Both the position numbers and the translations under genes were made by a program. A stretch of 64,000 bases of DNA, from positions 9,417,001 through 9,481,000 of the forward strand of contig NZ_CP107783.1 of the NCBI RefSeq assembly GCF_036345255.1, given 5' to 3'. Positions 1 to 64,000 of the stretch are shown in pieces (position 1 is the stretch's first letter; every line of letters begins with the position of its first letter). This DNA is from Streptomyces sp. NBC_00569. Lineage in GTDB: Bacteria; Actinomycetota; Actinomycetes; Streptomycetales; Streptomycetaceae. The notes beneath the pieces were generated by a model. The model worked only from the letters and a program-made list of their open reading frames with translations. It did not search any database and was not told the origin of the DNA.

Positions 1-2
1 AG

Positions 3-137
3 TCACGCGCCATCGCCCCACTCGCAGCCCTGGCGGTCACCATCGGCCTGCACCTGTGGCGACGCAACGCCCCGCTGAGCGTCCTCGCCGGCACCGCGGT
101 CCACGTGATCCTCGTGACCGCCGTCTGCGCGCATTGA
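3..137 (+). CDS. AzlD-like branched-chain amino acid exporter subunit, C-terminal end
   Basis: This open frame enters from the left edge and ends in TGA at 135-137, giving 44 residues. It is hydrophobic, with one helix around LAALAVTIGLHLW, a short RRN turn and a final helix ending VTAVCAH. That pattern matches the end of AzlD, the small partner of the AzlC permease that exports branched-chain amino acids. The AzlC gene would lie outside the window. The call rests on a short fragment, so another small membrane protein is possible. Confidence 0.55.
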   Translation, partial: SRAIAPLAALAVTIGLHLWRRNAPLSVLAGTAVHVILVTAVCAH

Positions 138-199
138 CCGTGGGCCGATGAGTTCTGTGATCAGGTCGACCGACGACGGTCGTCCGGCTACCGGTGCGC

Positions 200-1126
200 T
201 CACGGTGAGGGTGTCCTGGTGGTCGTGGCGACCGCCCGGTGGAGGGCGTTCCGGCAGGCCAGGATGGCGGGGTGCTCGGCGCGTCCGCGGCGTACGACGG
301 TGAAGACGCGGCGTGCGCGCTGTCCGCGGGGGAGTCGGCGCAGAGTGACGGTCGGTGGCTGCCCGCTCCAGACGAGGTCGGGGAGGAAGGCGGCGGCATG
401 CCGTTGCTCGACGAGGCGGAGGTGGAGCAGCAGGTCGGTGGTCTCGAACCGTACGTCGGGTTCGAAGCCCGCGTTGCGGCACAGAGTCATGGCCCAGTGC
501 CGCGCGGTCGTGCCCTCGGGTTCCATCACCCAGGCGTGGTTTGCGAGCGAGCGCAACGCAGCTGTCGGGCCGTCGGTGTCCGGGCTCTCGACCGGTTCGG
601 GCAGCGCGAGATGCAGGGGGTCGCTGAGCAGGTCCTCCTGTTCGAGTTCGGCGGGGCGCGCGTTGGGGTTGCCGGGGTACTCCTCGGCGAGGACCAGGTC
701 GAAGTCTCGGGCCTGCAGCGCGGGAAGCGCCGCTTCGGGTTCCAACTGCGTGAGGTGAACGCGTAGTTGTGGATGCCGGTCGCGCAGCAGGTCGAGCGCC
801 GCGGGGACCAGGGTCAGGGCGGCCGTCTGGAACGAGGCGATGCGCAGGGTGCCGGTCAGATCGGTGAGGGAGGTGGCGATCTCCGCCTCCGCGCGCTCCA
901 GGCGTTCGAGGACCGCTTCGGTGTGGGCGACGAGGATCTCGGCCTGCTCGGTCAGCCGCACCCGTCGCCCGACCGGTTCGAGCAGCGGAACGCCGGCTTC
1001 GGCCTCGAGTTGCGAGAGCTGCTGGGAGACGGAGGACGGCGCGTAGGACAGGGCCGCGGCGACGGCTGCCAGGGTGCCGCGGTGTTTGAGCTCGCGCAGC
1101 AGCCGCAGCCTGTGCAGGTCGAACAT
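200..1126 (-). CDS. LysR-family transcriptional regulator
   Basis: A 308-residue LysR regulator. The N-terminal helix-turn-helix (about residues 1-60) carries the LAAVAAALSYAPSSVSQQLSQLE pattern, followed by a substrate-binding region of normal length. The ATG at 1126 is preceded by GAGAGGG at good spacing; the frame stays open far upstream, but that part is antisense to the next gene and was excluded. The gene is divergent from the diaminopropionate ammonia-lyase-like gene, so it probably controls that gene and LysE downstream from the shared 129-bp gap. The inducer is unknown; an amino acid is the obvious guess. Confidence 0.9.
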   Translation of the reverse strand: MFDLHRLRLLRELKHRGTLAAVAAALSYAPSSVSQQLSQLEAEAGVPLLEPVGRRVRLTEQAEILVAHTEAVLERLERAEAEIATSLTDLTGTLRIASFQTAALTLVPAALDLLRDRHPQLRVHLTQLEPEAALPALQARDFDLVLAEEYPGNPNARPAELEQEDLLSDPLHLALPEPVESPDTDGPTAALRSLANHAWVMEPEGTTARHWAMTLCRNAGFEPDVRFETTDLLLHLRLVEQRHAAAFLPDLVWSGQPPTVTLRRLPRGQRARRVFTVVRRGRAEHPAILACRNALHRAVATTTRTPSP

Positions 1127-1255
1127 GGCGGATCCCTCTCCTGGCCCTCGCGCAGCGCCTTGGCGACCACCGGCCTCAATGGTCGGGTTCTTCGAATGGT
1201 ATCCGTCGAAAACATTCGCTGGACCGATCACCGACGCGTGACTCACCCTGTGCGT
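1127..1255. promoter_or_regulatory. Divergent promoter/operator between LysR gene and PLP lyase
   Basis: This gap separates the divergent LysR and lyase genes. It holds an inverted repeat, TTCGA (1191-1195) and TCGAA (1206-1210) with a 10-bp spacer. That fits the interrupted-dyad form of LysR binding sites, in the expected place. The -35 and -10 boxes could not be assigned with confidence. Confidence 0.45.
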
Positions 1256-2377
1256 ATGCCTGAGAACGCCTCGTCTCCCCGTACGCCGCCGTGGTTCGCG
1301 CGGCCCGGCTCCCGCGCGTGGAGATGCGCAGCCGCTCCCGCCGAAGTGCGGGAATTCCATGCCGCGCTGGCCGACTACGCACCCACACCACTCACAGAAC
1401 TCCCGCTCCTGGCAAGCGAGTTGCGTGTCGGGCGGGTCTTCGTCAAGGATGAGTCGTGCCGTCTCGGGCTCCCCGCGTTCAAGGCGCTGGGTGCTTCCTG
1501 GGCGGTCCACCGCACCCTTGCCGAGCGCGCCGCAAGCGGGAGCGCGTCGGGCCCGGTGACCCTGGTGACCGCCACCGACGGCAACCACGGACGGGCGGTG
1601 GCCCGCACGGCACGCCTGCTGGGGCAGCATGCCCGCGTCTTCGTACCGCAGGGTGTGCATCCGCAGGCCGTGGCGGCCATCGTCGCCGAGGGGGCGAAGG
1701 TCACCGAGGTCGCGGGGGCGTACGACGAGGCGGTGCGCCTCGCGGCCGAGGCGGCCGCCCCGGCGGACGCGGTTCTGGTCCAGGACACCGCCTGGCCGGG
1801 CTACGAGGAGATCCCGGGGTGGATCGTCGAGGGCTACTCCACCCTCTGTGCCGAGATCGACGAGCAGTTGGCGGCGGCAGGTGTCCTTGACGGCCCTGAC
1901 CTGGTCGCCGTACCGGTGGGAGTGGGGTCCCTCGCCCAGGCCGTGGTGACCCATTACCGCAGCCGGCCGTCCGGGCGGGCACCGGCGCTGCTGTCGGTGG
2001 AGCCGGAAGCTGCGGCGTGCGTCCTCGAGAGCCTCACCCGCGGTGAACCCGTCAGCGTCACCACGGGCGAAACGAGTATGGCGGGCCTGAACTGCGGCAC
2101 CCCGTCCGGCATCGCCTGGCCCTGTCTGCGGGACGGACTGGATGCCGCGGTCGCGGTCCCGGACGCCGACAGTGCCCGCGCGGCTGCCCGCCTTGCCGCT
2201 CTGGGCGTTTCCTCGGGCCCTTGCGGGGCCGCGTCGCTCGCCGGCGTCCACGCGGCCCTCTCCGGCGTGGGCGCCGGCGAACGCCGCTCGGTGCTGGGGC
2301 TCGGCCCGTCCTCGGTGGTCGTGCTGCTGAGTACCGAGGGCGCGGCCGCCAACCCGCACACCACCGCAGGTCACTGA
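1256..2377 (+). CDS. Diaminopropionate ammonia-lyase-like PLP enzyme
   Basis: A 373-residue fold-type II PLP enzyme. The motif KDESCRLGLPAFKALG, with K76 as the likely PLP lysine, is typical of diaminopropionate ammonia-lyase, which converts 2,3-diaminopropionate (either isomer in the E. coli enzyme) to pyruvate and ammonia. The TDGNHGRAVA segment and the glycine-rich GPCGAAS segment are the other cofactor-binding landmarks. The start at ATG 1256 gives the usual family length; in-frame starts upstream would run into the regulatory gap. A serine/threonine dehydratase is the alternative. It is followed by a LysE exporter, which suggests amino acid overflow or detoxification. Confidence 0.75.
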   Translation: MPENASSPRTPPWFARPGSRAWRCAAAPAEVREFHAALADYAPTPLTELPLLASELRVGRVFVKDESCRLGLPAFKALGASWAVHRTLAERAASGSASGPVTLVTATDGNHGRAVARTARLLGQHARVFVPQGVHPQAVAAIVAEGAKVTEVAGAYDEAVRLAAEAAAPADAVLVQDTAWPGYEEIPGWIVEGYSTLCAEIDEQLAAAGVLDGPDLVAVPVGVGSLAQAVVTHYRSRPSGRAPALLSVEPEAAACVLESLTRGEPVSVTTGETSMAGLNCGTPSGIAWPCLRDGLDAAVAVPDADSARAAARLAALGVSSGPCGAASLAGVHAALSGVGAGERRSVLGLGPSSVVVLLSTEGAAANPHTTAGH

Positions 2378-2467
2378 ACGCGTGAAGACGGAAGGACGAC
2401 CCGAGTTGAACCACCACACCTGCCTCACCCCACGTCAGCCCGGCCGGGGCGGAACGAGGACCGCGGC

Positions 2468-3115
2468 ATGCTGACCCATGTCGCAGCAGCGGTCGGTGTG
2501 CTCGGCCTGCTGACCGTCGTGCCCGGCCCGGACATGGCCGTGGTGACCCGGCGCGCTCTCTCGGCGGGGCCCGCGGACGCATTGCGGACCGTGGGCGGGA
2601 TCGCGACCGGGCTGCTGGTCTGGGGCGCGCTCACGATGGCCGGACTCGCCGCCGTGCTGGCCGCCTCGCCCTCGGCATACCTGACCGTCAAGCTCCTGGG
2701 CGCCGGCTACCTGGTGTTCCTGGGCGCGCAGGCACTGTGGCAGAACCGCCCCGCCGCGCCCGCCATCGCAACCCGTCCCGGCAGTACCGGGGCCCGGGGC
2801 AGTACCGGGGCCCGGCCCACGGGGAGCCCATGGCGGACGGGACTGGTCAGCAACGTCCTCAATCCGAAGATCGCCGTCTTCTACACCGGGCTGCTCCCCA
2901 CGCTGGCGCCGCCCCGACTTCCGGCAACCTTGGCCATGACGCTCCTCGTCCTCCTCCACGCCGCACTCACGCTCGCCTGGCTGGGCAGCTACGTGTTCCT
3001 GCTGTCCAAGGGCGAGCGGACCCTCGAGAAGCCGCGGATCCGCCGCGCTCTGGGGCGGACCACAGGCGTCGTGCTGATCGGCTTGGGCCTCGCGGTCGCG
3101 ACCGCCTCCGTCTGA
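2468..3115 (+). CDS. LysE/RhtB-family amino acid exporter
   Basis: A 215-residue membrane protein with about six hydrophobic helices. The N-terminus has the family signature (GLLTVVPGPDMAVVTRRAL), and the centre has GLVSNVLNPKIAVFYTGLLPTL, also typical of LysE/RhtB exporters. ATG 2468 follows GGAACGAGGA. It lies 90 bp after the PLP lyase on the same strand and is probably co-transcribed. It likely exports an amino acid. The loop before the NPK motif contains a perfect tandem duplication (2780-2815). Confidence 0.9.
   Translation: MLTHVAAAVGVLGLLTVVPGPDMAVVTRRALSAGPADALRTVGGIATGLLVWGALTMAGLAAVLAASPSAYLTVKLLGAGYLVFLGAQALWQNRPAAPAIATRPGSTGARGSTGARPTGSPWRTGLVSNVLNPKIAVFYTGLLPTLAPPRLPATLAMTLLVLLHAALTLAWLGSYVFLLSKGERTLEKPRIRRALGRTTGVVLIGLGLAVATASV
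2780..2815 (+). repeat. 18-bp tandem duplication inside the LysE gene
   Basis: Two perfect 18-bp copies (2780-2797 and 2798-2815) sit head to tail. Each encodes the same GSTGAR-type segment of a cytoplasmic loop. The duplication keeps the reading frame and probably arose by slipped replication. Confidence 0.9.
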
Positions 3116-3166
3116 GCTCGGACCGGGGTTTTCCCACCCCGTACCGGACTGCAGGAGCCGAGCACG

Positions 3167-3400
3167 ATGCGCTGGGAAGCACTCCTGGTGGCCGCCACCG
3201 GTCTCCGGCTCGGCGCCGGCATCGCCTGGACCACGCTCATTCCCCTCGCCCGCGGCCTCACCGGTGCCGCACCTCATATCTCCGCCGGCGCGGCGGTCGC
3301 CTTGGTGGCCGACACCGTTCTCCTCGGCCTGGCTGCCACCGGTCTGCCCACGCGTGCGCTGCTCCGCGGCCACCCGACGGAAGCGGCAGCCGGACGGCAT
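3167..3400 (+). pseudogene. Remnant of an FtsX-like ABC permease C-terminus
   Basis: The frame from ATG 3167 starts with about 70 credible residues: two hydrophobic stretches (EALLVAATGLRLGAGIAW and ALVADTVLLGLAATGL) around a RGLTGAAPH loop, ending in TRALLR. This resembles the last membrane helices of Streptomyces FtsX-type export permeases. After about 3400 the frame turns into arginine- and serine-rich non-coding-like sequence until 3613, overlapping the next gene start. It looks like a broken 3' end of a lost gene, although a small intact membrane protein cannot be excluded. Confidence 0.45.
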
Positions 3401-3578
3401 TGGCCGTTCACGTGCGGCCCGGGGCATTCGCGGTGCTCCGGGCCGGGTTCGTCGGTGCGTATGAACAGGCGGCCACGGATTCGTCGGCATGGACCAACAG
3501 CGGTGCCTGATCGCCCTCCTAGGGTCGCACTGGAGACCAGCAGGTGCTCCAGTGCGTCCTCGACGAGGAGACGAAAGC

Positions 3579-5054
3579 GTGCAGACACTTTTGCGTGGCG
3601 GCCGTGTCATTGATCCGGGAACAGGGTTCGACGGCATCGCCGACGTCCTCGTGTCCGACGGCGTGGTCAGAGCTGTGGCCGCGGGGCTCGACGCGCCACC
3701 GGGATGCGAGGTCGTCGACGTCACGGGGTTGGTCGTCGGTCCGGGGTTCGTCGACCTGCACAGCCACGTGCACTCCGTCGCGGGGCAGCGGCTGCAGGCC
3801 ATGGACGGTGTGACGACGGCCCTCGACCTGGAGTCGGGCCTCATGCCCATCGGGCGTGCGTACGCCGAGGCCGCCGCGGACGGACGCCCGCTGCACTACG
3901 GCTTTTCCGCCTCGTGGGGCGGTGCCCGGGCCCAGGTGCTCGCCGGCATCCAGCCCGACGCACAGATCGGGAGCGGCCTCGCGGTGCTGGGAAACCCCGC
4001 ATGGCAGCGCTCCTCCACCGATCGTGAACTCGCCGAATGGCTGGCCCTGATCGAGGGTGAACTGGCCGCAGGAGCGCTCGGTATCGGAGTCCTCCTCGGG
4101 TACGCGCCGCACAGTGATCCGGCCGAGTTCCTCGCCGTCGCCCGGCTCGCCGCGAAGGCCGGTGTGCCGACGTACACCCACGTCCGTGAGCTGGTCGAGG
4201 TGGATCCCGGCACTCCGGCGGACGGCTCCGAGGAGATCGTCATCGCCGCGGCCGAGACCGGCGCCGCGATGCACCACTGCCACGTCAACAGCACGTCGGG
4301 CCACCACATCGACCGGGTACTCGGCGCGTTGGACGGCTCACGGCGGTCGGGATCCCGGGTGACGGTCGAGGCCTACCCCTACGGAGCGGGCAGCACCGCG
4401 ATCGGCGCGGCCTTCCTCGACGCCGAACGCCTGCGGATGAAGGGCCTGTCCCCGTCGAGCGTCGTGATGCTCGAATCGGGCGAACGCATCGCCGACGAGG
4501 GGCGCCTGCGGCAGTTGCGCAACAGTGACCCCGGGGCGCCCTGCATTCTGGAGTTCCTCGACGAGGGCAACTCGCGCGATCTCGCGATGCTGCACCAGGC
4601 GCTGGCCTTCCCGGACGCGATCGTCGCCAGTGACGCGATGCCGGTCTATTGGCCCGACGGCAGCAACGACAGCACCGAGTGGCCGCTGCCGCCCGGGGGA
4701 ACGACGCACCCACGCACCGCGGGAACGTTCACCAAGACGCTGCGCGTGATGGTGCGGGAGAGCGGCGCCTGGGACTGGCCGGAGGCGTTCCGACGCTGTG
4801 CCCACCTGCCGGCGCGCGTCCTCGACGACGTGGCGCCGGGCGCGCGGGGGAAGGGACACCTCGGCGTCGGCGCGGACGCCGACATCGTCGTCCTCGACCC
4901 GGTGACGATCACCGATTGCGCGACGTACTTCGACTCCACGCGGCCGTCCGTGGGCGTGCGGCACCTGTTCGTCGGTGGTGTTCCGGTGGTCAGCGCGGGG
5001 GAGCTTCAAGTCGACGCGCTCGCCGGACAGCCGCTGCGAGGTGAGCCGCGATGA
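3579..5054 (+). CDS. N-acyl-D-amino acid deacylase (D-aminoacylase) family amidohydrolase
   Basis: A 491-residue amidohydrolase. It has the N-terminal beta-sandwich start (GGRVIDPGTGFDGIADVLV), the metal motif DLHSH (H61, H63), further conserved histidines in THVREL and HHCHVNS, and SDAMP supplying the catalytic aspartate. EAYPYGAGSTAI and HPRTAGTF...GHLGVGADADIVVLDP are hallmarks of the D-aminoacylase group, which frees D-amino acids from N-acyl-D-amino acids. The GTG start at 3579 follows GACGAGGAGACG. The stop overlaps the next ATG (ATGA), so translation is coupled to the M20 gene. Exact acyl and side-chain preference cannot be read from sequence. Confidence 0.85.
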   Translation: MQTLLRGGRVIDPGTGFDGIADVLVSDGVVRAVAAGLDAPPGCEVVDVTGLVVGPGFVDLHSHVHSVAGQRLQAMDGVTTALDLESGLMPIGRAYAEAAADGRPLHYGFSASWGGARAQVLAGIQPDAQIGSGLAVLGNPAWQRSSTDRELAEWLALIEGELAAGALGIGVLLGYAPHSDPAEFLAVARLAAKAGVPTYTHVRELVEVDPGTPADGSEEIVIAAAETGAAMHHCHVNSTSGHHIDRVLGALDGSRRSGSRVTVEAYPYGAGSTAIGAAFLDAERLRMKGLSPSSVVMLESGERIADEGRLRQLRNSDPGAPCILEFLDEGNSRDLAMLHQALAFPDAIVASDAMPVYWPDGSNDSTEWPLPPGGTTHPRTAGTFTKTLRVMVRESGAWDWPEAFRRCAHLPARVLDDVAPGARGKGHLGVGADADIVVLDPVTITDCATYFDSTRPSVGVRHLFVGGVPVVSAGELQVDALAGQPLRGEPR

Positions 5055-6163
5055 CGGCGACGCGTTCCGAGGTGACAGTGGAGGCGCTCCTCGCCGACAT
5101 CGAGACCCTGGTGCGGTGCGAGTCGCCGTCCTCCGATCACGAAGCCGTCGCCCGCAGCGCAGACGTCGTGGCGACGCTGGGGCGCAGGCTGCTGGACGCG
5201 GAACCGGACCGCGTGGTGATCGACGGGTGTACGCATCTGAGGTGGCGCTTCGGCGAGGCGCCGCGTGTGCTGCTGCTCGGGCACCACGACACCGTGTGGC
5301 CCGCCGGATCGCTGGAGACGCACCCGTACTCCGTCCTGGACGGAGTGCTGCGCGGGCCGGGCTGCTTCGACATGAAGGCGGGCGTCGTGATGGCGCTGCA
5401 CGCCGCCGCGGCCGCCGGGAACCGCTCGGGTCTTTCGGTCCTCGTCACCGGCGACGAGGAGATCGGCTCCCCGTCGTCGCGGCGCCTGATCGAGGAGGAG
5501 GCTCGCGGCTGCGAAGCGGTCTTCGTGCTGGAGGCGTCGGCCGACGGCGGAGCGCTCAAGTGCCGCCGCAAGGGCGTCTCCCTGTACCGGATCGACGTGG
5601 ACGGCCGGGCCGCGCACGCCGGGCTCGAACCGGAGAAGGGTGTGAACGCCGGAGTGGAGGTGGCGCACCAGGTCCTCGCCGTCGCCGCACTCGCCGACGC
5701 CGAACGGGGTACGACCGTCGTGCCGACGGCCCTGTCCGCCGGTACCACGACCAACACCGTTCCCGCGCGTGCCGGTGTGGCGGTCGACGTACGTGTGTGG
5801 GACGAAGCGGAACAGCGGCGGGTCGATCAGGCCGTGCGGGACCTGAGGCCCGTACTCGACGGCTCGCGGATCCGGATCTCGGGTGGCATCAACCGCCCGC
5901 CGCTGCAGGCGGACGCGTCCTCGGGGCTGTTCGACCTCGCCGCGACGCTCGCTGCCGAACTCGGTCTCGGACATCTCACCGCCGCCGCTGTCGGCGGTGC
6001 CTCGGACGGGAACTTCACCGCCGGACTCGGGGTCCCCACCCTCGACGGCCTCGGTGCCGTGGGCGGCGGTGCGCACGCCGACGACGAACACGTCGTCGTC
6101 GCCGAACTGCCGCGGCGCACCGCCCTGTTGACCGCCCTGATCGACGCCGTGTCGGCGAAATGA
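5051..6163 (+). CDS. M20-family deacylase, probable N-succinyl-L-amino acid hydrolase
   Basis: A 370-residue M20 metallopeptidase of the carboxypeptidase G2/ArgE type. Metal ligands are visible in LLLGHHDTVWP, GPGCFDMKAG and the catalytic pair TGDEEIGS, with GRAAHAG in the dimerisation insert. ATG 5051 overlaps the D-aminoacylase stop by four bases. Its position beside a COG3375-type GNAT and an N-acylamino acid racemase matches the gene set in which the M20 enzyme removes succinate from N-succinyl-L-amino acids. That substrate is inferred from context; a glutamate carboxypeptidase or acetylornithine deacetylase-like role is the alternative. No signal peptide is present, so it is cytoplasmic. 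Confidence 0.85.
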   Translation: MTATRSEVTVEALLADIETLVRCESPSSDHEAVARSADVVATLGRRLLDAEPDRVVIDGCTHLRWRFGEAPRVLLLGHHDTVWPAGSLETHPYSVLDGVLRGPGCFDMKAGVVMALHAAAAAGNRSGLSVLVTGDEEIGSPSSRRLIEEEARGCEAVFVLEASADGGALKCRRKGVSLYRIDVDGRAAHAGLEPEKGVNAGVEVAHQVLAVAALADAERGTTVVPTALSAGTTTNTVPARAGVAVDVRVWDEAEQRRVDQAVRDLRPVLDGSRIRISGGINRPPLQADASSGLFDLAATLAAELGLGHLTAAAVGGASDGNFTAGLGVPTLDGLGAVGGGAHADDEHVVVAELPRRTALLTALIDAVSAK

Positions 6164-6248
6164 GCTCGGTGCGCCACGACGAACGCGGCGGACAACCCTG
6201 GCGCGGCACCACTGTGGCCCGCCAGGCAAGCCCGGAAAGGACAGTCCC

Positions 6249-7145
6249 GTGACCGATCTTGCGACACATGAGTCAGCTCTGGTTTCCCCGGCTGTGAGCG
6301 CAGCCGCGCTGGCCGCCGCGACCGCTGCGGCTGCCGCCTCACGTGTGGAAATCCGGGACCTGACCGAGGTGTCCGACCTGACCGAGGTCTGCCGGCTCTT
6401 CGCCTCGATCTGGCAGCCGGGCGCCGGTGCCCAACCGGTGACGACCGAGCTGCTGCGGGCGATGGCCGCGGCGGGGAACTATGTCGCGGGGGCGTATGAA
6501 GGGGACGAGCTTCTGGGAGCCTGCCTCGGCTTCTTCGGCAGCCCGGCCAAGGCGAGCCTGCACAGTCACATCGCCGGGGTCGCGCCGCGAGGCCTCGGCA
6601 GGGGCATCGGGTTCGCCCTCAAACTGCACCAGCGCGCCTGGGCGTTGCGCCAGCACGTCTCGCTGATCACCTGGACGTTCGATCCCCTGGTCCGGCGGAA
6701 CGCGCATTTCAACCTGGCCAAGCTCGGCGCCGGTCCGGCGCGCTACCTCCCCGACTTCTACGGGCCGATGCGCGACGGCATCAACGGCGCCGGTGACACC
6801 GACCGGCTGATGGTCCGTTGGGACCTGTCAGGCCCGGCGGCCTCCGCCGCCTCGCGCGGTGAGCCCGCCCGCGTCGACGTCGCCGCGCTGCGGGAGCACG
6901 GTGCGGGAGCCGCCCTGTCCGTCGCACCTGACGGGGGCCCGCGGACCGCAGTGGCCGACGTGCCGGTCGTCCTGGTCGGTGTGCCGCCGGACATCGAGAC
7001 ACTCCGGCGCACGGACCCGGGCCGGGGCCAGGCGTGGCGCGTCGCGCTTCGGGAGGTGTTGGGAGGCCTGATGGCGGAGGAAGCCAGGGTCGTCGGATTC
7101 GATCGTGCCGGATGGTACGTGGTCTCGAGGGAGAAGCCGTCATGA
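6249..7145 (+). CDS. GNAT acyltransferase (COG3375 type), probable D-amino acid N-succinyltransferase
   Basis: A 298-residue protein starting at GTG 6249 behind GGAAAGGA. The segments LHSHIAGVAPRGLGRGIGFALKLHQRAWAL, WTFDPLVRRNAHFNLAKLGAGPARYL and FYGPMRDGINGAGDTDRL are characteristic of the predicted acetyltransferase group COG3375. Members next to N-succinylamino acid racemases act as D-amino acid N-succinyltransferases in the D-to-L conversion pathway described in Geobacillus. The gene overlaps the racemase start (ATGA). The first 25 residues are an alanine-rich tail, and an 18-bp tandem duplication (6357-6392) repeats DLTEV. Confidence 0.8.
   Translation: MTDLATHESALVSPAVSAAALAAATAAAAASRVEIRDLTEVSDLTEVCRLFASIWQPGAGAQPVTTELLRAMAAAGNYVAGAYEGDELLGACLGFFGSPAKASLHSHIAGVAPRGLGRGIGFALKLHQRAWALRQHVSLITWTFDPLVRRNAHFNLAKLGAGPARYLPDFYGPMRDGINGAGDTDRLMVRWDLSGPAASAASRGEPARVDVAALREHGAGAALSVAPDGGPRTAVADVPVVLVGVPPDIETLRRTDPGRGQAWRVALREVLGGLMAEEARVVGFDRAGWYVVSREKPS
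6357..6392 (+). repeat. 18-bp imperfect tandem duplication in the GNAT gene
   Basis: Two head-to-tail units, 6357-6374 and 6375-6392, encode DLTEVS and DLTEVC near the N-terminus. The units differ only at their last bases and keep the frame. Confidence 0.8.
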
Positions 7146-8248
7146 AGCCCAGTGGTGTGGAACTTCTGCGTGTGCAGATACCGTTGGTGGCACCGTTCCG
7201 GACGTCGTTCGGTACGCAGGACGTACGGGAACTGCTGCTCGTACGCGTCGTGACGCCGAACGGCGAGGGCTGGGGCGAGTGCGTCACCATGGGAGGGCCG
7301 CTCTACTCCTCGGAATACGTCGACGGTGCCGAACACGTGCTGCGGAACTTCCTGGTCCCGGCCCTGTTGGAGGCGGGCGAGATCACCGCGAGCCGGGTCG
7401 CGCCCCTTCTGGCCAGGTTCAAGGGTCACCGGATGGCGAAGGCCGCGCTCGAAATGGCCGTGCTCGACGCCGAACTGCGAGCACACGACCGGTCCTTCGC
7501 CGCCGCGCTCGGGTCCGCACGGGACTCCGTTCCGTGCGGGGTCTCGGTCGGCATCATGGACTCCGTCCCCCAACTCCTTGATGTGGTGGGCGGCTATCTC
7601 GACGCCGGCTATGTGCGGATCAAGCTGAAGATCGAACCCGGTTGGGACGTCGAGCCGGTGCGAGCGGTGAGGGAGCGTTTCGGCGACGACGTGCTGCTGC
7701 AGGTCGACGCCAACACGGCGTACACCCTGTCCGACGTGTCCCAGCTGGCCCGTCTGGACCCCTTCGAGCTCCTCCTCATCGAGCAGCCTCTGGACGAGGA
7801 GGACCTCCTGGGCCACGCCGAGCTGTCCCGTCGCATCCGCACGCCGGTCTGCCTCGACGAGTCGATCGTGTCCGCCCGCTCCGCTGCCGACGCGATCACG
7901 CTCGGCGCCTGCCGCATCGTGAACATCAAGCCCGGCCGGGTCGGCGGGTACCTCGAGGCGCGGCGGGTGCACGACGTCTGCGCCGCCCATGGGATCCCCG
8001 TGTGGTGCGGCGGCATGATCGAGACCGGGCTCGGCCGGGCGGCCAACGTCGCGCTCGCCTCGCTGCCCGGGTTCACCCTGCCCGGAGACACCTCGGCGTC
8101 GGACCGGTTCTACCGGACCGACATCACCGAACCGTTCGTCCTGAAGGACGGACACCTGCCGGTACCCCAGGGGCCGGGCCTCGGTGTCACGCCGATTCCC
8201 GACCTGCTGGCGGAGGTCACGACCTCGAAGGTGTGGCTCGGTTCGTAG
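7142..8248 (+). CDS. N-acylamino acid racemase / o-succinylbenzoate synthase-like enolase-superfamily enzyme
   Basis: A 368-residue enolase-superfamily protein close to NSAR/OSBS. The catalytic set is complete: K161 and K163 in IKLKIEPG, metal ligands D189 (VDANTAY), E214 (IEQPLDEEDL) and D239 (CLDESI), and K263 in VNIKPGRVGGYLEA. The segment WCGGMIETGLGRAANVALASLPGFTLPGDTSAS is diagnostic of this branch. It interconverts N-succinyl-D- and N-succinyl-L-amino acids by proton exchange at the alpha carbon. OSBS activity for menaquinone is possible, but no men genes are nearby, while the GNAT and M20 genes are. The ATG overlaps the GNAT stop. Confidence 0.88.
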   Translation: MKPSGVELLRVQIPLVAPFRTSFGTQDVRELLLVRVVTPNGEGWGECVTMGGPLYSSEYVDGAEHVLRNFLVPALLEAGEITASRVAPLLARFKGHRMAKAALEMAVLDAELRAHDRSFAAALGSARDSVPCGVSVGIMDSVPQLLDVVGGYLDAGYVRIKLKIEPGWDVEPVRAVRERFGDDVLLQVDANTAYTLSDVSQLARLDPFELLLIEQPLDEEDLLGHAELSRRIRTPVCLDESIVSARSAADAITLGACRIVNIKPGRVGGYLEARRVHDVCAAHGIPVWCGGMIETGLGRAANVALASLPGFTLPGDTSASDRFYRTDITEPFVLKDGHLPVPQGPGLGVTPIPDLLAEVTTSKVWLGS

Positions 8249-8324
8249 CACGCGACGAATTCGCCGTGAAATCCGGTCGGATCGGACCAACCGGTTCCGG
8301 TGCGGCCGGAGTTACCTTTGGGCG

Positions 8325-9980
8325 GTGCTGACACCGACGTCCGGCAAGCCACACACAAGCCTGGCGCGCGTCCTCGACGACCTCGGGGACGTGCTGCTGG
8401 AGTCGATCGCGGGCGGCGGGAGCACGCGCCGGCAACTGAGCGGCGTAGTCATCCACGACCCGCTCGACGAGGCGCAGTTCCCGGCGCGGGCCGTCGTCCT
8501 GGGTGTGGGCGTCCACGAACCGGACGACGTGGTCCGCCTCCTGTACGACCTCGGCAGCAAGGGCGCGGCAGCGCTCGTCGTCCGGTCACCGTTCACCGCG
8601 ACCGTGGAGATCCGGCGGGCCGCCGACGAGTCCGGCGTCGCCCTGCTCGGACTCACCCGCGGAGCCTCCTGGGCGCAGGTCGCCGCCATGCTCCGCACCC
8701 TGCTCGTCGAGGGAGACATCGGCGACATCTCACCGCAGACGCTGGGCGGCATGCCGTCGGGCGACCTGTTCGCGCTGGCCAACGCCGTGGCCGCGCTCCT
8801 GGACGCGCCGGTCACCATCGAGGACCGCAGCTCACGCGTGCTCGCCTTCTCCGGCCGCCAGGACGAGGCGGACCAGTCCCGCGTGGAGACGATCCTGGGG
8901 CGCCAGGTACCGGAACGGTTCACCCTCGACCTGGCGCGCAACGGCGTCTTCGAGCGACTTCATCGCGGCCATGCGCCCGTGTACGTCGATCCGCTCCACG
9001 ACGAGTCGATGACCGTTCCCCGGGTGGCGCTCGCGGTGCGGGCCGGCGACGAGATCCTCGGCTCGATCTGGGCCGCGGTGCCCGGGCCCCTGTCCCAGGA
9101 GCGGACGCAGGCGCTGATCGACGCCGGCAAGCTCGTCGCGCTCCACATGTTGCGCCTGCGCGCGGGCGCCGATGTCGAACGCAGGCTGCGCGCCGACCTG
9201 GTGAGCACCGCGCTGGAAGGCGGCACCGGGGCACCGGAGGCGATTGCGCGGCTCGGGCTCGTGGGACAGCCCGCGATCGTGCTCGCCCTGGGGCTTTTCG
9301 GCGGATCGGAAGCCGATCCGTCGACGGAGGACGGTCTGCGCCGGGTCGCGGACCGCCAGCGCGTCGCCGACGCGCTGGCCATGCATCTGAGCGCGGTCCA
9401 GGCGCGCTCGGCCGTGGCGCTGGTGGGCGACGTGGCCTACGGCATCGTGCCGATGCCGGGGAGCCAGACGGACTGCCGGGAGCGTTCGGTCCGCGTCGCG
9501 TCGACCTTCCTCGAGCGCACCGGGCAGCGCGTGGACGCGGCGATCGGCATCGGCCCGCCCGCTCCCGACGGCTCCGTGCTCAGCCGCTCGCGTGACGGCG
9601 CGGACCGCGCGCTGCGGGTGCTGCTCGCCAACGGGGGCGCCCGGCGCGTGGCCACGGCGGAGGAGGTCCACGTCGACGCACTCATGCTCGACCTCGCCGA
9701 CCTGGCCGCCGCGCGCGGGGACGTGGCGACCGGCCCCGTCGCCCGCCTGCTCGACTACGACGCCCGGCACCAGTCGCAGCTCGTCCACACGCTCTCGTGC
9801 TGGCTGGACGCCTTCGGCGACGTCGCCGCCGCTTCCGCCGCGGCGTACGTGCACCCCAACACCTTCCGGTACCGGCTGCGACGGGTCGCGGAGGTCGGTG
9901 AGATCAATCTGGACGACCCCGGCGAGCGGTTCGCGGCGATGCTGCAACTCCGGCTCCACCCTGCTCGCCACCGCGAGTAG
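8325..9980 (+). CDS. PucR-family transcriptional regulator
   Basis: A 551-residue regulator with an N-terminal PucR-like ligand domain, a central region and a C-terminal helix-turn-helix (AAYVHPNTFRYRLRRVAEVGEINL). The chosen GTG at 8325 gives a protein that aligns end to end with the 549-residue paralogue at 23769-25418, including shared blocks such as ALLDAPVTIEDRSSRVLAFSGRQDEADQSR. No clear Shine-Dalgarno precedes it, so a leaderless transcript is possible. It follows the racemase by 76 bp and probably senses an amino acid or peptide to control this catabolic island. Confidence 0.88.
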   Translation: MLTPTSGKPHTSLARVLDDLGDVLLESIAGGGSTRRQLSGVVIHDPLDEAQFPARAVVLGVGVHEPDDVVRLLYDLGSKGAAALVVRSPFTATVEIRRAADESGVALLGLTRGASWAQVAAMLRTLLVEGDIGDISPQTLGGMPSGDLFALANAVAALLDAPVTIEDRSSRVLAFSGRQDEADQSRVETILGRQVPERFTLDLARNGVFERLHRGHAPVYVDPLHDESMTVPRVALAVRAGDEILGSIWAAVPGPLSQERTQALIDAGKLVALHMLRLRAGADVERRLRADLVSTALEGGTGAPEAIARLGLVGQPAIVLALGLFGGSEADPSTEDGLRRVADRQRVADALAMHLSAVQARSAVALVGDVAYGIVPMPGSQTDCRERSVRVASTFLERTGQRVDAAIGIGPPAPDGSVLSRSRDGADRALRVLLANGGARRVATAEEVHVDALMLDLADLAAARGDVATGPVARLLDYDARHQSQLVHTLSCWLDAFGDVAAASAAAYVHPNTFRYRLRRVAEVGEINLDDPGERFAAMLQLRLHPARHRE

Positions 9981-10120
9981 AAGCCGGAGGCCGCACCAGG
10001 ACAACGTTCGTCCGCACCGCCCGAACACCACCTGAAGGTTTGTGGAACTCCACGAACCCGCTGCGTCACCTGATGTCCAGGATGGGCCATCAACCCCGAC
10101 GCAACGGCACGGAGGTAGCC

Positions 10121-11413
10121 ATGACGGCGGTGATCACCGAGGACACCTGGACACCGAAGCGGGTCAACCGGACGGCAACGATCACGATGGTGGTCATGCT
10201 GTGCGCCTGGTCGATCGACTACATCGACCGCTTCTCGATCAGCATGGCTCTGCCGTCGATCGGAGAGGAGTTCCAACTCGGCAAGACGGCACAGGGCTCG
10301 CTCGTCACCGTCTTCGCGCTGGTCTACATGATCTGCCAGATACCCGCGGGTTTCCTGGCCGATCGGTACGGCTCCCGCGGACCGATGCTGATCACGCTCG
10401 TGCTGTGGTCGCTGTTCACCGCGCTGACCGGGATGGCCGGCACATTCGGTCTGCTCCTGCTGTTCCGCGGTCTGTTCGGTGCCTGTCAGGGTGCATTCCC
10501 GGCGGCGTCGTTCAAAGCCATAGCGGAACGGACGACACCGGCGAGACGGGGGACCGCCACGAGCGTGATGCTGTCCGCCAGCGGGATCGCCGGCCTCGCG
10601 CCCCTGCTCGTCGCCCCGCTGCTGACGGGCATCGGCTGGCGGCACACCTTCCTCTGGATGGCGGGTTGCGGCGCGGCCATCGGCATCGGGTTGTGGGCGC
10701 TTCTGCCCAAGGCACTGCCGGACCGGCTGAGCCGGCTTCCGCAGACGACGGCGACGACGCCCGCAGTCTCGCGCGCACAAGTACTCAGGTCCCCGGCGGT
10801 GTGGAAGTTCGCGGTGCTGTTCTGCGCGATGAACATGCTCAGCTACGGCCTGGTCACCTGGGTGCCCAGCTATCTGCTCGAGGCCAGACACCTGTCGCTG
10901 AACGAGACCGGGTTGCTGTCGGCGATCCCGAGTCTGGTGGGCTTCGCGACGACCATCTTCGGCGGCTGGCTGTTCGACCGGTACTTCCATGACAAGGCCA
11001 GGTGGTACCTGGTGTCCATCGCGACGGTGACCGCGGTCCTGCTCGTTCTGATGGTGTCGGCGGGCAGCGCGGCGACGTTCACTCTCTACGAGACCTTGGC
11101 CGTCGGAGTGTTCGGGATGGCGACGATGTGCGTCTTCGGCCTTCCGCTGCGGGTGCTTCCCACGGCGGTGGCCGGCCTCGGCTCCGGAATGACGAACTTC
11201 GGCGGCCAGGTCGCCGGCGTGATCGCGCCGCTGGCGATGGGCTGGCTGGCGGACGCGTTCTCCTACACCGCCGCGTTCGGCTTCCTGATCTGCACCACGC
11301 TGCTCACCGCGGTGATCGCGTTCTGGGTCCCGCAGCGAGCCGAACAGTTCAACTTCCCGTCGGCCGGCACCACGGAGTCTGCCGGCGCCAAGGAGTCGAC
11401 CGGCACCAAGTAG
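10121..11413 (+). CDS. MFS transporter, anion:cation symporter-like
   Basis: A 430-residue carrier with about 12 hydrophobic helices. The MFS loop motif is seen as GFLADRYGSRGPML after helix 2, and DYIDRFSISMALPSIGEEF at helix 1 is typical of the ACS subfamily that imports organic anions and acylated compounds. ATG 10121 is preceded directly by GGAGGTAGCC, a strong ribosome site, so the longer in-frame start at 10040 is unlikely. In this cluster it could import N-acyl amino acids or small peptides; the substrate is inferred. Confidence 0.88.
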   Translation: MTAVITEDTWTPKRVNRTATITMVVMLCAWSIDYIDRFSISMALPSIGEEFQLGKTAQGSLVTVFALVYMICQIPAGFLADRYGSRGPMLITLVLWSLFTALTGMAGTFGLLLLFRGLFGACQGAFPAASFKAIAERTTPARRGTATSVMLSASGIAGLAPLLVAPLLTGIGWRHTFLWMAGCGAAIGIGLWALLPKALPDRLSRLPQTTATTPAVSRAQVLRSPAVWKFAVLFCAMNMLSYGLVTWVPSYLLEARHLSLNETGLLSAIPSLVGFATTIFGGWLFDRYFHDKARWYLVSIATVTAVLLVLMVSAGSAATFTLYETLAVGVFGMATMCVFGLPLRVLPTAVAGLGSGMTNFGGQVAGVIAPLAMGWLADAFSYTAAFGFLICTTLLTAVIAFWVPQRAEQFNFPSAGTTESAGAKESTGTK

Positions 11414-11482
11414 CCGGCCGGCGTCCCCGGGAAACAGATCCCGTCCGGACAGGAATCCACCCCGACAGAGAGAAGGGACCCC

Positions 11483-12376
11483 ATGGTCACCGAATCGGAA
11501 CTGGTCGAGGCAATCACCGGGCGGGCGGCGGAAGCCGGCGTCCAGGTATGGCTGCACGCGGCCGATCTGGACAGCCCGCGACACGTGGGCATCGACGCCG
11601 ACGAGCCGGTGGTCACCGCGTCCGTGTTCAAGGTTCCCGTAGCAGTGGAACTTGCCCGGCAGGCGGCCGAAGGTGAACTCGACCTCGCCGAGCGGATCAC
11701 GGTGCCACCGGGACATCCGACCGCCAGTCCGTACGGCCTCGCGACGTTCCGCCACGACGTCACGATGTCCTGGTACGACCTCGCCGTCCTGATGATCGGC
11801 ATCAGCGACAACGTCGCCACGGACCTGATCCTCGGGAAGGTGGGAAAGGCCGCGGTCGCCGGGACGCTGCGCCGGCTCGACCTCCCGCACACAGCCGTCC
11901 CCCACGACTGCGGGGACCTGTTGCGCACGATCGGCGAGGACCTCGGGATCGACTACCAGGACGACGAACGGATCCTGGCCGCGATGCCGGCCGAACAACT
12001 GGCCAAGCTGCGCGCGTTGACACCCGAAGAGACCTGCCGGACCACCGCCGCGGAGAGCACCCGCCTGCTGGGCCTGATCTGGCGTGACGAAGCGGCACCC
12101 GCGACGGCGTGCGCCGACGTCCGGCGCTGGCTGGAACTGCAGGTGTGGCCGCACCGGCTGCGCTCCGGCTTCGCGGACGACGACGTCAGGATCAGCGGCA
12201 AGACCGGCACGCTGCCCTCGCTGCGCAACGAGATCGGCGTGGTGGAGTACCCGGACGGTGGCCGGTACGCGGTCGGCGTCTTCACCAGGGCCGTCGACGC
12301 CCGTTCGAGAGTTCCCGAGCGTGACGCCTTCATCGGTTTCGCCGCCGCCCGGGCGGTGGACTGGCTCAGGCGGTAA
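11483..12376 (+). CDS. Cytoplasmic class A beta-lactamase-like serine hydrolase
   Basis: A 297-residue protein with the class A landmarks SVFK (S47, K50), SDN (108-110) and KTG (240-242). The usual omega-loop motif ExxLN is missing; a glutamate at 171 in EQLAKL lies roughly where the deacylating Glu would be. There is no signal peptide, twin-arginine motif or lipobox, so it stays in the cytoplasm, unlike resistance beta-lactamases. A close paralogue lies at 13905-14804. It may cleave a peptide, amide or lactam bond in a D-amino-acid compound brought in by the nearby transporters; this role is inferred. Confidence 0.8.
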   Translation: MVTESELVEAITGRAAEAGVQVWLHAADLDSPRHVGIDADEPVVTASVFKVPVAVELARQAAEGELDLAERITVPPGHPTASPYGLATFRHDVTMSWYDLAVLMIGISDNVATDLILGKVGKAAVAGTLRRLDLPHTAVPHDCGDLLRTIGEDLGIDYQDDERILAAMPAEQLAKLRALTPEETCRTTAAESTRLLGLIWRDEAAPATACADVRRWLELQVWPHRLRSGFADDDVRISGKTGTLPSLRNEIGVVEYPDGGRYAVGVFTRAVDARSRVPERDAFIGFAAARAVDWLRR

Positions 12377-12385
12377 CCCATGGCG

Positions 12386-12409
12386 GCGGCCGGGCGTTTC
12401 GTCGGCCGC
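12386..12409 (+). terminator. Possible hairpin after the class A-like gene
   Basis: GCGGCCG (12386-12392) pairs with CGGCCGC (12403-12409) across a 10-base loop, ten bases after the stop. The stem is only 7 bp and there is no U-tract, so it may be a weak terminator or a processing site. Confidence 0.35.
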
Positions 12410-12516
12410 GATGAAGGTTTCGGCAATTCTCGTCGTTTCTCACGAATCGGCCATGAGCGCACAGGTCATACCCTCCCGGAATCACCCGTTCTCCCTCGCC
12501 GAGACAAGAGGTGCAC

Positions 12517-13908
12517 ATGTCCGAACTCAATGAACTCTGTGGCTGGTTGGAAGGTCGCCTTCCTGAGTTGCTGGCCGAACACAAGGTGCCGGCCGCGTCG
12601 ATCGCCGTATACGCGCACGGAGAGATGATCGACCGTGCGGCCGGGGTGCTGAACAAGCACACCGGCGTCGAGGCCACCGCGGACTCCGTCTTCCAGATCG
12701 GGTCGATCACCAAGGTCTGGACGACCACGCTGGCAATGCAGCTCGTCGACGAGGGCGCGCTCGACATCGACGCCCCGGTCCGGGCGTACCTGCCCGAATT
12801 CGCCGTCGGTGACGAGACGGCCTCCGCGAAGATCACCGTACGCCAACTGATGTGCCACACCTCGGGGTTCGAGGGCGACGTCTTCCTCGACACCGGACGC
12901 GGGGACGACGCGGTGCACAGGCTCGTCACCCTCCTCGCCGACGTGCCCCAGCTGTTCGCGCCGGGCGAGATGTTCTCGTACAACAACGCCGCCTTCTGCG
13001 TACTCGGTCGCATCGTCGAGGTGCTGCGCGACAAGTCGTACGACGACTGCCTGCGCGACCACCTGTGCACGCCGCTGGGGCTGACCCACGTCGCCCCCAG
13101 CCCGTACGAGGCCGTCAGGTTCCGTGCCGCGTCGGGGCACCTCACGCCCGACCCCGACGCCGAGCCGCAGCCCGCGCAGGTCTGGGCGCTGCCCCGGTCG
13201 AACGCGCCCGCCGGATCGATGCTGGCGATGCGGCCGCGGGATCTGCTGACGTTCGCCCGGATGCATCTCGACGGGGGCAGGGGGCCCGACGGGACGGCGG
13301 TACTCACTGCGGAGAGCGCGCTCGCCATGCGGCGCCGCGAGGTGGAACTGCCGGATCTCGGGCTGATGGGCGACGCCTGGGGACTGGGCTGGTCGCTCTT
13401 CGACTGGCCCGGCGGCGCGGTGGTCGGCCACGACGGAGGCACGCTCGGCCAGTCGGCCTTCCTACGAGTGGCTCCCGAACACGACATCGCGGTGGCGTTG
13501 CTGACCAACGGCGGCAACCCGCTCCCGCTGTACGTCGAACTCGTCGGACGCGTGCTGCGCGAGCTGGCCGGAACAGAGATGCCGGCGCTCCCGGTGCCGG
13601 CCGCCGACGCCCCCCGTGTCGAGACAGCGAGGTTCGTGGGCACGTACGCGTCGTCCGTCGGCGACACCGTCGTCAGCGAGGACACCGACGGCAGGCTGTG
13701 GGCCGAGCGGACCCCGAAGGGAGTGTTCGCCGAACTCGACGGCGGTCCGCCGGAAAGGATCGAACTGGTCGCGTACGACGGCGACAAGCTGATCCCCGTG
13801 AAGCCGCAGCGCGGCATGCACATGGTGCACGCGTTCGTCGGGGACGACGGGACCGGGCGGGCGCGGTTCCTGCACACCGGCCGGGCCGATCGGCGGGTGA
13901 GCCGGTGA
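12517..13908 (+). CDS. Class C beta-lactamase/D-aminopeptidase-family serine hydrolase
   Basis: A 463-residue protein of the beta-lactamase (class C) / esterase / D-aminopeptidase superfamily: SITK (S63, K66), YNN (Y155, N157) and HDGG (H305), with a C-terminal beta-rich extension of about 100 residues. ATG 12517 is preferred because the AAGAG ribosome site overlaps the in-frame GTG at 12511. No signal peptide is seen. The body is strikingly similar to the C-terminal half of the peptidase fusion at 20305-23661 (for example QIGSITKVWTT and GDVF.DTGRGDD), which points to duplication. Within this cluster a D-stereospecific peptidase or amidase is the best guess. Confidence 0.85.
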   Translation: MSELNELCGWLEGRLPELLAEHKVPAASIAVYAHGEMIDRAAGVLNKHTGVEATADSVFQIGSITKVWTTTLAMQLVDEGALDIDAPVRAYLPEFAVGDETASAKITVRQLMCHTSGFEGDVFLDTGRGDDAVHRLVTLLADVPQLFAPGEMFSYNNAAFCVLGRIVEVLRDKSYDDCLRDHLCTPLGLTHVAPSPYEAVRFRAASGHLTPDPDAEPQPAQVWALPRSNAPAGSMLAMRPRDLLTFARMHLDGGRGPDGTAVLTAESALAMRRREVELPDLGLMGDAWGLGWSLFDWPGGAVVGHDGGTLGQSAFLRVAPEHDIAVALLTNGGNPLPLYVELVGRVLRELAGTEMPALPVPAADAPRVETARFVGTYASSVGDTVVSEDTDGRLWAERTPKGVFAELDGGPPERIELVAYDGDKLIPVKPQRGMHMVHAFVGDDGTGRARFLHTGRADRRVSR

Positions 13909-14804
13909 ACGCCATCGCCGACGAGATCGCCGCGGTCTTCGCCGAGGCGGGAGCGCAAGGGTTCCTGCACGCCCGTGAGGTCGGGGTGACCGACGGCCCC
14001 GAGGTCGCCGTCGGCGCGGACGCCCCGGTGGTCCTGGCGTCGGTGTTCAAGATCCCGGTCGCGGTCGCCTACGTCCGCGAGGTGGCCGCCGGACGCCTGG
14101 ACGAGACCGAACGGACACGGGTCACCGCGCGCTACCGCGTCGGCGGGATCGGCACGGCCGGCTGCGCCGACGACGTGGAGATGAGCTGGCGCGACCTGGC
14201 GCTGTTCATGCTGACCATGAGCGACAACGCGGCCACCGACGTCGTGTTCCACCGGGTCGGACAGGACGCCGTGGACCGCGTGTTCACCGACCTCGGGCTG
14301 TCCCGAACGCGCATCCGCGGCTGCTGCGAGGACCTGTTCGCGTCGTTGCTGTCCGACCTCGGTGCCGGCGAAGGCGACGACGTGGAGGCCGTGCTCGCCG
14401 CGGCCACCCCGGAACAGCTGTGGAAGCTGGCGGTGCTGGACCCGGCCAGGACGACGTCGTCCACCCCGCGGGAGATCACCCGGCTGCTCGACGCGATCTG
14501 GACCGACCGCGCGGCCGATCCCGGGGCCTGCGAGAAGGTCCGCGCGATCATGGGACGGCAGATCTGGCCGCACCGGATCTCGTCCGGCCTCGACACCGGG
14601 GTCCAGGTGGCGGCCAAGACGGGCACGCTTCCCGCGGTCCGCAACGAAGCAGGTGTGCTGACCTACCCGGACGGCAGGCAGTACGCCGTCGCGGTGTTCA
14701 CCCGCGCGGACTCCCTGGAGGACCGCCGGCCCGCTGTCGATACCTCGATCGGCAGGGCCGCCCGGCTCGCCGTGGACCATCTCCGCCACGGAGTGACGTC
14801 GTGA
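13905..14804 (+). CDS. Second cytoplasmic class A beta-lactamase-like serine hydrolase
   Basis: A 299-residue paralogue of the protein at 11483-12376, with SVFK (S46, K49), SDN (106-108) and KTG (238-240), and the same KTGTLP..RNE..V..YPDG ending. The standard ExxLN loop is again missing, and no export signal is present. The GTG at 13905 overlaps the previous stop (GTGA), so it is translated together with the class C-like gene. Its own stop overlaps the lipoprotein start, tying the hydrolases to the peptide importer as one transcription unit. Confidence 0.82.
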   Translation: MNAIADEIAAVFAEAGAQGFLHAREVGVTDGPEVAVGADAPVVLASVFKIPVAVAYVREVAAGRLDETERTRVTARYRVGGIGTAGCADDVEMSWRDLALFMLTMSDNAATDVVFHRVGQDAVDRVFTDLGLSRTRIRGCCEDLFASLLSDLGAGEGDDVEAVLAAATPEQLWKLAVLDPARTTSSTPREITRLLDAIWTDRAADPGACEKVRAIMGRQIWPHRISSGLDTGVQVAAKTGTLPAVRNEAGVLTYPDGRQYAVAVFTRADSLEDRRPAVDTSIGRAARLAVDHLRHGVTS

Positions 14805-16390
14805 GGCGCCGGGTCGTGCTGCTCGGCGCGCTGGCGCTGACGGTCAGCGCGTGCGGGGGAGTCTCGCAGTCCACACAGGGGCGGACCGCACACCAAAAGC
14901 TGGCGGAAGGCAGGACCTTCACGCAGGCGATCGCGTCCGACCCCGGAAGCCTCGACCCGCAGATGACGGTCCTCTCGGTCGCCATCCAGACCGATCGCTA
15001 CCTCTACGACTCGCTGCTCAACGTCGACGCCGCCGGAAAGCCCGTTACGGGACTGGCGGACAAGTGGCGCGCCACGACGACGAAAGCCACCTTCAGTCTG
15101 CGGAGCGGCATCACCTGCGCCGACGGCTCGCCGCTGACCGCCGCGGACGTCGCGGCGAACATCAACTTCGTGGGCGACCCGGCGAACAAGTCCCCGTTCG
15201 CGGGGGTGACCATCGCGCCCGGAACGAAGGCGACCGGCGACAACGCGAGCCGCACCGTCACGCTCACCAGCGGAGCGCCGGACGCGTTCCTGCTGCGCAA
15301 CGCGGGCCGGCTGCCGATGGTGTGCGCCGCGGGCCTGCGGGACCGTTCGCTGCTGGCCAAGGGCGGCGCGGGCACCGGCATGTTCACCGTCACCGAGGCC
15401 GTACCCAACGACCACTACACGCTCACCCGGCGCAAGGACTACACGTGGGGGCCGGGCGCGTGGAAGACCGACCAGCCGGGGCTGCCCGACAAGGTGGTCG
15501 TGCGGGTGGTCCCGAACGCCACCACCTCGGCGAACCTGCTGCTCTCCGGCGGCCTCAACGCCGCGGCCACGGTCGGGCCGGACAAGAAGCGGCTCTCCGC
15601 GCAGAAGCTGTTCCACGCCGACTACCTCGCTCCGATGGGGGAGTTGTTCTTCAACGAGGCTCCCGGCCGCGCCGGCCGGGACGAACGCGTCCGCCGCGCC
15701 CTGGTCCAGGCACTCGACCTGACGCAGCTCGGCAAGGTGCTCACCAGCGGCACCGGCACACCGGCCACGGGCATGGTCACGGCCGAACCCCGTGCCTGTA
15801 CGGGCGACACCGTGAAGGGCAATTTGCCCGCGCACGACCTCGCCGCGGCCAGGACCGCGCTGGACGCGGCGGGCTGGCGCACGGGCCCGGGTGGCGTGCG
15901 CGTCAAGGACGGCAAGCGGCTCGCCCTCACCATGACCTACGCGACGCAACTCGGGCCGACCATAGCGCCGACCGCGGAGCTGGCGCAGCAGACCTGGAAG
16001 CGCATCGGCGTCGAGGTCAAGCTGAAGGGCGTCGACAGCTCCGGGCTCGACCAGGCGCTGTTCAGCACCGGCGCGTGGGATGTCTCGATGGCTCCCTTCG
16101 GTTTCGAACTGCCCAGCCAGGCAGTGCAGTTCATGTCGGGCAGGACGCCGCCGCAGGGCACCAACTTCGCGCACATCCAGAACGCCGGGTACGACGCTCA
16201 GGTGCGCCGGGCGTCGGCGCTGGTCGGCGACGACAGCTGCCGCGCGTGGCTCGCGGCCGAGGCGTCGCTGATCAAGCGCGTCGACGTCGTCCCCTACGTC
16301 CACTCGGTCATCCCGTTCTTCGGCACCGGAGCGCGGTTCGAGGTCAGCGCGGGCTCCATCACGCCGTCGTCGATACGGATGTACGGCTGA
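14801..16390 (+). CDS. Dipeptide/oligopeptide ABC transporter substrate-binding lipoprotein
   Basis: A 529-residue family 5 solute-binding protein. The N-terminus MRRRVVLLGALALTVSAC is a lipoprotein signal with a VSAC lipobox. Inside are the family features FTQAIASDPGSLDPQ, LRSGITCADGSPLTAADVAANI and the FNEAPGRAGRDERVRRALVQALD block. It captures peptides outside the cell and hands them to the permeases downstream. The GTG start overlaps the upstream stop by four bases (GTGA). Peptide type cannot be read directly; D-amino-acid peptides are inferred from the neighbours. Confidence 0.9.
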   Translation: MRRRVVLLGALALTVSACGGVSQSTQGRTAHQKLAEGRTFTQAIASDPGSLDPQMTVLSVAIQTDRYLYDSLLNVDAAGKPVTGLADKWRATTTKATFSLRSGITCADGSPLTAADVAANINFVGDPANKSPFAGVTIAPGTKATGDNASRTVTLTSGAPDAFLLRNAGRLPMVCAAGLRDRSLLAKGGAGTGMFTVTEAVPNDHYTLTRRKDYTWGPGAWKTDQPGLPDKVVVRVVPNATTSANLLLSGGLNAAATVGPDKKRLSAQKLFHADYLAPMGELFFNEAPGRAGRDERVRRALVQALDLTQLGKVLTSGTGTPATGMVTAEPRACTGDTVKGNLPAHDLAAARTALDAAGWRTGPGGVRVKDGKRLALTMTYATQLGPTIAPTAELAQQTWKRIGVEVKLKGVDSSGLDQALFSTGAWDVSMAPFGFELPSQAVQFMSGRTPPQGTNFAHIQNAGYDAQVRRASALVGDDSCRAWLAAEASLIKRVDVVPYVHSVIPFFGTGARFEVSAGSITPSSIRMYG

Positions 16391-17382
16391 TGGCCACCGC
16401 TGCGGTGGCGGCCGCCTCGCGTGCCGGAATCCGGGGCGGCCCATGGCTGCAGTTCGCCCGGCGCAGGCTGCGGCGATTCCTCGTCGCGCTGTGGGTGCTG
16501 GTGACCACGGCATTCCTGATGATCCACCTCGTCCCGGGTGACCCGGTCCGGGCGGCGCTGGGAATGACCGCACCCACCGAGCTGGTCGAGGCCCGGCGCC
16601 AGGCGCTCGGCCTGAACGACCCGCTGTGGGTGCAGTACGGCCACTATCTGGGCAGCCTGTTCACCGGCGACTTCGGTACCTCGATGACCAGCAACCTGCC
16701 GGTGTCGCAAGTCATCGGTGACCGTCTGCCCGCGACGCTCGCGCTGGCCGTGCCCGCGTTCGTGGTGGTGGTCGCCCTGGCGATTCCCCTCGGCGTGCTG
16801 TTCGCGGTACTGACCAGAGGCGGCAGACGCCGGGGCGTCGAGCTGGGATTCACCTCGGTGAGCGTGTTCCTGGCCGCCGTCCCGGAGTTCCTGGTCGCGG
16901 TGGGCCTCGTCGCGTTCTACGCCGTGCGCCTTGGCTGGTTCCCGGTAGCCGGGAACGGCGGCGCGAGCGCGTTCGTGCTGCCGGTGACGGCACTGGCGAC
17001 CGGTGCGACGGCGGTGCTGGCGCGGATCGTACGGGTGGAGATGCTGTCCGTGCTCGGCGACGACTTCGTCCGCACCGCCCGGGCGAAACGGCTGCCCGCC
17101 CGGCTCGTGTACGTCCGGCACGCGCTGCCGAGCGCGCTGACCGCCACGCTGACGCTGGGCGGGCTGATGCTCACGGCGATGGTCGCGGGGACGGTGCTCG
17201 TGGAGAACGTCTTCGCCTGGCCCGGGCTCGGTTCGACGATCGTGCAGTCGATTCTGGCGAAGGACTATCCGACGGTGCAGGGCATCGTGCTCGTGTACGG
17301 CATGGGGGTGCTGCTGGTGAACCTGGCGGTCGACGTGCTGCTGGCGGTGCTCGACCCGCGCTCGACGATCCGGGAGAGCTGA
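16390..17382 (+). CDS. Dipeptide ABC transporter permease (DppB type)
   Basis: A 330-residue inner-membrane permease with about six helices. It shows the DppB pattern: MIHLVPGDPVRAALG near the first helix, LPATLALAVPAF, and the EAA-like loop DDFVRTARAKRLPARLVYVRHALPSAL that contacts the ATPase, then VLVENVFAWPGLG. ATG 16390 overlaps the lipoprotein stop (ATGA), and its stop overlaps the next start. Confidence 0.92.
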   Translation: MATAAVAAASRAGIRGGPWLQFARRRLRRFLVALWVLVTTAFLMIHLVPGDPVRAALGMTAPTELVEARRQALGLNDPLWVQYGHYLGSLFTGDFGTSMTSNLPVSQVIGDRLPATLALAVPAFVVVVALAIPLGVLFAVLTRGGRRRGVELGFTSVSVFLAAVPEFLVAVGLVAFYAVRLGWFPVAGNGGASAFVLPVTALATGATAVLARIVRVEMLSVLGDDFVRTARAKRLPARLVYVRHALPSALTATLTLGGLMLTAMVAGTVLVENVFAWPGLGSTIVQSILAKDYPTVQGIVLVYGMGVLLVNLAVDVLLAVLDPRSTIRES

Positions 17383-19313
17383 TGACGTCGACATGGCAGT
17401 GGAGAAGGCGCGGCTCGGCCTGGTCGGCGGCGCTGCGCACCCCGGTGGGGGCGTGCTCCGTGGCGCTGTTGGTGGCGTTGGCCGCACTCGCCGTCCTGGG
17501 ACCGGTGCTGTGGGGCGGGCAGGCGGCCGCGGTCGACACGAACGCGATCGGCCAAGGTCCGTCCGGGGCACACCTGTTGGGTACCGACTCGCTCGGCCGG
17601 GACATCTTCTACCGCACGCTCGTGGCCACCCGGTTCTCGGTCGAACTCGCGGTGATCGCCACGGCGGTCGGCGTCACGGTCGGCCTCGTGCTGGGTACCT
17701 TGCCGTCGGTGCTGCCGCGCCGGGCCGGCAGGCTGATCACCTCCGCCGTGGACATCGCGGTGGCGTTCCCCGGGCTGCTCCTTGCGTTGTTCTTCGCGGT
17801 CGTCTTCGGCGTGGGCACCCGAGGCGCGGTCCTCGCCATCGCGTTCGCGACGGCGCCGGGCTTCGCGAGGCTGGCGCAGACACTCGCCGCGTCGGTGTCG
17901 GGGCGGGACTACGTATCGGCTGCGCGGATCGCGGGCGTCGGCCGGCTCCGGCTGCTCGTCCGGCACGTCCTGCCCAACATCGGCGAGCCGCTGCTGGTGA
18001 ACGCCACCATCAGCGCGGGCGGGGCACTGCTCGCGTTCGCCTCGCTCTCCTTCCTCGGCATCGGCGTCCAGGCACCCCGATACGACTGGGGGCGGCTCCT
18101 CGGCGAGGGACTGGACGGGATCTACGTGAACCCGGCGGCCGCGCTCGCTCCCGGCGCGGCGGTGGTGCTGGCCGGTCTTGCGTTCAACCTGGTGGGCGAG
18201 ACCGTCGCCGCGGTGATCGGCGTACGCACCCCGACCGCGCGGATCCCCGCCCGGCCGGCGCCGCCCGCCCGTCCCGCCGCGGCAGCGGAACCCGGCGTGG
18301 AACCGGTGCTGTTGGTGGAGAACCTCCAGGTGGCGTTCCCGCGTCCGGACGGGTGGACGGTCCCGGTACGCGGGGTGAGTTTCACCGTGCGGGGCGGCGA
18401 GGCGATCGGCGTGGTGGGGGAGTCCGGGTCGGGCAAGAGCCTGACCGCGCTGGCGGTTTCCCGGCTGATAGAGACGCCGGGTGTGGTGACCGCGGACCGG
18501 CTGGAATTCGCGGGGACTCCGCTCCTGACGACTCCGGAGCGGGAGTTGCGCCGGTTGCTCGGCACGTCGCTGGCGATGGTCTTCCAGGATCCGATGAGCT
18601 CGTTCAACCCGGCCCGGCGGATCGGCCGCCAGCTGGCGGAGGCGTCGGAGCAGCACCACGGCCTCAACCGGCGCGAAGCCTTCGCCAGAGCAGTGGACCG
18701 GTTGCGCGCGGTGCGCATTCCCGCCGCGGAACGACGTGCCCGGCAGTACCCGCACGAGTTCTCCGGCGGGATGCGGCAGCGCGCGATGATCGGCATGGGT
18801 CTGATGGGCGAGCCGAAGCTGATCATCGCCGATGAGCCGACGACGGCGCTGGATGTCACCGTGCAGCGCCAGGTACTGCGCCTTCTCTCGCGGACCAGAG
18901 AGAGCGAGAACGCTGCGATCCTCCTGATCAGCCACGACATCACGGTCGTCGCGCAGACCTGCGACCGGATGCTCGTCATGTACGCGGGGCGCGTCGTCGA
19001 GGACCTTCCCACCGCCGACCTCACATCCGTACCGAGACATCCCTACACCCGGGCGTTGCTGGCCGCGACGCTGGAACTGGACACCGACCGCGACGAGCCG
19101 CTGGCCGTGATCCCCGGCCGGCCGCCCGAGCCGGACCACGTGCCCGAGGGGTGCGCGTTCGCCGCCCGCTGCCCGGCGGCGACGGACCGGTGCCGGAGCC
19201 AGGACCCGGTACTGGAGCGGGTCGACTGGGCGCACCGGGTCGCCTGCTGGCATCCGAACGGCGCCGTCACGCCGGAGTCCGGCCGGGAAGCCGTCTACGG
19301 AGGTGCCGAATGA
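17382..19313 (+). CDS. Fused DppC-type permease and DppD-type ATPase
   Basis: A 643-residue fusion. Residues about 1-285 form a DppC-like permease (HLLGTDSLGRDIFYRTL, then the coupling loop GRDYVSAARIAGVGRLRLLVRHVLPN). After a short proline/alanine linker (PARPAPPARPAAAAEP), residues about 305-640 form a DppD-like ATPase: Walker A GESGSGKS, Q-loop QDPMSSFNP, signature FSGGMRQR, Walker B LIIADEP, H-loop SHD, and the cysteine-containing C-terminal domain (CAFAARCPAATDRC) common in peptide transporters. No internal stop or start signal separates the halves. Overlaps on both sides show tight coupling. Confidence 0.92.
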   Translation: MTSTWQWRRRGSAWSAALRTPVGACSVALLVALAALAVLGPVLWGGQAAAVDTNAIGQGPSGAHLLGTDSLGRDIFYRTLVATRFSVELAVIATAVGVTVGLVLGTLPSVLPRRAGRLITSAVDIAVAFPGLLLALFFAVVFGVGTRGAVLAIAFATAPGFARLAQTLAASVSGRDYVSAARIAGVGRLRLLVRHVLPNIGEPLLVNATISAGGALLAFASLSFLGIGVQAPRYDWGRLLGEGLDGIYVNPAAALAPGAAVVLAGLAFNLVGETVAAVIGVRTPTARIPARPAPPARPAAAAEPGVEPVLLVENLQVAFPRPDGWTVPVRGVSFTVRGGEAIGVVGESGSGKSLTALAVSRLIETPGVVTADRLEFAGTPLLTTPERELRRLLGTSLAMVFQDPMSSFNPARRIGRQLAEASEQHHGLNRREAFARAVDRLRAVRIPAAERRARQYPHEFSGGMRQRAMIGMGLMGEPKLIIADEPTTALDVTVQRQVLRLLSRTRESENAAILLISHDITVVAQTCDRMLVMYAGRVVEDLPTADLTSVPRHPYTRALLAATLELDTDRDEPLAVIPGRPPEPDHVPEGCAFAARCPAATDRCRSQDPVLERVDWAHRVACWHPNGAVTPESGREAVYGGAE

Positions 19314-20308
19314 GCGCGCTGGTGTTCGACGACGTGAGCGTGCGCTACGGCGCCCGGCGCGGCGGCCTGACCGCCGTGGACCAGGTCAGCCTGACCGTGC
19401 CCAAGGGACAGGTGGTCGGGCTGGTCGGGGAGTCGGGATCGGGCAAGTCGACCCTGGCACGGGCCGCGGTGGGCCTTGCACCGGTGAGCGCGGGCCGCGT
19501 CCTGCTCGGCGGCGTGGACGTGAAGAGCCTGCCACGAAGACGGCCGCTGCAGATGGTGTTCCAGGACCCGTACTCCTCGCTGGATCCGCGGATGAGCATC
19601 GGTGAGTCGATCACCGAGGCCCTGCCGCGCGGTGCCCGCGAGGGCGGCGCGGGCCGGCGGGCCGAGGTGGCGAGACTGCTCGAACTGGTCAACCTCGACC
19701 CGGACCGGGCGGGGATGCTGCCGAAGCACCTGTCGGGCGGGCAGCGGCAACGTGTCGCGCTCGCCCGCGCGTTGGCCGGGCAGCCGCAGGTACTGATCGC
19801 CGACGAGATCACGTCCGCGCTCGACGTGTCGGTGCAGGGCGCCGTACTTAATCTGGTCCGCACACTGCAGCGACGACTGGACCTGTCGATGCTGTTCATC
19901 TCGCACAACCTGGCCGTGGTGCGCTACCTCAGCGACGTGATCGCCGTCATGTACCTCGGCCGCATCGTGGAGACGGGCCCCGCCGCGCAAGTCCTCGACG
20001 ACCCGCAACACCCCTACACGCGCGACCTGCTCGCCGCGGCCCCGTCCGCCCGCACCGGCCTGTTCGACGGCCCCGGTGACGGCGACGGCATCGGCGACAC
20101 GGACCCGCCGGACCCACACCACCCGCCCACCGGCTGCCGCTACCACCCCCGCTGCCCGATCGGCCCGCTCACGCACACCGAGCGCACCGTCTGCCTCAGC
20201 TCCGACCCGGCCGACGCCGCGGCGACCCGCCGGCACCGAGCGGCCTGCCACTTCTCCCCGAGCGTCAGCGAACAGCCCGCAATCCCACGAGGAGGCCTCC
20301 TGCGATGA
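19310..20308 (+). CDS. Peptide ABC transporter ATPase (DppF type)
   Basis: A 332-residue ATPase: Walker A GESGSGKST, Q-loop QDPYSSLDPRM, signature LSGGQRQR, Walker B LIADEITSALD (the usual ADEPTSALD has Pro replaced by Ile), SHN in place of the usual SHD, and a C-terminal oligopeptide domain with CRYHPRCP. It is the second ATPase of the peptide importer. ATG 19310 overlaps the fusion stop, and its own stop overlaps the next ATG. Confidence 0.92.
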   Translation: MSALVFDDVSVRYGARRGGLTAVDQVSLTVPKGQVVGLVGESGSGKSTLARAAVGLAPVSAGRVLLGGVDVKSLPRRRPLQMVFQDPYSSLDPRMSIGESITEALPRGAREGGAGRRAEVARLLELVNLDPDRAGMLPKHLSGGQRQRVALARALAGQPQVLIADEITSALDVSVQGAVLNLVRTLQRRLDLSMLFISHNLAVVRYLSDVIAVMYLGRIVETGPAAQVLDDPQHPYTRDLLAAAPSARTGLFDGPGDGDGIGDTDPPDPHHPPTGCRYHPRCPIGPLTHTERTVCLSSDPADAAATRRHRAACHFSPSVSEQPAIPRGGLLR

Positions 20309-23300
20309 CCCGACGCCTTGGCATTGAAGACCTGTACGAGGTGACAGTCCCCGAGCAGCCGAGTGTTTCGCCGGACGGCAGCCGGATCGTGTACGTGCTG
20401 CGCGCCGCCGACCGTGACGGCGACCGGGACGTGCGAGCGCTCTGGCAGGTCGCCGCCGCGGGCGGCGAGGCGCGGCAGCTCACCCGGGGCACTGCCGACG
20501 CGGCACCGGCGTGGTCGCCGGACGGCACACGCATCGCGTTCCTGCGCGCCGGGGACTCGGCCCCGCAACTGTGGTTCCTGCCCGCCGCCGGAGGGGAGGC
20601 CGAGCAAGCGACACAACTCCCGCTGGGCGCCGGCGCGCCGGTCTGGAGCCCGGACGGCAGCAAGATCGCCTTCGCGGCGCCGGTCGACGTCGCCGCGGCG
20701 GACGGCGAGGACGCCACCGCACGCGCACGCCGGGCGAATGCCCCGGTCGTGGCGGACCGGCTGGACTTCAAGGCCGACGGCATGGGTCTCGTACGGACCC
20801 TGCGCAGGCACGTGCACGTCCTCGACGTAGGCACACGGGAGATCCGGCAGGTCACATCGGGGGACTGGAACGCGGGCGATCCCGCCTGGTCGCCCGATGG
20901 CACCCGGCTGGCGTTCCCCGGCGCCCGGGAGCCCGACGCCGACCTCACGCTGCGGTCCGCCGCCTACGTCCTCGACCTGAGCGAGTGCGCCGCCGAGCCG
21001 CAGTCGACGGGCTCCGGCGACGGCACGGCAGCCACGGTCACCTGGACCCCCGACGGTCGGGCGCTGCTGGTCGTCGGGCGGGGAGACACCGAGATCGGGC
21101 ACACCAGACTGCTGCTGGTGCCGCTGGACGGCGGCGACACCATCGACCTGACGGCTGCCCTCGACCGGAACGTGATGCCGGGCGGCCCCGGCTATCCCGG
21201 CGCGGCGCCACGCCCGACAGCGGACGGCCGCGTGCTGTTCTGCGTGCGGGAGCGCGGCTGCACCCACCTCTACTCGGTCGGCCTCGACGGCGGCGCGCCG
21301 CGACCAGTCGTCGGGGGCGCGGGGAACACCGTCGGCGACCTGGCCGTCGCGGGCGACACCGTGGCGATCCTCCTCGCCACGCCGTCCTCGTTCGGCGAGA
21401 TCGCGACGGTCGGCCTCGCCGACGGGACGGTCGAGGCGCGCACACACCACGGCGAGAGCGTCGCCGACGTCGAGCTGTTCGCCCGTGAGGAGCGGGAGTT
21501 CACGATCTCCGACGGCACCGTGGTCCATGGCTGGCTGATGCGCGACCCGGCCCGCACCGGCCCCTCGCCTCTGCTGCTGGACATCCACGGCGGCCCGCAC
21601 AACGCCTGGAGCGGCACAGCCGACGCCACCCACCTCTACCACCAGGTGCTGGCCGCGCGCGGCTGGGCGGTGCTGCTGCTCAACCCACGCGGCAGCGACG
21701 GCTACGGCGAAAAGTTCCTCACCGCGGCGCTCGGCGCATGGGGGCAGGCGGACGCGCCGGACTTCCTCGAACCACTGGACCACCTCGTCGCCGAGGGCGT
21801 CGCCGACGCCGACCGGCTGGCCGTGTCCGGTTACAGCTACGGCGGCTTCATGACCTGCTACCTGACGAGCCGCGACAACCGGTTCGCGGCTGCGGTCGCG
21901 GGTGGGGTCGTCAGCGATCTGACCAGCATGGCCGGCACCTCGGACGCCGGCCACCACATGGGCGTGCGCGAACTGGGCGGCACCCCCTGGGCGGAGGAAC
22001 GGGCGTACACGCAGCAGTCGCCACTCACCCACGTCGACCAGGTCCAGGTACCGACGCTCATCGTGCAGGGCGCCGACGACGTGCGCTGTCCCGTGGGTCA
22101 GGCGGAACAGTGGTTCACCGCGCTGCGTGAGCGGGGCGTCCCGGCCCGGCTGGTGCTGTACCCCGGCAGCTCGCACCTGTTCATCCTCGACGGCAGGCCC
22201 TCGCACCGGGCGGACTTCAACCGACGCGTCGTCGACTGGGTGGAGCGGCACGCAAGGCCCAAGGGGAGCGCGGTGCGGGTGCCGATCGACGCCGCCCACT
22301 GGCAGCGCCGGCTGAGCGAACTGGCGCGCGCACATCGCGTACCCGGAGCAGCGCTCGGCGTCCTGCGCGTCGGACCCGACGGCGCCGACGAGCTGGTGCA
22401 GGCGAGCCACGGTGTCCTGAGCACGAACACCGGCGTCGACGTCACCGACGACTCGCTGTTCCAGATCGGCTCGATCACCAAGGTGTGGACGACGACCGTC
22501 GTGATGCAACTGGTCGACGAGGGGCTGCTCGACCTCGACGCGCCGATAGTGGACGTCCTGCCCGAGCTGCGACTGGCCGATCCGCAGGTGGCGAGGCAGG
22601 TGACCATGCGCCATCTGCTGACCCACACCAGCGGCATCGACGGCGACGTGTTCACCGACACCGGCCGTGGCGACGACTGCCTGGAGCGCTACGTCGACCA
22701 GCTCGCGGGCGTCGCACAGAACCACCCGCTCGCGGCGACCTTCTCCTACTGCAACTCGGGATTCGTCCTCGCCGGCCGGGTCATCGAGAAACTGACCGGC
22801 AAGACCTGGGACCTCGCGATGCGCGAGCGGCTGTTCACCCCCCTCGGCCTGAGCCACACGATCACGCTGCCGGAGGAAGCGCTGCTGTTCCGCGCGGCGG
22901 TCGGCCATCTCTCGCCCGGCGGCGGCGAGCCGACGTCCGCACCGGTCTGGGGGCTGCCGCGCTCGGTCGGTCCCGCCGGTCTGGTCGGCGCGGCGACCGC
23001 GGACGTCCTGGCGTTCGCCCGGCTGCACCTGACCGGCGGGCTGGCACCCAACGGCGAGCGCCTGCTCGCGCGGGCGTCGGTGCACGCGATGGCCGACAGG
23101 CAGACGAACCTGCCCGATCCGCACAGCATCGGCGACTCCTGGGGCCTGGGCTGGATACGTTTCGACTGGGACGGGCACCAGGTCATCGGCCACGACGGCG
23201 GCACGATCGGCCAGGCGGCGTTCCTGAGGCTGCTCCCCGAGCAAGGACTCGCGGTGGTGCTGCTCACCAACGGCGGCAGTCCACGCGACCTGTACGAGGG

Positions 23301-23661
23301 GCTGTACCGGGAGATCTTCGCGGAGCTGGCCGGGGTGGCCATGTCGCGTCCGCTCGAACCGGCCGCCGAACCTCCCGCCGTGGACGCGCGGCGGCACGCC
23401 GGTGTGTACGAGCGGGCCGGGGTGCGCGCCGAGGTTCTGCCGACCGGGGACGGGCTGCGCCTGCGCCAGACCCTCACCGGTCCCCTGGCCGAACTCGCGC
23501 CGGATCCGACGCAGGAGTACGACCTGGTACCGGTCTCCGACGACCTGTTCGCGTTCCTCGCCCCGGAATCACGGACCTGGACCCCGGTCACGTTCTACAC
23601 GCTGCCCACGGGCGAGCCGTACGTGCACTACGGGGTGCGGGCGGCCCCGAAGGTGGCCTGA
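20305..23661 (+). CDS. S9 peptidase fused to a class C beta-lactamase/D-peptidase domain
   Basis: A 1118-residue two-enzyme protein. Residues about 1-390 form a TolB/WD40-like propeller (four xPxWSPDGTRIAF-type repeats). About 400-650 is a prolyl oligopeptidase catalytic domain: Ser511 in GYSYGGF, Asp592 in GADDVRCP and His624 in SSHLF. About 655-1118 is a class C beta-lactamase-like domain: SITK (S723, K726), YCN (Y815, N817), HDGG (H963). Both active sites look complete. No signal peptide is present. ATG 20305 follows GAGGAGG and overlaps the DppF stop, so incoming peptides and this enzyme are made together. It probably trims peptides by two different serine chemistries. Confidence 0.92.
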   Translation: MTRRLGIEDLYEVTVPEQPSVSPDGSRIVYVLRAADRDGDRDVRALWQVAAAGGEARQLTRGTADAAPAWSPDGTRIAFLRAGDSAPQLWFLPAAGGEAEQATQLPLGAGAPVWSPDGSKIAFAAPVDVAAADGEDATARARRANAPVVADRLDFKADGMGLVRTLRRHVHVLDVGTREIRQVTSGDWNAGDPAWSPDGTRLAFPGAREPDADLTLRSAAYVLDLSECAAEPQSTGSGDGTAATVTWTPDGRALLVVGRGDTEIGHTRLLLVPLDGGDTIDLTAALDRNVMPGGPGYPGAAPRPTADGRVLFCVRERGCTHLYSVGLDGGAPRPVVGGAGNTVGDLAVAGDTVAILLATPSSFGEIATVGLADGTVEARTHHGESVADVELFAREEREFTISDGTVVHGWLMRDPARTGPSPLLLDIHGGPHNAWSGTADATHLYHQVLAARGWAVLLLNPRGSDGYGEKFLTAALGAWGQADAPDFLEPLDHLVAEGVADADRLAVSGYSYGGFMTCYLTSRDNRFAAAVAGGVVSDLTSMAGTSDAGHHMGVRELGGTPWAEERAYTQQSPLTHVDQVQVPTLIVQGADDVRCPVGQAEQWFTALRERGVPARLVLYPGSSHLFILDGRPSHRADFNRRVVDWVERHARPKGSAVRVPIDAAHWQRRLSELARAHRVPGAALGVLRVGPDGADELVQASHGVLSTNTGVDVTDDSLFQIGSITKVWTTTVVMQLVDEGLLDLDAPIVDVLPELRLADPQVARQVTMRHLLTHTSGIDGDVFTDTGRGDDCLERYVDQLAGVAQNHPLAATFSYCNSGFVLAGRVIEKLTGKTWDLAMRERLFTPLGLSHTITLPEEALLFRAAVGHLSPGGGEPTSAPVWGLPRSVGPAGLVGAATADVLAFARLHLTGGLAPNGERLLARASVHAMADRQTNLPDPHSIGDSWGLGWIRFDWDGHQVIGHDGGTIGQAAFLRLLPEQGLAVVLLTNGGSPRDLYEGLYREIFAELAGVAMSRPLEPAAEPPAVDARRHAGVYERAGVRAEVLPTGDGLRLRQTLTGPLAELAPDPTQEYDLVPVSDDLFAFLAPESRTWTPVTFYTLPTGEPYVHYGVRAAPKVA

Positions 23662-23697
23662 CCGTTCACGGCCGGTGTCTGCGGCTGCGATGTGGAA

Positions 23698-23741
23698 GGG
23701 CCCGCTCGACCAGCCGTCCTGTCGGCTGGTCGAGCGGGCCC
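23698..23741. terminator. Bidirectional terminator between converging genes
   Basis: A perfect 19-bp stem, 23698-23716 pairing with 23723-23741, with a 6-base loop. It lies between the end of the peptidase fusion (+) and the end of the second PucR gene (-), so it can stop transcripts from both directions. There is no U-tract, as is common in Streptomyces. Confidence 0.9.
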
Positions 23742-23768
23742 GCGCGGACGCCCTGGGAGGAGGTGAAC

Positions 23769-25418
23769 TCATGGAGAGTCCGCTCGCATGACGCGGAGTT
23801 CGAGCATCGCGGCGAAGCGTTTCCCGGGGTCGTTCAGGTCCGTCCCGGCGATCTCCGCGGCCCGCCGCAGCCGGTATCGGAAGGTGTTCGGATGCACGTC
23901 GAGCGAGGCGGAGGCGCCCAGAACATTTCCGAGACTGTCCAGCCAGGCGGTCAGAGTCTCGACCAGGGCGGTGCCATTCTCTCGGTCGTAGGTGCGCAGA
24001 CGCTCGGTCGGTCCGTCGAGAAGGCCGCCCTCGCTGCGCAGCAGATCGCCGATGTCCAACAGCAGTGCGTCGACCTGGACTTCGGCGTACCGGGCGATAC
24101 GTCGCCCGGGACGTTGGCGGAGCACTCGCAGCGTCCGGTCAGCGTCGTGCCGGGATCGGGCCAGGTCAGCGGGGCCGGACGAATCGACGGCGCGACCGAT
24201 GCCGAGAACCACACCGGTCAGCCCGTCAGAGGCCCGCTGCAGGAAGTCCCGCGCAGCCGACTGCGCCTTCTCGGGCAGATCGTCGGCGTCGGCGCCCTGT
24301 GCGGGACTCGGGACGATCGCGTAGCACACGTCTCCGACCAGAGCCGCCACGGATCCCGGGGTCACGACCGAGAGATGGAACGAGAGCGCGTCGGCAGTCC
24401 GCTCCAACAGTTGGCGGCTCGTCGGTGCGCCCGCAGCGGAGGCGGTGGTCATCTCGGAAACGGCCATGGCCATCACGGTGACCGGTCGGCCCGCCAACCG
24501 GAGGCGCTCGATCGCCTCCGGCGCTGCGGGACCTTCGCCGAGAGCGGTCGCGATGAGATCCGCGCGAACCTGCCGGTCCACATCGACACCCACCCGATGA
24601 CGAAGCAGATGAAGCGCCACGACTTTCGCCGCGTCAACGAGCATTTGCTCTTTCTCGGAATTGAGAGGGCTCGGCACCGCCACCCAGATCGAACCCAGCA
24701 CCTGATCTCCGGCACGCACGGCCATCGCCACGCGTGGCAGCCCCGCCACTCCTTCGATGAGCGGCGTATCGACAAATATCGGCTTCTCGCTGGCGTAAAG
24801 GCGTGTGAACACCCCGGCACGCTCCTGGGCATGCCGAGCATGCTGGGGCACGACGCGACCCAGGACCGTCTGGATGCGGGTCTGATCGGCTTCGTCCTGG
24901 CGGCCCGAGAACGCCAGCACCTGCGAGTCCCGGTCCTCGATGGTGATCGGTGCGTCGAGAAGCGCACCGATGGCGTTGGCCAGGGCGAACGAATCCCCCG
25001 CGGGAAACCCCGCGAGCAGTTCCTCGCCGGCCCCGCCGATCACGCTGCTGGACAGCAACGACCTCAGGAGCACCACGAGTTGTGCCCAGCTCGCCCCGCG
25101 CGTCAGGGCGAGCAGGACGACCCCGCTGTTCTCGACAGCGGTGCGGGCTCCTCCATCGAGGGCCAGCGGTCCCCGCAGGACCACTGCCGCGGCCCCGCCC
25201 GCGACAGCTCGCTCGAGCAGCGCCGGAATGTCTCCCGCATCGGCGCCGGCGCACAGCAGCACGGCCCCGGGCCGGAGCGGTTCGTCCCCGTGGCGCTCAT
25301 CGATGACGACGTCGGTGACGACGACCGCCGGATCGATGCGTCCCGCCACTTCCTCCAGCAACGTGCCGCCCAGGTGACTCAGGATGCTGTCGAGCCGGGC
25401 TCCATGGCCATTCATCAT
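23769..25418 (-). CDS. PucR-family transcriptional regulator, paralogue of the one at 8325
   Basis: A 549-residue PucR regulator with the same layout as the 551-residue protein at 8325-9980, and a C-terminal helix-turn-helix (LDVHPNTFRYRLRRAAEIAGTDL). It starts with two methionines (25418 and 25415). It is divergent from the D-serine dehydratase-like gene at 25664 and likely controls it across the 245-bp gap. With its paralogue it brackets the transporter and peptidase block, which suggests two related effectors, for example a D-amino acid and a peptide. Confidence 0.9.
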   Translation of the reverse strand: MMNGHGARLDSILSHLGGTLLEEVAGRIDPAVVVTDVVIDERHGDEPLRPGAVLLCAGADAGDIPALLERAVAGGAAAVVLRGPLALDGGARTAVENSGVVLLALTRGASWAQLVVLLRSLLSSSVIGGAGEELLAGFPAGDSFALANAIGALLDAPITIEDRDSQVLAFSGRQDEADQTRIQTVLGRVVPQHARHAQERAGVFTRLYASEKPIFVDTPLIEGVAGLPRVAMAVRAGDQVLGSIWVAVPSPLNSEKEQMLVDAAKVVALHLLRHRVGVDVDRQVRADLIATALGEGPAAPEAIERLRLAGRPVTVMAMAVSEMTTASAAGAPTSRQLLERTADALSFHLSVVTPGSVAALVGDVCYAIVPSPAQGADADDLPEKAQSAARDFLQRASDGLTGVVLGIGRAVDSSGPADLARSRHDADRTLRVLRQRPGRRIARYAEVQVDALLLDIGDLLRSEGGLLDGPTERLRTYDRENGTALVETLTAWLDSLGNVLGASASLDVHPNTFRYRLRRAAEIAGTDLNDPGKRFAAMLELRVMRADSP

Positions 25419-25663
25419 CGCAACCGTTCAGCTAGGTCGGTGAGCGGGAAGAGCGGGCATTCGACGAACCCCTCCCTCAGCCTATCCCGCATCGGTTCGC
25501 ACTTCTGAACAAAGTCAGCGGGTGAAACTGGTACGGAATGACGATGCATTTCCCGATGGCGTTCATGAGAATTGCCGTCGGAGTTTCGATGTGACCGAAC
25601 CCCGGCGGTATTCGCCGAGGCCCGGACGCACGCGGGACAGTGCATTGATCTCAAGGAATCCTC

Positions 25664-26821
25664 GTGTTCTCAGCCGCATACCCCCAGCTGCGCCTCGACG
25701 CCGACGCCGTCGACCACAACATTCGCGTCATGGCCGCCTGGTGCAGGTCCCGAGATGTGGAACTCGCCCCCCACGTCAAAACGACGATGTCCGCACCCGT
25801 CATCGAGCGACAGCTCGCCGCGGGCGCCGCAGGTGTCACGGTCGCCACGGTGGACCAAGCGCAGACGATCTTGAGCTGGGGTCACGGCTCGGTACTCATC
25901 GCCAACCAGGTCGTGGACCGTTTCGGGTTGCGGCGTCTTAAGTCCTTGCTGGACGAGGATCCGGCCAGAGAGATCCGATGCTTCGTCGACTCGCCGCAAG
26001 GCGTCATCGCGGCGGAGCAGATCTTCACCGGGCACGGGCCGGCCCTCGAGGTTCTTCTCGACGTCGGAACGCCTGGCGGGCGGACAGGGATCCGCAATCC
26101 CGAGGACGCACGACAGCTGGCAAGGCTGGTCAGCAGGGCGCCAGGCCTCAGTCTGGCCGGAGTGGCCGGATACGAAGGCGTCGCCTCCAACACCCGGAAC
26201 GACGACACGATCGCAGCGGTCGACGAACACTGCCGCCGGGTGCGCGATGTCTATCTCGACGTCGCCGACCTCTTCGAGACCGAGGCCCCTGTGTACTCGA
26301 TGGGAGGTTCGGCTTTCCCTGATCGAGTCGTCGAGTTCCTGCCCACCGCGAACGACGTCCCCGGCACCGTGCGGCTTCTTCGGTCCGGTTGCTACGTGAC
26401 CCACGATCACGGCACCTACCAGCGGGTGAGTCCCCTTCCGCAGCTCGTTCCGGCCGTGTCGGTCCGAGCCGTCGTCCTGTCCGTTCCCGAGACCGGGACG
26501 GCCGTCGTCGGAGCCGGAAAGCGCGACCTGCCCTACGACGCCGACCTGCCGGTACTTCTCTCGGCCCACAGTCCCGGCGGATCTCCCAGGCGCGACCTCT
26601 CCGGGCACGTCCGCAGTCTGTACGACCACCACGCCGTCCTCACCGGAGTGACCGGCCTCGAGGTCGCCGACCTGGTCGATGTCGGAATCTCACACCCCTG
26701 CTCCGCCTTCGACCGCTGGCCCGACTACTTCGTCACCGACAAGGCGGGCGAGGTGATCGACGTGTGGCAGACCGATTTCCGTCGAGCCTCGATCGCCGGC
26801 ACCGGTCGGTCCCGCGGCTGA
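25664..26821 (+). CDS. D-serine dehydratase / D-threonine aldolase-like PLP enzyme
   Basis: A 385-residue fold-type III (alanine racemase-like) enzyme. K39 in PHVKTTMSAP is the PLP lysine. EVLLDVGTPGGRTGI and AGVAGYEGVASN are barrel segments. The C-terminal D-serine dehydratase-like domain carries the metal pair H344 and C346 in SHPCSAFDRW. The family acts on D-amino acids (D-serine, D-threonine or D-3-hydroxyaspartate). GTG 25664 follows AAGGAAT. It is divergent from a PucR gene and followed by a broken M20 gene. Its presence supports a D-amino acid theme for the whole island. Confidence 0.85.
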   Translation: MFSAAYPQLRLDADAVDHNIRVMAAWCRSRDVELAPHVKTTMSAPVIERQLAAGAAGVTVATVDQAQTILSWGHGSVLIANQVVDRFGLRRLKSLLDEDPAREIRCFVDSPQGVIAAEQIFTGHGPALEVLLDVGTPGGRTGIRNPEDARQLARLVSRAPGLSLAGVAGYEGVASNTRNDDTIAAVDEHCRRVRDVYLDVADLFETEAPVYSMGGSAFPDRVVEFLPTANDVPGTVRLLRSGCYVTHDHGTYQRVSPLPQLVPAVSVRAVVLSVPETGTAVVGAGKRDLPYDADLPVLLSAHSPGGSPRRDLSGHVRSLYDHHAVLTGVTGLEVADLVDVGISHPCSAFDRWPDYFVTDKAGEVIDVWQTDFRRASIAGTGRSRG

Positions 26822-26899
26822 GGTCGATGCCAGCCCTTCGCAACTGTCCGACGCGTCGTACTCGGACTGACCCGCGTCCGCTCTCCACCGAGGAATCCC

Positions 26900-27150
26900 A
26901 TGACCACTCTGCGCGGCGGTCCGGCACGTCCTGTTCCCGCCCTCAAAGATCGCGTCTCACAGCGTGTGACCGCCGCGCGGGACCGGCTCGTCTCGCTCAG
27001 CCATGCCATTCACGAGAACCCGGAGCCGGCATTCGAGGAGACCCGGGCGGCGGGTTGGGTGACCGAGGTGGTCCGCCCGGATCGTGTCTGGCAATGGTCC
27101 TGCGAGGCTTCGGTGGCCGAGGCCGGAGGAGGGGGCTGGGGAATGAAAAT
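26900..27150 (+). pseudogene. Truncated M20 amidohydrolase (N-terminal fragment)
   Basis: The frame from ATG 26900 begins like an AbgB/HipO-type M20 amidohydrolase: RLVSLSHAIHENPEPAFEETRAAGWVTEVVR. The family similarity stops near 27085, before any metal-binding motif, and is followed by unrelated sequence leading into the terminator of the next gene. It is a 5' stub of a gene about 400 codons long, likely cut by a deletion. It lies 78 bp after the D-serine dehydratase-like gene and once formed an operon with it. Confidence 0.7.
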
Positions 27151-27159
27151 GGAACCGCA

Positions 27160-27194
27160 CTCGGGGCGGCCCCACCGCAAGAAGTCGCCCCGAG
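27160..27194. terminator. Hairpin terminator after the dienelactone hydrolase gene
   Basis: CTCGGGGCG (27160-27168) pairs with CGCCCCGAG (27186-27194) over a 17-base loop. It lies just beyond the stop of the minus-strand hydrolase and after the M20 remnant on the plus strand. Confidence 0.6.
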
Positions 27195-27213
27195 AGGCCT
27201 TACGGGATGGCCC

Positions 27214-27960
27214 TCAGCTGTTACCCAGCCTGCGGTCGAGGAGGGAGAGCAGGCAGTCCCAGTGGCGCTTCAGTCCGGAGGCGCTGAAAGCGTCGGTGTC
27301 GGACATGGTGAAGCCGTGGACAGTGCCGGGGTAGATCTCGGCGGTGTGGCCCAAACCTGCGGCAGCCAGAGCCTCGTTGAGCTCGCTGATGGCCTCGGGC
27401 GGCAAGTCGTCGGCAAGGCCGAGATGGACCTCGGCGCTCAACGCGGGGACGAGGCGGTGCGGGCTGTCCGGCGTGTCGGTGACCACGAAGCCGGGGTGGA
27501 ATCCGGCGACGGCGGCCACTTGGTCGGGGTGGGCCGCTGCGGTACGCAGCGCGAAGAGGGTGCCGATGCAGTAGCCGACCACGGCAACCTGTCCGGCGCT
27601 GACCTCGGGCCGGGTGGTGAGGAACCTGAGGTGGGCGTCGGCGTCGCGCTGGGCATGTTCGGTGGTGTGCGCCTCGAGCAGGGGCATCAGCCGGCCGATG
27701 ACCTCGGGCCGGACCTCTTCTCCGATGTACTCGGGAAGTTCTACCACCGGTGCCGCGCCGTGCCGGTAGAAGAGGTTGGGGACGAGCGCGTAGTAGCCGT
27801 GCCCGGCCAGTTCGCGGGCCTTGTCCTCCATCTCGGGCCGCAGGCCGAAGGCGTCCGGGTACAGCAGCACCCCCGGGTGCCGCTCGCCGTCGTCGGGGAA
27901 GGCGGCGAAAGCGTCGGCCTGGCCGTCAGGGGTGGGAATCTGCAGTGTCTTGGTGGGAAT
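27214..27960 (-). CDS. Dienelactone hydrolase-family protein, probable ATT start
   Basis: An alpha/beta hydrolase of the dienelactone hydrolase family with a Cys nucleophile (VVGYCIGTLF), an Asp in LGLADDLPPEA and a His in YPGTVHGF. The only standard start, GTG at 27870, gives 218 residues and cuts off the first strand. Reading upstream in frame gives a normal family N-terminus (PTKTLQIPTPDGQADAFAAFP) that begins at ATT 27960, with AGGAAGGA at ideal spacing and no ATG or GTG in between. This yields 248 residues. Either ATT is used (a rare start) or the start has mutated. MarR-type operators sit just upstream. Confidence 0.8.
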   Translation of the reverse strand: MPTKTLQIPTPDGQADAFAAFPDDGERHPGVLLYPDAFGLRPEMEDKARELAGHGYYALVPNLFYRHGAAPVVELPEYIGEEVRPEVIGRLMPLLEAHTTEHAQRDADAHLRFLTTRPEVSAGQVAVVGYCIGTLFALRTAAAHPDQVAAVAGFHPGFVVTDTPDSPHRLVPALSAEVHLGLADDLPPEAISELNEALAAAGLGHTAEIYPGTVHGFTMSDTDAFSASGLKRHWDCLLSLLDRRLGNS

Positions 27961-27992
27961 AGTGGATCTTCCTTCCTGGAGTTCGCAACTAA

Positions 27993-28050
27993 CGTTAGTG
28001 CCACTAACGATGTCGGCGCGAGTGAACGTACATCGTTAGTCGAACTAACG
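27993..28050. promoter_or_regulatory. Twin palindromic operators for the MarR regulator
   Basis: Two 17-bp palindromes with identical arms: CGTTAGTGCCACTAACG (27993-28009) and CGTTAGTCGAACTAACG (28034-28050). Their centres are 41 bp apart, about four helical turns, so they lie on the same DNA face. They fill the gap between the dienelactone hydrolase (-) and MarR (+) genes. They are AT-richer than the surroundings and are very probably the binding sites of the adjacent MarR protein, which would control both genes. Confidence 0.8.
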
Positions 28051-28070
28051 CAACGGGTAGAATTGGCGCC

Positions 28071-28553
28071 ATGATCAGAGCCGATGCCGCGGACCTGCCC
28101 GAAGCCGGCGCGCCCAGGACGCCCGACCGGCTGCGTCGGCGGGCGAGCCGGTTGTTGTCGCAGCTGACCGTGCGGTCGGACCGGCTGATCAACGATGGTC
28201 TGGCCCAAGCCGACGCCCGCAAGTGGCATTACGCCGTGCTCGCGTCACTGCAGGATTTCGGGCCGGGCAGCCAGGCGGCGCTGAGCGGGCGTACCGGCAT
28301 CTACCGCAGCGACATGGTCGGTGTGCTCAACGAACTGGCCGAGCGCGACCTCGTCGAGCGGGCGCCGGATCCCGGCGATCAGCGCCGCAACATCATCACG
28401 ATCTCCGCCAAAGGGCGCCGTCAGCTACGCCGGCTCGACAAGGTCCTGGATGCACTCCACGACGAACTGCTCGCGCCGCTGAATCCGGCCGAACGCGACC
28501 AGTTCGTGGAGTTGCTCAACCGCTTGCTGGACTATCACGCCGGGCCCTCCTGA
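28071..28553 (+). CDS. MarR-family transcriptional regulator
   Basis: A 160-residue winged-helix repressor. HYAVLASLQDFGPGSQAALSGRTGIYRSDMVGVLNELAERDLVERAPDPGDQRRNIITISAKGRR shows the recognition helix and the DxRxxxxxLT-type wing (here DQRRNIITIS). ATG 28071 sits 21 bp after the second operator palindrome, so it likely represses itself, the divergent dienelactone hydrolase and the esterase downstream. The inducer is probably an aromatic or ester-type compound, inferred from the regulated enzymes. Confidence 0.92.
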   Translation: MIRADAADLPEAGAPRTPDRLRRRASRLLSQLTVRSDRLINDGLAQADARKWHYAVLASLQDFGPGSQAALSGRTGIYRSDMVGVLNELAERDLVERAPDPGDQRRNIITISAKGRRQLRRLDKVLDALHDELLAPLNPAERDQFVELLNRLLDYHAGPS

Positions 28554-28559
28554 CCGCGC

Positions 28560-29645
28560 GTGGCGAGGGAGAACTCCCGGCGTGCCAGCGGGCTGCTGCC
28601 GTGGTCCCCGGCCATCGCGGCACAGCCTTCTTTTCAGGCGGGGCCCGCCGGGTTCCCTTCAGCGGAGGAGTTCGCCATCTCCGAGTACATCCCTACCGCG
28701 CCAGTGCTGGAGCAGGCTGCCGCGGAATTCGCGGCCGCGACCGCGAAGCCGCCGTTCCTCTTCGACCTCGGCCCCGAGGAGGGCCGCAAGACGGTCGACG
28801 AGGTCCAGTCCGGCGAGATCGCCAAGCCCGCGGTCGACGAGGAGTGGATCACCTTCCCCGGCGGCCCCACCGGCTCCGTACGCGTCCGGATCGTCAAGCC
28901 CGCCGGTGCCACCGGCACCCTGCCCGTCATCCTCTACATCCATGGCGCGGGCTGGGTCTTCGGCAACGCCCACACGCACGACCGCCTCGTCCGCGAACTC
29001 GCCGTCGGCGCGAACGCCGCCGTGGTCTTCCCCGAGTACGACCTCTCGCCCGAGGCCCGCTATCCGGTCGCGATCGAGCAGAACTACGCGGTCGCCCACT
29101 GGGTGACCACCGACGGCGCGGGCAAGGGCCTGGACGCCACCCGCATCGCGGTGGCCGGTGACAGCGTGGGTGGCAACATGTCCGCCGCGCTGACGCTGAT
29201 GGCCAAGGAGCGCGGGGGCGTCCAACTGCTCGGGCAGGTGCTGTTCTACCCGGTCACCGACGCGAACTTCGACACCGCCTCCTACCACCAGTTCGCGGAG
29301 GGCTACTTCCTGCGGCGCGACGCCATGCAGTGGTTCTGGGACCAGTACACCGCCGACGCCGCCCAGCGGGCCGAGATCACCGTGTCGCCGCTGCGCGCCA
29401 CTGTCGACCAGCTCCGCGGCCTGCCGCCGGCCCTCGTCATCACCGGCGAAGCGGACGTGCTGCGCGACGAGGGCGAGGCGTACGCGAACAAGCTCCGCGA
29501 GGCCGGAGTGCCGGTCACGGCCGTTCGCTACCAGGGCATCATCCACGACTTCGTGATGCTCAACGCGCTGCGCGGCACCCATGCCGCCGAGGCCGCTATC
29601 ACGCAGGCCGTCACGTTCCTCACCGACGCCCTCGGCGCCAAGTGA
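28560..29645 (+). CDS. Alpha/beta hydrolase, hormone-sensitive-lipase-type esterase
   Basis: A 361-residue esterase. The oxyanion motif is HGAG (starting at H128) instead of HGGG. The nucleophile is Ser202 in GDSVGG, with Asp299 (GEADVLRDE) and His329 (GIIHDF). The GTG start 6 bp after the MarR stop has no good ribosome site; the first 40 residues look poorly conserved, and real domain sequence begins near ISEYIPTAPVLEQAAAE. It probably hydrolyses short carboxylic esters in the cytoplasm and is co-transcribed with marR. Confidence 0.85.
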   Translation: MARENSRRASGLLPWSPAIAAQPSFQAGPAGFPSAEEFAISEYIPTAPVLEQAAAEFAAATAKPPFLFDLGPEEGRKTVDEVQSGEIAKPAVDEEWITFPGGPTGSVRVRIVKPAGATGTLPVILYIHGAGWVFGNAHTHDRLVRELAVGANAAVVFPEYDLSPEARYPVAIEQNYAVAHWVTTDGAGKGLDATRIAVAGDSVGGNMSAALTLMAKERGGVQLLGQVLFYPVTDANFDTASYHQFAEGYFLRRDAMQWFWDQYTADAAQRAEITVSPLRATVDQLRGLPPALVITGEADVLRDEGEAYANKLREAGVPVTAVRYQGIIHDFVMLNALRGTHAAEAAITQAVTFLTDALGAK

Positions 29646-29741
29646 TTCACCGTCAACTTGCCGCATCCGCAGAGCACTTGCTCAGCGGTCGGCGAAGTGC
29701 GACGGCAGCACGCCTCGTGCGGCAGCCGGTCGCCGTTCCCT

Positions 29742-29776
29742 GCACGTCGCCGTCTCGCACGGAGACGGCGACGTGC
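29742..29776. terminator. Bidirectional terminator between esterase and gdhA
   Basis: A perfect 15-bp stem (29742-29756 with 29762-29776) and a 5-base loop, placed between converging genes. Confidence 0.85.
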
Positions 29777-29792
29777 CCGGTGGCCGTACGGA

Positions 29793-31637
<1,845 letters not shown>

Positions 31638-31964
31638 ATGCAGCTGCACCCCGGGGACCTGGGCTGGTTCGGGCGGTCTGGTGCGGAGGCGACGGCCGCG
31701 GCGGTCCGGACGTGGAGCCGGGACGGGCGGATTCTCGCCGTCGGGCTGCTGGACGAGCCCGAGTTGTTGCGGCTGACGATCGCGCCGGACGCCCAGCGGG
31801 ACGACGCACTGTGCACCAGGACGCTCTTCGCCGTCCATGGCCATGTACGGGCCCCGGTCGACGGCGACTGGGGCGGCCTCTTCGCTGGCCTGGGCTTCGG
31901 CGGCCGGAACTCCACGTGCGAGGGCGGCGGGCGATCGCGTCGGCCGCTCTCCCGGCTCAGGTGA
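31638..31964 (+). pseudogene. Truncated GNAT-type acetyltransferase gene
   Basis: The frame from ATG 31638 starts like a small Streptomyces GNAT-family protein: MQLHPGDLGWFGRSGAEATA followed by VRTWSRDGRILAVGLLDEPELLRLTIAPDAQ. Similarity to that pattern ends around residue 55. The rest, to the stop at 31962-31964, is unrelated, and the acetyl-CoA binding part is missing. The tail overlaps the end of the converging ArsR gene. I regard it as a 5' fragment left by a deletion. Confidence 0.55.
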
Positions 31965-32307
31965 CGGAGTCGGCGCGGAGAGCGAGGTCGAGGAGGCCGG
32001 GGAAGCGGTCGTCGAACTCCTCCCGGCGCAGCCGGTTGAGGCGTTTGGGGCCCTGATCGCGCTGTTCGACCAGGCCGGCGTCTCGCAGGACGGAGAAGTG
32101 ATGGCTCTTGGCGGCGCGGCCGATCGGCACGTCGAAGTTGCTGCAGCTGAGCGTCCAGTCAGGGTGACCGGCAAGATCGCGGATCAGCTGGATGCGTACG
32201 GGATCAGCCAACGCGGACAGGGCGGTCAGGAGTGGAACGTCGTCGGGATGCGTGTGCACGGGTGTCGGACGGTGCCCCGCACTCGCGCGCTCTGACTTTG
32301 CCGCCAT
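31957..32307 (-). CDS. ArsR-family transcriptional regulator
   Basis: A 116-residue winged-helix regulator: LLTALSALADPVRIQLIRDLAGHPDWTLSCSNFDVPIGRAAKSHHFSVLRDAGLVEQRDQGPKRLNRLRREEF, with the usual ArsR recognition helix (KSHHFSVLRDAGL). ATG 32307 follows GGGAGGAAT at correct spacing, so the longer frame upstream is ignored. It lacks the metal-binding ELCVCDL motif of ArsR/SmtB sensors; the lone Cys in TLSCSNF could serve redox sensing. It is divergent from a quinone oxidoreductase gene that it probably represses. Confidence 0.88.
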   Translation of the reverse strand: MAAKSERASAGHRPTPVHTHPDDVPLLTALSALADPVRIQLIRDLAGHPDWTLSCSNFDVPIGRAAKSHHFSVLRDAGLVEQRDQGPKRLNRLRREEFDDRFPGLLDLALRADSVT

Positions 32308-32345
32308 CTCGATTCCTCCCAGGCGCCCCGCGTATCCGCTTGCCA

Positions 32346-32396
32346 AGTGTTCGATGCTCATCATACAGTCCGAGTGTTCGCTTCTCGTTGAACACT
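32346..32396. promoter_or_regulatory. Probable ArsR operator in divergent promoter
   Basis: The half-site AGTGTTC occurs at 32346-32352 and 32373-32379, and its reverse complement GAACACT at 32390-32396. The last two make a 7-10-7 dyad. All three lie in the 109-bp gap between the ArsR gene and the oxidoreductase gene, in the expected place for autoregulation. Confidence 0.5.
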
Positions 32397-32416
32397 CACG
32401 GAGGGCAGGTTCACTG

Positions 32417-33394
32417 ATGCGTGCGGTCGAGTTCCAGAAGTACGGCGGCCCCGAAGTGCTGCGGCTCGTACAGGCCGGTGCGCCCGAGCCGGGGCCGGGC
32501 CAGGTGAGCATCGATGCCGCGTGGGCGGGAGTGAACTTCGCGGACATCAAGGCGCGCGCGGTCGGCTACCGGGTCGCCTCGCTGCCCTACCGCCCTGGCC
32601 TGGAAGTGTCCGGCCGGGTCCGGGCGGTCGGCGAGGGCGTCGACGGGCTGACCATCGGGCAGGAGGTCGCCGCACTCGTCGAAGGGGGCGGCTACGCGGA
32701 GGTCGTGCTCGCCGAGGCCGCGGCCGTCTTCCCGCTGCCCGGCGGGCTGGACCTGCGTACCGCGGCCACCCTGCCCACGGTGCTGCCGACCGCGTACGCC
32801 CTGATCCACGAGGTGGGGCGTCTTCAGCCGGGAGAGAGCGTCCTGGTGCACAGCGCCGCGGGAGGCATCGGCACGGTGGTCGGGCAACTGGCCCGGGCGG
32901 CCGGCGCCGGCGCGGTGTACGGCGTGGCGTCCACCGGCGCCAAGGCCGAGTACGCCCTCCAGCACGGCTACGACCAGGTCTTTCCGGCGGAGACCTTCGA
33001 CGAGGACGTCCGAGGTGCCACTGGCGGCCGGGGCGTGGACCTGATCCTCGACCCGGTGGGCGGCGACACGCTGCGACGCGGTCTCGACGCTCTGGCGGTC
33101 TTCGGGCGCCTGGTGTCCTTCGGCAACGCCGGCGGGCAGCAGCCGTGGCAGGTCGGGCAGCCCGATCTCTACGCCCTGGGCCGCACCGTCGCCGGGTTCT
33201 CCATTCTGGCGCTCGCGCAGGCCGCCCCCCAGGTCATGCGCACACTGACCGAGCGCGCCCTGCGCACGGTCGCCGACGGCACGGTGACGCTCCCCGTCAC
33301 CGCGGAGTTCCCGCTCGCGGACGCCGCCGCCGCACACCGACTCGTCGACTCCCGTACGTCAACGGGCAAGCTGCTGCTGCGCATCGGCGACTGA
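32417..33394 (+). CDS. NADPH:quinone oxidoreductase-like (zinc-independent MDR) enzyme
   Basis: A 325-residue medium-chain reductase. GVNFADIKARAVGY, PYRPGLEVSGRVRAVGEGV and HSAAGGIGTVVGQLARAAGA (the nucleotide-binding turn) are quinone reductase features, and the cysteine-rich zinc lobe of alcohol dehydrogenases is missing. It reduces quinones or enones with NADPH in the cytoplasm. Expression is probably controlled by the divergent ArsR regulator. GGAGGG lies about 12 bases before ATG 32417. Confidence 0.9.
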   Translation: MRAVEFQKYGGPEVLRLVQAGAPEPGPGQVSIDAAWAGVNFADIKARAVGYRVASLPYRPGLEVSGRVRAVGEGVDGLTIGQEVAALVEGGGYAEVVLAEAAAVFPLPGGLDLRTAATLPTVLPTAYALIHEVGRLQPGESVLVHSAAGGIGTVVGQLARAAGAGAVYGVASTGAKAEYALQHGYDQVFPAETFDEDVRGATGGRGVDLILDPVGGDTLRRGLDALAVFGRLVSFGNAGGQQPWQVGQPDLYALGRTVAGFSILALAQAAPQVMRTLTERALRTVADGTVTLPVTAEFPLADAAAAHRLVDSRTSTGKLLLRIGD

Positions 33395-33421
33395 CCGGCA
33401 CCAACGGCACAGCACCGGCCC

Positions 33422-33492
33422 GCGGTACATCCGGCCGGCCATCCGTACCGCAGGAGTCCCCGGGCGGCATGGCGTCCACAGCGCCCGGGGAC
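33422..33492. terminator. Two hairpins between converging genes
   Basis: GCGGTAC (33422-33428) pairs with GTACCGC (33445-33451), and an 11-bp stem pairs 33456-33466 with 33482-33492. Both are between the oxidoreductase (+) and acyltransferase (-) gene ends, and the second is the stronger terminator. Confidence 0.65.
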
Positions 33493-33540
33493 CGGAAGAA
33501 CGAACAGGGATTCAGGTCGTGAGGGAATCAGTCCTGACCC

Positions 33541-34740
33541 TCACGGCAGCAGACGAGGCCGTCGCTTCGCCGCGACGTCCTCCACCCATCCCACCAGCGG
33601 GATCGCCATGGCGATCAGCACCCAGCCCACACCGAACATGAACCACTGGCTCTCCAGCGGCAGGTACTGCGCGAACGCCGGCACGTTCCAGAACTGGTCG
33701 ATCAGCGGCACCGCGAGGATGAGCGCGATCTCGTGCCAGAGATAGATCGTCATCGCCCGCGCATTGAAGACCGACACGACCCGGTCGAGCCGTCGGAAGC
33801 GCGCCAGCCACGCGAAGTCGACCTTGAAGTACGCCTTCGAGTACATCAGCAGCGTCACGAACCCGGCCGACCAGAAAGCCTGCGCCAGCGGGATGTCGTC
33901 CAGGTCGTAACTCCCGTACTCATCCTGGTGGGTGAGGGCGAACCAGGCGCCGTAGGCCAGGGCGGCGAGGGACAGTACGACGACGGGTCCCGGGCGCAGC
34001 CGGGCCAGGACGCCCTCACGGTGCGCGATGCCGACGAGCCAGCAGAACAGGAACGTGGCGAAGTCGAGGAGACCGCTGCCGAACCGGTTGTCCGGCGCCT
34101 GCCACACGAACTGGAGCACCACGATCGGCGCGAGCGAAGCGAGCAGCACCGACAGTGGCGCCAGCCGGAACACCTTCAGGAGCAGCGGTGACAGGAGCAC
34201 GAACCACAGGTAGGCGCGCAGGTACCAGAGGATCTCCCAGGCCTGCATGCCCCAGCTGTTGCCCGGCGGGTCGCCGAGAGGGACCACCCAGTAGACGACC
34301 TGCCACCCCGGCATCCAGCCGTGCAGCAGCATCGCGAGGACGACGAACAGTCCCCAGAGCCAGAAGGGCGGCAGCAGCCGTCGTATCCGGCTTCTGATCA
34401 CCGAAACGGCGGGACGTTCGAGGGACTTGGCCATCAGTGACCCGGCGAGCGCGAACATGACGCCCATGGAGGGGAAGACGAGGCCCGCCCACATCCAGCC
34501 GAACGTGTGGTAGGCCACGACGCGAACAAGTGCGAGGGCACGAAGCGTGTCGAAGTACCGGTCGCGGCCGCCTGTCCGGGCTGCCGGCGCCTCGGGCACG
34601 GGCTCTGGGCCAGGCTCGATCACCCGGAGAGGTGTGGTGTCCTGATCCAGGGCTTGCGTACCTGACGTGCCTGGTGTTCCGGGCGTTCCGCGCGTTCGCC
34701 GAGCGGCTCGGTGACGATTCCCCTGTGCCTCCGAGGTCAC
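33541..34740 (-). CDS. Acyltransferase family 3-like membrane protein of the polysaccharide locus
   Basis: A 399-residue multi-pass protein. After about 65 polar residues comes DRYFDTLRALALVRVVAYHTFGWMW, matching acyltransferase-3 proteins (R..D.LRa.a...V..+H, with the conserved His in AYHTF). About ten hydrophobic helices follow. Such proteins transfer acetyl or succinyl groups to extracellular polymers. The GTG start overlaps the stop of the MatB-like gene (GTGA), so it likely decorates the glycan that enzyme makes. The N-terminus contains a GTPGTPGTSGTQ repeat-like run. Confidence 0.85.
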   Translation of the reverse strand: MTSEAQGNRHRAARRTRGTPGTPGTSGTQALDQDTTPLRVIEPGPEPVPEAPAARTGGRDRYFDTLRALALVRVVAYHTFGWMWAGLVFPSMGVMFALAGSLMAKSLERPAVSVIRSRIRRLLPPFWLWGLFVVLAMLLHGWMPGWQVVYWVVPLGDPPGNSWGMQAWEILWYLRAYLWFVLLSPLLLKVFRLAPLSVLLASLAPIVVLQFVWQAPDNRFGSGLLDFATFLFCWLVGIAHREGVLARLRPGPVVVLSLAALAYGAWFALTHQDEYGSYDLDDIPLAQAFWSAGFVTLLMYSKAYFKVDFAWLARFRRLDRVVSVFNARAMTIYLWHEIALILAVPLIDQFWNVPAFAQYLPLESQWFMFGVGWVLIAMAIPLVGWVEDVAAKRRPRLLP

Positions 34741-37136
34741 CGTCCCACCCCCGTCGGCGTCCCGACCTCGCCGGTGCGCTTGAGCTTCTGCCAGCGCAGC
34801 CGGCCGCCCGTGAGGGCGGTGATGGAGGAGTGGATGAGGACCAGGTACATCATCTGGCGGTACGCGATCTGCTGGAGCGGGAGCATCCACAGGTAGCGGT
34901 ACCTCTCTCCGTCGAGGCGGAACGCGTAGGCGGCACAGACGAGTTGGATGCCGAGCACGGCCAGCCATGCGAGCAGGGACGCCTTGAAGTCCACGAAAAT
35001 CATCGAATAGACGGTGAAGAGGTCGATCAGCGGCGCGAAGACCGGCGTGACGATCTGGAAGAGCACCACGAGGGGCATGCCCACGCGCCCGAAGCGGCCC
35101 GAAGGCCCCTTGTCCACCAGTGACTTGCGGTGCTTCCACAGCGCCTGCATGGTGCCGTACGACCAGCGGTAGCGCTGGCTCCACAGCTGCTTGAGCGAGG
35201 CGGGCGCCTCCGTCCAGGCCCGCGCATGCTCCTGGTACACCACGCGCCATCCGGCGCGGTGCATCGCGACGGTGATGTCGGTGTCCTCGGCGAGGGTGTC
35301 CTCGCTCATGCCGCCGACCTCGAGGACGGCCTGGCGCCGGAACGCCCCGATCGCTCCGGGGATGGTGGGCATGCAGCGGAGCAGGTCGTACATGCGGCGA
35401 TCCAGGTTGAAGCCCATCACGTACTCGATGTGCTGCCAGGCGCCGATGACCGTGTTGCGGTTGCCGACCTTGGCGTTGCCCGCGACCGCGCCGATCTCCG
35501 AGGCGGCGAAGGGCTGCACCAGCTGCCGGACCGTGTCCGGCTCGAAGACCGTGTCGCCGTCCATCATCACGACGATGTCGTAACTGGCGTTGCGTACACC
35601 GTTGTTGAGCGCCGCCGGCTTGCCCGCGTTCTCCTGACGGATCACGCGCACGTTGGGCAGACCGAGGGACTCGGCGATCTCCTTCGTGCCGTCCGTGGAG
35701 CCGTCGTCCACGACGATGATCTCGATGGGATGCGTGCTCTGCGCCAGGGAGTTGAGGGTGTTGGCGATGCACTCCTTCTCGTTGTACGCGGGAACGATCA
35801 CGCTCACCGGCCTGGTCACGGGCGGGCCCCAGCTGAAGCGGCGCTTGTTCCGCTGTCGGTAGTGGCGCCGTGCGAGGACCAGCATCATCGCGAATCGCGC
35901 CATGACCGCGACTCCGACGACCGCGAGGAAGACGGCCAGCGTCGGCACGGTCCACTCGGCGATCGCGACCGCCGCGATGAGCGCCTTGCCTTCGTAGAGG
36001 GTGGTGCCGGTGGCTTTGGAGTGGGCTGCCTGGTCGACGTTCTGAGCGCCGCCGCCCGGAGTGTTCGTGCCGGAGGAGGGAGGGGTCCCCTGCGGGGCCG
36101 CCGCGCCATCCGGCACCTGACCGGACCTCTGCGCCCCACCGGCCTGACCGCCCGCGTCCTGCGTCCCGCTGCCCTGTGCGCCGCTGTCCTGCGCGGATCC
36201 GTTCTGCGCAGCTCCGCTCTCTGCGGATCCGTTCTGCGAGGAGCCTCCCCGCGCCGCGGACTTGGCCATGGCGCCGCTGACCGTCGTGAAGGTGTAGCCC
36301 TTCGCCTTCATCTTCTTGATGTACTTCGGCAGGGCCTTCAGCGTCTGGTCACGGTTGCCGCCGGCGTCGTGGAAGAGCACCGACGCGCCCTTGGTCTTCT
36401 TCGGCGTCGCCCACTGGACGATCTTCGAGACGCCCGGCTTCTTCCAGTCGTCGCTGTCGGTGTCGACGAAGACGCTGGTGTAGCCCATGGCGCCGAGCTT
36501 CTTGTAGACCGGCCAGCTGTAGTTGTCGATCGCGGAGGCCTCGGACGAGTAGGGCGCGCGCACCAGCTTCGTGGTGATGCCGGCCGCGCCCGCCAGGGCC
36601 AGCTGGGTCTGCGTGAGTTCACGCTTGACCCGAGCGTCGCTCTGGTAGGAGAGATCGACGTGGGTGAAGGTGTGCAGGCCGACCTCGTTCCCCTGGCCGA
36701 CCATGTCCTTCACGATGCCGGGGTGCCGGGCGATCATGGAACCCACGAGGAAGAACGTGCCGTGCACATCGTTGTCCGCGAGGATCTTGAGGACCTTCTC
36801 GGTGTACGTGGCGTCGGGGCCGTCGTCGAAGGTGAGCACGATGGTCTTCTTCGGAACCGACTGCGTCCGCATGGAACCGTTGGCCGACGTCAGAATCGGG
36901 CCCCCGTTGAGGATGCGCTGCGGCACCTTGTCGTAGGCCGCGTCAGTGCGCACGCGGTGGTCGCCGAGAACCTCGGCCCGCAGATATCCGTCGAGCAGCA
37001 TCACGCTGACGAGTCCCAGGACGAGAACGAGCGCGAGGACGACGCGTGGCCGCTGCAGAGCGGCGGCTCGGCGCCCGGCGCGTTCGAATCGGGAGGGAGC
37101 GGCGCGGCGGCGCCGCGCGGAGGTGTTGCGAGTCAC
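34737..37136 (-). CDS. matB: MatB-like bifunctional polysaccharide deacetylase and GT2 glycosyltransferase
   Basis: A 799-residue membrane protein. After one N-terminal helix (about 30-48), residues about 95-295 are a NodB deacetylase: TFDDGP (catalytic Asp), HTFTH (metal histidines), RAPYSSE and LFHDAGG. A Gln/Gly/Ser-rich linker with QNGSA/SGAQ repeats follows, then a helix and a processive GT2 domain: VDDGSTDGT, MDGDTVF, EDTDIT and QRYRWSYG, with several C-terminal helices. This architecture is that of Streptomyces MatB, which makes a poly-N-acetylglucosamine-like polymer for hyphal aggregation. GTG 37136 follows TAAGGGAAG. A paralogue of MatB is possible. Confidence 0.85.
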   Translation of the reverse strand: MTRNTSARRRRAAPSRFERAGRRAAALQRPRVVLALVLVLGLVSVMLLDGYLRAEVLGDHRVRTDAAYDKVPQRILNGGPILTSANGSMRTQSVPKKTIVLTFDDGPDATYTEKVLKILADNDVHGTFFLVGSMIARHPGIVKDMVGQGNEVGLHTFTHVDLSYQSDARVKRELTQTQLALAGAAGITTKLVRAPYSSEASAIDNYSWPVYKKLGAMGYTSVFVDTDSDDWKKPGVSKIVQWATPKKTKGASVLFHDAGGNRDQTLKALPKYIKKMKAKGYTFTTVSGAMAKSAARGGSSQNGSAESGAAQNGSAQDSGAQGSGTQDAGGQAGGAQRSGQVPDGAAAPQGTPPSSGTNTPGGGAQNVDQAAHSKATGTTLYEGKALIAAVAIAEWTVPTLAVFLAVVGVAVMARFAMMLVLARRHYRQRNKRRFSWGPPVTRPVSVIVPAYNEKECIANTLNSLAQSTHPIEIIVVDDGSTDGTKEIAESLGLPNVRVIRQENAGKPAALNNGVRNASYDIVVMMDGDTVFEPDTVRQLVQPFAASEIGAVAGNAKVGNRNTVIGAWQHIEYVMGFNLDRRMYDLLRCMPTIPGAIGAFRRQAVLEVGGMSEDTLAEDTDITVAMHRAGWRVVYQEHARAWTEAPASLKQLWSQRYRWSYGTMQALWKHRKSLVDKGPSGRFGRVGMPLVVLFQIVTPVFAPLIDLFTVYSMIFVDFKASLLAWLAVLGIQLVCAAYAFRLDGERYRYLWMLPLQQIAYRQMMYLVLIHSSITALTGGRLRWQKLKRTGEVGTPTGVGR

Positions 37137-37144
37137 GTCTTCCC

Positions 37145-37558
37145 TTACTGCGCGTCAGTGGCGTCGGCGGTGGCTGACGCAGAGGGGGCGGGCAGCGAAG
37201 GACTGGGCGAGGGGGAGGGGCGGGTGGCCGGAGGCGTTCCCTGTTGCTGACGGGCGCCGCCGGGGGCGCCGTACCCGGCGTCGGCCGGACCACGGCCGGT
37301 GCCGGCACCGCCACCTCCGCCGCCGAAGGGCAGCAGGTCGGTCGTGCTCACGGACACACCCCACCCCATGAACGACAGGCCGAGGACGACCGCGTAGCCC
37401 AGACAGGCGACGACCACGGCAAGGCCGAACCTGCGCAGCAGCTTGGCCCGGCGCCCGGAGCTGTCGACGAAGACGGGGCCTTCATCGGCCCCTTTTCCAC
37501 GCTTGCGGTGGCTTCCGCGCCCTCGGGCACGGTTTTCGACGGAGGAATCGAAATGCAT
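37145..37558 (-). CDS. Small membrane protein upstream of matB (MatA-like position)
   Basis: A 137-residue protein: a basic N-terminus, one helix (FGLAVVVACLGYAVVLGLSFMGW), a glycine-rich stretch, then an extracellular-type Pro/Ser/Ala tail (PSPSPSPSLPAPSASATA). It ends eight bases before the MatB-like start, so it is co-transcribed. The position matches matA in the mat locus, but the sequence itself is low in information, so no symbol is given. It may help export the polymer or anchor the synthase. The ATG at 37558 has only a weak ribosome site. Confidence 0.7.
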   Translation of the reverse strand: MHFDSSVENRARGRGSHRKRGKGADEGPVFVDSSGRRAKLLRRFGLAVVVACLGYAVVLGLSFMGWGVSVSTTDLLPFGGGGGGAGTGRGPADAGYGAPGGARQQQGTPPATRPSPSPSPSLPAPSASATADATDAQ

Positions 37559-37704
37559 TCTCGGGACGTTAGGGGATCTTCTTGTGGCAACTCGCAGTCA
37601 TTCCTGTGCGCACCCTGAGAAGGCCCTCAGTTCGCTGTGATGTGCCTGATGACACCTGGATCACAGGCTTCCGTGTTTCAGTTCCGGGACAGGACCGACA
37701 AGAA

Positions 37705-38757
37705 ATGGGTGCATACGCGATGAGGAATGTTCTGGGGAGGCCGGCCGCCGCGATCGTGTCGCTGGTGGCGGCAGCGACCTGCGCGGGGTGCTCATCGGGG
37801 AGCCCGGGATCGGGCTCCGATCCGGCGGACGCGTCACCACACGGAGCACCGTCCCCGGCCGCGACGGCACCCTCGTCATCGAGTCCGTTCGCCCCCTACG
37901 TCAGCGCCACGGACGCTTCGGACCTGGACGCGGCCGGGTCCCCCGCCACGTACAACCTTGCCTTCACCATCGCGGACGGCAGCTCCTGCACGCCCACCTG
38001 GAACGGCACACGCGCCATCGGCGACGCGACGGTGAAGAAGCGGATCGCGGCGCTCAAGGCGTCCGGGGCGACCGTGCGCGTCTCCTTCGGCGGGGCGTCG
38101 GGCAAGGAACTGGCCGAGACGTGCGGCAGTGCGTCCGCTCTGGCCGACGCCTACGCGGCCACGCTCGACGCCGCCGGTGCCACCCAGGCCGACTTCGACA
38201 TCGAGGGAGATGCGCTCAAGGACTCCGACTCGGTGACCCTGCGCTCGAAGGCGATCGCCCTGTTGCAGAAGCAGCGCGCCGACCTCACGGTGTCCTTCAC
38301 TCTTCCCGTGATGCCCTCGGGCCTGGACGCGGACGGCATGGCGCTCCTGGAGTCGGCCAACGACCAAGGCGTGAAGGTGTCCAGCGTCAACATCATGACG
38401 ATGAACTACGGCACGTCCTACACCGGCGACATGGGCGATTACGCCATCACGTCGGCCAAGGCGGCCCATGCCCAACTCGCCGACGTTTTCGGACTGTCGG
38501 GCAGGAACGCCTGGCGCGGACTCGCCGTGACGCCGATGCTCGGCACGAATGACGTCGACAACGAGACGTTCACCCTTTCCGACGCCGCCCAACTGTGTGC
38601 CTTCGCGGAGAAGAACGGCCTTGCGTGGGTCTCCATGTGGTCCACGTTCCGCGACCAGCAGTGCTCCTCCGCTGACAAGTCGGCCGACGACGCGCTCAGC
38701 AACTGCAGTGGTGTGCGGCAGAGTTCGGGAGCCTTCGGCAAGGCTCTGTCCGGCTGA
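37705..38757 (+). CDS. Secreted lipoprotein with GH18 (chitinase-like) fold
   Basis: A 350-residue exported protein. The signal (MRNVLGRPAAAIVSLVAAATCAGCSS) ends in an imperfect lipobox CAGC, followed by a Ser/Pro linker. The catalytic-type barrel shows VRVSFGGASG and ADFDIEG, which matches the DxDxE end of the GH18 motif (the first Asp of DxxDxDxE is Thr here), and VNIMTMNYG. Such proteins bind or cleave chitin-like glycans. It faces the MatB-like locus across a 146-bp divergent gap, so it may act on that polymer; this is inference. ATG 37720 is an alternative start. Confidence 0.75.
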   Translation: MGAYAMRNVLGRPAAAIVSLVAAATCAGCSSGSPGSGSDPADASPHGAPSPAATAPSSSSPFAPYVSATDASDLDAAGSPATYNLAFTIADGSSCTPTWNGTRAIGDATVKKRIAALKASGATVRVSFGGASGKELAETCGSASALADAYAATLDAAGATQADFDIEGDALKDSDSVTLRSKAIALLQKQRADLTVSFTLPVMPSGLDADGMALLESANDQGVKVSSVNIMTMNYGTSYTGDMGDYAITSAKAAHAQLADVFGLSGRNAWRGLAVTPMLGTNDVDNETFTLSDAAQLCAFAEKNGLAWVSMWSTFRDQQCSSADKSADDALSNCSGVRQSSGAFGKALSG

Positions 38758-38886
38758 GGTGACGTGTTCGGGGACAGGGGTGGCGCCGGCGCCTGCGCCC
38801 ACGCCTGCGTCGCGGCCTGTGGCGAGGGAAGAGGAGGGGAGAGGGAGAGCGAGACCCGCGACAGCGGCAACGACGACGGCGACAGC

Positions 38887-38931
38887 GACAACAACAACGG
38901 TGACAACAACAACGGTGACAACAACAACGGC
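38887..38931. repeat. 15-bp tandem repeat, three copies
   Basis: Three near-perfect copies of a 15-bp unit (GACAACAACAACGGT) fill 38887-38931, flanked by partial GGCGACAGC units. They lie in the 265-bp gap between the GH18-like and ltrA genes. The plus strand would read as Asn/Gly/Asp repeats, but no credible gene surrounds them. Confidence 0.85.
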
Positions 38932-39022
38932 GACAGCGACAGCACAGGAACCGTGATCGTGATCGACGCACCTCACGCGCCGGTCCCGCATCGCTCAGCT
39001 CGACGCGCACCCATGCGGCATC

Positions 39023-40315
39023 ATGCTCAGCATGAGCGACTCCCACCACACCCACGGCGCCGGCGGCAACCTGGCGCACAGTCGGGTGCCGATGACCGGC
39101 CGCGATCCGGAAGAACCCGGTCGGGTCTCTTCACCGCTGGAGCTGCTGTTCGACCTGACGTTTGTGGTCGCGGTGGGAACCGCCGCCTCCCAGTTCGCCG
39201 ACATGGTGGCGGAGGGGCATCCCGGGCAGGCCGTCACCGCGTTCGTGCTGGCGATGTTCGCGATCAGTGTCGCGTGGATCAGCTTCAGCTGGTTCGCGTC
39301 GGCGTTCGCCACGGATGACTGGCTCTACCGGGCTCTGACGATGGTGCAGATGACCGGCGTCGTCGTGTTCTCGCTCGGCCTGCCCGCGATGTTCCACTCG
39401 GTCGACGAGGGCGGCCACCTCGAGCTGAGGGTGATGGTGCTCGGGTATGTGGTGATGCGGATCGCGATGGTGCTGCAGTGGTGGCGCGCCGCGCGGGAGT
39501 CCCCCGAATTCCGGGACGTCGGAAGGGCGAACATCCGCTGGACGGTGATCGTCCAGGCCGGCTGGGTCGCGGTCGGTTTCGCGCATCTGCCACTCACCGC
39601 GGCGTTCGTCGGCTTCATCGTGCTCGGCGTGCTCGAACTCGTACTGCCTGTCCTCACCCAGGGCAGCGCGGGCGGCACTCCCTGGCACCCTCACCATGTC
39701 GCCGAGCGGTACGGCCTCTTCGCCATCATCGTGCTCGGGGAGGGTGTCGTCGGGACCGTCGCGTCCTCGGGCGACCTTCTCGGCGGTGCGAACGGGACCG
39801 AATGGAGCGGCAACGCGATCGCCGTGGTCGTCGCCGGCGTGGGACTGACCTTCGGCATGTGGTGGGTGTACTTCTCCACCCCCTTCGGCGACATCCTCGT
39901 GCACCGCCGCAGCCGCGGTTACCTCTTCGGCTACGGGCACATCCCGCTCTTCATCGGAGTGGCCGGCGCCGGAGCGGGCCTGCACGTGGCCGGAGTGCAC
40001 CTGGAGCACCACTCGGAGATCAGTGAAGTCGCCGTCGTGCTGTCCCTCGCCGTCCCGGTCGGCCTGTACCTGCTGATGGTGTATCTCCTGCACACACTGC
40101 TGCTGTCCACGGCCGACCCTTTCCACGTGCTGCTGATCTCGCTCACGCTGGCGGTACTGCTCGCGGCGGTGCTCCTGTCCGCGGCCGGCGTCGCCACCGC
40201 GGCGTGCCTCCTCATCGTGATGCTGGCCCCTTTCGTCACCGTGGTCGGCTACGAGACGATCGGCCACCGCCACCAGCGACGGATGCTTGAAGGGCTCGGC
40301 ACGCAGAACCTCTGA
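39023..40315 (+). CDS. Low temperature requirement A (LtrA) family membrane protein
   Basis: A 430-residue protein with about 12 hydrophobic helices. The family start SSPLELLFDLTFVVAVGTAASQFAD is clear, and so is WHPHHVAERYGLFAIIVLGEGVVG, both typical of LtrA (PF06772), a bacterial membrane family named from a Listeria cold-growth mutant and of unknown biochemical function. ATG 39032 is an alternative start; neither has a good ribosome site. Confidence 0.9.
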   Translation: MLSMSDSHHTHGAGGNLAHSRVPMTGRDPEEPGRVSSPLELLFDLTFVVAVGTAASQFADMVAEGHPGQAVTAFVLAMFAISVAWISFSWFASAFATDDWLYRALTMVQMTGVVVFSLGLPAMFHSVDEGGHLELRVMVLGYVVMRIAMVLQWWRAARESPEFRDVGRANIRWTVIVQAGWVAVGFAHLPLTAAFVGFIVLGVLELVLPVLTQGSAGGTPWHPHHVAERYGLFAIIVLGEGVVGTVASSGDLLGGANGTEWSGNAIAVVVAGVGLTFGMWWVYFSTPFGDILVHRRSRGYLFGYGHIPLFIGVAGAGAGLHVAGVHLEHHSEISEVAVVLSLAVPVGLYLLMVYLLHTLLLSTADPFHVLLISLTLAVLLAAVLLSAAGVATAACLLIVMLAPFVTVVGYETIGHRHQRRMLEGLGTQNL

Positions 40316-40370
40316 CAACTCCCGCCGGAGACGGGGCAGTCAGGAAGGAACCAAAGGACGCGGAACCCGT

Positions 40371-41594
40371 TCAGCCCGTTGAGCCCCCGGGGTGCGGGTC
40401 GTACCGGACGATGGCCCCGCGGCTGGAGTTCGCGTCGCTGTGCGCCTCCACCGTCACGGAGCCGACGCCCCAGACCCGGTCGGTGCCGGGGATGGCTGTG
40501 ATCTCCACCAGCCGGAGCTTCTGCTTGCGGTCGACGGTGGTGACTTTGCCGCTTCGGCCCGCGGCGGCCGGCGGGAGGCCGATCCTACGGGGCTTGCCGT
40601 GCGTTGTGCGGTGGCGAATCGAGCTGAGGAGCGTGTCGCCCCCGGCGTTGTCCCCTTCCATTCCGCCGGCCGTGATGACGCCGTCACCGGCGGGGATTCC
40701 GCAGCGGCGGCAGGCATCGGGCGACGTCTTGCCCCAACTGGTGCCGTTCCAGTGGAACGCGAAGGGCGCGGCGTAGACCGCATCCCCGTTGTCGTCGTCC
40801 CCGACGAGGCGGCTGATGGCCCAGACATCGTCCGCGGCCGACGCGAAGAGCGCCACGGGACTCGCACCCATCGAATTCGATCGGTAGGCGGGAGGGGGCT
40901 CGACGGCGGGGAGATGTTCCCGCTTCCAGGTCTTTCCGTCCCAGTGGAGCACTACTGGGACGCCATAGGGGAGGCACTCCTCCTCGCCCGCCGTCAGCCC
41001 GGACGCCCACACGTCGTCCCCGGCCACTCCCGCGAGTTGCGTCATGCGGGCAGGCAGTGGCACCGAAGTCCAGCGGGAGCCGTCCCAGTGCCGGGCGGTG
41101 GTGCTTTGGCCCGCAACCCATACGTCTGCCGGGCCGAGGACGGCGACATCGCTGATATTGCCCGGAGCAGGTTCCTGCTGCCACCGCGTTCCGTCGAAGT
41201 GTGCGGCGTACGCGCCGGTACTGGGGCCGTTGCGAAACAGCCACACGTCGCGTGGTGAGGATGCCTCGAGGCGGTACTCGGCGATGGGAGCCGCCTCCAG
41301 CCCGGGCGGCAGCGTCTGCGAACGCCAGGAGGAGCCGTCATAGCGCAACAGGGTCACTTGCTGTCTATCGACGTTGCCCACGACCGGCGTCAGGGCGACT
41401 GCCCAGGCGTCGTGGGCGGACACGGCGGCGACATTGACCACGGAGGAAGAGAGATCCTTGGTCAGATGACTTTAGGTCCAGGCGACGGGAGGCCCGCCGG
41501 GCGCCGCGGCGGGCTCGCCGCCCCCGCTCCCGCCTCCGCAACCGGCCAACGCAAGTGCCGTCACCAGCACCGAAGTTGCCACACGCCGCCGCAT
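40371..41594 (-). pseudogene. Beta-propeller lipoprotein gene broken by an in-frame TAA
   Basis: From ATG 41594, which has GGAGGGGAA upstream, the frame gives a lipoprotein signal (MRRRVATSVLVTALALAGCGG, lipobox LAGC), a short linker ending PPVAWT, then TAA at 41472-41474. The same frame continues after the stop with DLSSSVVNVAAVSAHDAWAVAL and a propeller with repeated ..DVWA / HWDG..W units (W-rich, Kelch-like). So one base change, or an error in the sequence, separates signal and domain. Restart at GTG 41441 would give a 356-residue cytoplasmic form without a signal, probably useless. TAA is also the rarest stop in such DNA. Confidence 0.8.
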
Positions 41595-41722
41595 CCCGAT
41601 TCCCCTCCTCGCCTCGTGACCGGGACCCTACATGTCTGGCATGGGACCCCGGGAGGGGCCGCGCCCGATGGTGAGTGGGTTGAATCACCAAGACGTCGTC
41701 GGGTGATGGGAGGGTCACCCGT

Positions 41723-41953
41723 GTGCGCTACGAGATCGGTGACGTCGCCGAACTGCCGCCTCTCGACTGCCGGTTTGACGTCGCGGTGGGAGTGCAGTGC
41801 CTCAACTATGCCGAGGACATCCCGGAGATGGAGGGACAGGTACGAGTGGGTTCCGCTGCAGGTGTCCGAGCCGGCATCCGTGAGTACGGCGAGGACTTCT
41901 GGGCGGACGTCCTCGCGAACCCGCCGCTGGAGATGCTGCGCTGCCGCGCCTGA
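41723..41953 (+). pseudogene. Class I methyltransferase fragment
   Basis: The frame gives VRYEIGDVAELPPLDCRFDVAVGVQCLNYAEDIPEME, a typical SAM-methyltransferase middle part (acidic loop after strand 3, then strand 4). It then jumps to GIREYGEDFWADVLANPPLEMLRCRA, the family C-terminus. A neighbouring frame holds EWVPLQVSEP, the piece expected just before GIREYG. Thus the gene lacks its N-terminal SAM motif, has an internal deletion and carries a frameshift. It is a decayed remnant. Confidence 0.7.
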
Positions 41954-42013
41954 CCCGTCGCCGCGTGACGTGGCGGGTGACCGCGTCACGCGGCGGAACC
42001 TCCCCCTCTTCTC

Positions 42014-43126
42014 TCAGCCGGTGTGAAGGACCCGGAAGCGACCGGGTTCCGCCGGATCCCGGTCGACGACCTGCACCGGTGCCCAAGCCCATTGCCAGAC
42101 GCTGATGCCTGGCGTGCGGGAGAACTGGATCCGCCCGCGGGTGCCTTCGACGGCGACCCGCGGCCAGGATCCGGCGACGCGCGCCCGGTCCACGCCATGA
42201 GAACCCAGCACATCGGCGAGGACGGCGACCGTGTCGTAGCCCTCGAAGGCGACGAAGGAGGGTGCTTCGCCCAGCCGCTCACGCAGGGCCGTCCTGACGC
42301 GTGCGCCGAGTGGGCTGAGGCGCTCGGGCAGGTAGCGAAGGAATGGGATCGCGGTGCCGTCGTCGCCCAGCGACTTCGCCCATTCGGTGAACTCCGGTTG
42401 CCCGGCCGGAGCACCGATCAAAATCTCGGCGAGGCGCTGGTCGTGTCGGACGGACTTGACGATCGACACCGCCGGCTCCGGGTGGCCGGCCAGAAGGAGA
42501 AGGGCTGTCGCGCGATTCTCGACGAGCTGGTCGCACACGGCCGCGGGGTCGAGCTCGCCCATGTCGAGCTCGACGACGGTGCCACCGCGCGCAGCGAGGC
42601 AGTCCCGCAGGATGCGGGTCCCGGATGCCCAGTAGACACTCGGCTGCGCCGCTACGGCGATCCGGCTGTGGCCCGCGCCGAGGAGGAAGTCCGCGTAGAT
42701 CTGCCAGCCGTGGGACTGCGCCGGGGCGAGGCGCGCGACCCATTCCGTCGGCCGGTCGGTGAGCGCGTCGAGAACCGCCGACGAGCAGAGGAACGGCAGG
42801 CCGAGGGCGTCGGCCCTGGCGGCAGCCGCCCGTGCGACGACGCTGTGATACTCGCCCGCCAACGCGGCCACGCCCATGCGAGCCAGTTCGTCGACGGCCG
42901 CCGCGGCCCTCTGCGGATCAGCCGCGGTGTCACGGACCACCAGCTCGAGTGGTCGTCCGCCGATCCCGCCGGAGTCATTGACTTCGCGGACACCCCACTC
43001 GAGTCCAGCGAGCAAGTGCCGGCCTGCCTCGACCCAGCCGGGCCGTGTCAGCGGAACGAGGGCGCCGATTCGGACGGATGATCCGTCGGTCCGCTCCACG
43101 GCAGATGGCGATGGTGGCGTATTCAT
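42014..43126 (-). CDS. Periplasmic-binding-fold (Peripla_BP_6) protein without export signal
   Basis: A 370-residue protein of the branched-chain amino acid/amide binding type: IGALVPLTRPGWVEAGRHLLAGLEWGVREVNDSGGIGGRPLELVVRDTAADPQRAAAAVDEL, FEGYDTVAVLADVL. ATG 43126 has AGGAGAC upstream, and the binding fold begins about 18 residues later. There is no signal peptide or lipobox, unlike transport proteins of this family. No permease or ATPase gene is near. It may be an intracellular ligand sensor like AmiC, possibly working with the LysR regulator divergently encoded at 43479. Confidence 0.8.
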   Translation of the reverse strand: MNTPPSPSAVERTDGSSVRIGALVPLTRPGWVEAGRHLLAGLEWGVREVNDSGGIGGRPLELVVRDTAADPQRAAAAVDELARMGVAALAGEYHSVVARAAAARADALGLPFLCSSAVLDALTDRPTEWVARLAPAQSHGWQIYADFLLGAGHSRIAVAAQPSVYWASGTRILRDCLAARGGTVVELDMGELDPAAVCDQLVENRATALLLLAGHPEPAVSIVKSVRHDQRLAEILIGAPAGQPEFTEWAKSLGDDGTAIPFLRYLPERLSPLGARVRTALRERLGEAPSFVAFEGYDTVAVLADVLGSHGVDRARVAGSWPRVAVEGTRGRIQFSRTPGISVWQWAWAPVQVVDRDPAEPGRFRVLHTG

Positions 43127-43478
43127 GTGCTGGCGTCTCCTGAGTACGAGGCGGTGCCACTTTGTCCGGATCGTCGGTCGCAGTGTGATCACCAGTGGCG
43201 CCGAGAGTAGCCGAGCGGAGAACGGACACCTTCGGCGCCCCGTTTACGTACGGGCCGAGCCACGGCTCATGCCACCGTTCTGTTCGGCGGGGGTTTGTGC
43301 GCCGACGAATGCATCGACGCCGCCGTCGCCCAGCTCTGTGCCGAGGGGTACGAGATCCGGGGTGAGTTCGTCGCCCGGCTCTCCCAGGGGGAATCTCCGC
43401 CGGCGGGACCGAGTTGCCAACTGTCACAACGATGACAACGGGTGGACCGTGGTCCACCGCGGGAGGAGACGGGAGCCG
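43127..43478. other. Divergent gap with possible gene fragment and operator
   Basis: This 352-bp gap lies between the binding protein (-) and LysR (+) genes. On the plus strand near 43267-43437 one frame reads HATVLFGGGLCADECIDAAVAQLCAEGYEIRG, protein-like but with no start, so it may be a remnant of an unidentified gene. The last 40 bp before the LysR gene hold a perfect palindrome described separately. Confidence 0.4.
43441..43458. promoter_or_regulatory. Perfect 18-bp palindrome upstream of LysR gene
   Basis: GGTGGACCGTGGTCCACC, an 8-2-8 dyad ending 20 bp before ATG 43479. The position so close to the start suits an autorepression operator, either for this LysR protein or for another dimeric regulator. 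Confidence 0.5.
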
Positions 43479-44375
43479 ATGAGCCTTCGTCAGTACGAGT
43501 ACGCCCTGGCCGTTGCCGAGGCGGGCTCGGTGACGGCGGCGGCGGAGCTGCTGCACGTCGCTCAGCCGTCGGTGTCCCAGCAGATCCGCGGCCTGGAGCG
43601 GGAACTCGGCGTGGAACTGTTCGCCCGCACGCCGACCGGACTGGTGCCCACCGTGGTCGGCCGCGCGTTCCTGCGGGAGGCGGAGGTCGCGGTGAGCGCG
43701 TCGCGGCGGGCGAGGGCCACGGCGCGAGCCGGTGCCGATGAGCTGGTGGGCGAGCTCGTCGTCGCGGTGCAGATGGGCTTCGGCACGCGGCAGCTGCCGG
43801 GCGCCCTTGGCGCGCTGCGGCGTCGCTTCCCGCGGCTGGAGGTCACTGTCTTCGAGGAGCCGAGCTCCGCCGAGCTGGAGCGGCTGTGCCGACGGGGTGT
43901 CCTTGACCTCGCCCTGATGGCGGCGTGCGAGCGGAGTCCCGCCGACGCTCACCGCCTCGGCGAAGAGGAGTTCGCCGTGGTGCTTGCCGCCGGGCACCGG
44001 CAGCTCGCCGCGGACCGGGTCGACCTGAGCGAACTGGAGGGGGAGCCGTGGGTGAGGTTCGACCGTGACAGCGCCCTCGACGGCGTACTCCTGAACGTGC
44101 TGCGGAACAAGGATCTGACCCCGACCACGGCCGCCCGCGTGTCCCAGACGGCGACGGCGGTGCGCTGGGCCGCCCAGGGGCTGGGGGTGACGCTCGTCCC
44201 GGCTTCCGCGGTGCCCCAAGGCCACGAGCACCTTGTTCGCCCGGTGTGCCCGGCCGTGTCCCAGCCCGTCATCGCCGTGGTCCGGCCCGGCGCCGGGCCG
44301 GCGGAGACGGCTCTGCTCGAACTCCTGCGTAAGGAGACCTGGTCCGAGTCCGCTTCCTTCTCGCCGGTGTCCTGA
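43479..44375 (+). CDS. LysR-family transcriptional regulator
   Basis: A 298-residue LysR protein. The helix-turn-helix is EYALAVAEAGSVTAAAELLHVAQPSVSQQIRGLERELGVELFART. The C-terminal sensor domain is of normal size. ATG 43479 follows GGGAGGAGAC. A palindrome lies just upstream. It is divergent from the signal-less binding protein, its likely target. A 15-bp terminator stem starts inside its last codons. Confidence 0.92.
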   Translation: MSLRQYEYALAVAEAGSVTAAAELLHVAQPSVSQQIRGLERELGVELFARTPTGLVPTVVGRAFLREAEVAVSASRRARATARAGADELVGELVVAVQMGFGTRQLPGALGALRRRFPRLEVTVFEEPSSAELERLCRRGVLDLALMAACERSPADAHRLGEEEFAVVLAAGHRQLAADRVDLSELEGEPWVRFDRDSALDGVLLNVLRNKDLTPTTAARVSQTATAVRWAAQGLGVTLVPASAVPQGHEHLVRPVCPAVSQPVIAVVRPGAGPAETALLELLRKETWSESASFSPVS

Positions 44376-44392
44376 CGGGCGAGAAGGAAGCG
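44351..44392. terminator. Terminator overlapping the LysR stop
   Basis: A 15-bp perfect stem, 44351-44365 with 44378-44392, and a 12-base loop that contains the LysR stop codon. It sits between converging LysR and SDR genes. It is followed by several CCGGAG repeats (about 44415-44445). Confidence 0.85.
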
Positions 44393-44462
44393 GGCGCCGC
44401 TGAACTCCTTCTGCCGGAGCCGGAGCCGGAGTCAGAGCCGGAGTTCCGGAATTCCGTCGGCG

Positions 44463-45236
44463 TCAGCCCCTGGGGAATTCGCCGCCGTCGACGACGATAT
44501 TGCTCCCGGTCAGCCAGCTCGCCCGGCCGGACACGAGGAACAGCACGGCGTGGGCGATGTCCTCGGGTCGGCCGTCGCGCCCCAGAGGCACGGTGGGGGC
44601 GTCGCTCTGGCCCGGCGCCGGCTCAAGGCGCGCCCACTGCTCCCGCGTTCGTTCGCCACCGGGGGTGGCGACTCTGCCGGGAGTCACGGTGTTGACCCGG
44701 ATCCCGAACGGGGCCTGTTCCAAGGCCAGCCCCCGGCTGTAGTTCTCCAGCGCCGCCTTCGCCGCCGTGTAGTGCAGGAACGGCGCCACCGGAGTGAGGA
44801 CCGCGGCCGAGGAGACGTGAACGATCGATCCCGAACGCTGTTCCCGCATCCCCGGGACCAGCAGCGAGTCCAGCCGCACCGACGCCAGGTAGTTCAGGTC
44901 CAGCGCGTCCTGCCACTCCTCGTCGGGGATGGCCGCGCTGCCCTCGTGCGGGCGCGCCCCACCCGCGTTGTGGACCAGGACGTCCACCCCTCCGAGCACC
45001 TCCTGCGCGGCTTCGGCGAGCGCCCGTGTCCCAGCCCGTGTCCGTACGTCGGCCTTCACGAAGGTGGCCCCCTCCGGCACGGTGCTCGTCGCCGTCCTGG
45101 CGGTCGTGACCACCTCAGCGCCCGCGTCCAGGAGTTGGCGCACGACGGCCGCTCCGATGCCGCTGGAACCGCCCGTGACCAGGGCTCGCCTTCCCGCGAG
45201 TTCTCGCGTTCCCGACCCGTTCTCGATCGTGGTCAT
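44463..45236 (-). CDS. SDR-family oxidoreductase
   Basis: A 257-residue classical short-chain dehydrogenase: cofactor motif TGGSSGIG, NAG at strand 4 (VLVHNAGGARP), catalytic Ser in HVSSAAVL, YTAAK (YxxxK), and the C-terminal substrate loop VNTVTPGRVATP. Arginine after the cofactor motif (TTARTATS) suggests NADP(H). The substrate is unknown; 3-oxoacyl or sugar-type ketone reduction is typical. It stands alone. Confidence 0.9.
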   Translation of the reverse strand: MTTIENGSGTRELAGRRALVTGGSSGIGAAVVRQLLDAGAEVVTTARTATSTVPEGATFVKADVRTRAGTRALAEAAQEVLGGVDVLVHNAGGARPHEGSAAIPDEEWQDALDLNYLASVRLDSLLVPGMREQRSGSIVHVSSAAVLTPVAPFLHYTAAKAALENYSRGLALEQAPFGIRVNTVTPGRVATPGGERTREQWARLEPAPGQSDAPTVPLGRDGRPEDIAHAVLFLVSGRASWLTGSNIVVDGGEFPRG

Positions 45237-45565
45237 GCCACCGGTCCTCTCGATCGCGTATTCGTCCGCTCGACGGAAGAAGGATCGACATGCGCAGAGC
45301 GCGAATTCTCCGAGAAATCGCGGTGAGCACCTCGTCGAGCTGTTTCACGGTAGGTCCGGAAAAGAGCGCGAGGCAAAGACGAAATATCAGCAGGCGCTAT
45401 AGGGGATTCCTATGGCATCCCGGCCCGGGACGCCGAGCCGGGCCCGCGGCGAAGCGCTGGTCCTGTACTTGTTTGAGCCAGGGCTGAACTGACAGCCGCG
45501 ACCGCCAACGACGGCTCGCTGCCCCCGGAGTCGGGGCGGCGAGCCGTCGTTGGCGGTCGCGGCTG
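45237..45565. other. Gap between SDR and multicopper oxidase genes
   Basis: No gene was found. The SDR promoter should lie at 45237-45330. The right part is occupied by a very long hairpin (45489-45569). Between them nothing recognisable is seen. Confidence 0.6.
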
Positions 45566-45569
45566 TCAG
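45489..45569. terminator. Exceptionally long hairpin at the end of the multicopper oxidase gene
   Basis: A perfect 31-bp stem (45489-45519 with 45539-45569) and a 19-base loop that itself can form a CCCC/GGGG helix. The right arm includes the stop codon of the multicopper oxidase gene. As an RNA it would be a very stable terminator and also protect the message from 3' exonucleases. Confidence 0.85.
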
Positions 45570-47491
45570 TGGTGGTGGCCGTAGGCGCCGGCGTGGTCAC
45601 CAGTGCTGTGGTCGTGGTCGTCGCCGACGATCGTCCACGGGCGCATCAGGTCGTCGTCTTCGTGTTCGAGGATGTGGCAGTGCTGGACGTACGTCGCCGG
45701 TAGTTCGGTGCCGCTTCCCGGCAGCCCCGCGATCCTTTCCGTCGGCGGCTCGAATTCATTGATGACGATTCTGGTCACCGTCTCCGGATAGGACTTGACC
45801 GTGTCCTTGCGGGACAGTGCCTCATCCGGGTCCGGCGGAATCGGCGGACCGGTGAGATAGTTCGCCAACACCGGCTTGTCCTCCGGTTTGCGGCCGCCGG
45901 CAATCCACTTCTCGTATTGTTCCTGGTAGCCGGCCGCGTCGATCGGCTGCCTGTTCAACACCTGGAAGTTGACGAGGTGGACATGCATCGGGTGGCCGTC
46001 GTGGTTGGGATTGATGTACTCCCAGATCTCGGTCGAGCCCGCCTTGACGAAGTCCTCGGACGGCTCCATGAACGGCACCGCGTTGAACGTCATGGTGCCG
46101 AAGAGCTGGTGCTGGTAGAGGACCCATTCCCGCCGGCGGGTGTGCGCCGTCACTTTGATGGGTTCGGCCTTCGGCAGTTCGAGCTTCATGGGCGGAGTTG
46201 TCCTGTCGCCGCCTCCGGACGACCGTTTGGTGACATGGAATTCCATGACTTCCGAGATTTCCGGTCCGTCACCGCCGGGGAAGTGCACGGGCGCGTTGTA
46301 GTTCGTCAGCGTGACCTTCGTGCCCATCGGCACCTTGCTGAAGTCGACGATCAGGTCGTACCGCTCGGCCGGCGAGATCAGGAAGTTCAGCATCTGCAAC
46401 GGGGTGCGGAGACCGCCGTCGGTTCCGATCAGCCAGAACGGCAGGACGGGCTGAGGCATTACGTTCTCGGGAACGTCGAACCTCAGCCGCCAGAAGCGCT
46501 CGTTCGAAGCGTTGAGAACGCGCAACCGGTAGCGTCGCCGCTCGACCTCCAGGAAGGGGTATGCCTTCCCGTTGACGACCGGGGTGTCCTCGCCTTGCTG
46601 CAAGGTCATGGTGTAGGCGAGCGAGCCGTCCGGGTGGAAGGTCCGGTCCTGCAAGATGAGGGGGACCTCGAATTCGCCTCGCGGCAGTCCGAGCCGGTCG
46701 TCGGCGGGGTCACCGACGCGGTAGAGACCGGCCAGGCCCGCGTAGACGTTGACGCTGGTCATCCCCATGCCGTGGTCGTGATACCAGAGCATGCACGAAC
46801 GGTCGTGGTTGGTGTAGGCGCAGATCTGCTCGTTGGGTTCGACCCGGCTCGGGTCCAGGCTGCTGTAGGACTCGGCGTGGATGCCGTCCGGGCTGAACGA
46901 CTGCAGCGGCATGCCGTCGGACTGTGGCGCGGTGAAGCCGCCGTGCTGGTGTACGACGTTCCACACGTTGACGTTCGCGGGAAACGGCTGCATCGGCTTG
47001 TAGGGGGGCGGAGGGGTCGGGGTGAGCTGGGGGTCCCCATTGCGGATCTTGTTGATCACGAACTGGAACAGGTGGGTGGTCGGCAGGTGGTTGCGGTACT
47101 TGACGACCGTCGGGTGGTCCCTGGTCACGTTGAGGGTCGGCCCCAGGTAGCCCATGCCGATCGGCTTGCGAGGGTCGTGCGGGTTCGTGGCCCAGTAGCC
47201 CCACACCTTGGCCGGCCCGAGGTCGCTGTGGAAACGCCATGGGCCCGGCCGCATCGTGATCTCGTAGTAGTCGGCGCCCGGATAGACGGAGGGATCCGAG
47301 ATGGCTGTCCTCGGGATGGGCAGCGGGTCGACGAACTTCTTCAGCTTGGGGGTGTGCGGAATCGGCGTGTTCGCAGACGCTGACCCATGACCGTGACCGT
47401 CCGCTGCGTACGCCTGCTCTCCAGCACCCCGTGGAAGCATGGCCGCACCGCCCATGGCACCGGCCATGAGGAATCTCCGTCGCCCAACCAT
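45566..47491 (-). CDS. Tat-exported multicopper oxidase (CotA / phenoxazinone synthase-like)
   Basis: A 641-residue laccase-type enzyme. The N-terminus VGRRRFLMAGAMGGAAML is a twin-arginine signal. All copper motifs are present: HQHGG (H181, H183), WYHDHG (H238, H240), HPMHVHL (near 500) and HCHILEHEDDDLM (near 608), with the axial Met of type 1 copper. The length matches phenoxazinone synthase of Streptomyces antibioticus and bilirubin-oxidase-like proteins more than small two-domain laccases. It oxidises phenols or metal ions outside the cell with O2. The C-terminus is His-rich (DHDHSTGDHAGAYGHHH). Confidence 0.9.
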   Translation of the reverse strand: MVGRRRFLMAGAMGGAAMLPRGAGEQAYAADGHGHGSASANTPIPHTPKLKKFVDPLPIPRTAISDPSVYPGADYYEITMRPGPWRFHSDLGPAKVWGYWATNPHDPRKPIGMGYLGPTLNVTRDHPTVVKYRNHLPTTHLFQFVINKIRNGDPQLTPTPPPPYKPMQPFPANVNVWNVVHQHGGFTAPQSDGMPLQSFSPDGIHAESYSSLDPSRVEPNEQICAYTNHDRSCMLWYHDHGMGMTSVNVYAGLAGLYRVGDPADDRLGLPRGEFEVPLILQDRTFHPDGSLAYTMTLQQGEDTPVVNGKAYPFLEVERRRYRLRVLNASNERFWRLRFDVPENVMPQPVLPFWLIGTDGGLRTPLQMLNFLISPAERYDLIVDFSKVPMGTKVTLTNYNAPVHFPGGDGPEISEVMEFHVTKRSSGGGDRTTPPMKLELPKAEPIKVTAHTRRREWVLYQHQLFGTMTFNAVPFMEPSEDFVKAGSTEIWEYINPNHDGHPMHVHLVNFQVLNRQPIDAAGYQEQYEKWIAGGRKPEDKPVLANYLTGPPIPPDPDEALSRKDTVKSYPETVTRIVINEFEPPTERIAGLPGSGTELPATYVQHCHILEHEDDDLMRPWTIVGDDHDHSTGDHAGAYGHHH

Positions 47492-47736
47492 CGTCTTCAG
47501 CCCTTCGTCGCCTCGCGTGACGTTGAAGAGATACCGGGCTGGTCAGGGCCGTGGACGCAGCGCGCCGGTCCGGTTCGGGAAAGGCACTCATTGAGCCGAT
47601 CTCGGCAGTAATTCGGAAGGTATCGGTATCGGAATCGAATTACTACCACCAATCCGAATGCGCGGTTCGCCGCTTTTCTGTGCGCGAATTGCGCCTATTG
47701 TGCACATTCGATACTGAGGCCCTTCGGGGCGCGGAG

Positions 47737-48114
47737 ATGAGCGCTCGGTGCCGCGCCGACAGCCTCGGGCTGCTCGACCGCGAGATGCCCGACGGCGCAT
47801 GCCTCCAGGGTGGCATCGGCGATCCTGCCCGCGAGTTCGCGGGCGTGATCGAGAGGGGCGGCGAAATCGAGCGTCGAAGCGGCCTCCCGGCCGCACTGGG
47901 CGCGTCCCCGGAAGGTCTGACGACGACGGGCTCACCCGTCCTCAGCCGCCCGTGGCAGCTTCTGGGGCTCCCGACCTTCACCGTCCCGGGCCGGACGAAC
48001 GACCAGGGCATGCCGTTCGGCCTCCAACTCGTGGGCCCTCCCGACCGGTTGGACCATCTCTTCGAGCTCGGCCATGCCCTGGAGACAGCCGCACGTGCAC
48101 GCCGGGCGGACTGA
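47737..48114 (+). pseudogene. Amidase-signature enzyme, C-terminal fragment
   Basis: The end of this frame, GLTTTGSPVLSRPWQLLGLPTFTVPGRTNDQGMPFGLQLVGPPDRLDHLFELGHALE, is the C-terminus of amidase-signature proteins. The catalytic Ser-Ser-Lys part and most of the protein are missing. The first 45 residues do not match the family. It is a 3' remnant, converging with the MFS gene. Confidence 0.65.
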
Positions 48115-48167
48115 TCGACAGGGACGGAGGGCACATAACCTGGGGAGTGACCCTCGAAAGCGGGCGC

Positions 48168-49487
48168 TCAGCGGATGCCGCGGATCCGGTAGCCGCCCAC
48201 CAGCGCGGCGATGCTCAGGGCAGCGACAGCCAGGAGGTAATAGCTCGGCGAGATCTGCGAGCCGGTGGCTGTGACCAGTGCCGCGGCGATCGTGGGGGCG
48301 AACCCGCCGAAGAGGGCGACCGTGGTGTTGTAACTGAACGCCAGCCCGGTCGCGCGGGCGTCTGCCGGGAACGCGTCGGACATCACCGACGGCAGCGCGC
48401 CGAAGTACGTGGCCTTGAGCACGCCCAGGACCGTCATGCACAGTGCGAGAGTCAGGAAGGACGGTGATGTGGTCAGCCAGAGGAACAGCGGGACGGCGCA
48501 CACCCCGATCGACGCCGCGGCCGGGATCATGATTTTCAACCGGCCGAACCGGTCCGCGAGCAGGCCCACCACCGGGGTGCCGAGGGTCAGGATCACACCC
48601 GTGATGAGCAGCGCGGCGAACGACAGTGAGTCGTCCACCCCGAGGTCCTTGATGGCGAAGGTGGGCAGGTACTGCAGGAGGAAGTTGAGTGCGGTCGAGA
48701 CCACCATGGCTCCGCTCGCGATCAGCAGCCCGCCCCAGTGGTCCCGGAACACCGACCGGACCGGTGAGGACCTCTCTTCGCGGTTTCCCGGCGCAGCCGC
48801 CCGAGTCGTGGCCGGCGCGTCTTCGGCGTAGCGGCGGATGAGGTAGCCGGCCGGGCCGACGAGCAGACCGAACACGAACGGTACCCGCCAGCCCCAGGAG
48901 GTCATCTGCTCCTCGGACAGCGTCGCGGTCAGCCCCGTGGCGAACCCGGAGGCCATCAGCGTCGCGAGCCCCTGACTGGCGAACTGGAAGCTGCCGAGGA
49001 AGCTCTTGCGCATGTCGTTCTGCTCGACCAGGAACGAGGTGGCGGCGCCGAACTCGCCGCCGGCCCCGAAGCCCTGGATCAGTCGCGCGATCACGACCCC
49101 CACGGGCGCGACGAACCCGAGCGTCGAGTAGCCCGGCATGAAAGCGATCATGAAGGTGCCGAGGACCATCAGCCAGATCGTCAGCATCAGGGCCTTCTTG
49201 CGCCCGTGCCGGTCGGCGTACGACCCGATCAGCAGGCCGCTGATAGGCCGGATCAGATACGTCACGCCGAACACCGCGTACGCCTCGACCAGTTGGACGC
49301 CGGGATTGTCGGCGGGGAAGAACGTCCGACCGATGTAGACCGCCATCAGCGCGTAGACCGCGAGGTCGAACCATTCGAGCGCGTTGCCTATGGTCGCCGC
49401 CGCGACGGCTCGCCTGGTGGATACCCGTCTCGGGGGTGCGTCGGTCGAGTTCCCTGGCGGGGTGTGCTGACGCGAGACTGCCGTCAT
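48168..49487 (-). CDS. MFS transporter of the metabolite:H+ symporter (MHS) family
   Basis: A 439-residue carrier with 12 helices. IGNALEWFDLAVYALMAVYIGRTFFP and GSYADRHGRKKALMLTIWLM are typical of MHS (ProP/KgtP-like) symporters, and GAGGEFGAATSFLVE is the helix-5 motif. It imports a charged metabolite such as an organic acid or betaine. It lies 36 bp downstream of the M20 peptidase gene on the same strand, probably one unit. Confidence 0.9.
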   Translation of the reverse strand: MTAVSRQHTPPGNSTDAPPRRVSTRRAVAAATIGNALEWFDLAVYALMAVYIGRTFFPADNPGVQLVEAYAVFGVTYLIRPISGLLIGSYADRHGRKKALMLTIWLMVLGTFMIAFMPGYSTLGFVAPVGVVIARLIQGFGAGGEFGAATSFLVEQNDMRKSFLGSFQFASQGLATLMASGFATGLTATLSEEQMTSWGWRVPFVFGLLVGPAGYLIRRYAEDAPATTRAAAPGNREERSSPVRSVFRDHWGGLLIASGAMVVSTALNFLLQYLPTFAIKDLGVDDSLSFAALLITGVILTLGTPVVGLLADRFGRLKIMIPAAASIGVCAVPLFLWLTTSPSFLTLALCMTVLGVLKATYFGALPSVMSDAFPADARATGLAFSYNTTVALFGGFAPTIAAALVTATGSQISPSYYLLAVAALSIAALVGGYRIRGIR

Positions 49488-49523
49488 CGGAGGTCCTTTC
49501 GGTGGGCGCTGGGCTGACGGGCG

Positions 49524-50960
49524 TCAGGCGGAGTGGTCGGCGGGGGCGAGGCGGTCGAGTTCGGCGCGTGCGGGGAGCGGACGGTCGGCCGAGGGACGGC
49601 CGAGGGCATGGAACAAGGTGGCCGCCAGGACGACGCCTTCGCGGGCGATCGCGGAGAGCATGTGCTCGTCGGGCGCGTGCTGGAGGCAGCCCGGGTACGA
49701 GTGCGGCAGCCACAGGGTCGGCAGGCCGAGGATGTCCGTGAAGACATGGTTGGGCAGGGAGCCGCCGATATTGGGCAGAACGGCGACGGGCTTGTCGGTG
49801 ACCTGCTCGAGTGCTTCCTCGGCCCAGCGCAGCCACGGGTCGTCCAGCGGGGTTCGGCTGGCGGCGAAGCTGCCGAGGACGGTCACGTCGACCATCGGAT
49901 ACCCGTGATCGGTGAGATGCTCGGTGACGATCTCCCGGGCTCGGCTCACATCGGTGCCCGCGACGTAGCGCAGCTGCAGGACGGCGCGCGCACGACCGGG
50001 GATCGCGTTGACGGGACGGTCGATGTCGGCCGATCCCAGTGACAGGACCTCAAGAGTGTTCCAGCCGTAGAGCCGCTCGGCAGCGGTCAGCGTCGTGTCG
50101 CCCCAGCCCTCGTCCGGCGCGGGATCACCGGGGCTGCCCGCGACCACGACGTCGGTGAGTGCCTCGCGGACGGCGGCCGGCATTTCGGGCGGCAGCAGTG
50201 CGGGTACCTGGATGCGGCCGTGCCCGTCGACCAGGCTCGCGATCGCGCCGGCCAGGGTCGTGGCGGGGTTGCGGATCACACCACCCCAGTTGCCCGAGTG
50301 GTACGCGTCGGGGCGCAGGTCGACGTCGAGCATGATGCCGACGCCTCCGCGCGACCCGAGGAACAGCGTCGGCGTCGTGGCGTCCAGACGTGGACCGTCC
50401 GAGGCGATCAGCACATCGGCCCGCAGTTCCGCGCGGTGTGCGGTGGCGAATTCGGCGAGTCCGGGCGAGCCGACCTCCTCGCCGGTCTCGAACAGGAAGG
50501 TCAGGTTGAAGCCGAGCGAACCCTGCTCTGCGAGCAGCAGCCGCAGTGCCGCGATGTTGGCAAGGTGCTGCCCCTTGTTGTCGGCTGACCCCCGGCCGTA
50601 CCACCGGTCGCCCTCTGCGGTCAGGGTCCAGGGATCCCGGCCGTCGCTCCATCGGCCGGCCTGGCCGTCCACCACGTCCGCGTGGCCATAGCACAGCAAC
50701 GTCGGGAGTTCGGGGGACTCGGCGCGTGTGCCGACGAGGAACGGGCCGCCGGAGGGGTCCGGATTGACGTACTCGGTGACGGAGCATCCGAGTTCGGTCA
50801 GGGCCGGTACGAGAACCTCATCCAGGTATGCCTTAATGGCAACGCGACCTTCCGGCCGGCTGCTCTCGGTGGGGTAGGCGACCATCGCGCTCAAGTCGGT
50901 GAAGTAGGCGCCGGAGTCGACGTACTCCTCGGCCCTCTCGACCAGGCTGTCGGGGATCAC
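49524..50960 (-). CDS. M20-family metallopeptidase (dipeptidase-like)
   Basis: A 478-residue M20 enzyme: LLCYGHADVVDGQ (metal His/Asp), WYGRGSADNKGQ, the Glu pair in FLFETGEEVGSPG, SDGPRLD and the terminal His in PHSYPGCLQHAPDEH. Its size fits the CNDP/dipeptidase group, larger than the M20 at 5051. GTG 50960 follows AGGAGAAG; the longer in-frame ATG would overlap the promoter region. It probably hydrolyses a peptide or N-acyl compound imported by the adjacent MFS carrier. Confidence 0.9.
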   Translation of the reverse strand: MIPDSLVERAEEYVDSGAYFTDLSAMVAYPTESSRPEGRVAIKAYLDEVLVPALTELGCSVTEYVNPDPSGGPFLVGTRAESPELPTLLCYGHADVVDGQAGRWSDGRDPWTLTAEGDRWYGRGSADNKGQHLANIAALRLLLAEQGSLGFNLTFLFETGEEVGSPGLAEFATAHRAELRADVLIASDGPRLDATTPTLFLGSRGGVGIMLDVDLRPDAYHSGNWGGVIRNPATTLAGAIASLVDGHGRIQVPALLPPEMPAAVREALTDVVVAGSPGDPAPDEGWGDTTLTAAERLYGWNTLEVLSLGSADIDRPVNAIPGRARAVLQLRYVAGTDVSRAREIVTEHLTDHGYPMVDVTVLGSFAASRTPLDDPWLRWAEEALEQVTDKPVAVLPNIGGSLPNHVFTDILGLPTLWLPHSYPGCLQHAPDEHMLSAIAREGVVLAATLFHALGRPSADRPLPARAELDRLAPADHSA

Positions 50961-51124
50961 TGAAGCTTCTCCTGATGGTGGCGGCAGGTGTGTGTGATGT
51001 GCTGGCTCAGGAGCGTAGGGCGGTTTCCGGGCGGCGACTATTGCCGTTTGTGGCACCCTGCGTTCTATTCTTGGCAAACCGGCGTCCATGTCAGAGGGCG
51101 CCATCCAGTCTTTCCGGAGGCACG
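50961..51124. promoter_or_regulatory. Divergent promoter between M20 peptidase and LysR genes
   Basis: A 164-bp divergent gap. It holds the dyad TTGCCGTTTGTGGCA (TGCC-6-GGCA) near 51040-51055 and, about 40 bp later, GGCAA. These are AT-richer than the surroundings and suit a LysR binding region. No promoter boxes were assigned. Confidence 0.4.
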
Positions 51125-52039
51125 ATGCAGCTCATGCCGGTGAGCCTCGCGTACTTTCTCGAGGTGGCCCGGACGGGATCGGTGACCGAGGCCGCCCAGA
51201 AGCTGCAGGTCGCTCCCTCCGCGGTGAGCAGGCAGATCGCCAAGCTCGAGTCCGGGACGGGAGTGGCTCTCTTCGTCCGGCACCCCCGCGGGATGACGAT
51301 GACCGACGCGGGATCCCGGCTCCTGGCCCACGCCCGCCGCAGCGAGGCCGAATCCACCGCGCTCGTCGACGAGTTGAGGACCGGACGTGGGGCCGATGTC
51401 CACCACATCAAGGTGGTCTGCGCGGAGGGATTCGGGCGTCGTCTCCTGCCGCGCGCGATGGCGGCCTTCCGGCGGGACCACCCGGACGTGACCTTCCGGC
51501 TCGACGTCGTCCCCCGCCAGGAGGCAACCCGGCGCGTGGTCGAGGGCATAGCCGACGTGGCGGCCACCTACACGATGGGCCCGCAACACGACGTACGCGT
51601 GGAATGCGCCGTCGTGATACCCGTGGCCGCCGTCGTGCCTCTGGATCACGAACTGGCCGGCCGGGATCGGATCAGCCTGGCGGAACTGTGCGAGTACCCC
51701 CTGGGTATCGGTTCGGTCGGAACCAGTCAGCGTGAACTCTTCGATATCGGAGTGCAGTTGGAGGGCTTGACGGCCCGTCCGGCACTGGTGTGCGACGGAC
51801 TTGCTCCACAGTACGAGTTCGTCCGCTCCGGAGGCGGCGTCGCACTCGTCGGCGACCTCGGAGACCTGCACCAGGACTCGGTGACGGAGGGGGTCACCCA
51901 TGTGCGCGTCGACCACCCGGTCTTCCGCCAGCGCGAGGCGCAAGTGCAGACCATGTTGGGCCGGCGGCTGCCGTGGGCGGCGATGGAGTTCACCGGACTG
52001 CTGGTGTCGCTCCTGGACCCGCCGAAGCCGCTGAGCTGA
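51125..52039 (+). CDS. LysR-family transcriptional regulator
   Basis: A 304-residue LysR protein with the helix-turn-helix LAYFLEVARTGSVTEAAQKLQVAPSAVSRQIAKLESGTGVALFVR and a standard sensor domain. ATG 51125 follows CCGGAGG. It is divergent from the M20/MFS pair and 147 bp before the dioxygenase gene, so it could control either side. Confidence 0.92.
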   Translation: MQLMPVSLAYFLEVARTGSVTEAAQKLQVAPSAVSRQIAKLESGTGVALFVRHPRGMTMTDAGSRLLAHARRSEAESTALVDELRTGRGADVHHIKVVCAEGFGRRLLPRAMAAFRRDHPDVTFRLDVVPRQEATRRVVEGIADVAATYTMGPQHDVRVECAVVIPVAAVVPLDHELAGRDRISLAELCEYPLGIGSVGTSQRELFDIGVQLEGLTARPALVCDGLAPQYEFVRSGGGVALVGDLGDLHQDSVTEGVTHVRVDHPVFRQREAQVQTMLGRRLPWAAMEFTGLLVSLLDPPKPLS

Positions 52040-52186
52040 CCGAGGGCCGGCGTCCGCGGGCCCGCGACGCTGCGGCGGCCGAGGGGGATCCGCGGGCGGG
52101 CCATGGGTGGATCCACGGCCACGAAGCCGAGCGGTCTGCCACGGTGTGAACGGCGACATCGCCGAACGAGCAGGAGGAGCCGCCCC

Positions 52187-53188
52187 ATGTCCGCGCCGCA
52201 GAACGCAGCAGATCCCGCAGGACATCCCACAGGCCGTCCCGGAGTTCATTTCGACGGCCGTTCCGCAGCCCGGCCCGAAAGCCATCCCGAAGGCCGCTCC
52301 GGAGGCGGCGCCGTCCTGCCGGAGCAACAGCGCCAGGTCGAGGACGAGTTGATCGATACGGTCCTGGCGTCGTTCGATGACACCCCGGACCCGCGCCTCA
52401 AGGAACTGATGCAGTCACTGGTCCGGCACCTGCACGGGTTCATCCGTGACGTGCGACTGACGGAGGAAGAATGGCAGCAGGCCGTCGAATTCCTCACCGC
52501 GGCCGGGCACATCACCACCGACCGGCGTCAGGAGTTCGTGCTCCTGTCCGACGTGCTCGGGGCCTCCATGCAGACCATCAACGTCAACCATGAGGCCGCC
52601 GGGGGCGCGACCGAGGCGACGGTGGTCGGCCCGTTCTTCGTGGATGGCGCTCCCGAGATCCCCATCGGCGGCGACCTCGCGCGCGGAGCCCCAGGAGAGC
52701 CCTGCTGGGTCGAGGGCACCGTCACCGACACCGACGGCAAACCGGTCGCGCGAGCCCGACTCGACATATGGGAAGCCGACGAGGGCGGCCTCTACGACGT
52801 GCAGTACGGGCCGGACCGCACAGCGGGCCGCGGCCATCTCTTCACCGATGACCGTGGACGTTACGCGTTCTGGGGACTCACCCCCACCCCGTACCCGATC
52901 CCGCACGACGGACCGGTCGGCCAACTCCTGGACAAGACCGGACGCTCCCCACTGCGCGCCTCCCACCTGCACTTCAGGGCGACCGCCCCTGGCCACCGCG
53001 CCGTGACCACTCACATCTTCGTCCAAGGCGACCGACTGCTCACGCAGGACGCCGTGTTCGGCGTCAAGGACTCCCTCGTCAAGAGGTTCGAACGGCAGGC
53101 ACCCGGCACACCGGCGCCCGACGGCCGTACCCTCACCGACCTGAGCTGGACCCGCGTCCGCTTCGACATCGTGCTCCGTCGCGCGTGA
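52187..53188 (+). CDS. Intradiol dioxygenase, probable hydroxyquinol 1,2-dioxygenase
   Basis: A 333-residue non-haem iron(III) dioxygenase. Iron ligands are visible in GLYDVQY (Tyr), [13 protein letters not shown] (Tyr) and SHLHF (two His). The N-terminal helical domain ([52 protein letters not shown]) is the hydroxyquinol/catechol 1,2-dioxygenase type. The maleylacetate reductase gene next door favours hydroxyquinol (product maleylacetate) over catechol. The first 40 residues are a Pro/Gly/Arg-rich extension not usual for the family. ATG 52187 follows AGGAGGAG. Confidence 0.85.
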
Positions 53189-53232
53189 CGCGACCGTCGG
53201 AGCAGGAACCGGAGCAAGAAGGAGAGCGACCC

Positions 53233-54300
53233 ATGCGATTCGAGCACGAGACGCTGCCGCAGCGCGTCCACTTCGCCTCCGGCGAAGCACGCGCGGCCGT
53301 GCGCACCGAGGTCGAACGGCTCGGCGGCGCCCGCGTGATGGTCATCGCGACGCCCCGCGAAGCCGAACGGGCCGAGTCGGTCACGTCGGACGCCCCCGTC
53401 GTCGTGCACCACGACGACGTGGCGATGCACGTCCCACTCGCCACTGCCGAACGGGCCCGGGCGGCAGCGGCCCGGCACGATGCGGACGTGGTGGTCTGCG
53501 TCGGCGGCGGTTCGACGACCGGCCTGGCCAAGGCCGTCGCGCTCACGACGGGGCTGCCGATCGTGGCCGTGCCGACCACGTACGCGGGGTCGGAGGCGAC
53601 CAGCGTCTGGGGACTCACCGAGGGCGGCAGCAAGAAGACAGGCGTCGACGTCCGCGTGCTGCCGCGCGCGATCGTCTACGACGCGACGCTCACCCTCACG
53701 CTTCCCGTGCCGATGAGCGTCGCATCCGGCCTCAACGCCCTTGCCCACTGCGTCGATTCGATGTGGGCCCCGCGCACCGACCCGGTCGACCAGGCGCTGG
53801 CCGGGGAGGGCATCCGCGCGCTCGCCGCCGGACTGCCCGCAGTAGTCGCCGACCCTTCCGCCGTCGAGGGCCGCGAGCAGATGCTGTACGGGGCGTACCT
53901 GTCGGCAGTCGCGTTCTCGTCCGCGGGGTCGGGCATGCACCACAAGATCTGCCATGTACTCGGCGGCCGCTACGACCTGCCGCACGCCCAGACGCACGCC
54001 GTCGTCCTGCCGTACGTCCTCGCCTTCAACGCCCCCGCCGCACCGCACGCCGAGCGCAGGATCGCGGAGGCCCTCGGCACGGGCTCGGCGCTCGACGGGC
54101 TGCAGCGGCTGCGCCGGTCCGTGGACGCGCCGACGGCCTTGCGGGACTACGGCCTCGCCGAGCCGGACATCGACGACGCGGTGCCGGCGATCCTGGAAGC
54201 GGCCCCGGCGGACAATCCGCGTCCGGTCACGGCCGACGCCGTACGGGGGTTGCTGCGCGCGGCGTGGGAGGGCGCGGATCCGGCGACGGCCGGTGGGTGA
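53233..54300 (+). CDS. Maleylacetate reductase
   Basis: A 355-residue iron-type alcohol dehydrogenase. VVVCVGGGSTTGLAKAVAL binds NAD(P)H, AVPTTYAGSEATSVWGLTE is typical of maleylacetate reductase, and GMHHKICHVLGG carries the conserved histidines. It reduces maleylacetate to 3-oxoadipate, the step right after hydroxyquinol dioxygenase. ATG 53233 follows AGAAGGAGAG, 44 bp after the dioxygenase, so they form one operon. The hydroxyquinol-producing monooxygenase is not in the window. Confidence 0.9.
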   Translation: MRFEHETLPQRVHFASGEARAAVRTEVERLGGARVMVIATPREAERAESVTSDAPVVVHHDDVAMHVPLATAERARAAAARHDADVVVCVGGGSTTGLAKAVALTTGLPIVAVPTTYAGSEATSVWGLTEGGSKKTGVDVRVLPRAIVYDATLTLTLPVPMSVASGLNALAHCVDSMWAPRTDPVDQALAGEGIRALAAGLPAVVADPSAVEGREQMLYGAYLSAVAFSSAGSGMHHKICHVLGGRYDLPHAQTHAVVLPYVLAFNAPAAPHAERRIAEALGTGSALDGLQRLRRSVDAPTALRDYGLAEPDIDDAVPAILEAAPADNPRPVTADAVRGLLRAAWEGADPATAGG

Positions 54301-54461
54301 CCTTGGTCAGGACATACGCGCACCCCTGAGCGACCGTGAGTTTCCGATCCCCGAATTGAGAGGGGACCCTTCGATAAATAAACACCGTAATGAGCTAGCC
54401 TGTCCGCATTGTTGACTTGGCCGGTGGCTGGCAGAGCGCTGAGCACGAGAGGTGGTCACCC
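54301..54461 (+). promoter_or_regulatory. Upstream region of the response regulator gene
   Basis: The segment around 54370-54420 (GATAAATAAACACC, then TTGTTGACTT) is unusually AT-rich for this DNA, as in many actinobacterial promoters. Which boxes are used is not clear. Confidence 0.3.
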
Positions 54462-55121
54462 ATGGTGATCCATGTCCTGGTCGCCGACGACAGCGAGATC
54501 GTCCGCCGGGGACTGAGCGACATTCTTTCCTCCGCGGACGACATCCACGTGGTGGACCAGGCATGGGACGGACGCAGTGCCGTCGACGCGGCGCGGCGCC
54601 TTCGCCCTGATGTGGCGCTACTCGACATTCGGATGCCGGGCATGGACGGCATCGCCGCCACCCGCGAGCTGCAGGCGCTCCCCGACCCGCCCCGGGTTCT
54701 CATCCTCACCATGTTCGCGGAGGACGAGTACGTGGACGAGGCGGTGAGCGCGGGAGCCAGCGGGTTTCTGCTCAAGGACACGCCCCCCGAGGAGTTGCTG
54801 CGGTCGGTGCGTCTCGTGGCCGCCGGCAAGTCGACCCTCGACCCCTCGGTCACAGGGCGCGTCATGGAGCAGCTCGCCCAGCACGCAGTCCGGCTGACGA
54901 CTCAGGAACAGCAGGCCCTCGACTCGTTGACCGAGCGGGAGCGGGAGGTCCTCGGCCTCATCGGACGAGGCATGTCCAACGCGAACATCGGCAAGGAACT
55001 CCACGCCAGCGAAGGAACCGTGAAGAACCAGGTGAGCCGCGTCCTGGCGAAGATCGGGGCGGACAACCGGGTCCAGGCGGCCCGCCTGGCGTACCGGGCG
55101 GGAATGGAGCGGTCAACTTGA
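54462..55121 (+). CDS. NarL/LuxR-type response regulator
   Basis: A 219-residue regulator. The receiver has the acidic pair D9-D10, phosphorylation site D55 (VALLDIRMPG), a switch Thr (LILTMF) and Lys in FLLKD. The C-terminal LuxR helix-turn-helix is LTEREREVLGLIGRGMSNANIGKELHASEGTVKNQVSRVLAKIGA. ATG 54462 follows GAGAGGTGG. Its natural partner kinase begins at 56515, on the same strand, but a TnpB element separates them. The TGA stop lies exactly in the TTGA end of that element, so the original C-terminus may have been a few residues different. Confidence 0.92.
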   Translation: MVIHVLVADDSEIVRRGLSDILSSADDIHVVDQAWDGRSAVDAARRLRPDVALLDIRMPGMDGIAATRELQALPDPPRVLILTMFAEDEYVDEAVSAGASGFLLKDTPPEELLRSVRLVAAGKSTLDPSVTGRVMEQLAQHAVRLTTQEQQALDSLTEREREVLGLIGRGMSNANIGKELHASEGTVKNQVSRVLAKIGADNRVQAARLAYRAGMERST

Positions 55122-55300
55122 CCCGGCCCTAAAGGACCGGGCTTGGAGGTAGCTCCCAACTGGCTGCCGGGTGGGCTCCTCCGTCCAGACACCCCTTATG
55201 AGGCGGCAGGGGCGCGTGACTCACGCCCCGCAATCCACACGGCTACACCACGGGAGGCGATGTTGTGGGAAGCATTCCGGTCCGCGTGCGCAACGACGCC
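55118..55300 (-). ncRNA. Predicted omega/reRNA at the 3' end of tnpB
   Basis: In TnpB systems the guide RNA scaffold overlaps the 3' end of tnpB and the element end, and the guide is the host sequence just beyond it. Here that scaffold would run from inside tnpB to 55118, and the guide would come from the antisense of about 55098-55117, the last codons of the response regulator gene. The scaffold was not folded, so only position supports it. Confidence 0.35.
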
Positions 55301-56353
55301 GCAGCCCCGACAGATGAACAGGCCCTGGTCTATTCGGTTACGCTGGTCGACGTGCCTGCACTCGCAGCACATCTGCGACGTGTACGCCGCATCGACGTAC
55401 ACCAGCGGGACGCCCGCCCGGCGGGCTTTGTAGACGATGAATTCCCCGAGCTGGGCAAAGGCCCAGGAGTGGAATGCGACCCGTTGGGGCTTGCGGAGCC
55501 GTACCCTCTGCCGGATTCCCTTGAGTTCTTCCAGGGAGATCCCGGCCGAGGTGCGTTCAGCCTCGGTCACGATCGTCTTAGCGATGACGTGGTTGGTGTT
55601 CTTCACATGCCGCTGCTCGCGGCGGGAGCGTTCCTTGAGCCTTCGTTTGGCGGACTTGGTGCGCTTCCTCTGGAGCTTGGCCCGCAAGACAAGTTGCCGC
55701 TTGCGGTAGCGGTTGAGGCCGCGTCCGGCGGCCTGGTAGCCGGTGGAGGTAGTGGCGATGTTGACGATGCCCAGGTCGACGCCGACAAACCCGTCCGGCT
55801 CGAAGGGTTCGGCTTCGGGCACGTCGCAGGTGGCGATCAGATAGAAGACGCCGTCTCGTTCGATCAGGTCCGACTCGCCCCGCCGGTGGTGCTGGAGCGT
55901 CTTGAGCGCGTCGGTGGAGCAGGCGAACTGGATACCCCGAAGGCGTCCGCTGGTGGTCCAGATGGACACCGTCTGTGCGTCCAACTGCCAGGACAGACAC
56001 CGGTCATCGAAGGGCTGCGCTGCGTCTGGCCGGAACGCGATGGGATTGGACTCGGCTTTGCGGCGACGCTTGGAGCCTTCCTTGCCGAGGTTCCCCGCCC
56101 GCACGTTCGCCTTGAGCGTGGTGTAGGAGTCGCGCACCTTTTTGATCACGTGCTGCGCTGCCTGCGCGCCGAGGCCACGGGCTTTGAGTTCGGCGTAGGT
56201 GTGCTTGCGCAGCTCGTACTCACGCGGCACATCGCGCTCGAACGCCACCACCGATACCCAGTTCGCGGCGTCGTTGCACGCTGTCAGGGTCGCCGACAGC
56301 GCGGCGGCCTGCTCGGCCTCCGGGATCAGCTTCACCTGCACCGCGATCTTCAC
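55196..56353 (-). CDS. tnpB: TnpB, RNA-guided nuclease of the IS605 OrfB family
   Basis: A 385-residue protein with a complete RuvC triad: D193 (VGVDLG), E275 (SLEEL) and D359 (HADRNASHN). The zinc ribbon is intact (C330, C333, C349, C352 in CCEC and CRGC), and the N-terminal OrfB helix-turn-helix region is full length. TnpB proteins cut DNA under guidance of an RNA from the element's own end and help keep the element in place. All catalytic residues being present suggests it is still active. Confidence 0.9.
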   Translation of the reverse strand: MKIAVQVKLIPEAEQAAALSATLTACNDAANWVSVVAFERDVPREYELRKHTYAELKARGLGAQAAQHVIKKVRDSYTTLKANVRAGNLGKEGSKRRRKAESNPIAFRPDAAQPFDDRCLSWQLDAQTVSIWTTSGRLRGIQFACSTDALKTLQHHRRGESDLIERDGVFYLIATCDVPEAEPFEPDGFVGVDLGIVNIATTSTGYQAAGRGLNRYRKRQLVLRAKLQRKRTKSAKRRLKERSRREQRHVKNTNHVIAKTIVTEAERTSAGISLEELKGIRQRVRLRKPQRVAFHSWAFAQLGEFIVYKARRAGVPLVYVDAAYTSQMCCECRHVDQRNRIDQGLFICRGCGVVAHADRNASHNIASRGVAVWIAGRESRAPAAS

Positions 56354-56514
56354 CAGGCCAACCTAACGGAGGGCACTGACAGCAGCGCAGATCCATACAC
56401 ACGTGCAGGTCAGAGCAGAGAAGCGATTCCCCCCGGGCGTAAACGCGCGGGGTTCCTCGCTGGATCATGCTGAAGAGCACGTCCGGACGGGCGACGTGGA
56501 GGGAGAAAGGCCCC

Positions 56515-57681
56515 GTGCCCAGGACCGCGTGGCAGGATGCGACGCCGTCGTCCTTGCGGCGGACGGACGCGGCGGTGGCGGCAGCCGCCGCACTCGCAGG
56601 GTTCGGAAACAGCTGGGTCAAGCCCTCGAACGGCCTTCTCACGGGGGCTCCCACCGTGACGGTCGCGGTGCTCTCCGGCGCCGTCGGGCTCCTGCTGTGG
56701 TGGAGACGCGAGCGGACCGTCGTGATCGGGTGGCTCGTCGTGCTCTGCCACCTCCTCCTCTTCACCCCCACGGCCCTTGCCGTCGCGTTGTACACGGTGG
56801 GATCCACGTACCCGAACAGATGGAGGCTGCTCGCCTGGTTCGCCGGCCTGGGCTGCCTGTCGGACGCGGGAGCCCTGTGGCTCGGTGGAGCGTGGGACTT
56901 CCGGGGAGCCGCGTACTCCCTGGCGCTGGTCGTCGGACCGCTGGTCGTCGGCTACGCGGTCGCCCTCCGCCGCGACCTGGCCACGGCCGCCCAGGCCGAG
57001 CTTGCCACGAGGGAGCGCGAGCACGTGCTGTTGGTCGAGCAGGCGCGGGTCAACGAGCGGAGCCGTATCGCCCGGGACATGCACGACGTGGTGGCCCACC
57101 GGGTCGGGCACATCGTGCTGCTGGCCGCCGCGCTGCGCGTGGGCGCCGGGTCGGTGGACCGCAAGGTCGCGGACGACGCGGAACAGATCCGGCACGAGGG
57201 GCGTCGTGCCCTTGAGGAACTGCGCGCGATTCTCGGAGTGCTCACCCCCGACCGTGCAGGTCGGCCCGCACCGCGCGCTCCACATGTGGACGCCGGCGAT
57301 CTGCACGACTTGGTGCACAGCGCCGGACGGGCCGGACTGCACGCCGACCTCAGCATCGAGGGGGAGCCGGGATCGCTGCCCACGCTGGTGCAGCAGGCCG
57401 TCTACCGGACGCTCCAGGAGTCGCTCACCAATGCCGCCAAGTACGCCCCGGGGGCGGAGGTCGGGATCGAGCTGAGGTGCGGTCCTGACACGGTGGACCT
57501 CACGGTGATCAACGGACCGGCTTCCGGGCCGCCCGCCGATGAACTCCCCAGCGGCGGCAACGGCCTGTTCGGACTGAACGAACGCGCGTCCTTGCTCGGA
57601 GGCGAACTGGCCGCGGGCCCGGAGGGCGGGGGATTCCGGGTGGAACTCCACGTGCCCCTCACCCCGCCCGACACCCTGTGA
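56515..57681 (+). CDS. NarL-type sensor histidine kinase
   Basis: A 388-residue kinase. Residues about 20-155 hold four to five hydrophobic helices. The HisKA_3 box is NERSRIARDMHDVVAHRVGHIV, with H190 the phosphate acceptor. The ATPase domain has the N-box LQESLTNAAKYAPGAEV and G-box GGNGLFGLNERASLLGG. GTG 56515 follows GGAGGGAGAAAGG. It pairs with the response regulator at 54462; the TnpB element now lies between them, so read-through or a new promoter is needed. The signal is unknown. Confidence 0.9.
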   Translation: MPRTAWQDATPSSLRRTDAAVAAAAALAGFGNSWVKPSNGLLTGAPTVTVAVLSGAVGLLLWWRRERTVVIGWLVVLCHLLLFTPTALAVALYTVGSTYPNRWRLLAWFAGLGCLSDAGALWLGGAWDFRGAAYSLALVVGPLVVGYAVALRRDLATAAQAELATREREHVLLVEQARVNERSRIARDMHDVVAHRVGHIVLLAAALRVGAGSVDRKVADDAEQIRHEGRRALEELRAILGVLTPDRAGRPAPRAPHVDAGDLHDLVHSAGRAGLHADLSIEGEPGSLPTLVQQAVYRTLQESLTNAAKYAPGAEVGIELRCGPDTVDLTVINGPASGPPADELPSGGNGLFGLNERASLLGGELAAGPEGGGFRVELHVPLTPPDTL

Positions 57682-57759
57682 CGGCTCTTGCGTGACCGTC
57701 CCCCCATTGTGACCGTCGCCCCGCCTCGCCAGGAGGTTGCCGCGGGCAGTCCCGGGGCG

Positions 57760-58158
57760 TCACGCCGCGCGGACCTGGAACCACACCCACTTACCGCGGT
57801 CTCCCGCCGTCGCGACGCCCCACGCCTGTGAGGCGGCGTCCAGCAGGTCTAGCCCGCGTCCGCACTCCATGTCCTGGTCTTCGTCGGCGAGGCCGGCCCG
57901 GTCGCCCGCGCTCATCCCGGGCTCCCTGTCGAAGACAGCGCCAGTGATCACGTCGGCGGAGGGGTCGAAGCCGACAGCTACCCCGATCGCCGCTCCTTTG
58001 CCATGGCGGACGGCGTTCGAGACCACCTCGGTCAGCAGGAGGGCTGCCGTGTCCGCCCCGGAGGAACCGGTCGGGGCTATCTCCTGCAGAGCGGTTCGGG
58101 CCTCGGCGGCCGCGCGAGGATGTCGGGACAGAATGGCGATGTCGCTGGATGCGTGCAT
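57760..58158 (-). CDS. RsbW-like anti-sigma/ATP-binding kinase
   Basis: A 132-residue HATPase_c_2 protein: N-box LLLTEVVSNAVRHGKG, a shortened D-box region (GAVFDREPGM) and GRGLDLLDAASQAWGV. Such proteins in Streptomyces are serine kinases that bind anti-sigma antagonists or sigma factors. ATG 58158 follows GGAGATCCC. It converges with the sensor kinase gene; no clear terminator separates them. Confidence 0.88.
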   Translation of the reverse strand: MHASSDIAILSRHPRAAAEARTALQEIAPTGSSGADTAALLLTEVVSNAVRHGKGAAIGVAVGFDPSADVITGAVFDREPGMSAGDRAGLADEDQDMECGRGLDLLDAASQAWGVATAGDRGKWVWFQVRAA

Positions 58159-58780
58159 GGGATCTCCGTTGTCTGTTTCCCGGTGAATTCAATCCCCCTG
58201 CTTACTCAATCCAGGATGACCCAGAACTATGGCCGGATCCGCATGCCTTTTCTCCGCATTCCCATGTCCCGGACGTCACCGGCCCGAGTGACGATCGTCA
58301 TGGGCCGACCGCTGGGGACTGGGCTGGCCGCGCTTCGAAGCGGACAGCGAAATGCGACGCGACACCATCTTTTCGGGGGGAAGAGGAGATAGAACGGTGC
58401 CGCGCCGCATATTCATGAGGCGACCCTGATGAGCCAGATTCCGGTGTCGATCCTCCCCAGGCGCTGCGACTGAAGCAACGGTCGATTTCGGAAGGAATGC
58501 AGCGCGCTCCGCGACGGGCAGCGAGTCGCCGACCGTTGGCGTCACCGCTCAGACACGGCCCCGGCGACCGGAGCGCGAAGAGCAATGTGTGCCATGAGTT
58601 CGATGCGTGTTCCGGGGGCGGCCGGCCGTGGCGGCCACGGCACTGCACCGGCGCTGGAGGCGGGCGGCTGTGGTGCCTCAGCGGTGCGTGTGGACGCGAC
58701 GCCCGTCGGCCCATCCAGAGGTGAAGCGGGCGTTGGTGTGGTGGCGGCCCGCCCGGACGCCGCCCTGGCAAGATGGCGGC
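58159..58780. other. Long gap upstream of the VOC gene
   Basis: About 620 bp without a recognisable gene. Frames on both strands are arginine- and proline-rich without family motifs. The part next to 58159 must hold the promoter of the RsbW-like gene. Two tiny coupled frames with a good ribosome site occur at 58397-58473 and are listed separately. Confidence 0.6.
58397..58473 (+). CDS. Two tiny overlapping ORFs (10 and 14 codons), speculative
   Basis: GTG 58397 follows AAGAGGAGAT and reads MPRRIFMRRP to TGA at 58427-58429. ATG 58429 overlaps that stop and reads MSQIPVSILPRRCD to TGA at 58471-58473. A strong ribosome site in front of very short coupled frames could mean a leader peptide, but nothing downstream confirms it. 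Chance is quite possible. Confidence 0.15.
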
Positions 58781-59134
58781 ATGGAACGTGTCCTTGGTAT
58801 CGGTGGGTATTTCATGCGGGCCGACGACCCGGCGGCCCTGAGCGCGTGGTATCGCGACTGCCTGGGTCTGGACGCCGATGAGAACGGCCTGTGGCGTCAG
58901 GAACCAGGGCCCACGGTGTTCGCGGCGTTCGAGTCCGGGACCGACTATTTCGGGTCCCGTGCCCAGCAGACCATGCTCAACTTCCGGGTCCGCGACCTGG
59001 ACGCGATGCTCGCGCAGTTGCGCGCCAAGGGCGCGGACGTGGCCGAGGAAACGCAGGACATGGAGGGTGTCGGTCGATTCGGCTGGGTCACCGATCCCGA
59101 GGGCAATCGGGTCGAGTTGTGGCAGTCGGCCTGA
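58781..59134 (+). CDS. VOC (glyoxalase/bleomycin resistance-fold) protein
   Basis: A 117-residue VOC protein: VLGIGGYFMRADDPAALSAWYRDCLGLDADENGLW and the second motif FGWVTDPEGNRVELWQ, whose Glu is a usual metal ligand. One copy of the double beta-alpha-beta module suggests dimerisation. The role cannot be told: a lyase, isomerase or drug-binding protein. ATG 58781 gives the family length; the frame upstream is open but not family-like. There is no clear ribosome site. Confidence 0.82.
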   Translation: MERVLGIGGYFMRADDPAALSAWYRDCLGLDADENGLWRQEPGPTVFAAFESGTDYFGSRAQQTMLNFRVRDLDAMLAQLRAKGADVAEETQDMEGVGRFGWVTDPEGNRVELWQSA

Positions 59135-59192
59135 TCACGTCTTCGCGCAGGCGGTGACGGGCCGGTGGACCACTGAGTTTGTCGAGGCGTGA

Positions 59193-59336
59193 TCAGTCCG
59201 CGGCGCCCTGTGCGGCGCTGGACTGACGTACCCGACGCCGGGGCTCGACCCGCGCGAACCGTCCTGCGATCCGGCGCATCAGGCCCTCGAACGCCTCCTG
59301 CCAGCGGGCAGGGTCTACGCTGTGACCTGCGGCCAC
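59193..59336 (-). pseudogene. IS701-type transposase N-terminal relic
   Basis: Forty-seven codons from GTG 59336 read VDPARWQEAFEGLMRRIAGRFARVEPRRRVR and then leave the family pattern before TGA at 59193-59195. RW...F..LM.RIAGRFARVEPRRR is the start of actinobacterial IS701-family (DDE) transposases, which are about 400 residues long. Only the 5' end remains, so it is a dead insertion sequence relic. Confidence 0.6.
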
Positions 59337-59427
59337 CGTACGGTCTTCTGTCTTCACGCACGGATGATCAACGGTGGTCGCGCCCGTCTGTCAGCAGGGT
59401 GGGAGGGCCACCTTCGAAGGAGATGCG

Positions 59428-59976
59428 GTGCTGGGGCTGCTGGGCTTCTATGACGAACTCGGCAACCGTCCGGGCCAGCCAAATGGGTCCATACGCGATG
59501 CCGTCCAGCACTCCGGTGAGGTGGACGAGGCGGACCTGGTGGCCTACCTGGATGCCGGGCACGTCCTGATCGACGTCATGGAGGGCGGCCGCGACGCTGT
59601 CACGGGCAGTGCCCACCGCCACTCCCCGGGTTGCTCATCGCTGGTTACAGACGGGACCTGGCTCTGGCGACTGGACTTCCCTCACTACGTTGAAACGCAC
59701 CACGTTCTGCTCCCCAACGCTTTCATGGAGCACGTGCGAGGCCTGAGTTACCGGATGCCACCTCTCGTCACCGCGCAGTTCGCCCCTCACTGCAACGAGA
59801 CCATGCCCCTCGTCGGCTGGGCGTCGGCTGTCCCGTGGCCAGTGACTGCGGCCCTGCTCGAACCCGAAGCGCGAGAAGTCATGAGCAAGATTGAGTTTGA
59901 CGCGATGTTGCTGGCCCAGGCACGAAACCGGCCGCGCGGCACCTGGATCAGGCCGCGCAAGCCGAGGAAGGCATGA
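59428..59976 (+). CDS. Conserved hypothetical protein
   Basis: A 182-residue protein of unknown function. VLGLLGFYDELGNRPGQPNGSIRDAV, DLVAYLDAGHVLIDVMEGGRDAVTGS, VTDGTWLWRLDFPHYVETHHVLLPNAFMEHVR and a basic tail (RPRGTWIRPRKPRKA) resemble a small family of Streptomyces hypothetical proteins with alternating aromatic/acidic segments; some resemble immunity or SUKH-like folds, but this is not established. GTG 59428 follows GAAGGAGATG. No signal peptide or membrane helix is seen. Confidence 0.7.
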   Translation: MLGLLGFYDELGNRPGQPNGSIRDAVQHSGEVDEADLVAYLDAGHVLIDVMEGGRDAVTGSAHRHSPGCSSLVTDGTWLWRLDFPHYVETHHVLLPNAFMEHVRGLSYRMPPLVTAQFAPHCNETMPLVGWASAVPWPVTAALLEPEAREVMSKIEFDAMLLAQARNRPRGTWIRPRKPRKA

Positions 59977-59999
59977 GCCACATCCAGCCCCATCACGAT

Positions 60000-60164
60000 C
60001 TACGGCTGGAGTACTGACTCCAGCACATCCCCGGCAATCGGGAGGTCATCGACGACAGCCAGCAACTCGTGCAGGCTTTCGCACGCTTCATAGGGTCGAT
60101 CATATTCGGCCGCGCCAGCCCTGTAGTAGGCCATCTGCTCCGCCAGGAGAACGCCGTCATCCAA
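60000..60164 (-). pseudogene. Methyltransferase N-terminal relic
   Basis: On the minus strand one frame reads LLAEQMAYYRAGAAEYDRPYEACESLHELLAVVDDLPIAGDVLE and then TAG at 60000-60002. YYRARAAEYDRPY...GDVLE is the beginning of a class I methyltransferase, cut just before the glycine-rich SAM motif. There is no proper start codon upstream. This is a second methyltransferase relic, distinct from the fragment at 41723. Confidence 0.6.
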
Positions 60165-60242
60165 TGCAGGCTGCTCTCACACGGGTTCAGCTTCGCCGAA
60201 CCAGCTCAGCTTGCCAACTCGGTCGGCGTGGACACTGTCGGC

Positions 60243-60265
60243 CTTGACCTTCGGGCAAGGTCAAG
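60243..60265. terminator. Hairpin near the end of the sugar operon
   Basis: CTTGACCTT (60243-60251) and AAGGTCAAG (60257-60265) form a 9-bp stem with a 5-base loop, about 90 bp beyond the phosphohexomutase stop. Confidence 0.6.
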
Positions 60266-60355
60266 AGCCATGATCCATGAGCTGTGGGGACGGCCGAGGA
60301 GGCCGCAGGCGTGGTTCCGTACCCGTGTCAGAGCCTTCTCCGTGACTTCGTGGGC

Positions 60356-61741
60356 TCAGGTGCGGATCGTCGCCAGTACCTCGTCTCGGAGAGCGCGCAT
60401 CGCCGACTGGGTGGGGGCTTCCACGTTGAGGCGCAGCAGCGGCTCCGTGTTCGAGGGGCGGACGTTGAACCACCAGTCGGTTCCGCTGACGGTCAGGCCG
60501 TCGAGGTCGTCGAGCGTGACGTCCGGGCGGTCGGCCCACGCCGCCCGCACTGCCGCTGTGCGTGAGCTCGGGTCACTGACGGCGGAGTTGATCTCACCGG
60601 AGGCGGCGTAGCGTTCGAAGCTGCTGGTCAGGTCGGACAGCGGGGCGCTCTGTGTGCCCAGGGCGGCGAGGACGTGGAGGGCCGCGAGCATGCCGGTGTC
60701 GGCGTTCCAGAAGTCGCGGAAGTAGTAGTGAGCGGAGTGCTCGCCGCCGAAGACGGCGCCGGCGCGGGCCATTTCCCGCTTGATGAAGGAGTGGCCGACG
60801 CGGGTGCGGACCGGAGTGCCGCCCGCCTCGCGGATCACCTCCGGAACCGTGCGGGAGGTGATGAGGTTGTGGATGACGGTGGCCCCGGGATGCCGCGCAA
60901 GTTCGCGTGAGGCGACGAGCGCGGTGACCGCGGAGGGCGAGACCGGGTCGCCGTGCTCGTCGACGACGAAGCAGCGGTCCGCGTCGCCGTCGAAGGCGAG
61001 GCCGAGGTCGGCGCCCTCCTCGCGGACGCGTGCCTGCAGGTCGACGATGTTGGCGGGGTCCAGCGGATTGGCCTCGTGGTGGGGGAACGTACCGTCCAGC
61101 TCGAAGTACATCGGGACGATGTCCAGGGGCAGACCGGCGAGGACCGTCGGCACGGTGTGCCCGCCCATGCCGTTGCCCGCGTCGACGACCACCTTCAGCG
61201 GGCGGATCGCCGACAGGTCCACGAGGGAGTGCAGGTACGTGGCGTAGCCGGTGAGTGTGTCCGTGGTGGTGACGGTGCCCGTTCGGCCGGCGGTCGCCGG
61301 GGCGCCGTTGTCCGTCCACCCTTCGACCAAGGCGCGGATCTCGGCGAGGCCCGTGTCCTGGCCGACCGGTTCGGCGCCGGCGCGGCACAGCTTGATGCCG
61401 TTGTACCGGGCCGGGTTGTGCGAGGCGGTGAACATCGCGCCGGGGAGGCCGAAGGAGCCGGAGGCGTAGTACAGCTGGTCCGTCGAGCAGAGGCCGATCT
61501 CGGTGACGTCGGCGCCCTGTGCGGTCGCGCCGCGGGCGAAGGCGCGGGCCAGGCCGGGGGAGGAGGGACGCATGTCATGGCCCGTCACGATCGCGTCCGC
61601 GCCGGTGACCTGGACGAACGCGGCGCCGAAGAGCTCGGCCGTCGTCTCGTCCCACTGGTCGGGGACCACGCCGCGCACGTCGTACGCCTTGACGAGTCCG
61701 GACAGGTCGGTGCGGTGGGTCACGTCAGTCGCGCGTGTCAT
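60356..61741 (-). CDS. manB: Phosphomannomutase/phosphoglucomutase
   Basis: A 461-residue alpha-D-phosphohexomutase: phosphoserine loop TASHNP (S107), metal loop DGDADR (near 254), sugar-binding GGEHSAHYYF and phosphate-binding RPSNTEP. It interconverts hexose-1- and hexose-6-phosphates, for example mannose phosphates on the way to GDP-mannose. ATG 61741 overlaps the alpha-glucosidase end by 17 bases without a ribosome site; GTG 61723, one base after that stop, is an alternative start. Confidence 0.92.
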   Translation of the reverse strand: MTRATDVTHRTDLSGLVKAYDVRGVVPDQWDETTAELFGAAFVQVTGADAIVTGHDMRPSSPGLARAFARGATAQGADVTEIGLCSTDQLYYASGSFGLPGAMFTASHNPARYNGIKLCRAGAEPVGQDTGLAEIRALVEGWTDNGAPATAGRTGTVTTTDTLTGYATYLHSLVDLSAIRPLKVVVDAGNGMGGHTVPTVLAGLPLDIVPMYFELDGTFPHHEANPLDPANIVDLQARVREEGADLGLAFDGDADRCFVVDEHGDPVSPSAVTALVASRELARHPGATVIHNLITSRTVPEVIREAGGTPVRTRVGHSFIKREMARAGAVFGGEHSAHYYFRDFWNADTGMLAALHVLAALGTQSAPLSDLTSSFERYAASGEINSAVSDPSSRTAAVRAAWADRPDVTLDDLDGLTVSGTDWWFNVRPSNTEPLLRLNVEAPTQSAMRALRDEVLATIRT

Positions 61742-63347
61742 CGGTGTCGCTTTCGGCGAGATGGGCGGGGGTGGTCGGGTCGAGGAGCCACAGCGCGGTG
61801 TCGGGCGGCAACGTGTCGCCGTCGAACGGTCCGCTGCCGAGCGCCGGTCGGCCGGGCAGACCGAGCGGGGGGAGACGCAGGGGCTCGGCGCCCAGGTTGA
61901 CGAGGCAGACCAGCGCGCCGCGGCGGAAGGCGAGGTACGGGGCGTCGGGTGCGGACAGCCAGGTCGGTGGGGCCGTCGGGTCCGGTGCCGGACGGGTGCG
62001 GCGGATCCGCAGCGCCGCCCGGTACAGCGCGAGCGTCGAGTCGGGGTCCTGCTGCTGCGCGGCGACCGTCAGGTGCGACCAGTCGTCCGGCTGTGGCAGC
62101 CAGGTGTGGTCGGGCGCCACGGTGCTGAATCCGTACGGGGCGTGCTCACCGGTCCACGGCAGTGGCACACGCGCGCCGTCACGGCCGCGCTCCGTGTGGC
62201 CCGAGCGTTCCCACAGCGGGTCGAGGATGCGGTCGACGGGCACCTCGACCTGCGGCAGTCCCAGCTCCTCGCCCTGAAAGAGGTACGCGGAGCCGGGCAG
62301 GGCCAGCATCAGCAGCGCGGCCGCACGGGCGCGCGCCGGCGAGCCGTACCGGGTGACCGGGCGGACGGCGTCGTGGCTGGAGAGCAGCCAGGTGACCGGG
62401 CTGCCCGGCACGGCGAACGAGCCGTCGATGACCCGGCGCAGCTCCGCCGCCTCCCAAGGTGCTTCCAGGAAGGCGAAGTTGAAGGCCTGGTGCATCTCGT
62501 CGGGCCGGATGTAGCGGCTGAGGCGGGACGGGTCGAAGACGGCGGACTCGGCGACCATCACCCGGTCCTGGGGCGCCACCGCGCCGGCGGGTGCGGGATG
62601 GGTGTCGAGCAGGGCCCGCCATTCGCGGTAGAGCGGGTGCAGCTCTTCCTGGTCGTAGTACGGCATCAGGTGGTTGCGCAGCGGGTCCCTGTGCTGGCCG
62701 GGGCCCGCGTCGGGCAGCCCTTCCGCCTTGAACAGGGCGTGGGCGACGTCCACGCGGAAGCCGTCCACACCGCGGTCGAGCCAGTACCGCAGTACCTCGG
62801 TGAAGGCGCTCCGCACCTTGGGGTTGTGCCAGTTGAGGTCGGGCTGCTCGGCGGCGTGGAGGTGGCAGTACCACTCGCCGTCCGTGACCCGGGTCCAGGC
62901 GGAGCCGCCGAACGCCGACTGCCAGTCGTTGGGGGGCAGTTCGCCGTCCGCGCCCCGGCCGGGCCGGAACAGGTACATCTCCCGCTCCGTCGACCCGGGC
63001 CCCGCGGCCAGAGCCTCCTGGAACCAGGGGTGCTGGTCGGAGGTGTGGTTCGGCACCAGGTCGATGATGAATTTGAGGCCCAACTCATGTGCGCGCACGA
63101 TGAGTTGGATGGCGTCGTCGTCCGTTCCCAGGTCCGCGGCCACGCCGGTGTGGTCGGCGATGTCGTAGCCGCCGTCGGCCAGCGGCGACGGGTAGAACGG
63201 GGTGCACCACACGGCGTCCGCGCCCAGATCCTTGATGTGCTCGAGGCGTGCGGCCAGGCCCGGCAGATCGCCGATCCCGTCGCCGTCCGAGTCGGCGAAG
63301 GCGCGCGGGTACACCTCGTAGCAGACCATGTCCTGCCACCAGCTCAT
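61725..63347 (-). CDS. GH13 alpha-glucosidase / oligo-1,6-glucosidase-like enzyme
   Basis: A 540-residue glycoside hydrolase family 13 enzyme: WWQDMVCYEVYPRAFADSDGDGIGD, DLVPNHTS, GFRVDVA (nucleophile D200), MVAESAVF (acid/base E267) and SSHDAVRP (stabiliser D326; usual NHD is SHD here). FQGEELGLPQ and the C-terminal beta-domain are intact. No signal peptide, so it works in the cytoplasm on short maltose-, trehalose- or isomaltose-type sugars. ATG 63347 overlaps the upstream gene stop (ATGA). Confidence 0.92.
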   Translation of the reverse strand: MSWWQDMVCYEVYPRAFADSDGDGIGDLPGLAARLEHIKDLGADAVWCTPFYPSPLADGGYDIADHTGVAADLGTDDDAIQLIVRAHELGLKFIIDLVPNHTSDQHPWFQEALAAGPGSTEREMYLFRPGRGADGELPPNDWQSAFGGSAWTRVTDGEWYCHLHAAEQPDLNWHNPKVRSAFTEVLRYWLDRGVDGFRVDVAHALFKAEGLPDAGPGQHRDPLRNHLMPYYDQEELHPLYREWRALLDTHPAPAGAVAPQDRVMVAESAVFDPSRLSRYIRPDEMHQAFNFAFLEAPWEAAELRRVIDGSFAVPGSPVTWLLSSHDAVRPVTRYGSPARARAAALLMLALPGSAYLFQGEELGLPQVEVPVDRILDPLWERSGHTERGRDGARVPLPWTGEHAPYGFSTVAPDHTWLPQPDDWSHLTVAAQQQDPDSTLALYRAALRIRRTRPAPDPTAPPTWLSAPDAPYLAFRRGALVCLVNLGAEPLRLPPLGLPGRPALGSGPFDGDTLPPDTALWLLDPTTPAHLAESDTDDTRD

Positions 63348-64000
63348 GTGGAGGCTCCCTCGGAGACGGCCGGGCCGGGCGAGGGGACGCGCTGCTCGGT
63401 GCCGGTGGAGGCGGCGAGGGTGGCCGCCTCGGCGACGGCGACCGCGGCGAGACCGCTGACGGCGTCCGCGACCGGAGGCGTGCCCTCGCGGACGGCCCGG
63501 ACCAGATCGGCCGCAGCGGCGCGCACGCTCTGCGCGTACACGTACGGCTTGCGGGCCTCGCCGCCCAGGTCGATGACAGCGGTGACGTGGTGCGGGACCG
63601 TGCGCTGCTCACCGCGCCCGCGGGCCGGGGCTGTGGAGCCGGCGTCCCGTTCGACGCGGACGGTGATCCGCTCGTCGCCGTGCGTCCGGAAGCCGTCGAC
63701 GGACAACAACGTGTCTACCTCGTCCGGTAGTTGCTCCCAACGGCGGGCGCCCGCCTCGTCGGTCCACGCCGAGATCTCGGCCTGCACGGGGATCCAGCCG
63801 CTGATCCGCGTCTCCGCGAACCCGTGGTCCAGACGCATGAGTTGACGCTCGGCACGGTGGGCGTGCGTGAAGGAGTGCAGGTGGGAGGCGAGGACGCCGC
63901 CGGGGTGGACGACGTCGGCGCTCACCATGTCGACCGGGCCTCCGGGCCGCGCCACGGCGGTCGCTCGCACGCTGACCGGGTCCGACCCCAGGAGGGCGCG
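63344..64000 (-). CDS. Gfo/Idh/MocA-type oxidoreductase, C-terminal part
   Basis: The coding frame runs off the right edge (5' end missing); at least 218 residues are present. GGPVDMVSADVVHPGGVLASHLHSFTHAHRAERQLMRLDHGFAE and the C-terminal DAVSGLAAVAVAEAATLAA helix match sugar dehydrogenases of the Gfo/Idh/MocA family, whose NAD-binding domain lies outside. A GTG at 63970 is in frame but internal. It is the first gene of the sugar operon seen here. Its substrate is probably a sugar or inositol. Confidence 0.75.
   Translation of the reverse strand, partial: RALLGSDPVSVRATAVARPGGPVDMVSADVVHPGGVLASHLHSFTHAHRAERQLMRLDHGFAETRISGWIPVQAEISAWTDEAGARRWEQLPDEVDTLLSVDGFRTHGDERITVRVERDAGSTAPARGRGEQRTVPHHVTAVIDLGGEARKPYVYAQSVRAAAADLVRAVREGTPPVADAVSGLAAVAVAEAATLAASTGTEQRVPSPGPAVSEGAST

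Follow-up and report, generated by a model that had tools for sequence, protein, structure and literature searches.

A block of 14 or so genes, conserved in soil actinobacteria and lying at positions 3579-23661 of the window (the whole 64,000-nucleotide stretch of DNA analysed here), probably encodes a catabolic island that imports short peptides with D-residues, cuts them and converts D- to L-amino acids. This reading is based on the adjacency of a GNAT-fold acyltransferase to an N-acylamino acid racemase, the proximity of an M20 hydrolase, the linkage of a peptidase fusion to the racemase, the co-occurrence of a peptide importer and the distribution of the racemase in Streptomyces. Nested variants of the gene set, kept catalytic residues, the GNAT fold and the published NSAR D-to-L pathway also support it. 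The island would thus offer a candidate route, complete from uptake to the L-amino acid, through which peptides with D-amino acids could be used or disarmed by soil actinobacteria.

Gene content and extent of the island

Gene order, conservation, catalytic residues and localisation signals were established here (Table 1). Gene calls and Pfam/NCBIfam profiles confirmed the D-amino-acid-themed gene inventory of the original prediction and an operon-like arrangement, including the proposed stop-to-start overlaps, since neighbouring genes at the junctions between 13905 and 23661 overlap by 1-4 bp. The gene set is more than chance, because the same set turns up again in other genera; relatives of the island span the Actinomycetota with rearranged gene order. 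The prediction of one island for the uptake and degradation of D-amino-acid peptides therefore has good support for its core from conserved co-occurrence, and the proposed check for homologous clusters lacking most of these genes came out in favour of the core at loci in other genomes. The prediction is not supported at its edges or, as discussed below, for lactams and muropeptides. The core runs from the amidohydrolase to the S9 peptidase/class C-like fusion and not to 26.8 kb: PucR2, the D-serine-dehydratase-like gene and DLH were found in 0 of 80 related loci at the thresholds used, and LysE in 0 of 19 stretches covering about 3 kb of sequence before the amidohydrolase, from which it was judged as the 80 loci do not reach far enough upstream. 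Among the literature matches listed, titles and abstract beginnings included none on this island, parts of which subscription papers may cover.

Table 1. Features of the conserved island and its downstream flank, in window coordinates
Feature	Position	Strand	Evidence or remark
Amidohydrolase, D-aminoacylase / N-acyl-D-glutamate deacylase-like	3579..5054	+	NF006560 642 bits, cut-off 340
M20 metallo-hydrolase, candidate N-acyl-L-amino acid deacylase	5051..6163	+	PF01546, PF07687
GNAT-fold acyltransferase, candidate D-amino acid N-succinyltransferase	6249..7145	+	PF00583 below cut-off; AlphaFold model
NSAR/OSBS-type N-acylamino acid racemase	7142..8248	+	TIGR01928 313.4 bits, cut-off 200.65
PucR1, PucR-type regulator conserved with the island	8325..9980	+	PF13556; 44/80 loci
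MFS transporter, subset of islands	10121..11413	+	PF07690; 15/80 loci
BLA_1, class A-fold serine hydrolase	11483..12376	+	PF13354 170.6 bits; SxxK, SDN, KTG
BLC_1, class C/S12-fold serine hydrolase	12511..13908	+	PF00144 235 bits
BLA_2, class A-fold serine hydrolase	13905..14804	+	PF13354 174.7 bits
Lipoprotein solute-binding protein, family 5 (peptide type)	14801..16390	+	PF00496 163.5 bits
Peptide ABC permease, OppB-like	16390..17382	+	PF00528, PF19300
Permease-ATPase fusion, OppC-OppD-like	17382..19313	+	PF00528, PF00005, PF08352
Peptide ABC ATPase, OppF-like	19310..20308	+	PF00005, PF08352
S9 peptidase fused to class C/S12-fold hydrolase, 1118 aa	20305..23661	+	PF00326 158.9 bits, PF00144 209.9 bits
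Perfect 19-bp stem-loop downstream of the last core gene, in the gap between convergent genes	23698..23741	.	no T tract
PucR2, second PucR	23769-25418	minus	downstream, outside the conserved island
D-serine-dehydratase-like gene	25664-26821		downstream, outside the conserved island

The M20, GNAT and racemase genes are adjacent (5051-8248). The racemase, whose start was placed by match to residue 1 of PDB 1SJA, belongs to the NSAR/OSBS subfamily of the enolase superfamily, as it scores over the TIGR01928 cut-off. K171, K173, D199, E224, D249 and K273 are kept in at least 98% of 45 sequences, and we take these residues to comprise the KxK lysine, the second lysine and the metal ligands. Two lysine bases in NSAR/OSBS enzymes are also described in the part of PMC8142540 consulted. 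The GNAT scores below the PF00583 cut-off (16.8 versus 20.7 bits); two of its relatives score above a GNAT cut-off, and its AlphaFold model (pLDDT 91.6) finds GNAT structures as best matches. The closest solved structure to the M20 protein is carboxypeptidase G2 (112 bits), so that it is a candidate and not a proven desuccinylase. Among solved structures, N-acyl-D-glutamate deacylase 3gip (81 bits) and D-aminoacylase 1rjq (68 bits) come closest to the amidohydrolase. The combination of GNAT, racemase and M20 appears to match the published D-to-L amino acid pathway, a joint match missed by the original prediction, which had listed the three genes.

The genes at 14801-20308 encode the parts of an Opp/Dpp-type importer, namely a family 5 binding lipoprotein, two permeases and two ATPases; the N-terminus of the binding protein carries RRR, a hydrophobic stretch and a lipobox cysteine. 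The S9-S12 fusion kept the catalytic sites of both halves in at least 98% of 83 sequences, and BLC_1 has conserved S65, K68, Y157, N159 and H307. SxxK, SDN and KTG are present in the class A-fold set (KTG column: K 65/67, T 65/67, G 66/67), which also has a Glu near the place of E166 in 58/67, of uncertain positional equivalence. A simple hydrophobicity measure gave no export signal for any hydrolase of the window, in line with what had been claimed for the beta-lactamase-fold proteins; among relatives, the threshold was exceeded by four of 67 class A-fold proteins and by none in the other hydrolase families.

The region around the stem-loop (23662-23768) folds at -73.5 kcal/mol (z -6.07). A comparison of the intergenic regions for a common operator gave two shared words of 10-11 bases, a raw observation without a chance level. 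A simple promoter/terminator scan of 2300-22000 returned 0 and 4 sites, compared with 0.7 and 4.1 in shuffles, and Rfam and ARAGORN gave no matches in the window.

Conservation of the racemase module and the peptide block

Of 91 racemase genes, 90 have the GNAT gene next to them (71/71 in one set and 19/20 in another), with the racemase of L177 as the exception, and the M20 gene lies within 2.5 kb of the racemase in 54/71. In Arthrobacter sp. 35W (L098) GNAT and racemase at first looked fused, which would have been independent evidence of their link, but comparison with the intact pair in L101 revealed a damaged copy with its frame shifted for about 100 residues; it was left out as fusion evidence and is still among the 71 racemase genes counted. 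The peptide block is linked to this module: of 80 fusion-gene loci, 62 have a racemase gene no more than 14 kb away from the fusion gene, and importer genes occur in 65-68 of the 80. The 18 loci without this link comprise eight with short contigs, contig ends or missing sequence, seven with the racemase elsewhere and three with none. Across 246 Streptomyces genomes, the racemase was present in all 11 with the fusion or its halves side by side, versus 58 of the 235 others. A lone relative of the C-terminal half of the fusion, without the island, was found in 12 of 20 stretches around Streptomyces matches, so this domain alone is no marker of the island.

Nested variants combine the module with the amidohydrolase (L142, L143) or with an M19 dipeptidase (L145, L146, L148, L149, L150, L156, L158), which by their families would also be capable of releasing D-amino acids. 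Many racemase-GNAT pairs lie apart from importer and peptidases (e.g., L144, L151-L154, L157), and the module would therefore also work without peptides.

Proposed pathway and alternative explanations

All substrates, together with the acyl donor, the direction and the regulation, are inferred from these data. The lipoprotein-dependent ABC importer would take up short peptides with D-residues, which the S9 half of the fusion, the S12-like enzymes and the class A-fold serine hydrolases would cut in the cytoplasm; for the S12-like enzymes, D-residues are the probable cleavage sites. The amidohydrolase may liberate D-amino acids from N-acyl-D-amino acids; together with its neighbours (S12-like, sometimes M19 dipeptidase) it could split D-residues off the imported peptides. 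The free D-amino acid would then be N-acylated, probably succinylated, by the GNAT, the racemase would interconvert the N-acyl-D and N-acyl-L forms, and the M20 enzyme would hydrolyse the N-acyl-L form only, so that the flow is drawn to L-amino acids. PucR1 probably regulates the island.

It is improbable that the island serves cell-wall recycling, in which peptidoglycan stem peptides would enter through the importer and D-Ala and D-Glu would be recovered. D-residues do occur in stem peptides, the amidohydrolase is nearest to an N-acyl-D-glutamate deacylase and D-Ala-D-Ala carboxypeptidases are among the S12-like relatives, but S66, NlpC/P60, amidase and L-Ala-D/L-Glu epimerase are absent at cut-off among the core proteins, which goes against muropeptides, one of the possible substrates originally listed, as the special substrate. 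Slightly less probable still is a catabolism of N-acyl-D/L-amino acids by amidohydrolase, racemase and M20, with the peptide genes secondary. The amidohydrolase-M20-GNAT-NSAR-PucR sets lacking importer and peptidases within the fetched stretches of L142 and L143 would fit it; however, a GNAT making N-acyl-amino acids would be futile if these are food, yet it is the near-constant neighbour of the racemase, and the peptide block turns up repeatedly with the module. We regard beta-lactam uptake and breakdown as very unlikely, although there are four beta-lactamase-fold domains and true class A beta-lactamases match the BLA_2 model, ranking after BlaB, LRA-5, PBP-A and others. BLA_1 and BLA_2 reach 70.8 and 87.3 bits against a cut-off of 200 for the curated class A profile, and BLC_1 and the fusion domain 79.1 and 75.7 bits against 415 for class C. 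Besides, BLA_1 and BLA_2 lack the N170 residue of the E166-x-x-L-N170 motif, the N170 place being mostly K or A in 67 sequences, both class C-like domains have HDG where class C has KTG, the hydrolases are without export signals and the racemase-GNAT-M20 module would have no clear role. Lactam substrates, put forward in the original prediction, are thus not supported.

The least probable explanation, which we consider highly unlikely, is that the racemase is an o-succinylbenzoate synthase (OSBS) for menaquinone and its island location incidental. The window racemase is 86.7% identical over 368 residues to the Amycolatopsis enzyme of PDB 1SJA, which itself is 97.3-98.4% identical to racemases inside two islands. 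This well-known laboratory enzyme, for which a menaquinone (vitamin K) role has been described, seems to have its natural home in the island. A passage of a review states that this enzyme is 'actually' an OSBS, with OSBS as its biological function, and the portion of PMC4271523 consulted treats its racemase activity as promiscuous. On the other hand, among 49 genome entries (two pairs of which look like one genome each), 31 pass the cut-off for both MenD and a separate MenC and 18 pass it for neither, which makes the OSBS role unlikely; MenD without another MenC, as in a host needing the island OSBS, occurs in 0 of 49. MqnC passes in all 16 examined of the 18 genomes without MenD and MenC, and in 0 of 22 MenD genomes from the same run. 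Genome context, including the adjacent GNAT, and menaquinone gene content therefore argue against the review's statement, and the D-peptide reading gives a testable biological role to the Amycolatopsis N-acylamino acid racemase/OSBS, which is a classic case of promiscuity. The conserved S9-S12 fusion predicts mixed-chirality substrates. More tentatively, and with rather less confidence than in the D-peptide reading, we suggest as a possibility a widespread actinobacterial system in which the fusion strips residues of either chirality, L and D, from mixed peptides after their import, with nonribosomal peptide antibiotics as an example, and in which the Amycolatopsis racemase exists for D-to-L conversion and not for menaquinone.

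Relation to known systems

The NSAR pathway of Sakai et al. 2006 reportedly achieves an irreversible D-to-L conversion of amino acids through GNAT, NSAR and M20. The island resembles it in gene set and logic, with the three genes together, but embeds them in an extensive block for the import and hydrolysis of peptides, with PucR1. The murein peptide operon ykf-dpp of B. subtilis contains a peptide importer, hydrolases and an enolase-superfamily enzyme, as does the island, in which S66, NlpC/P60 and a dipeptide epimerase are however absent at cut-off among the core proteins. The S12-like enzymes share fold and SxxK, YxN and HxG motifs with S12 D-aminopeptidase, D-amino acid amidase, alkaline D-peptidase and R61 DD-peptidase, but are distant in sequence, and one of them forms a fusion with an S9 peptidase in the island. 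The BLA_2 model (pLDDT 92.4) finds BlaB of S. cacaoi (the nearest), LRA-5 and PBP-A at or near the top of its structural matches, with 21-26% identity; the island proteins have no export signals. The Amycolatopsis racemase/OSBS (PDB 1SJA, 4A6G), to which the window racemase is closely similar, was studied as an isolated enzyme, without genomic context in the portions of the literature consulted.

Distribution of the island and linkage of its genes

A scan of species genomes with the fusion protein (an S9 peptidase joined to a class C/S12-fold hydrolase) gave 200 confirmed matches. The best 80 of these 200 come from Streptomyces, Amycolatopsis, Kribbella, Lentzea, Kutzneria, Catellatospora, Microbacterium, Arthrobacter and others, and conservation was counted in them with identity thresholds of our choosing, a flank of at most 10 kb and strains not collapsed. 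Within these 80 loci we detected the importer genes OppF (68), OppB, the OppC-D fusion and the binding protein (65 each), the class C-fold BLC_1 (61), the N-acylamino acid racemase (NSAR) and the GNAT gene (45 each), PucR1 and the class A-fold BLA_2 (44 each), M20 (41), BLA_1 (21), MFS (15), an M19 dipeptidase (9) and the amidohydrolase (8), while PucR2, the D-serine-dehydratase-like gene and DLH occurred in none. LysR (1/80) and LysE (0/80) lie past the flank limit in window-type loci, and all 19 stretches that extend some 3 kb beyond an amidohydrolase on its upstream side lack both. The order of the genes is not fixed: in the window and most Amycolatopsis the M20-GNAT-NSAR-PucR block is upstream of the fusion, and in Kribbella, Lentzea and Microbacterium its position is mostly downstream. 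In one locus (L122), conserved fusion, M20, GNAT and racemase genes are accompanied by a peptide importer that differs clearly (OppF 39%, OppB 34% identity), and the transporter thus seems exchangeable.

The racemase was also sought in the source genomes of 35 loci; a match was present in 30 of the 33 genomes searched. In 17 of the loci the distance between racemase and fusion start is 11.2-13.3 kb, and the stretches there carry the amidohydrolase, GNAT, racemase and PucR1 (17/17) and M20 (16/17). Together with the 45 in-locus cases, the racemase is linked to the fusion in 62 of the best 80 loci of 200. Among the 18 unlinked loci, eight are on short contigs, at contig ends or without a searchable genome (L041, L043, L048, L049, L055, L063, L067, L089), seven have the racemase at a different site or next to another copy (L056, L060, L068, L070, L074, L078, L080), and three come from genomes with no racemase at E 1e-60 (L092, L102, L116).

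Of 246 Streptomyces genomes, nine carry the fusion and two (G019, G075) its halves as neighbours, and a racemase match (E 1e-100 or better) was present in all 11, compared to 58 of the 235 others (hypergeometric probability about 5e-7, calculated by hand with kinship ignored). The order in the split cases (binding protein, OppB, OppC-D, OppF, S9, S12-like, M20, GNAT, NSAR, PucR, with a class A-fold gene ahead of PucR in one of them) is as expected if adjacent S9 and S12-like genes fused later.

Gene features and hydrolase families

The window covers 9417001-9481000 of one 10.32-Mb contig and has a G+C content of 70%. Gene calls and Pfam/NCBIfam matches bore out the gene inventory of the original prediction. 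By a simple hydrophobicity measure, an export signal was absent from every window hydrolase, and among their relatives only 4/67 class A-fold proteins, and none of the other hydrolase families, exceeded the threshold.

Coordinates of features in the window, the genome and related loci
Sequence	Coordinates	Strand	Feature
Window	7142		Racemase start, set by match to residue 1 of 1SJA; 4-bp overlap with the GNAT stop (7142/7145)
Window	14801		GTG start of binding-protein gene; N-terminus with RRR, hydrophobic stretch and lipobox cysteine
Window	5051/5054, 7142/7145, 13905/13908, 14801/14804, 16390, 17382, 19310/19313, 20305/20308		Gene overlaps of 1-4 bp
Window	23698-23741		Perfect 19-bp stem without T tract, after the fusion gene, between convergent genes
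Window	29793-31073	-	Glu/Leu/Phe/Val dehydrogenase, ~6 kb downstream of the island
Window	34737-37004	-	755-aa protein, polysaccharide deacetylase joined to family 2 glycosyltransferase
Window	45566-47467	-	Multicopper oxidase like o-aminophenol oxidase PhsA, under curated cut-off
Window	48168-50960	-	Second M20 gene adjoining MFS transporter, outside the island
G000:C1 (window genome)	71083-71988	-	PF00144 match
G000:C1	10252501-10253406	+	PF00144 match, identical to the preceding
L121 (second island of G149)	11276-11593	-	106-aa S9 remnant adjoining S12-like gene, as if the S9 half were lost
L097, L101 (two Arthrobacter)	near 16-22 kb	-	Second, diverged S9-S12 fusion (49% identity) adjoining the main island, with its own racemase and GNAT
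L151	10772-11560		Small protein, weak Lon C-terminal domain match, adjoining GNAT-racemase (another clade)
L153	8607-9392		As L151
L154	8973-9761		As L151

The two PF00144 matches are placed symmetrically, equally far from the two chromosome ends, which suggests that the chromosome carries a terminal inverted repeat no shorter than about 72 kb.

The residues taken, from known motifs, to be catalytic are each conserved in at least 98% of the sequences of the racemase (K171, K173, D199, E224, D249, K273 and R276; n=45), the fusion (S511, D592 and H624, together with S723, K726, Y815, N817 and H963; n=83), the BLC family (S65, K68, Y157, N159, H307, G309; n=66) and the class A-fold family (S47, K50, S108, D109, N110; n=67). 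The GNAT protein is predicted to adopt a GNAT fold and to carry an extension at its C-terminus. The predicted structure of BLA_2 is nearest to S. cacaoi BlaB; its next matches include 4ewf and 6v4w (both named beta-lactamase), LRA-5 and PBP-A, with true class A beta-lactamases ranked after these. Variants deposited as LRA-5 V166E and PBP-A L158E suggest that both wild types lack E166. Of the 67 sequences of the island family, 58 have a Glu near the E166 place; at the N170 place K or A predominates. The island class A-fold proteins are probably not beta-lactamases.

The GNAT-racemase-M20 module

In 118 loci, with two overlapping ones left out, all racemase genes (71/71) have a co-oriented GNAT gene at most 300 bp away, and 54/71 have M20 within 2.5 kb. 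Further stretches added a GNAT beside 19/20 racemases, the exception being the second racemase of A. oliviviridis (L177), for a total of 90/91, with kinship ignored and the damaged L098 copy counted.

Twenty Streptomyces racemase loci without the fusion revealed nested variants: amidohydrolase-M20-GNAT-NSAR-PucR (L142, L143); M19-M20-GNAT-NSAR (L148, L149, L150, L156, L158); PucR-S12-class A-class A-importer-M19-M20-GNAT-NSAR (L145, L146); and GNAT-NSAR around which the island queries detected no M20 and no peptide genes (L144, L151, L152, L154, L157). L153 has a divergent M20 near GNAT-NSAR. The M19 assignment was confirmed by Pfam (279.5 bits), and the nearest solved structure is 3id7, presumably Sco3058; M19 enzymes of this type hydrolyse L-D dipeptides. 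That one core recurs with different enzymes capable of freeing D-amino acids is the best argument for D-amino acids as the likely GNAT substrate.

The Amycolatopsis racemase and the proposed pathway

Over 368 residues, the window racemase shares 86.7% identity with PDB 1SJA, which we take to come from Amycolatopsis, and 1SJA is 98.4% and 97.3% identical to the island racemases of A. echigonensis (L169) and A. dendrobii (L172), respectively. PDB 4A6G differs from 1SJA by G291D and F323Y, the changes named in passages on the engineered Amycolatopsis sp. enzyme (PMC4823265, PMC7431475), which bears out this origin.

A passage of a review holds that o-succinylbenzoate synthase (OSBS) activity is actually the biologically relevant function of the Amycolatopsis racemase (PMC4215206), and one in PMC4271523 takes the same line. 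We searched 38 genome handles for MenD, MqnC and a dedicated MenC, and 11 more for MenD and MenC. With G002/G285 and G161/G247 each apparently the same genome, MenD was above cut-off in 22/38 and 9/11 handles, MenC in those very handles (22/38 and 9/11, the G262 match with an internal stop), and MqnC in exactly the remaining 16/38. In the window genome MqnC passes, and no MenD or MenC reaches cut-off; G261 and G265, the relatives that come nearest to 1SJA without being its original strain, carry MenD as well as MenC. In none of the handles tested (38 + 11) was the island racemase the sole OSBS candidate beside MenD.

We propose, as the most likely scheme, that short peptides with D-residues would be imported and cleaved in the cytoplasm, that GNAT would N-acylate the free D-amino acids, and that racemisation of the N-acyl-amino acids would follow, with M20 deacylating the L form selectively. 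The dehydrogenase downstream of the island could be a candidate for processing the L-amino acids further. A D-to-L amino acid pathway with NSAR was published by Sakai et al. in 2006 (cited in PMC8762209), reportedly with enzyme roles like those proposed here. What is added here is how large the island is and which genes it comprises, along with the S9-S12 fusion, the wide occurrence across Actinomycetota and a genomic context for the Amycolatopsis enzyme.
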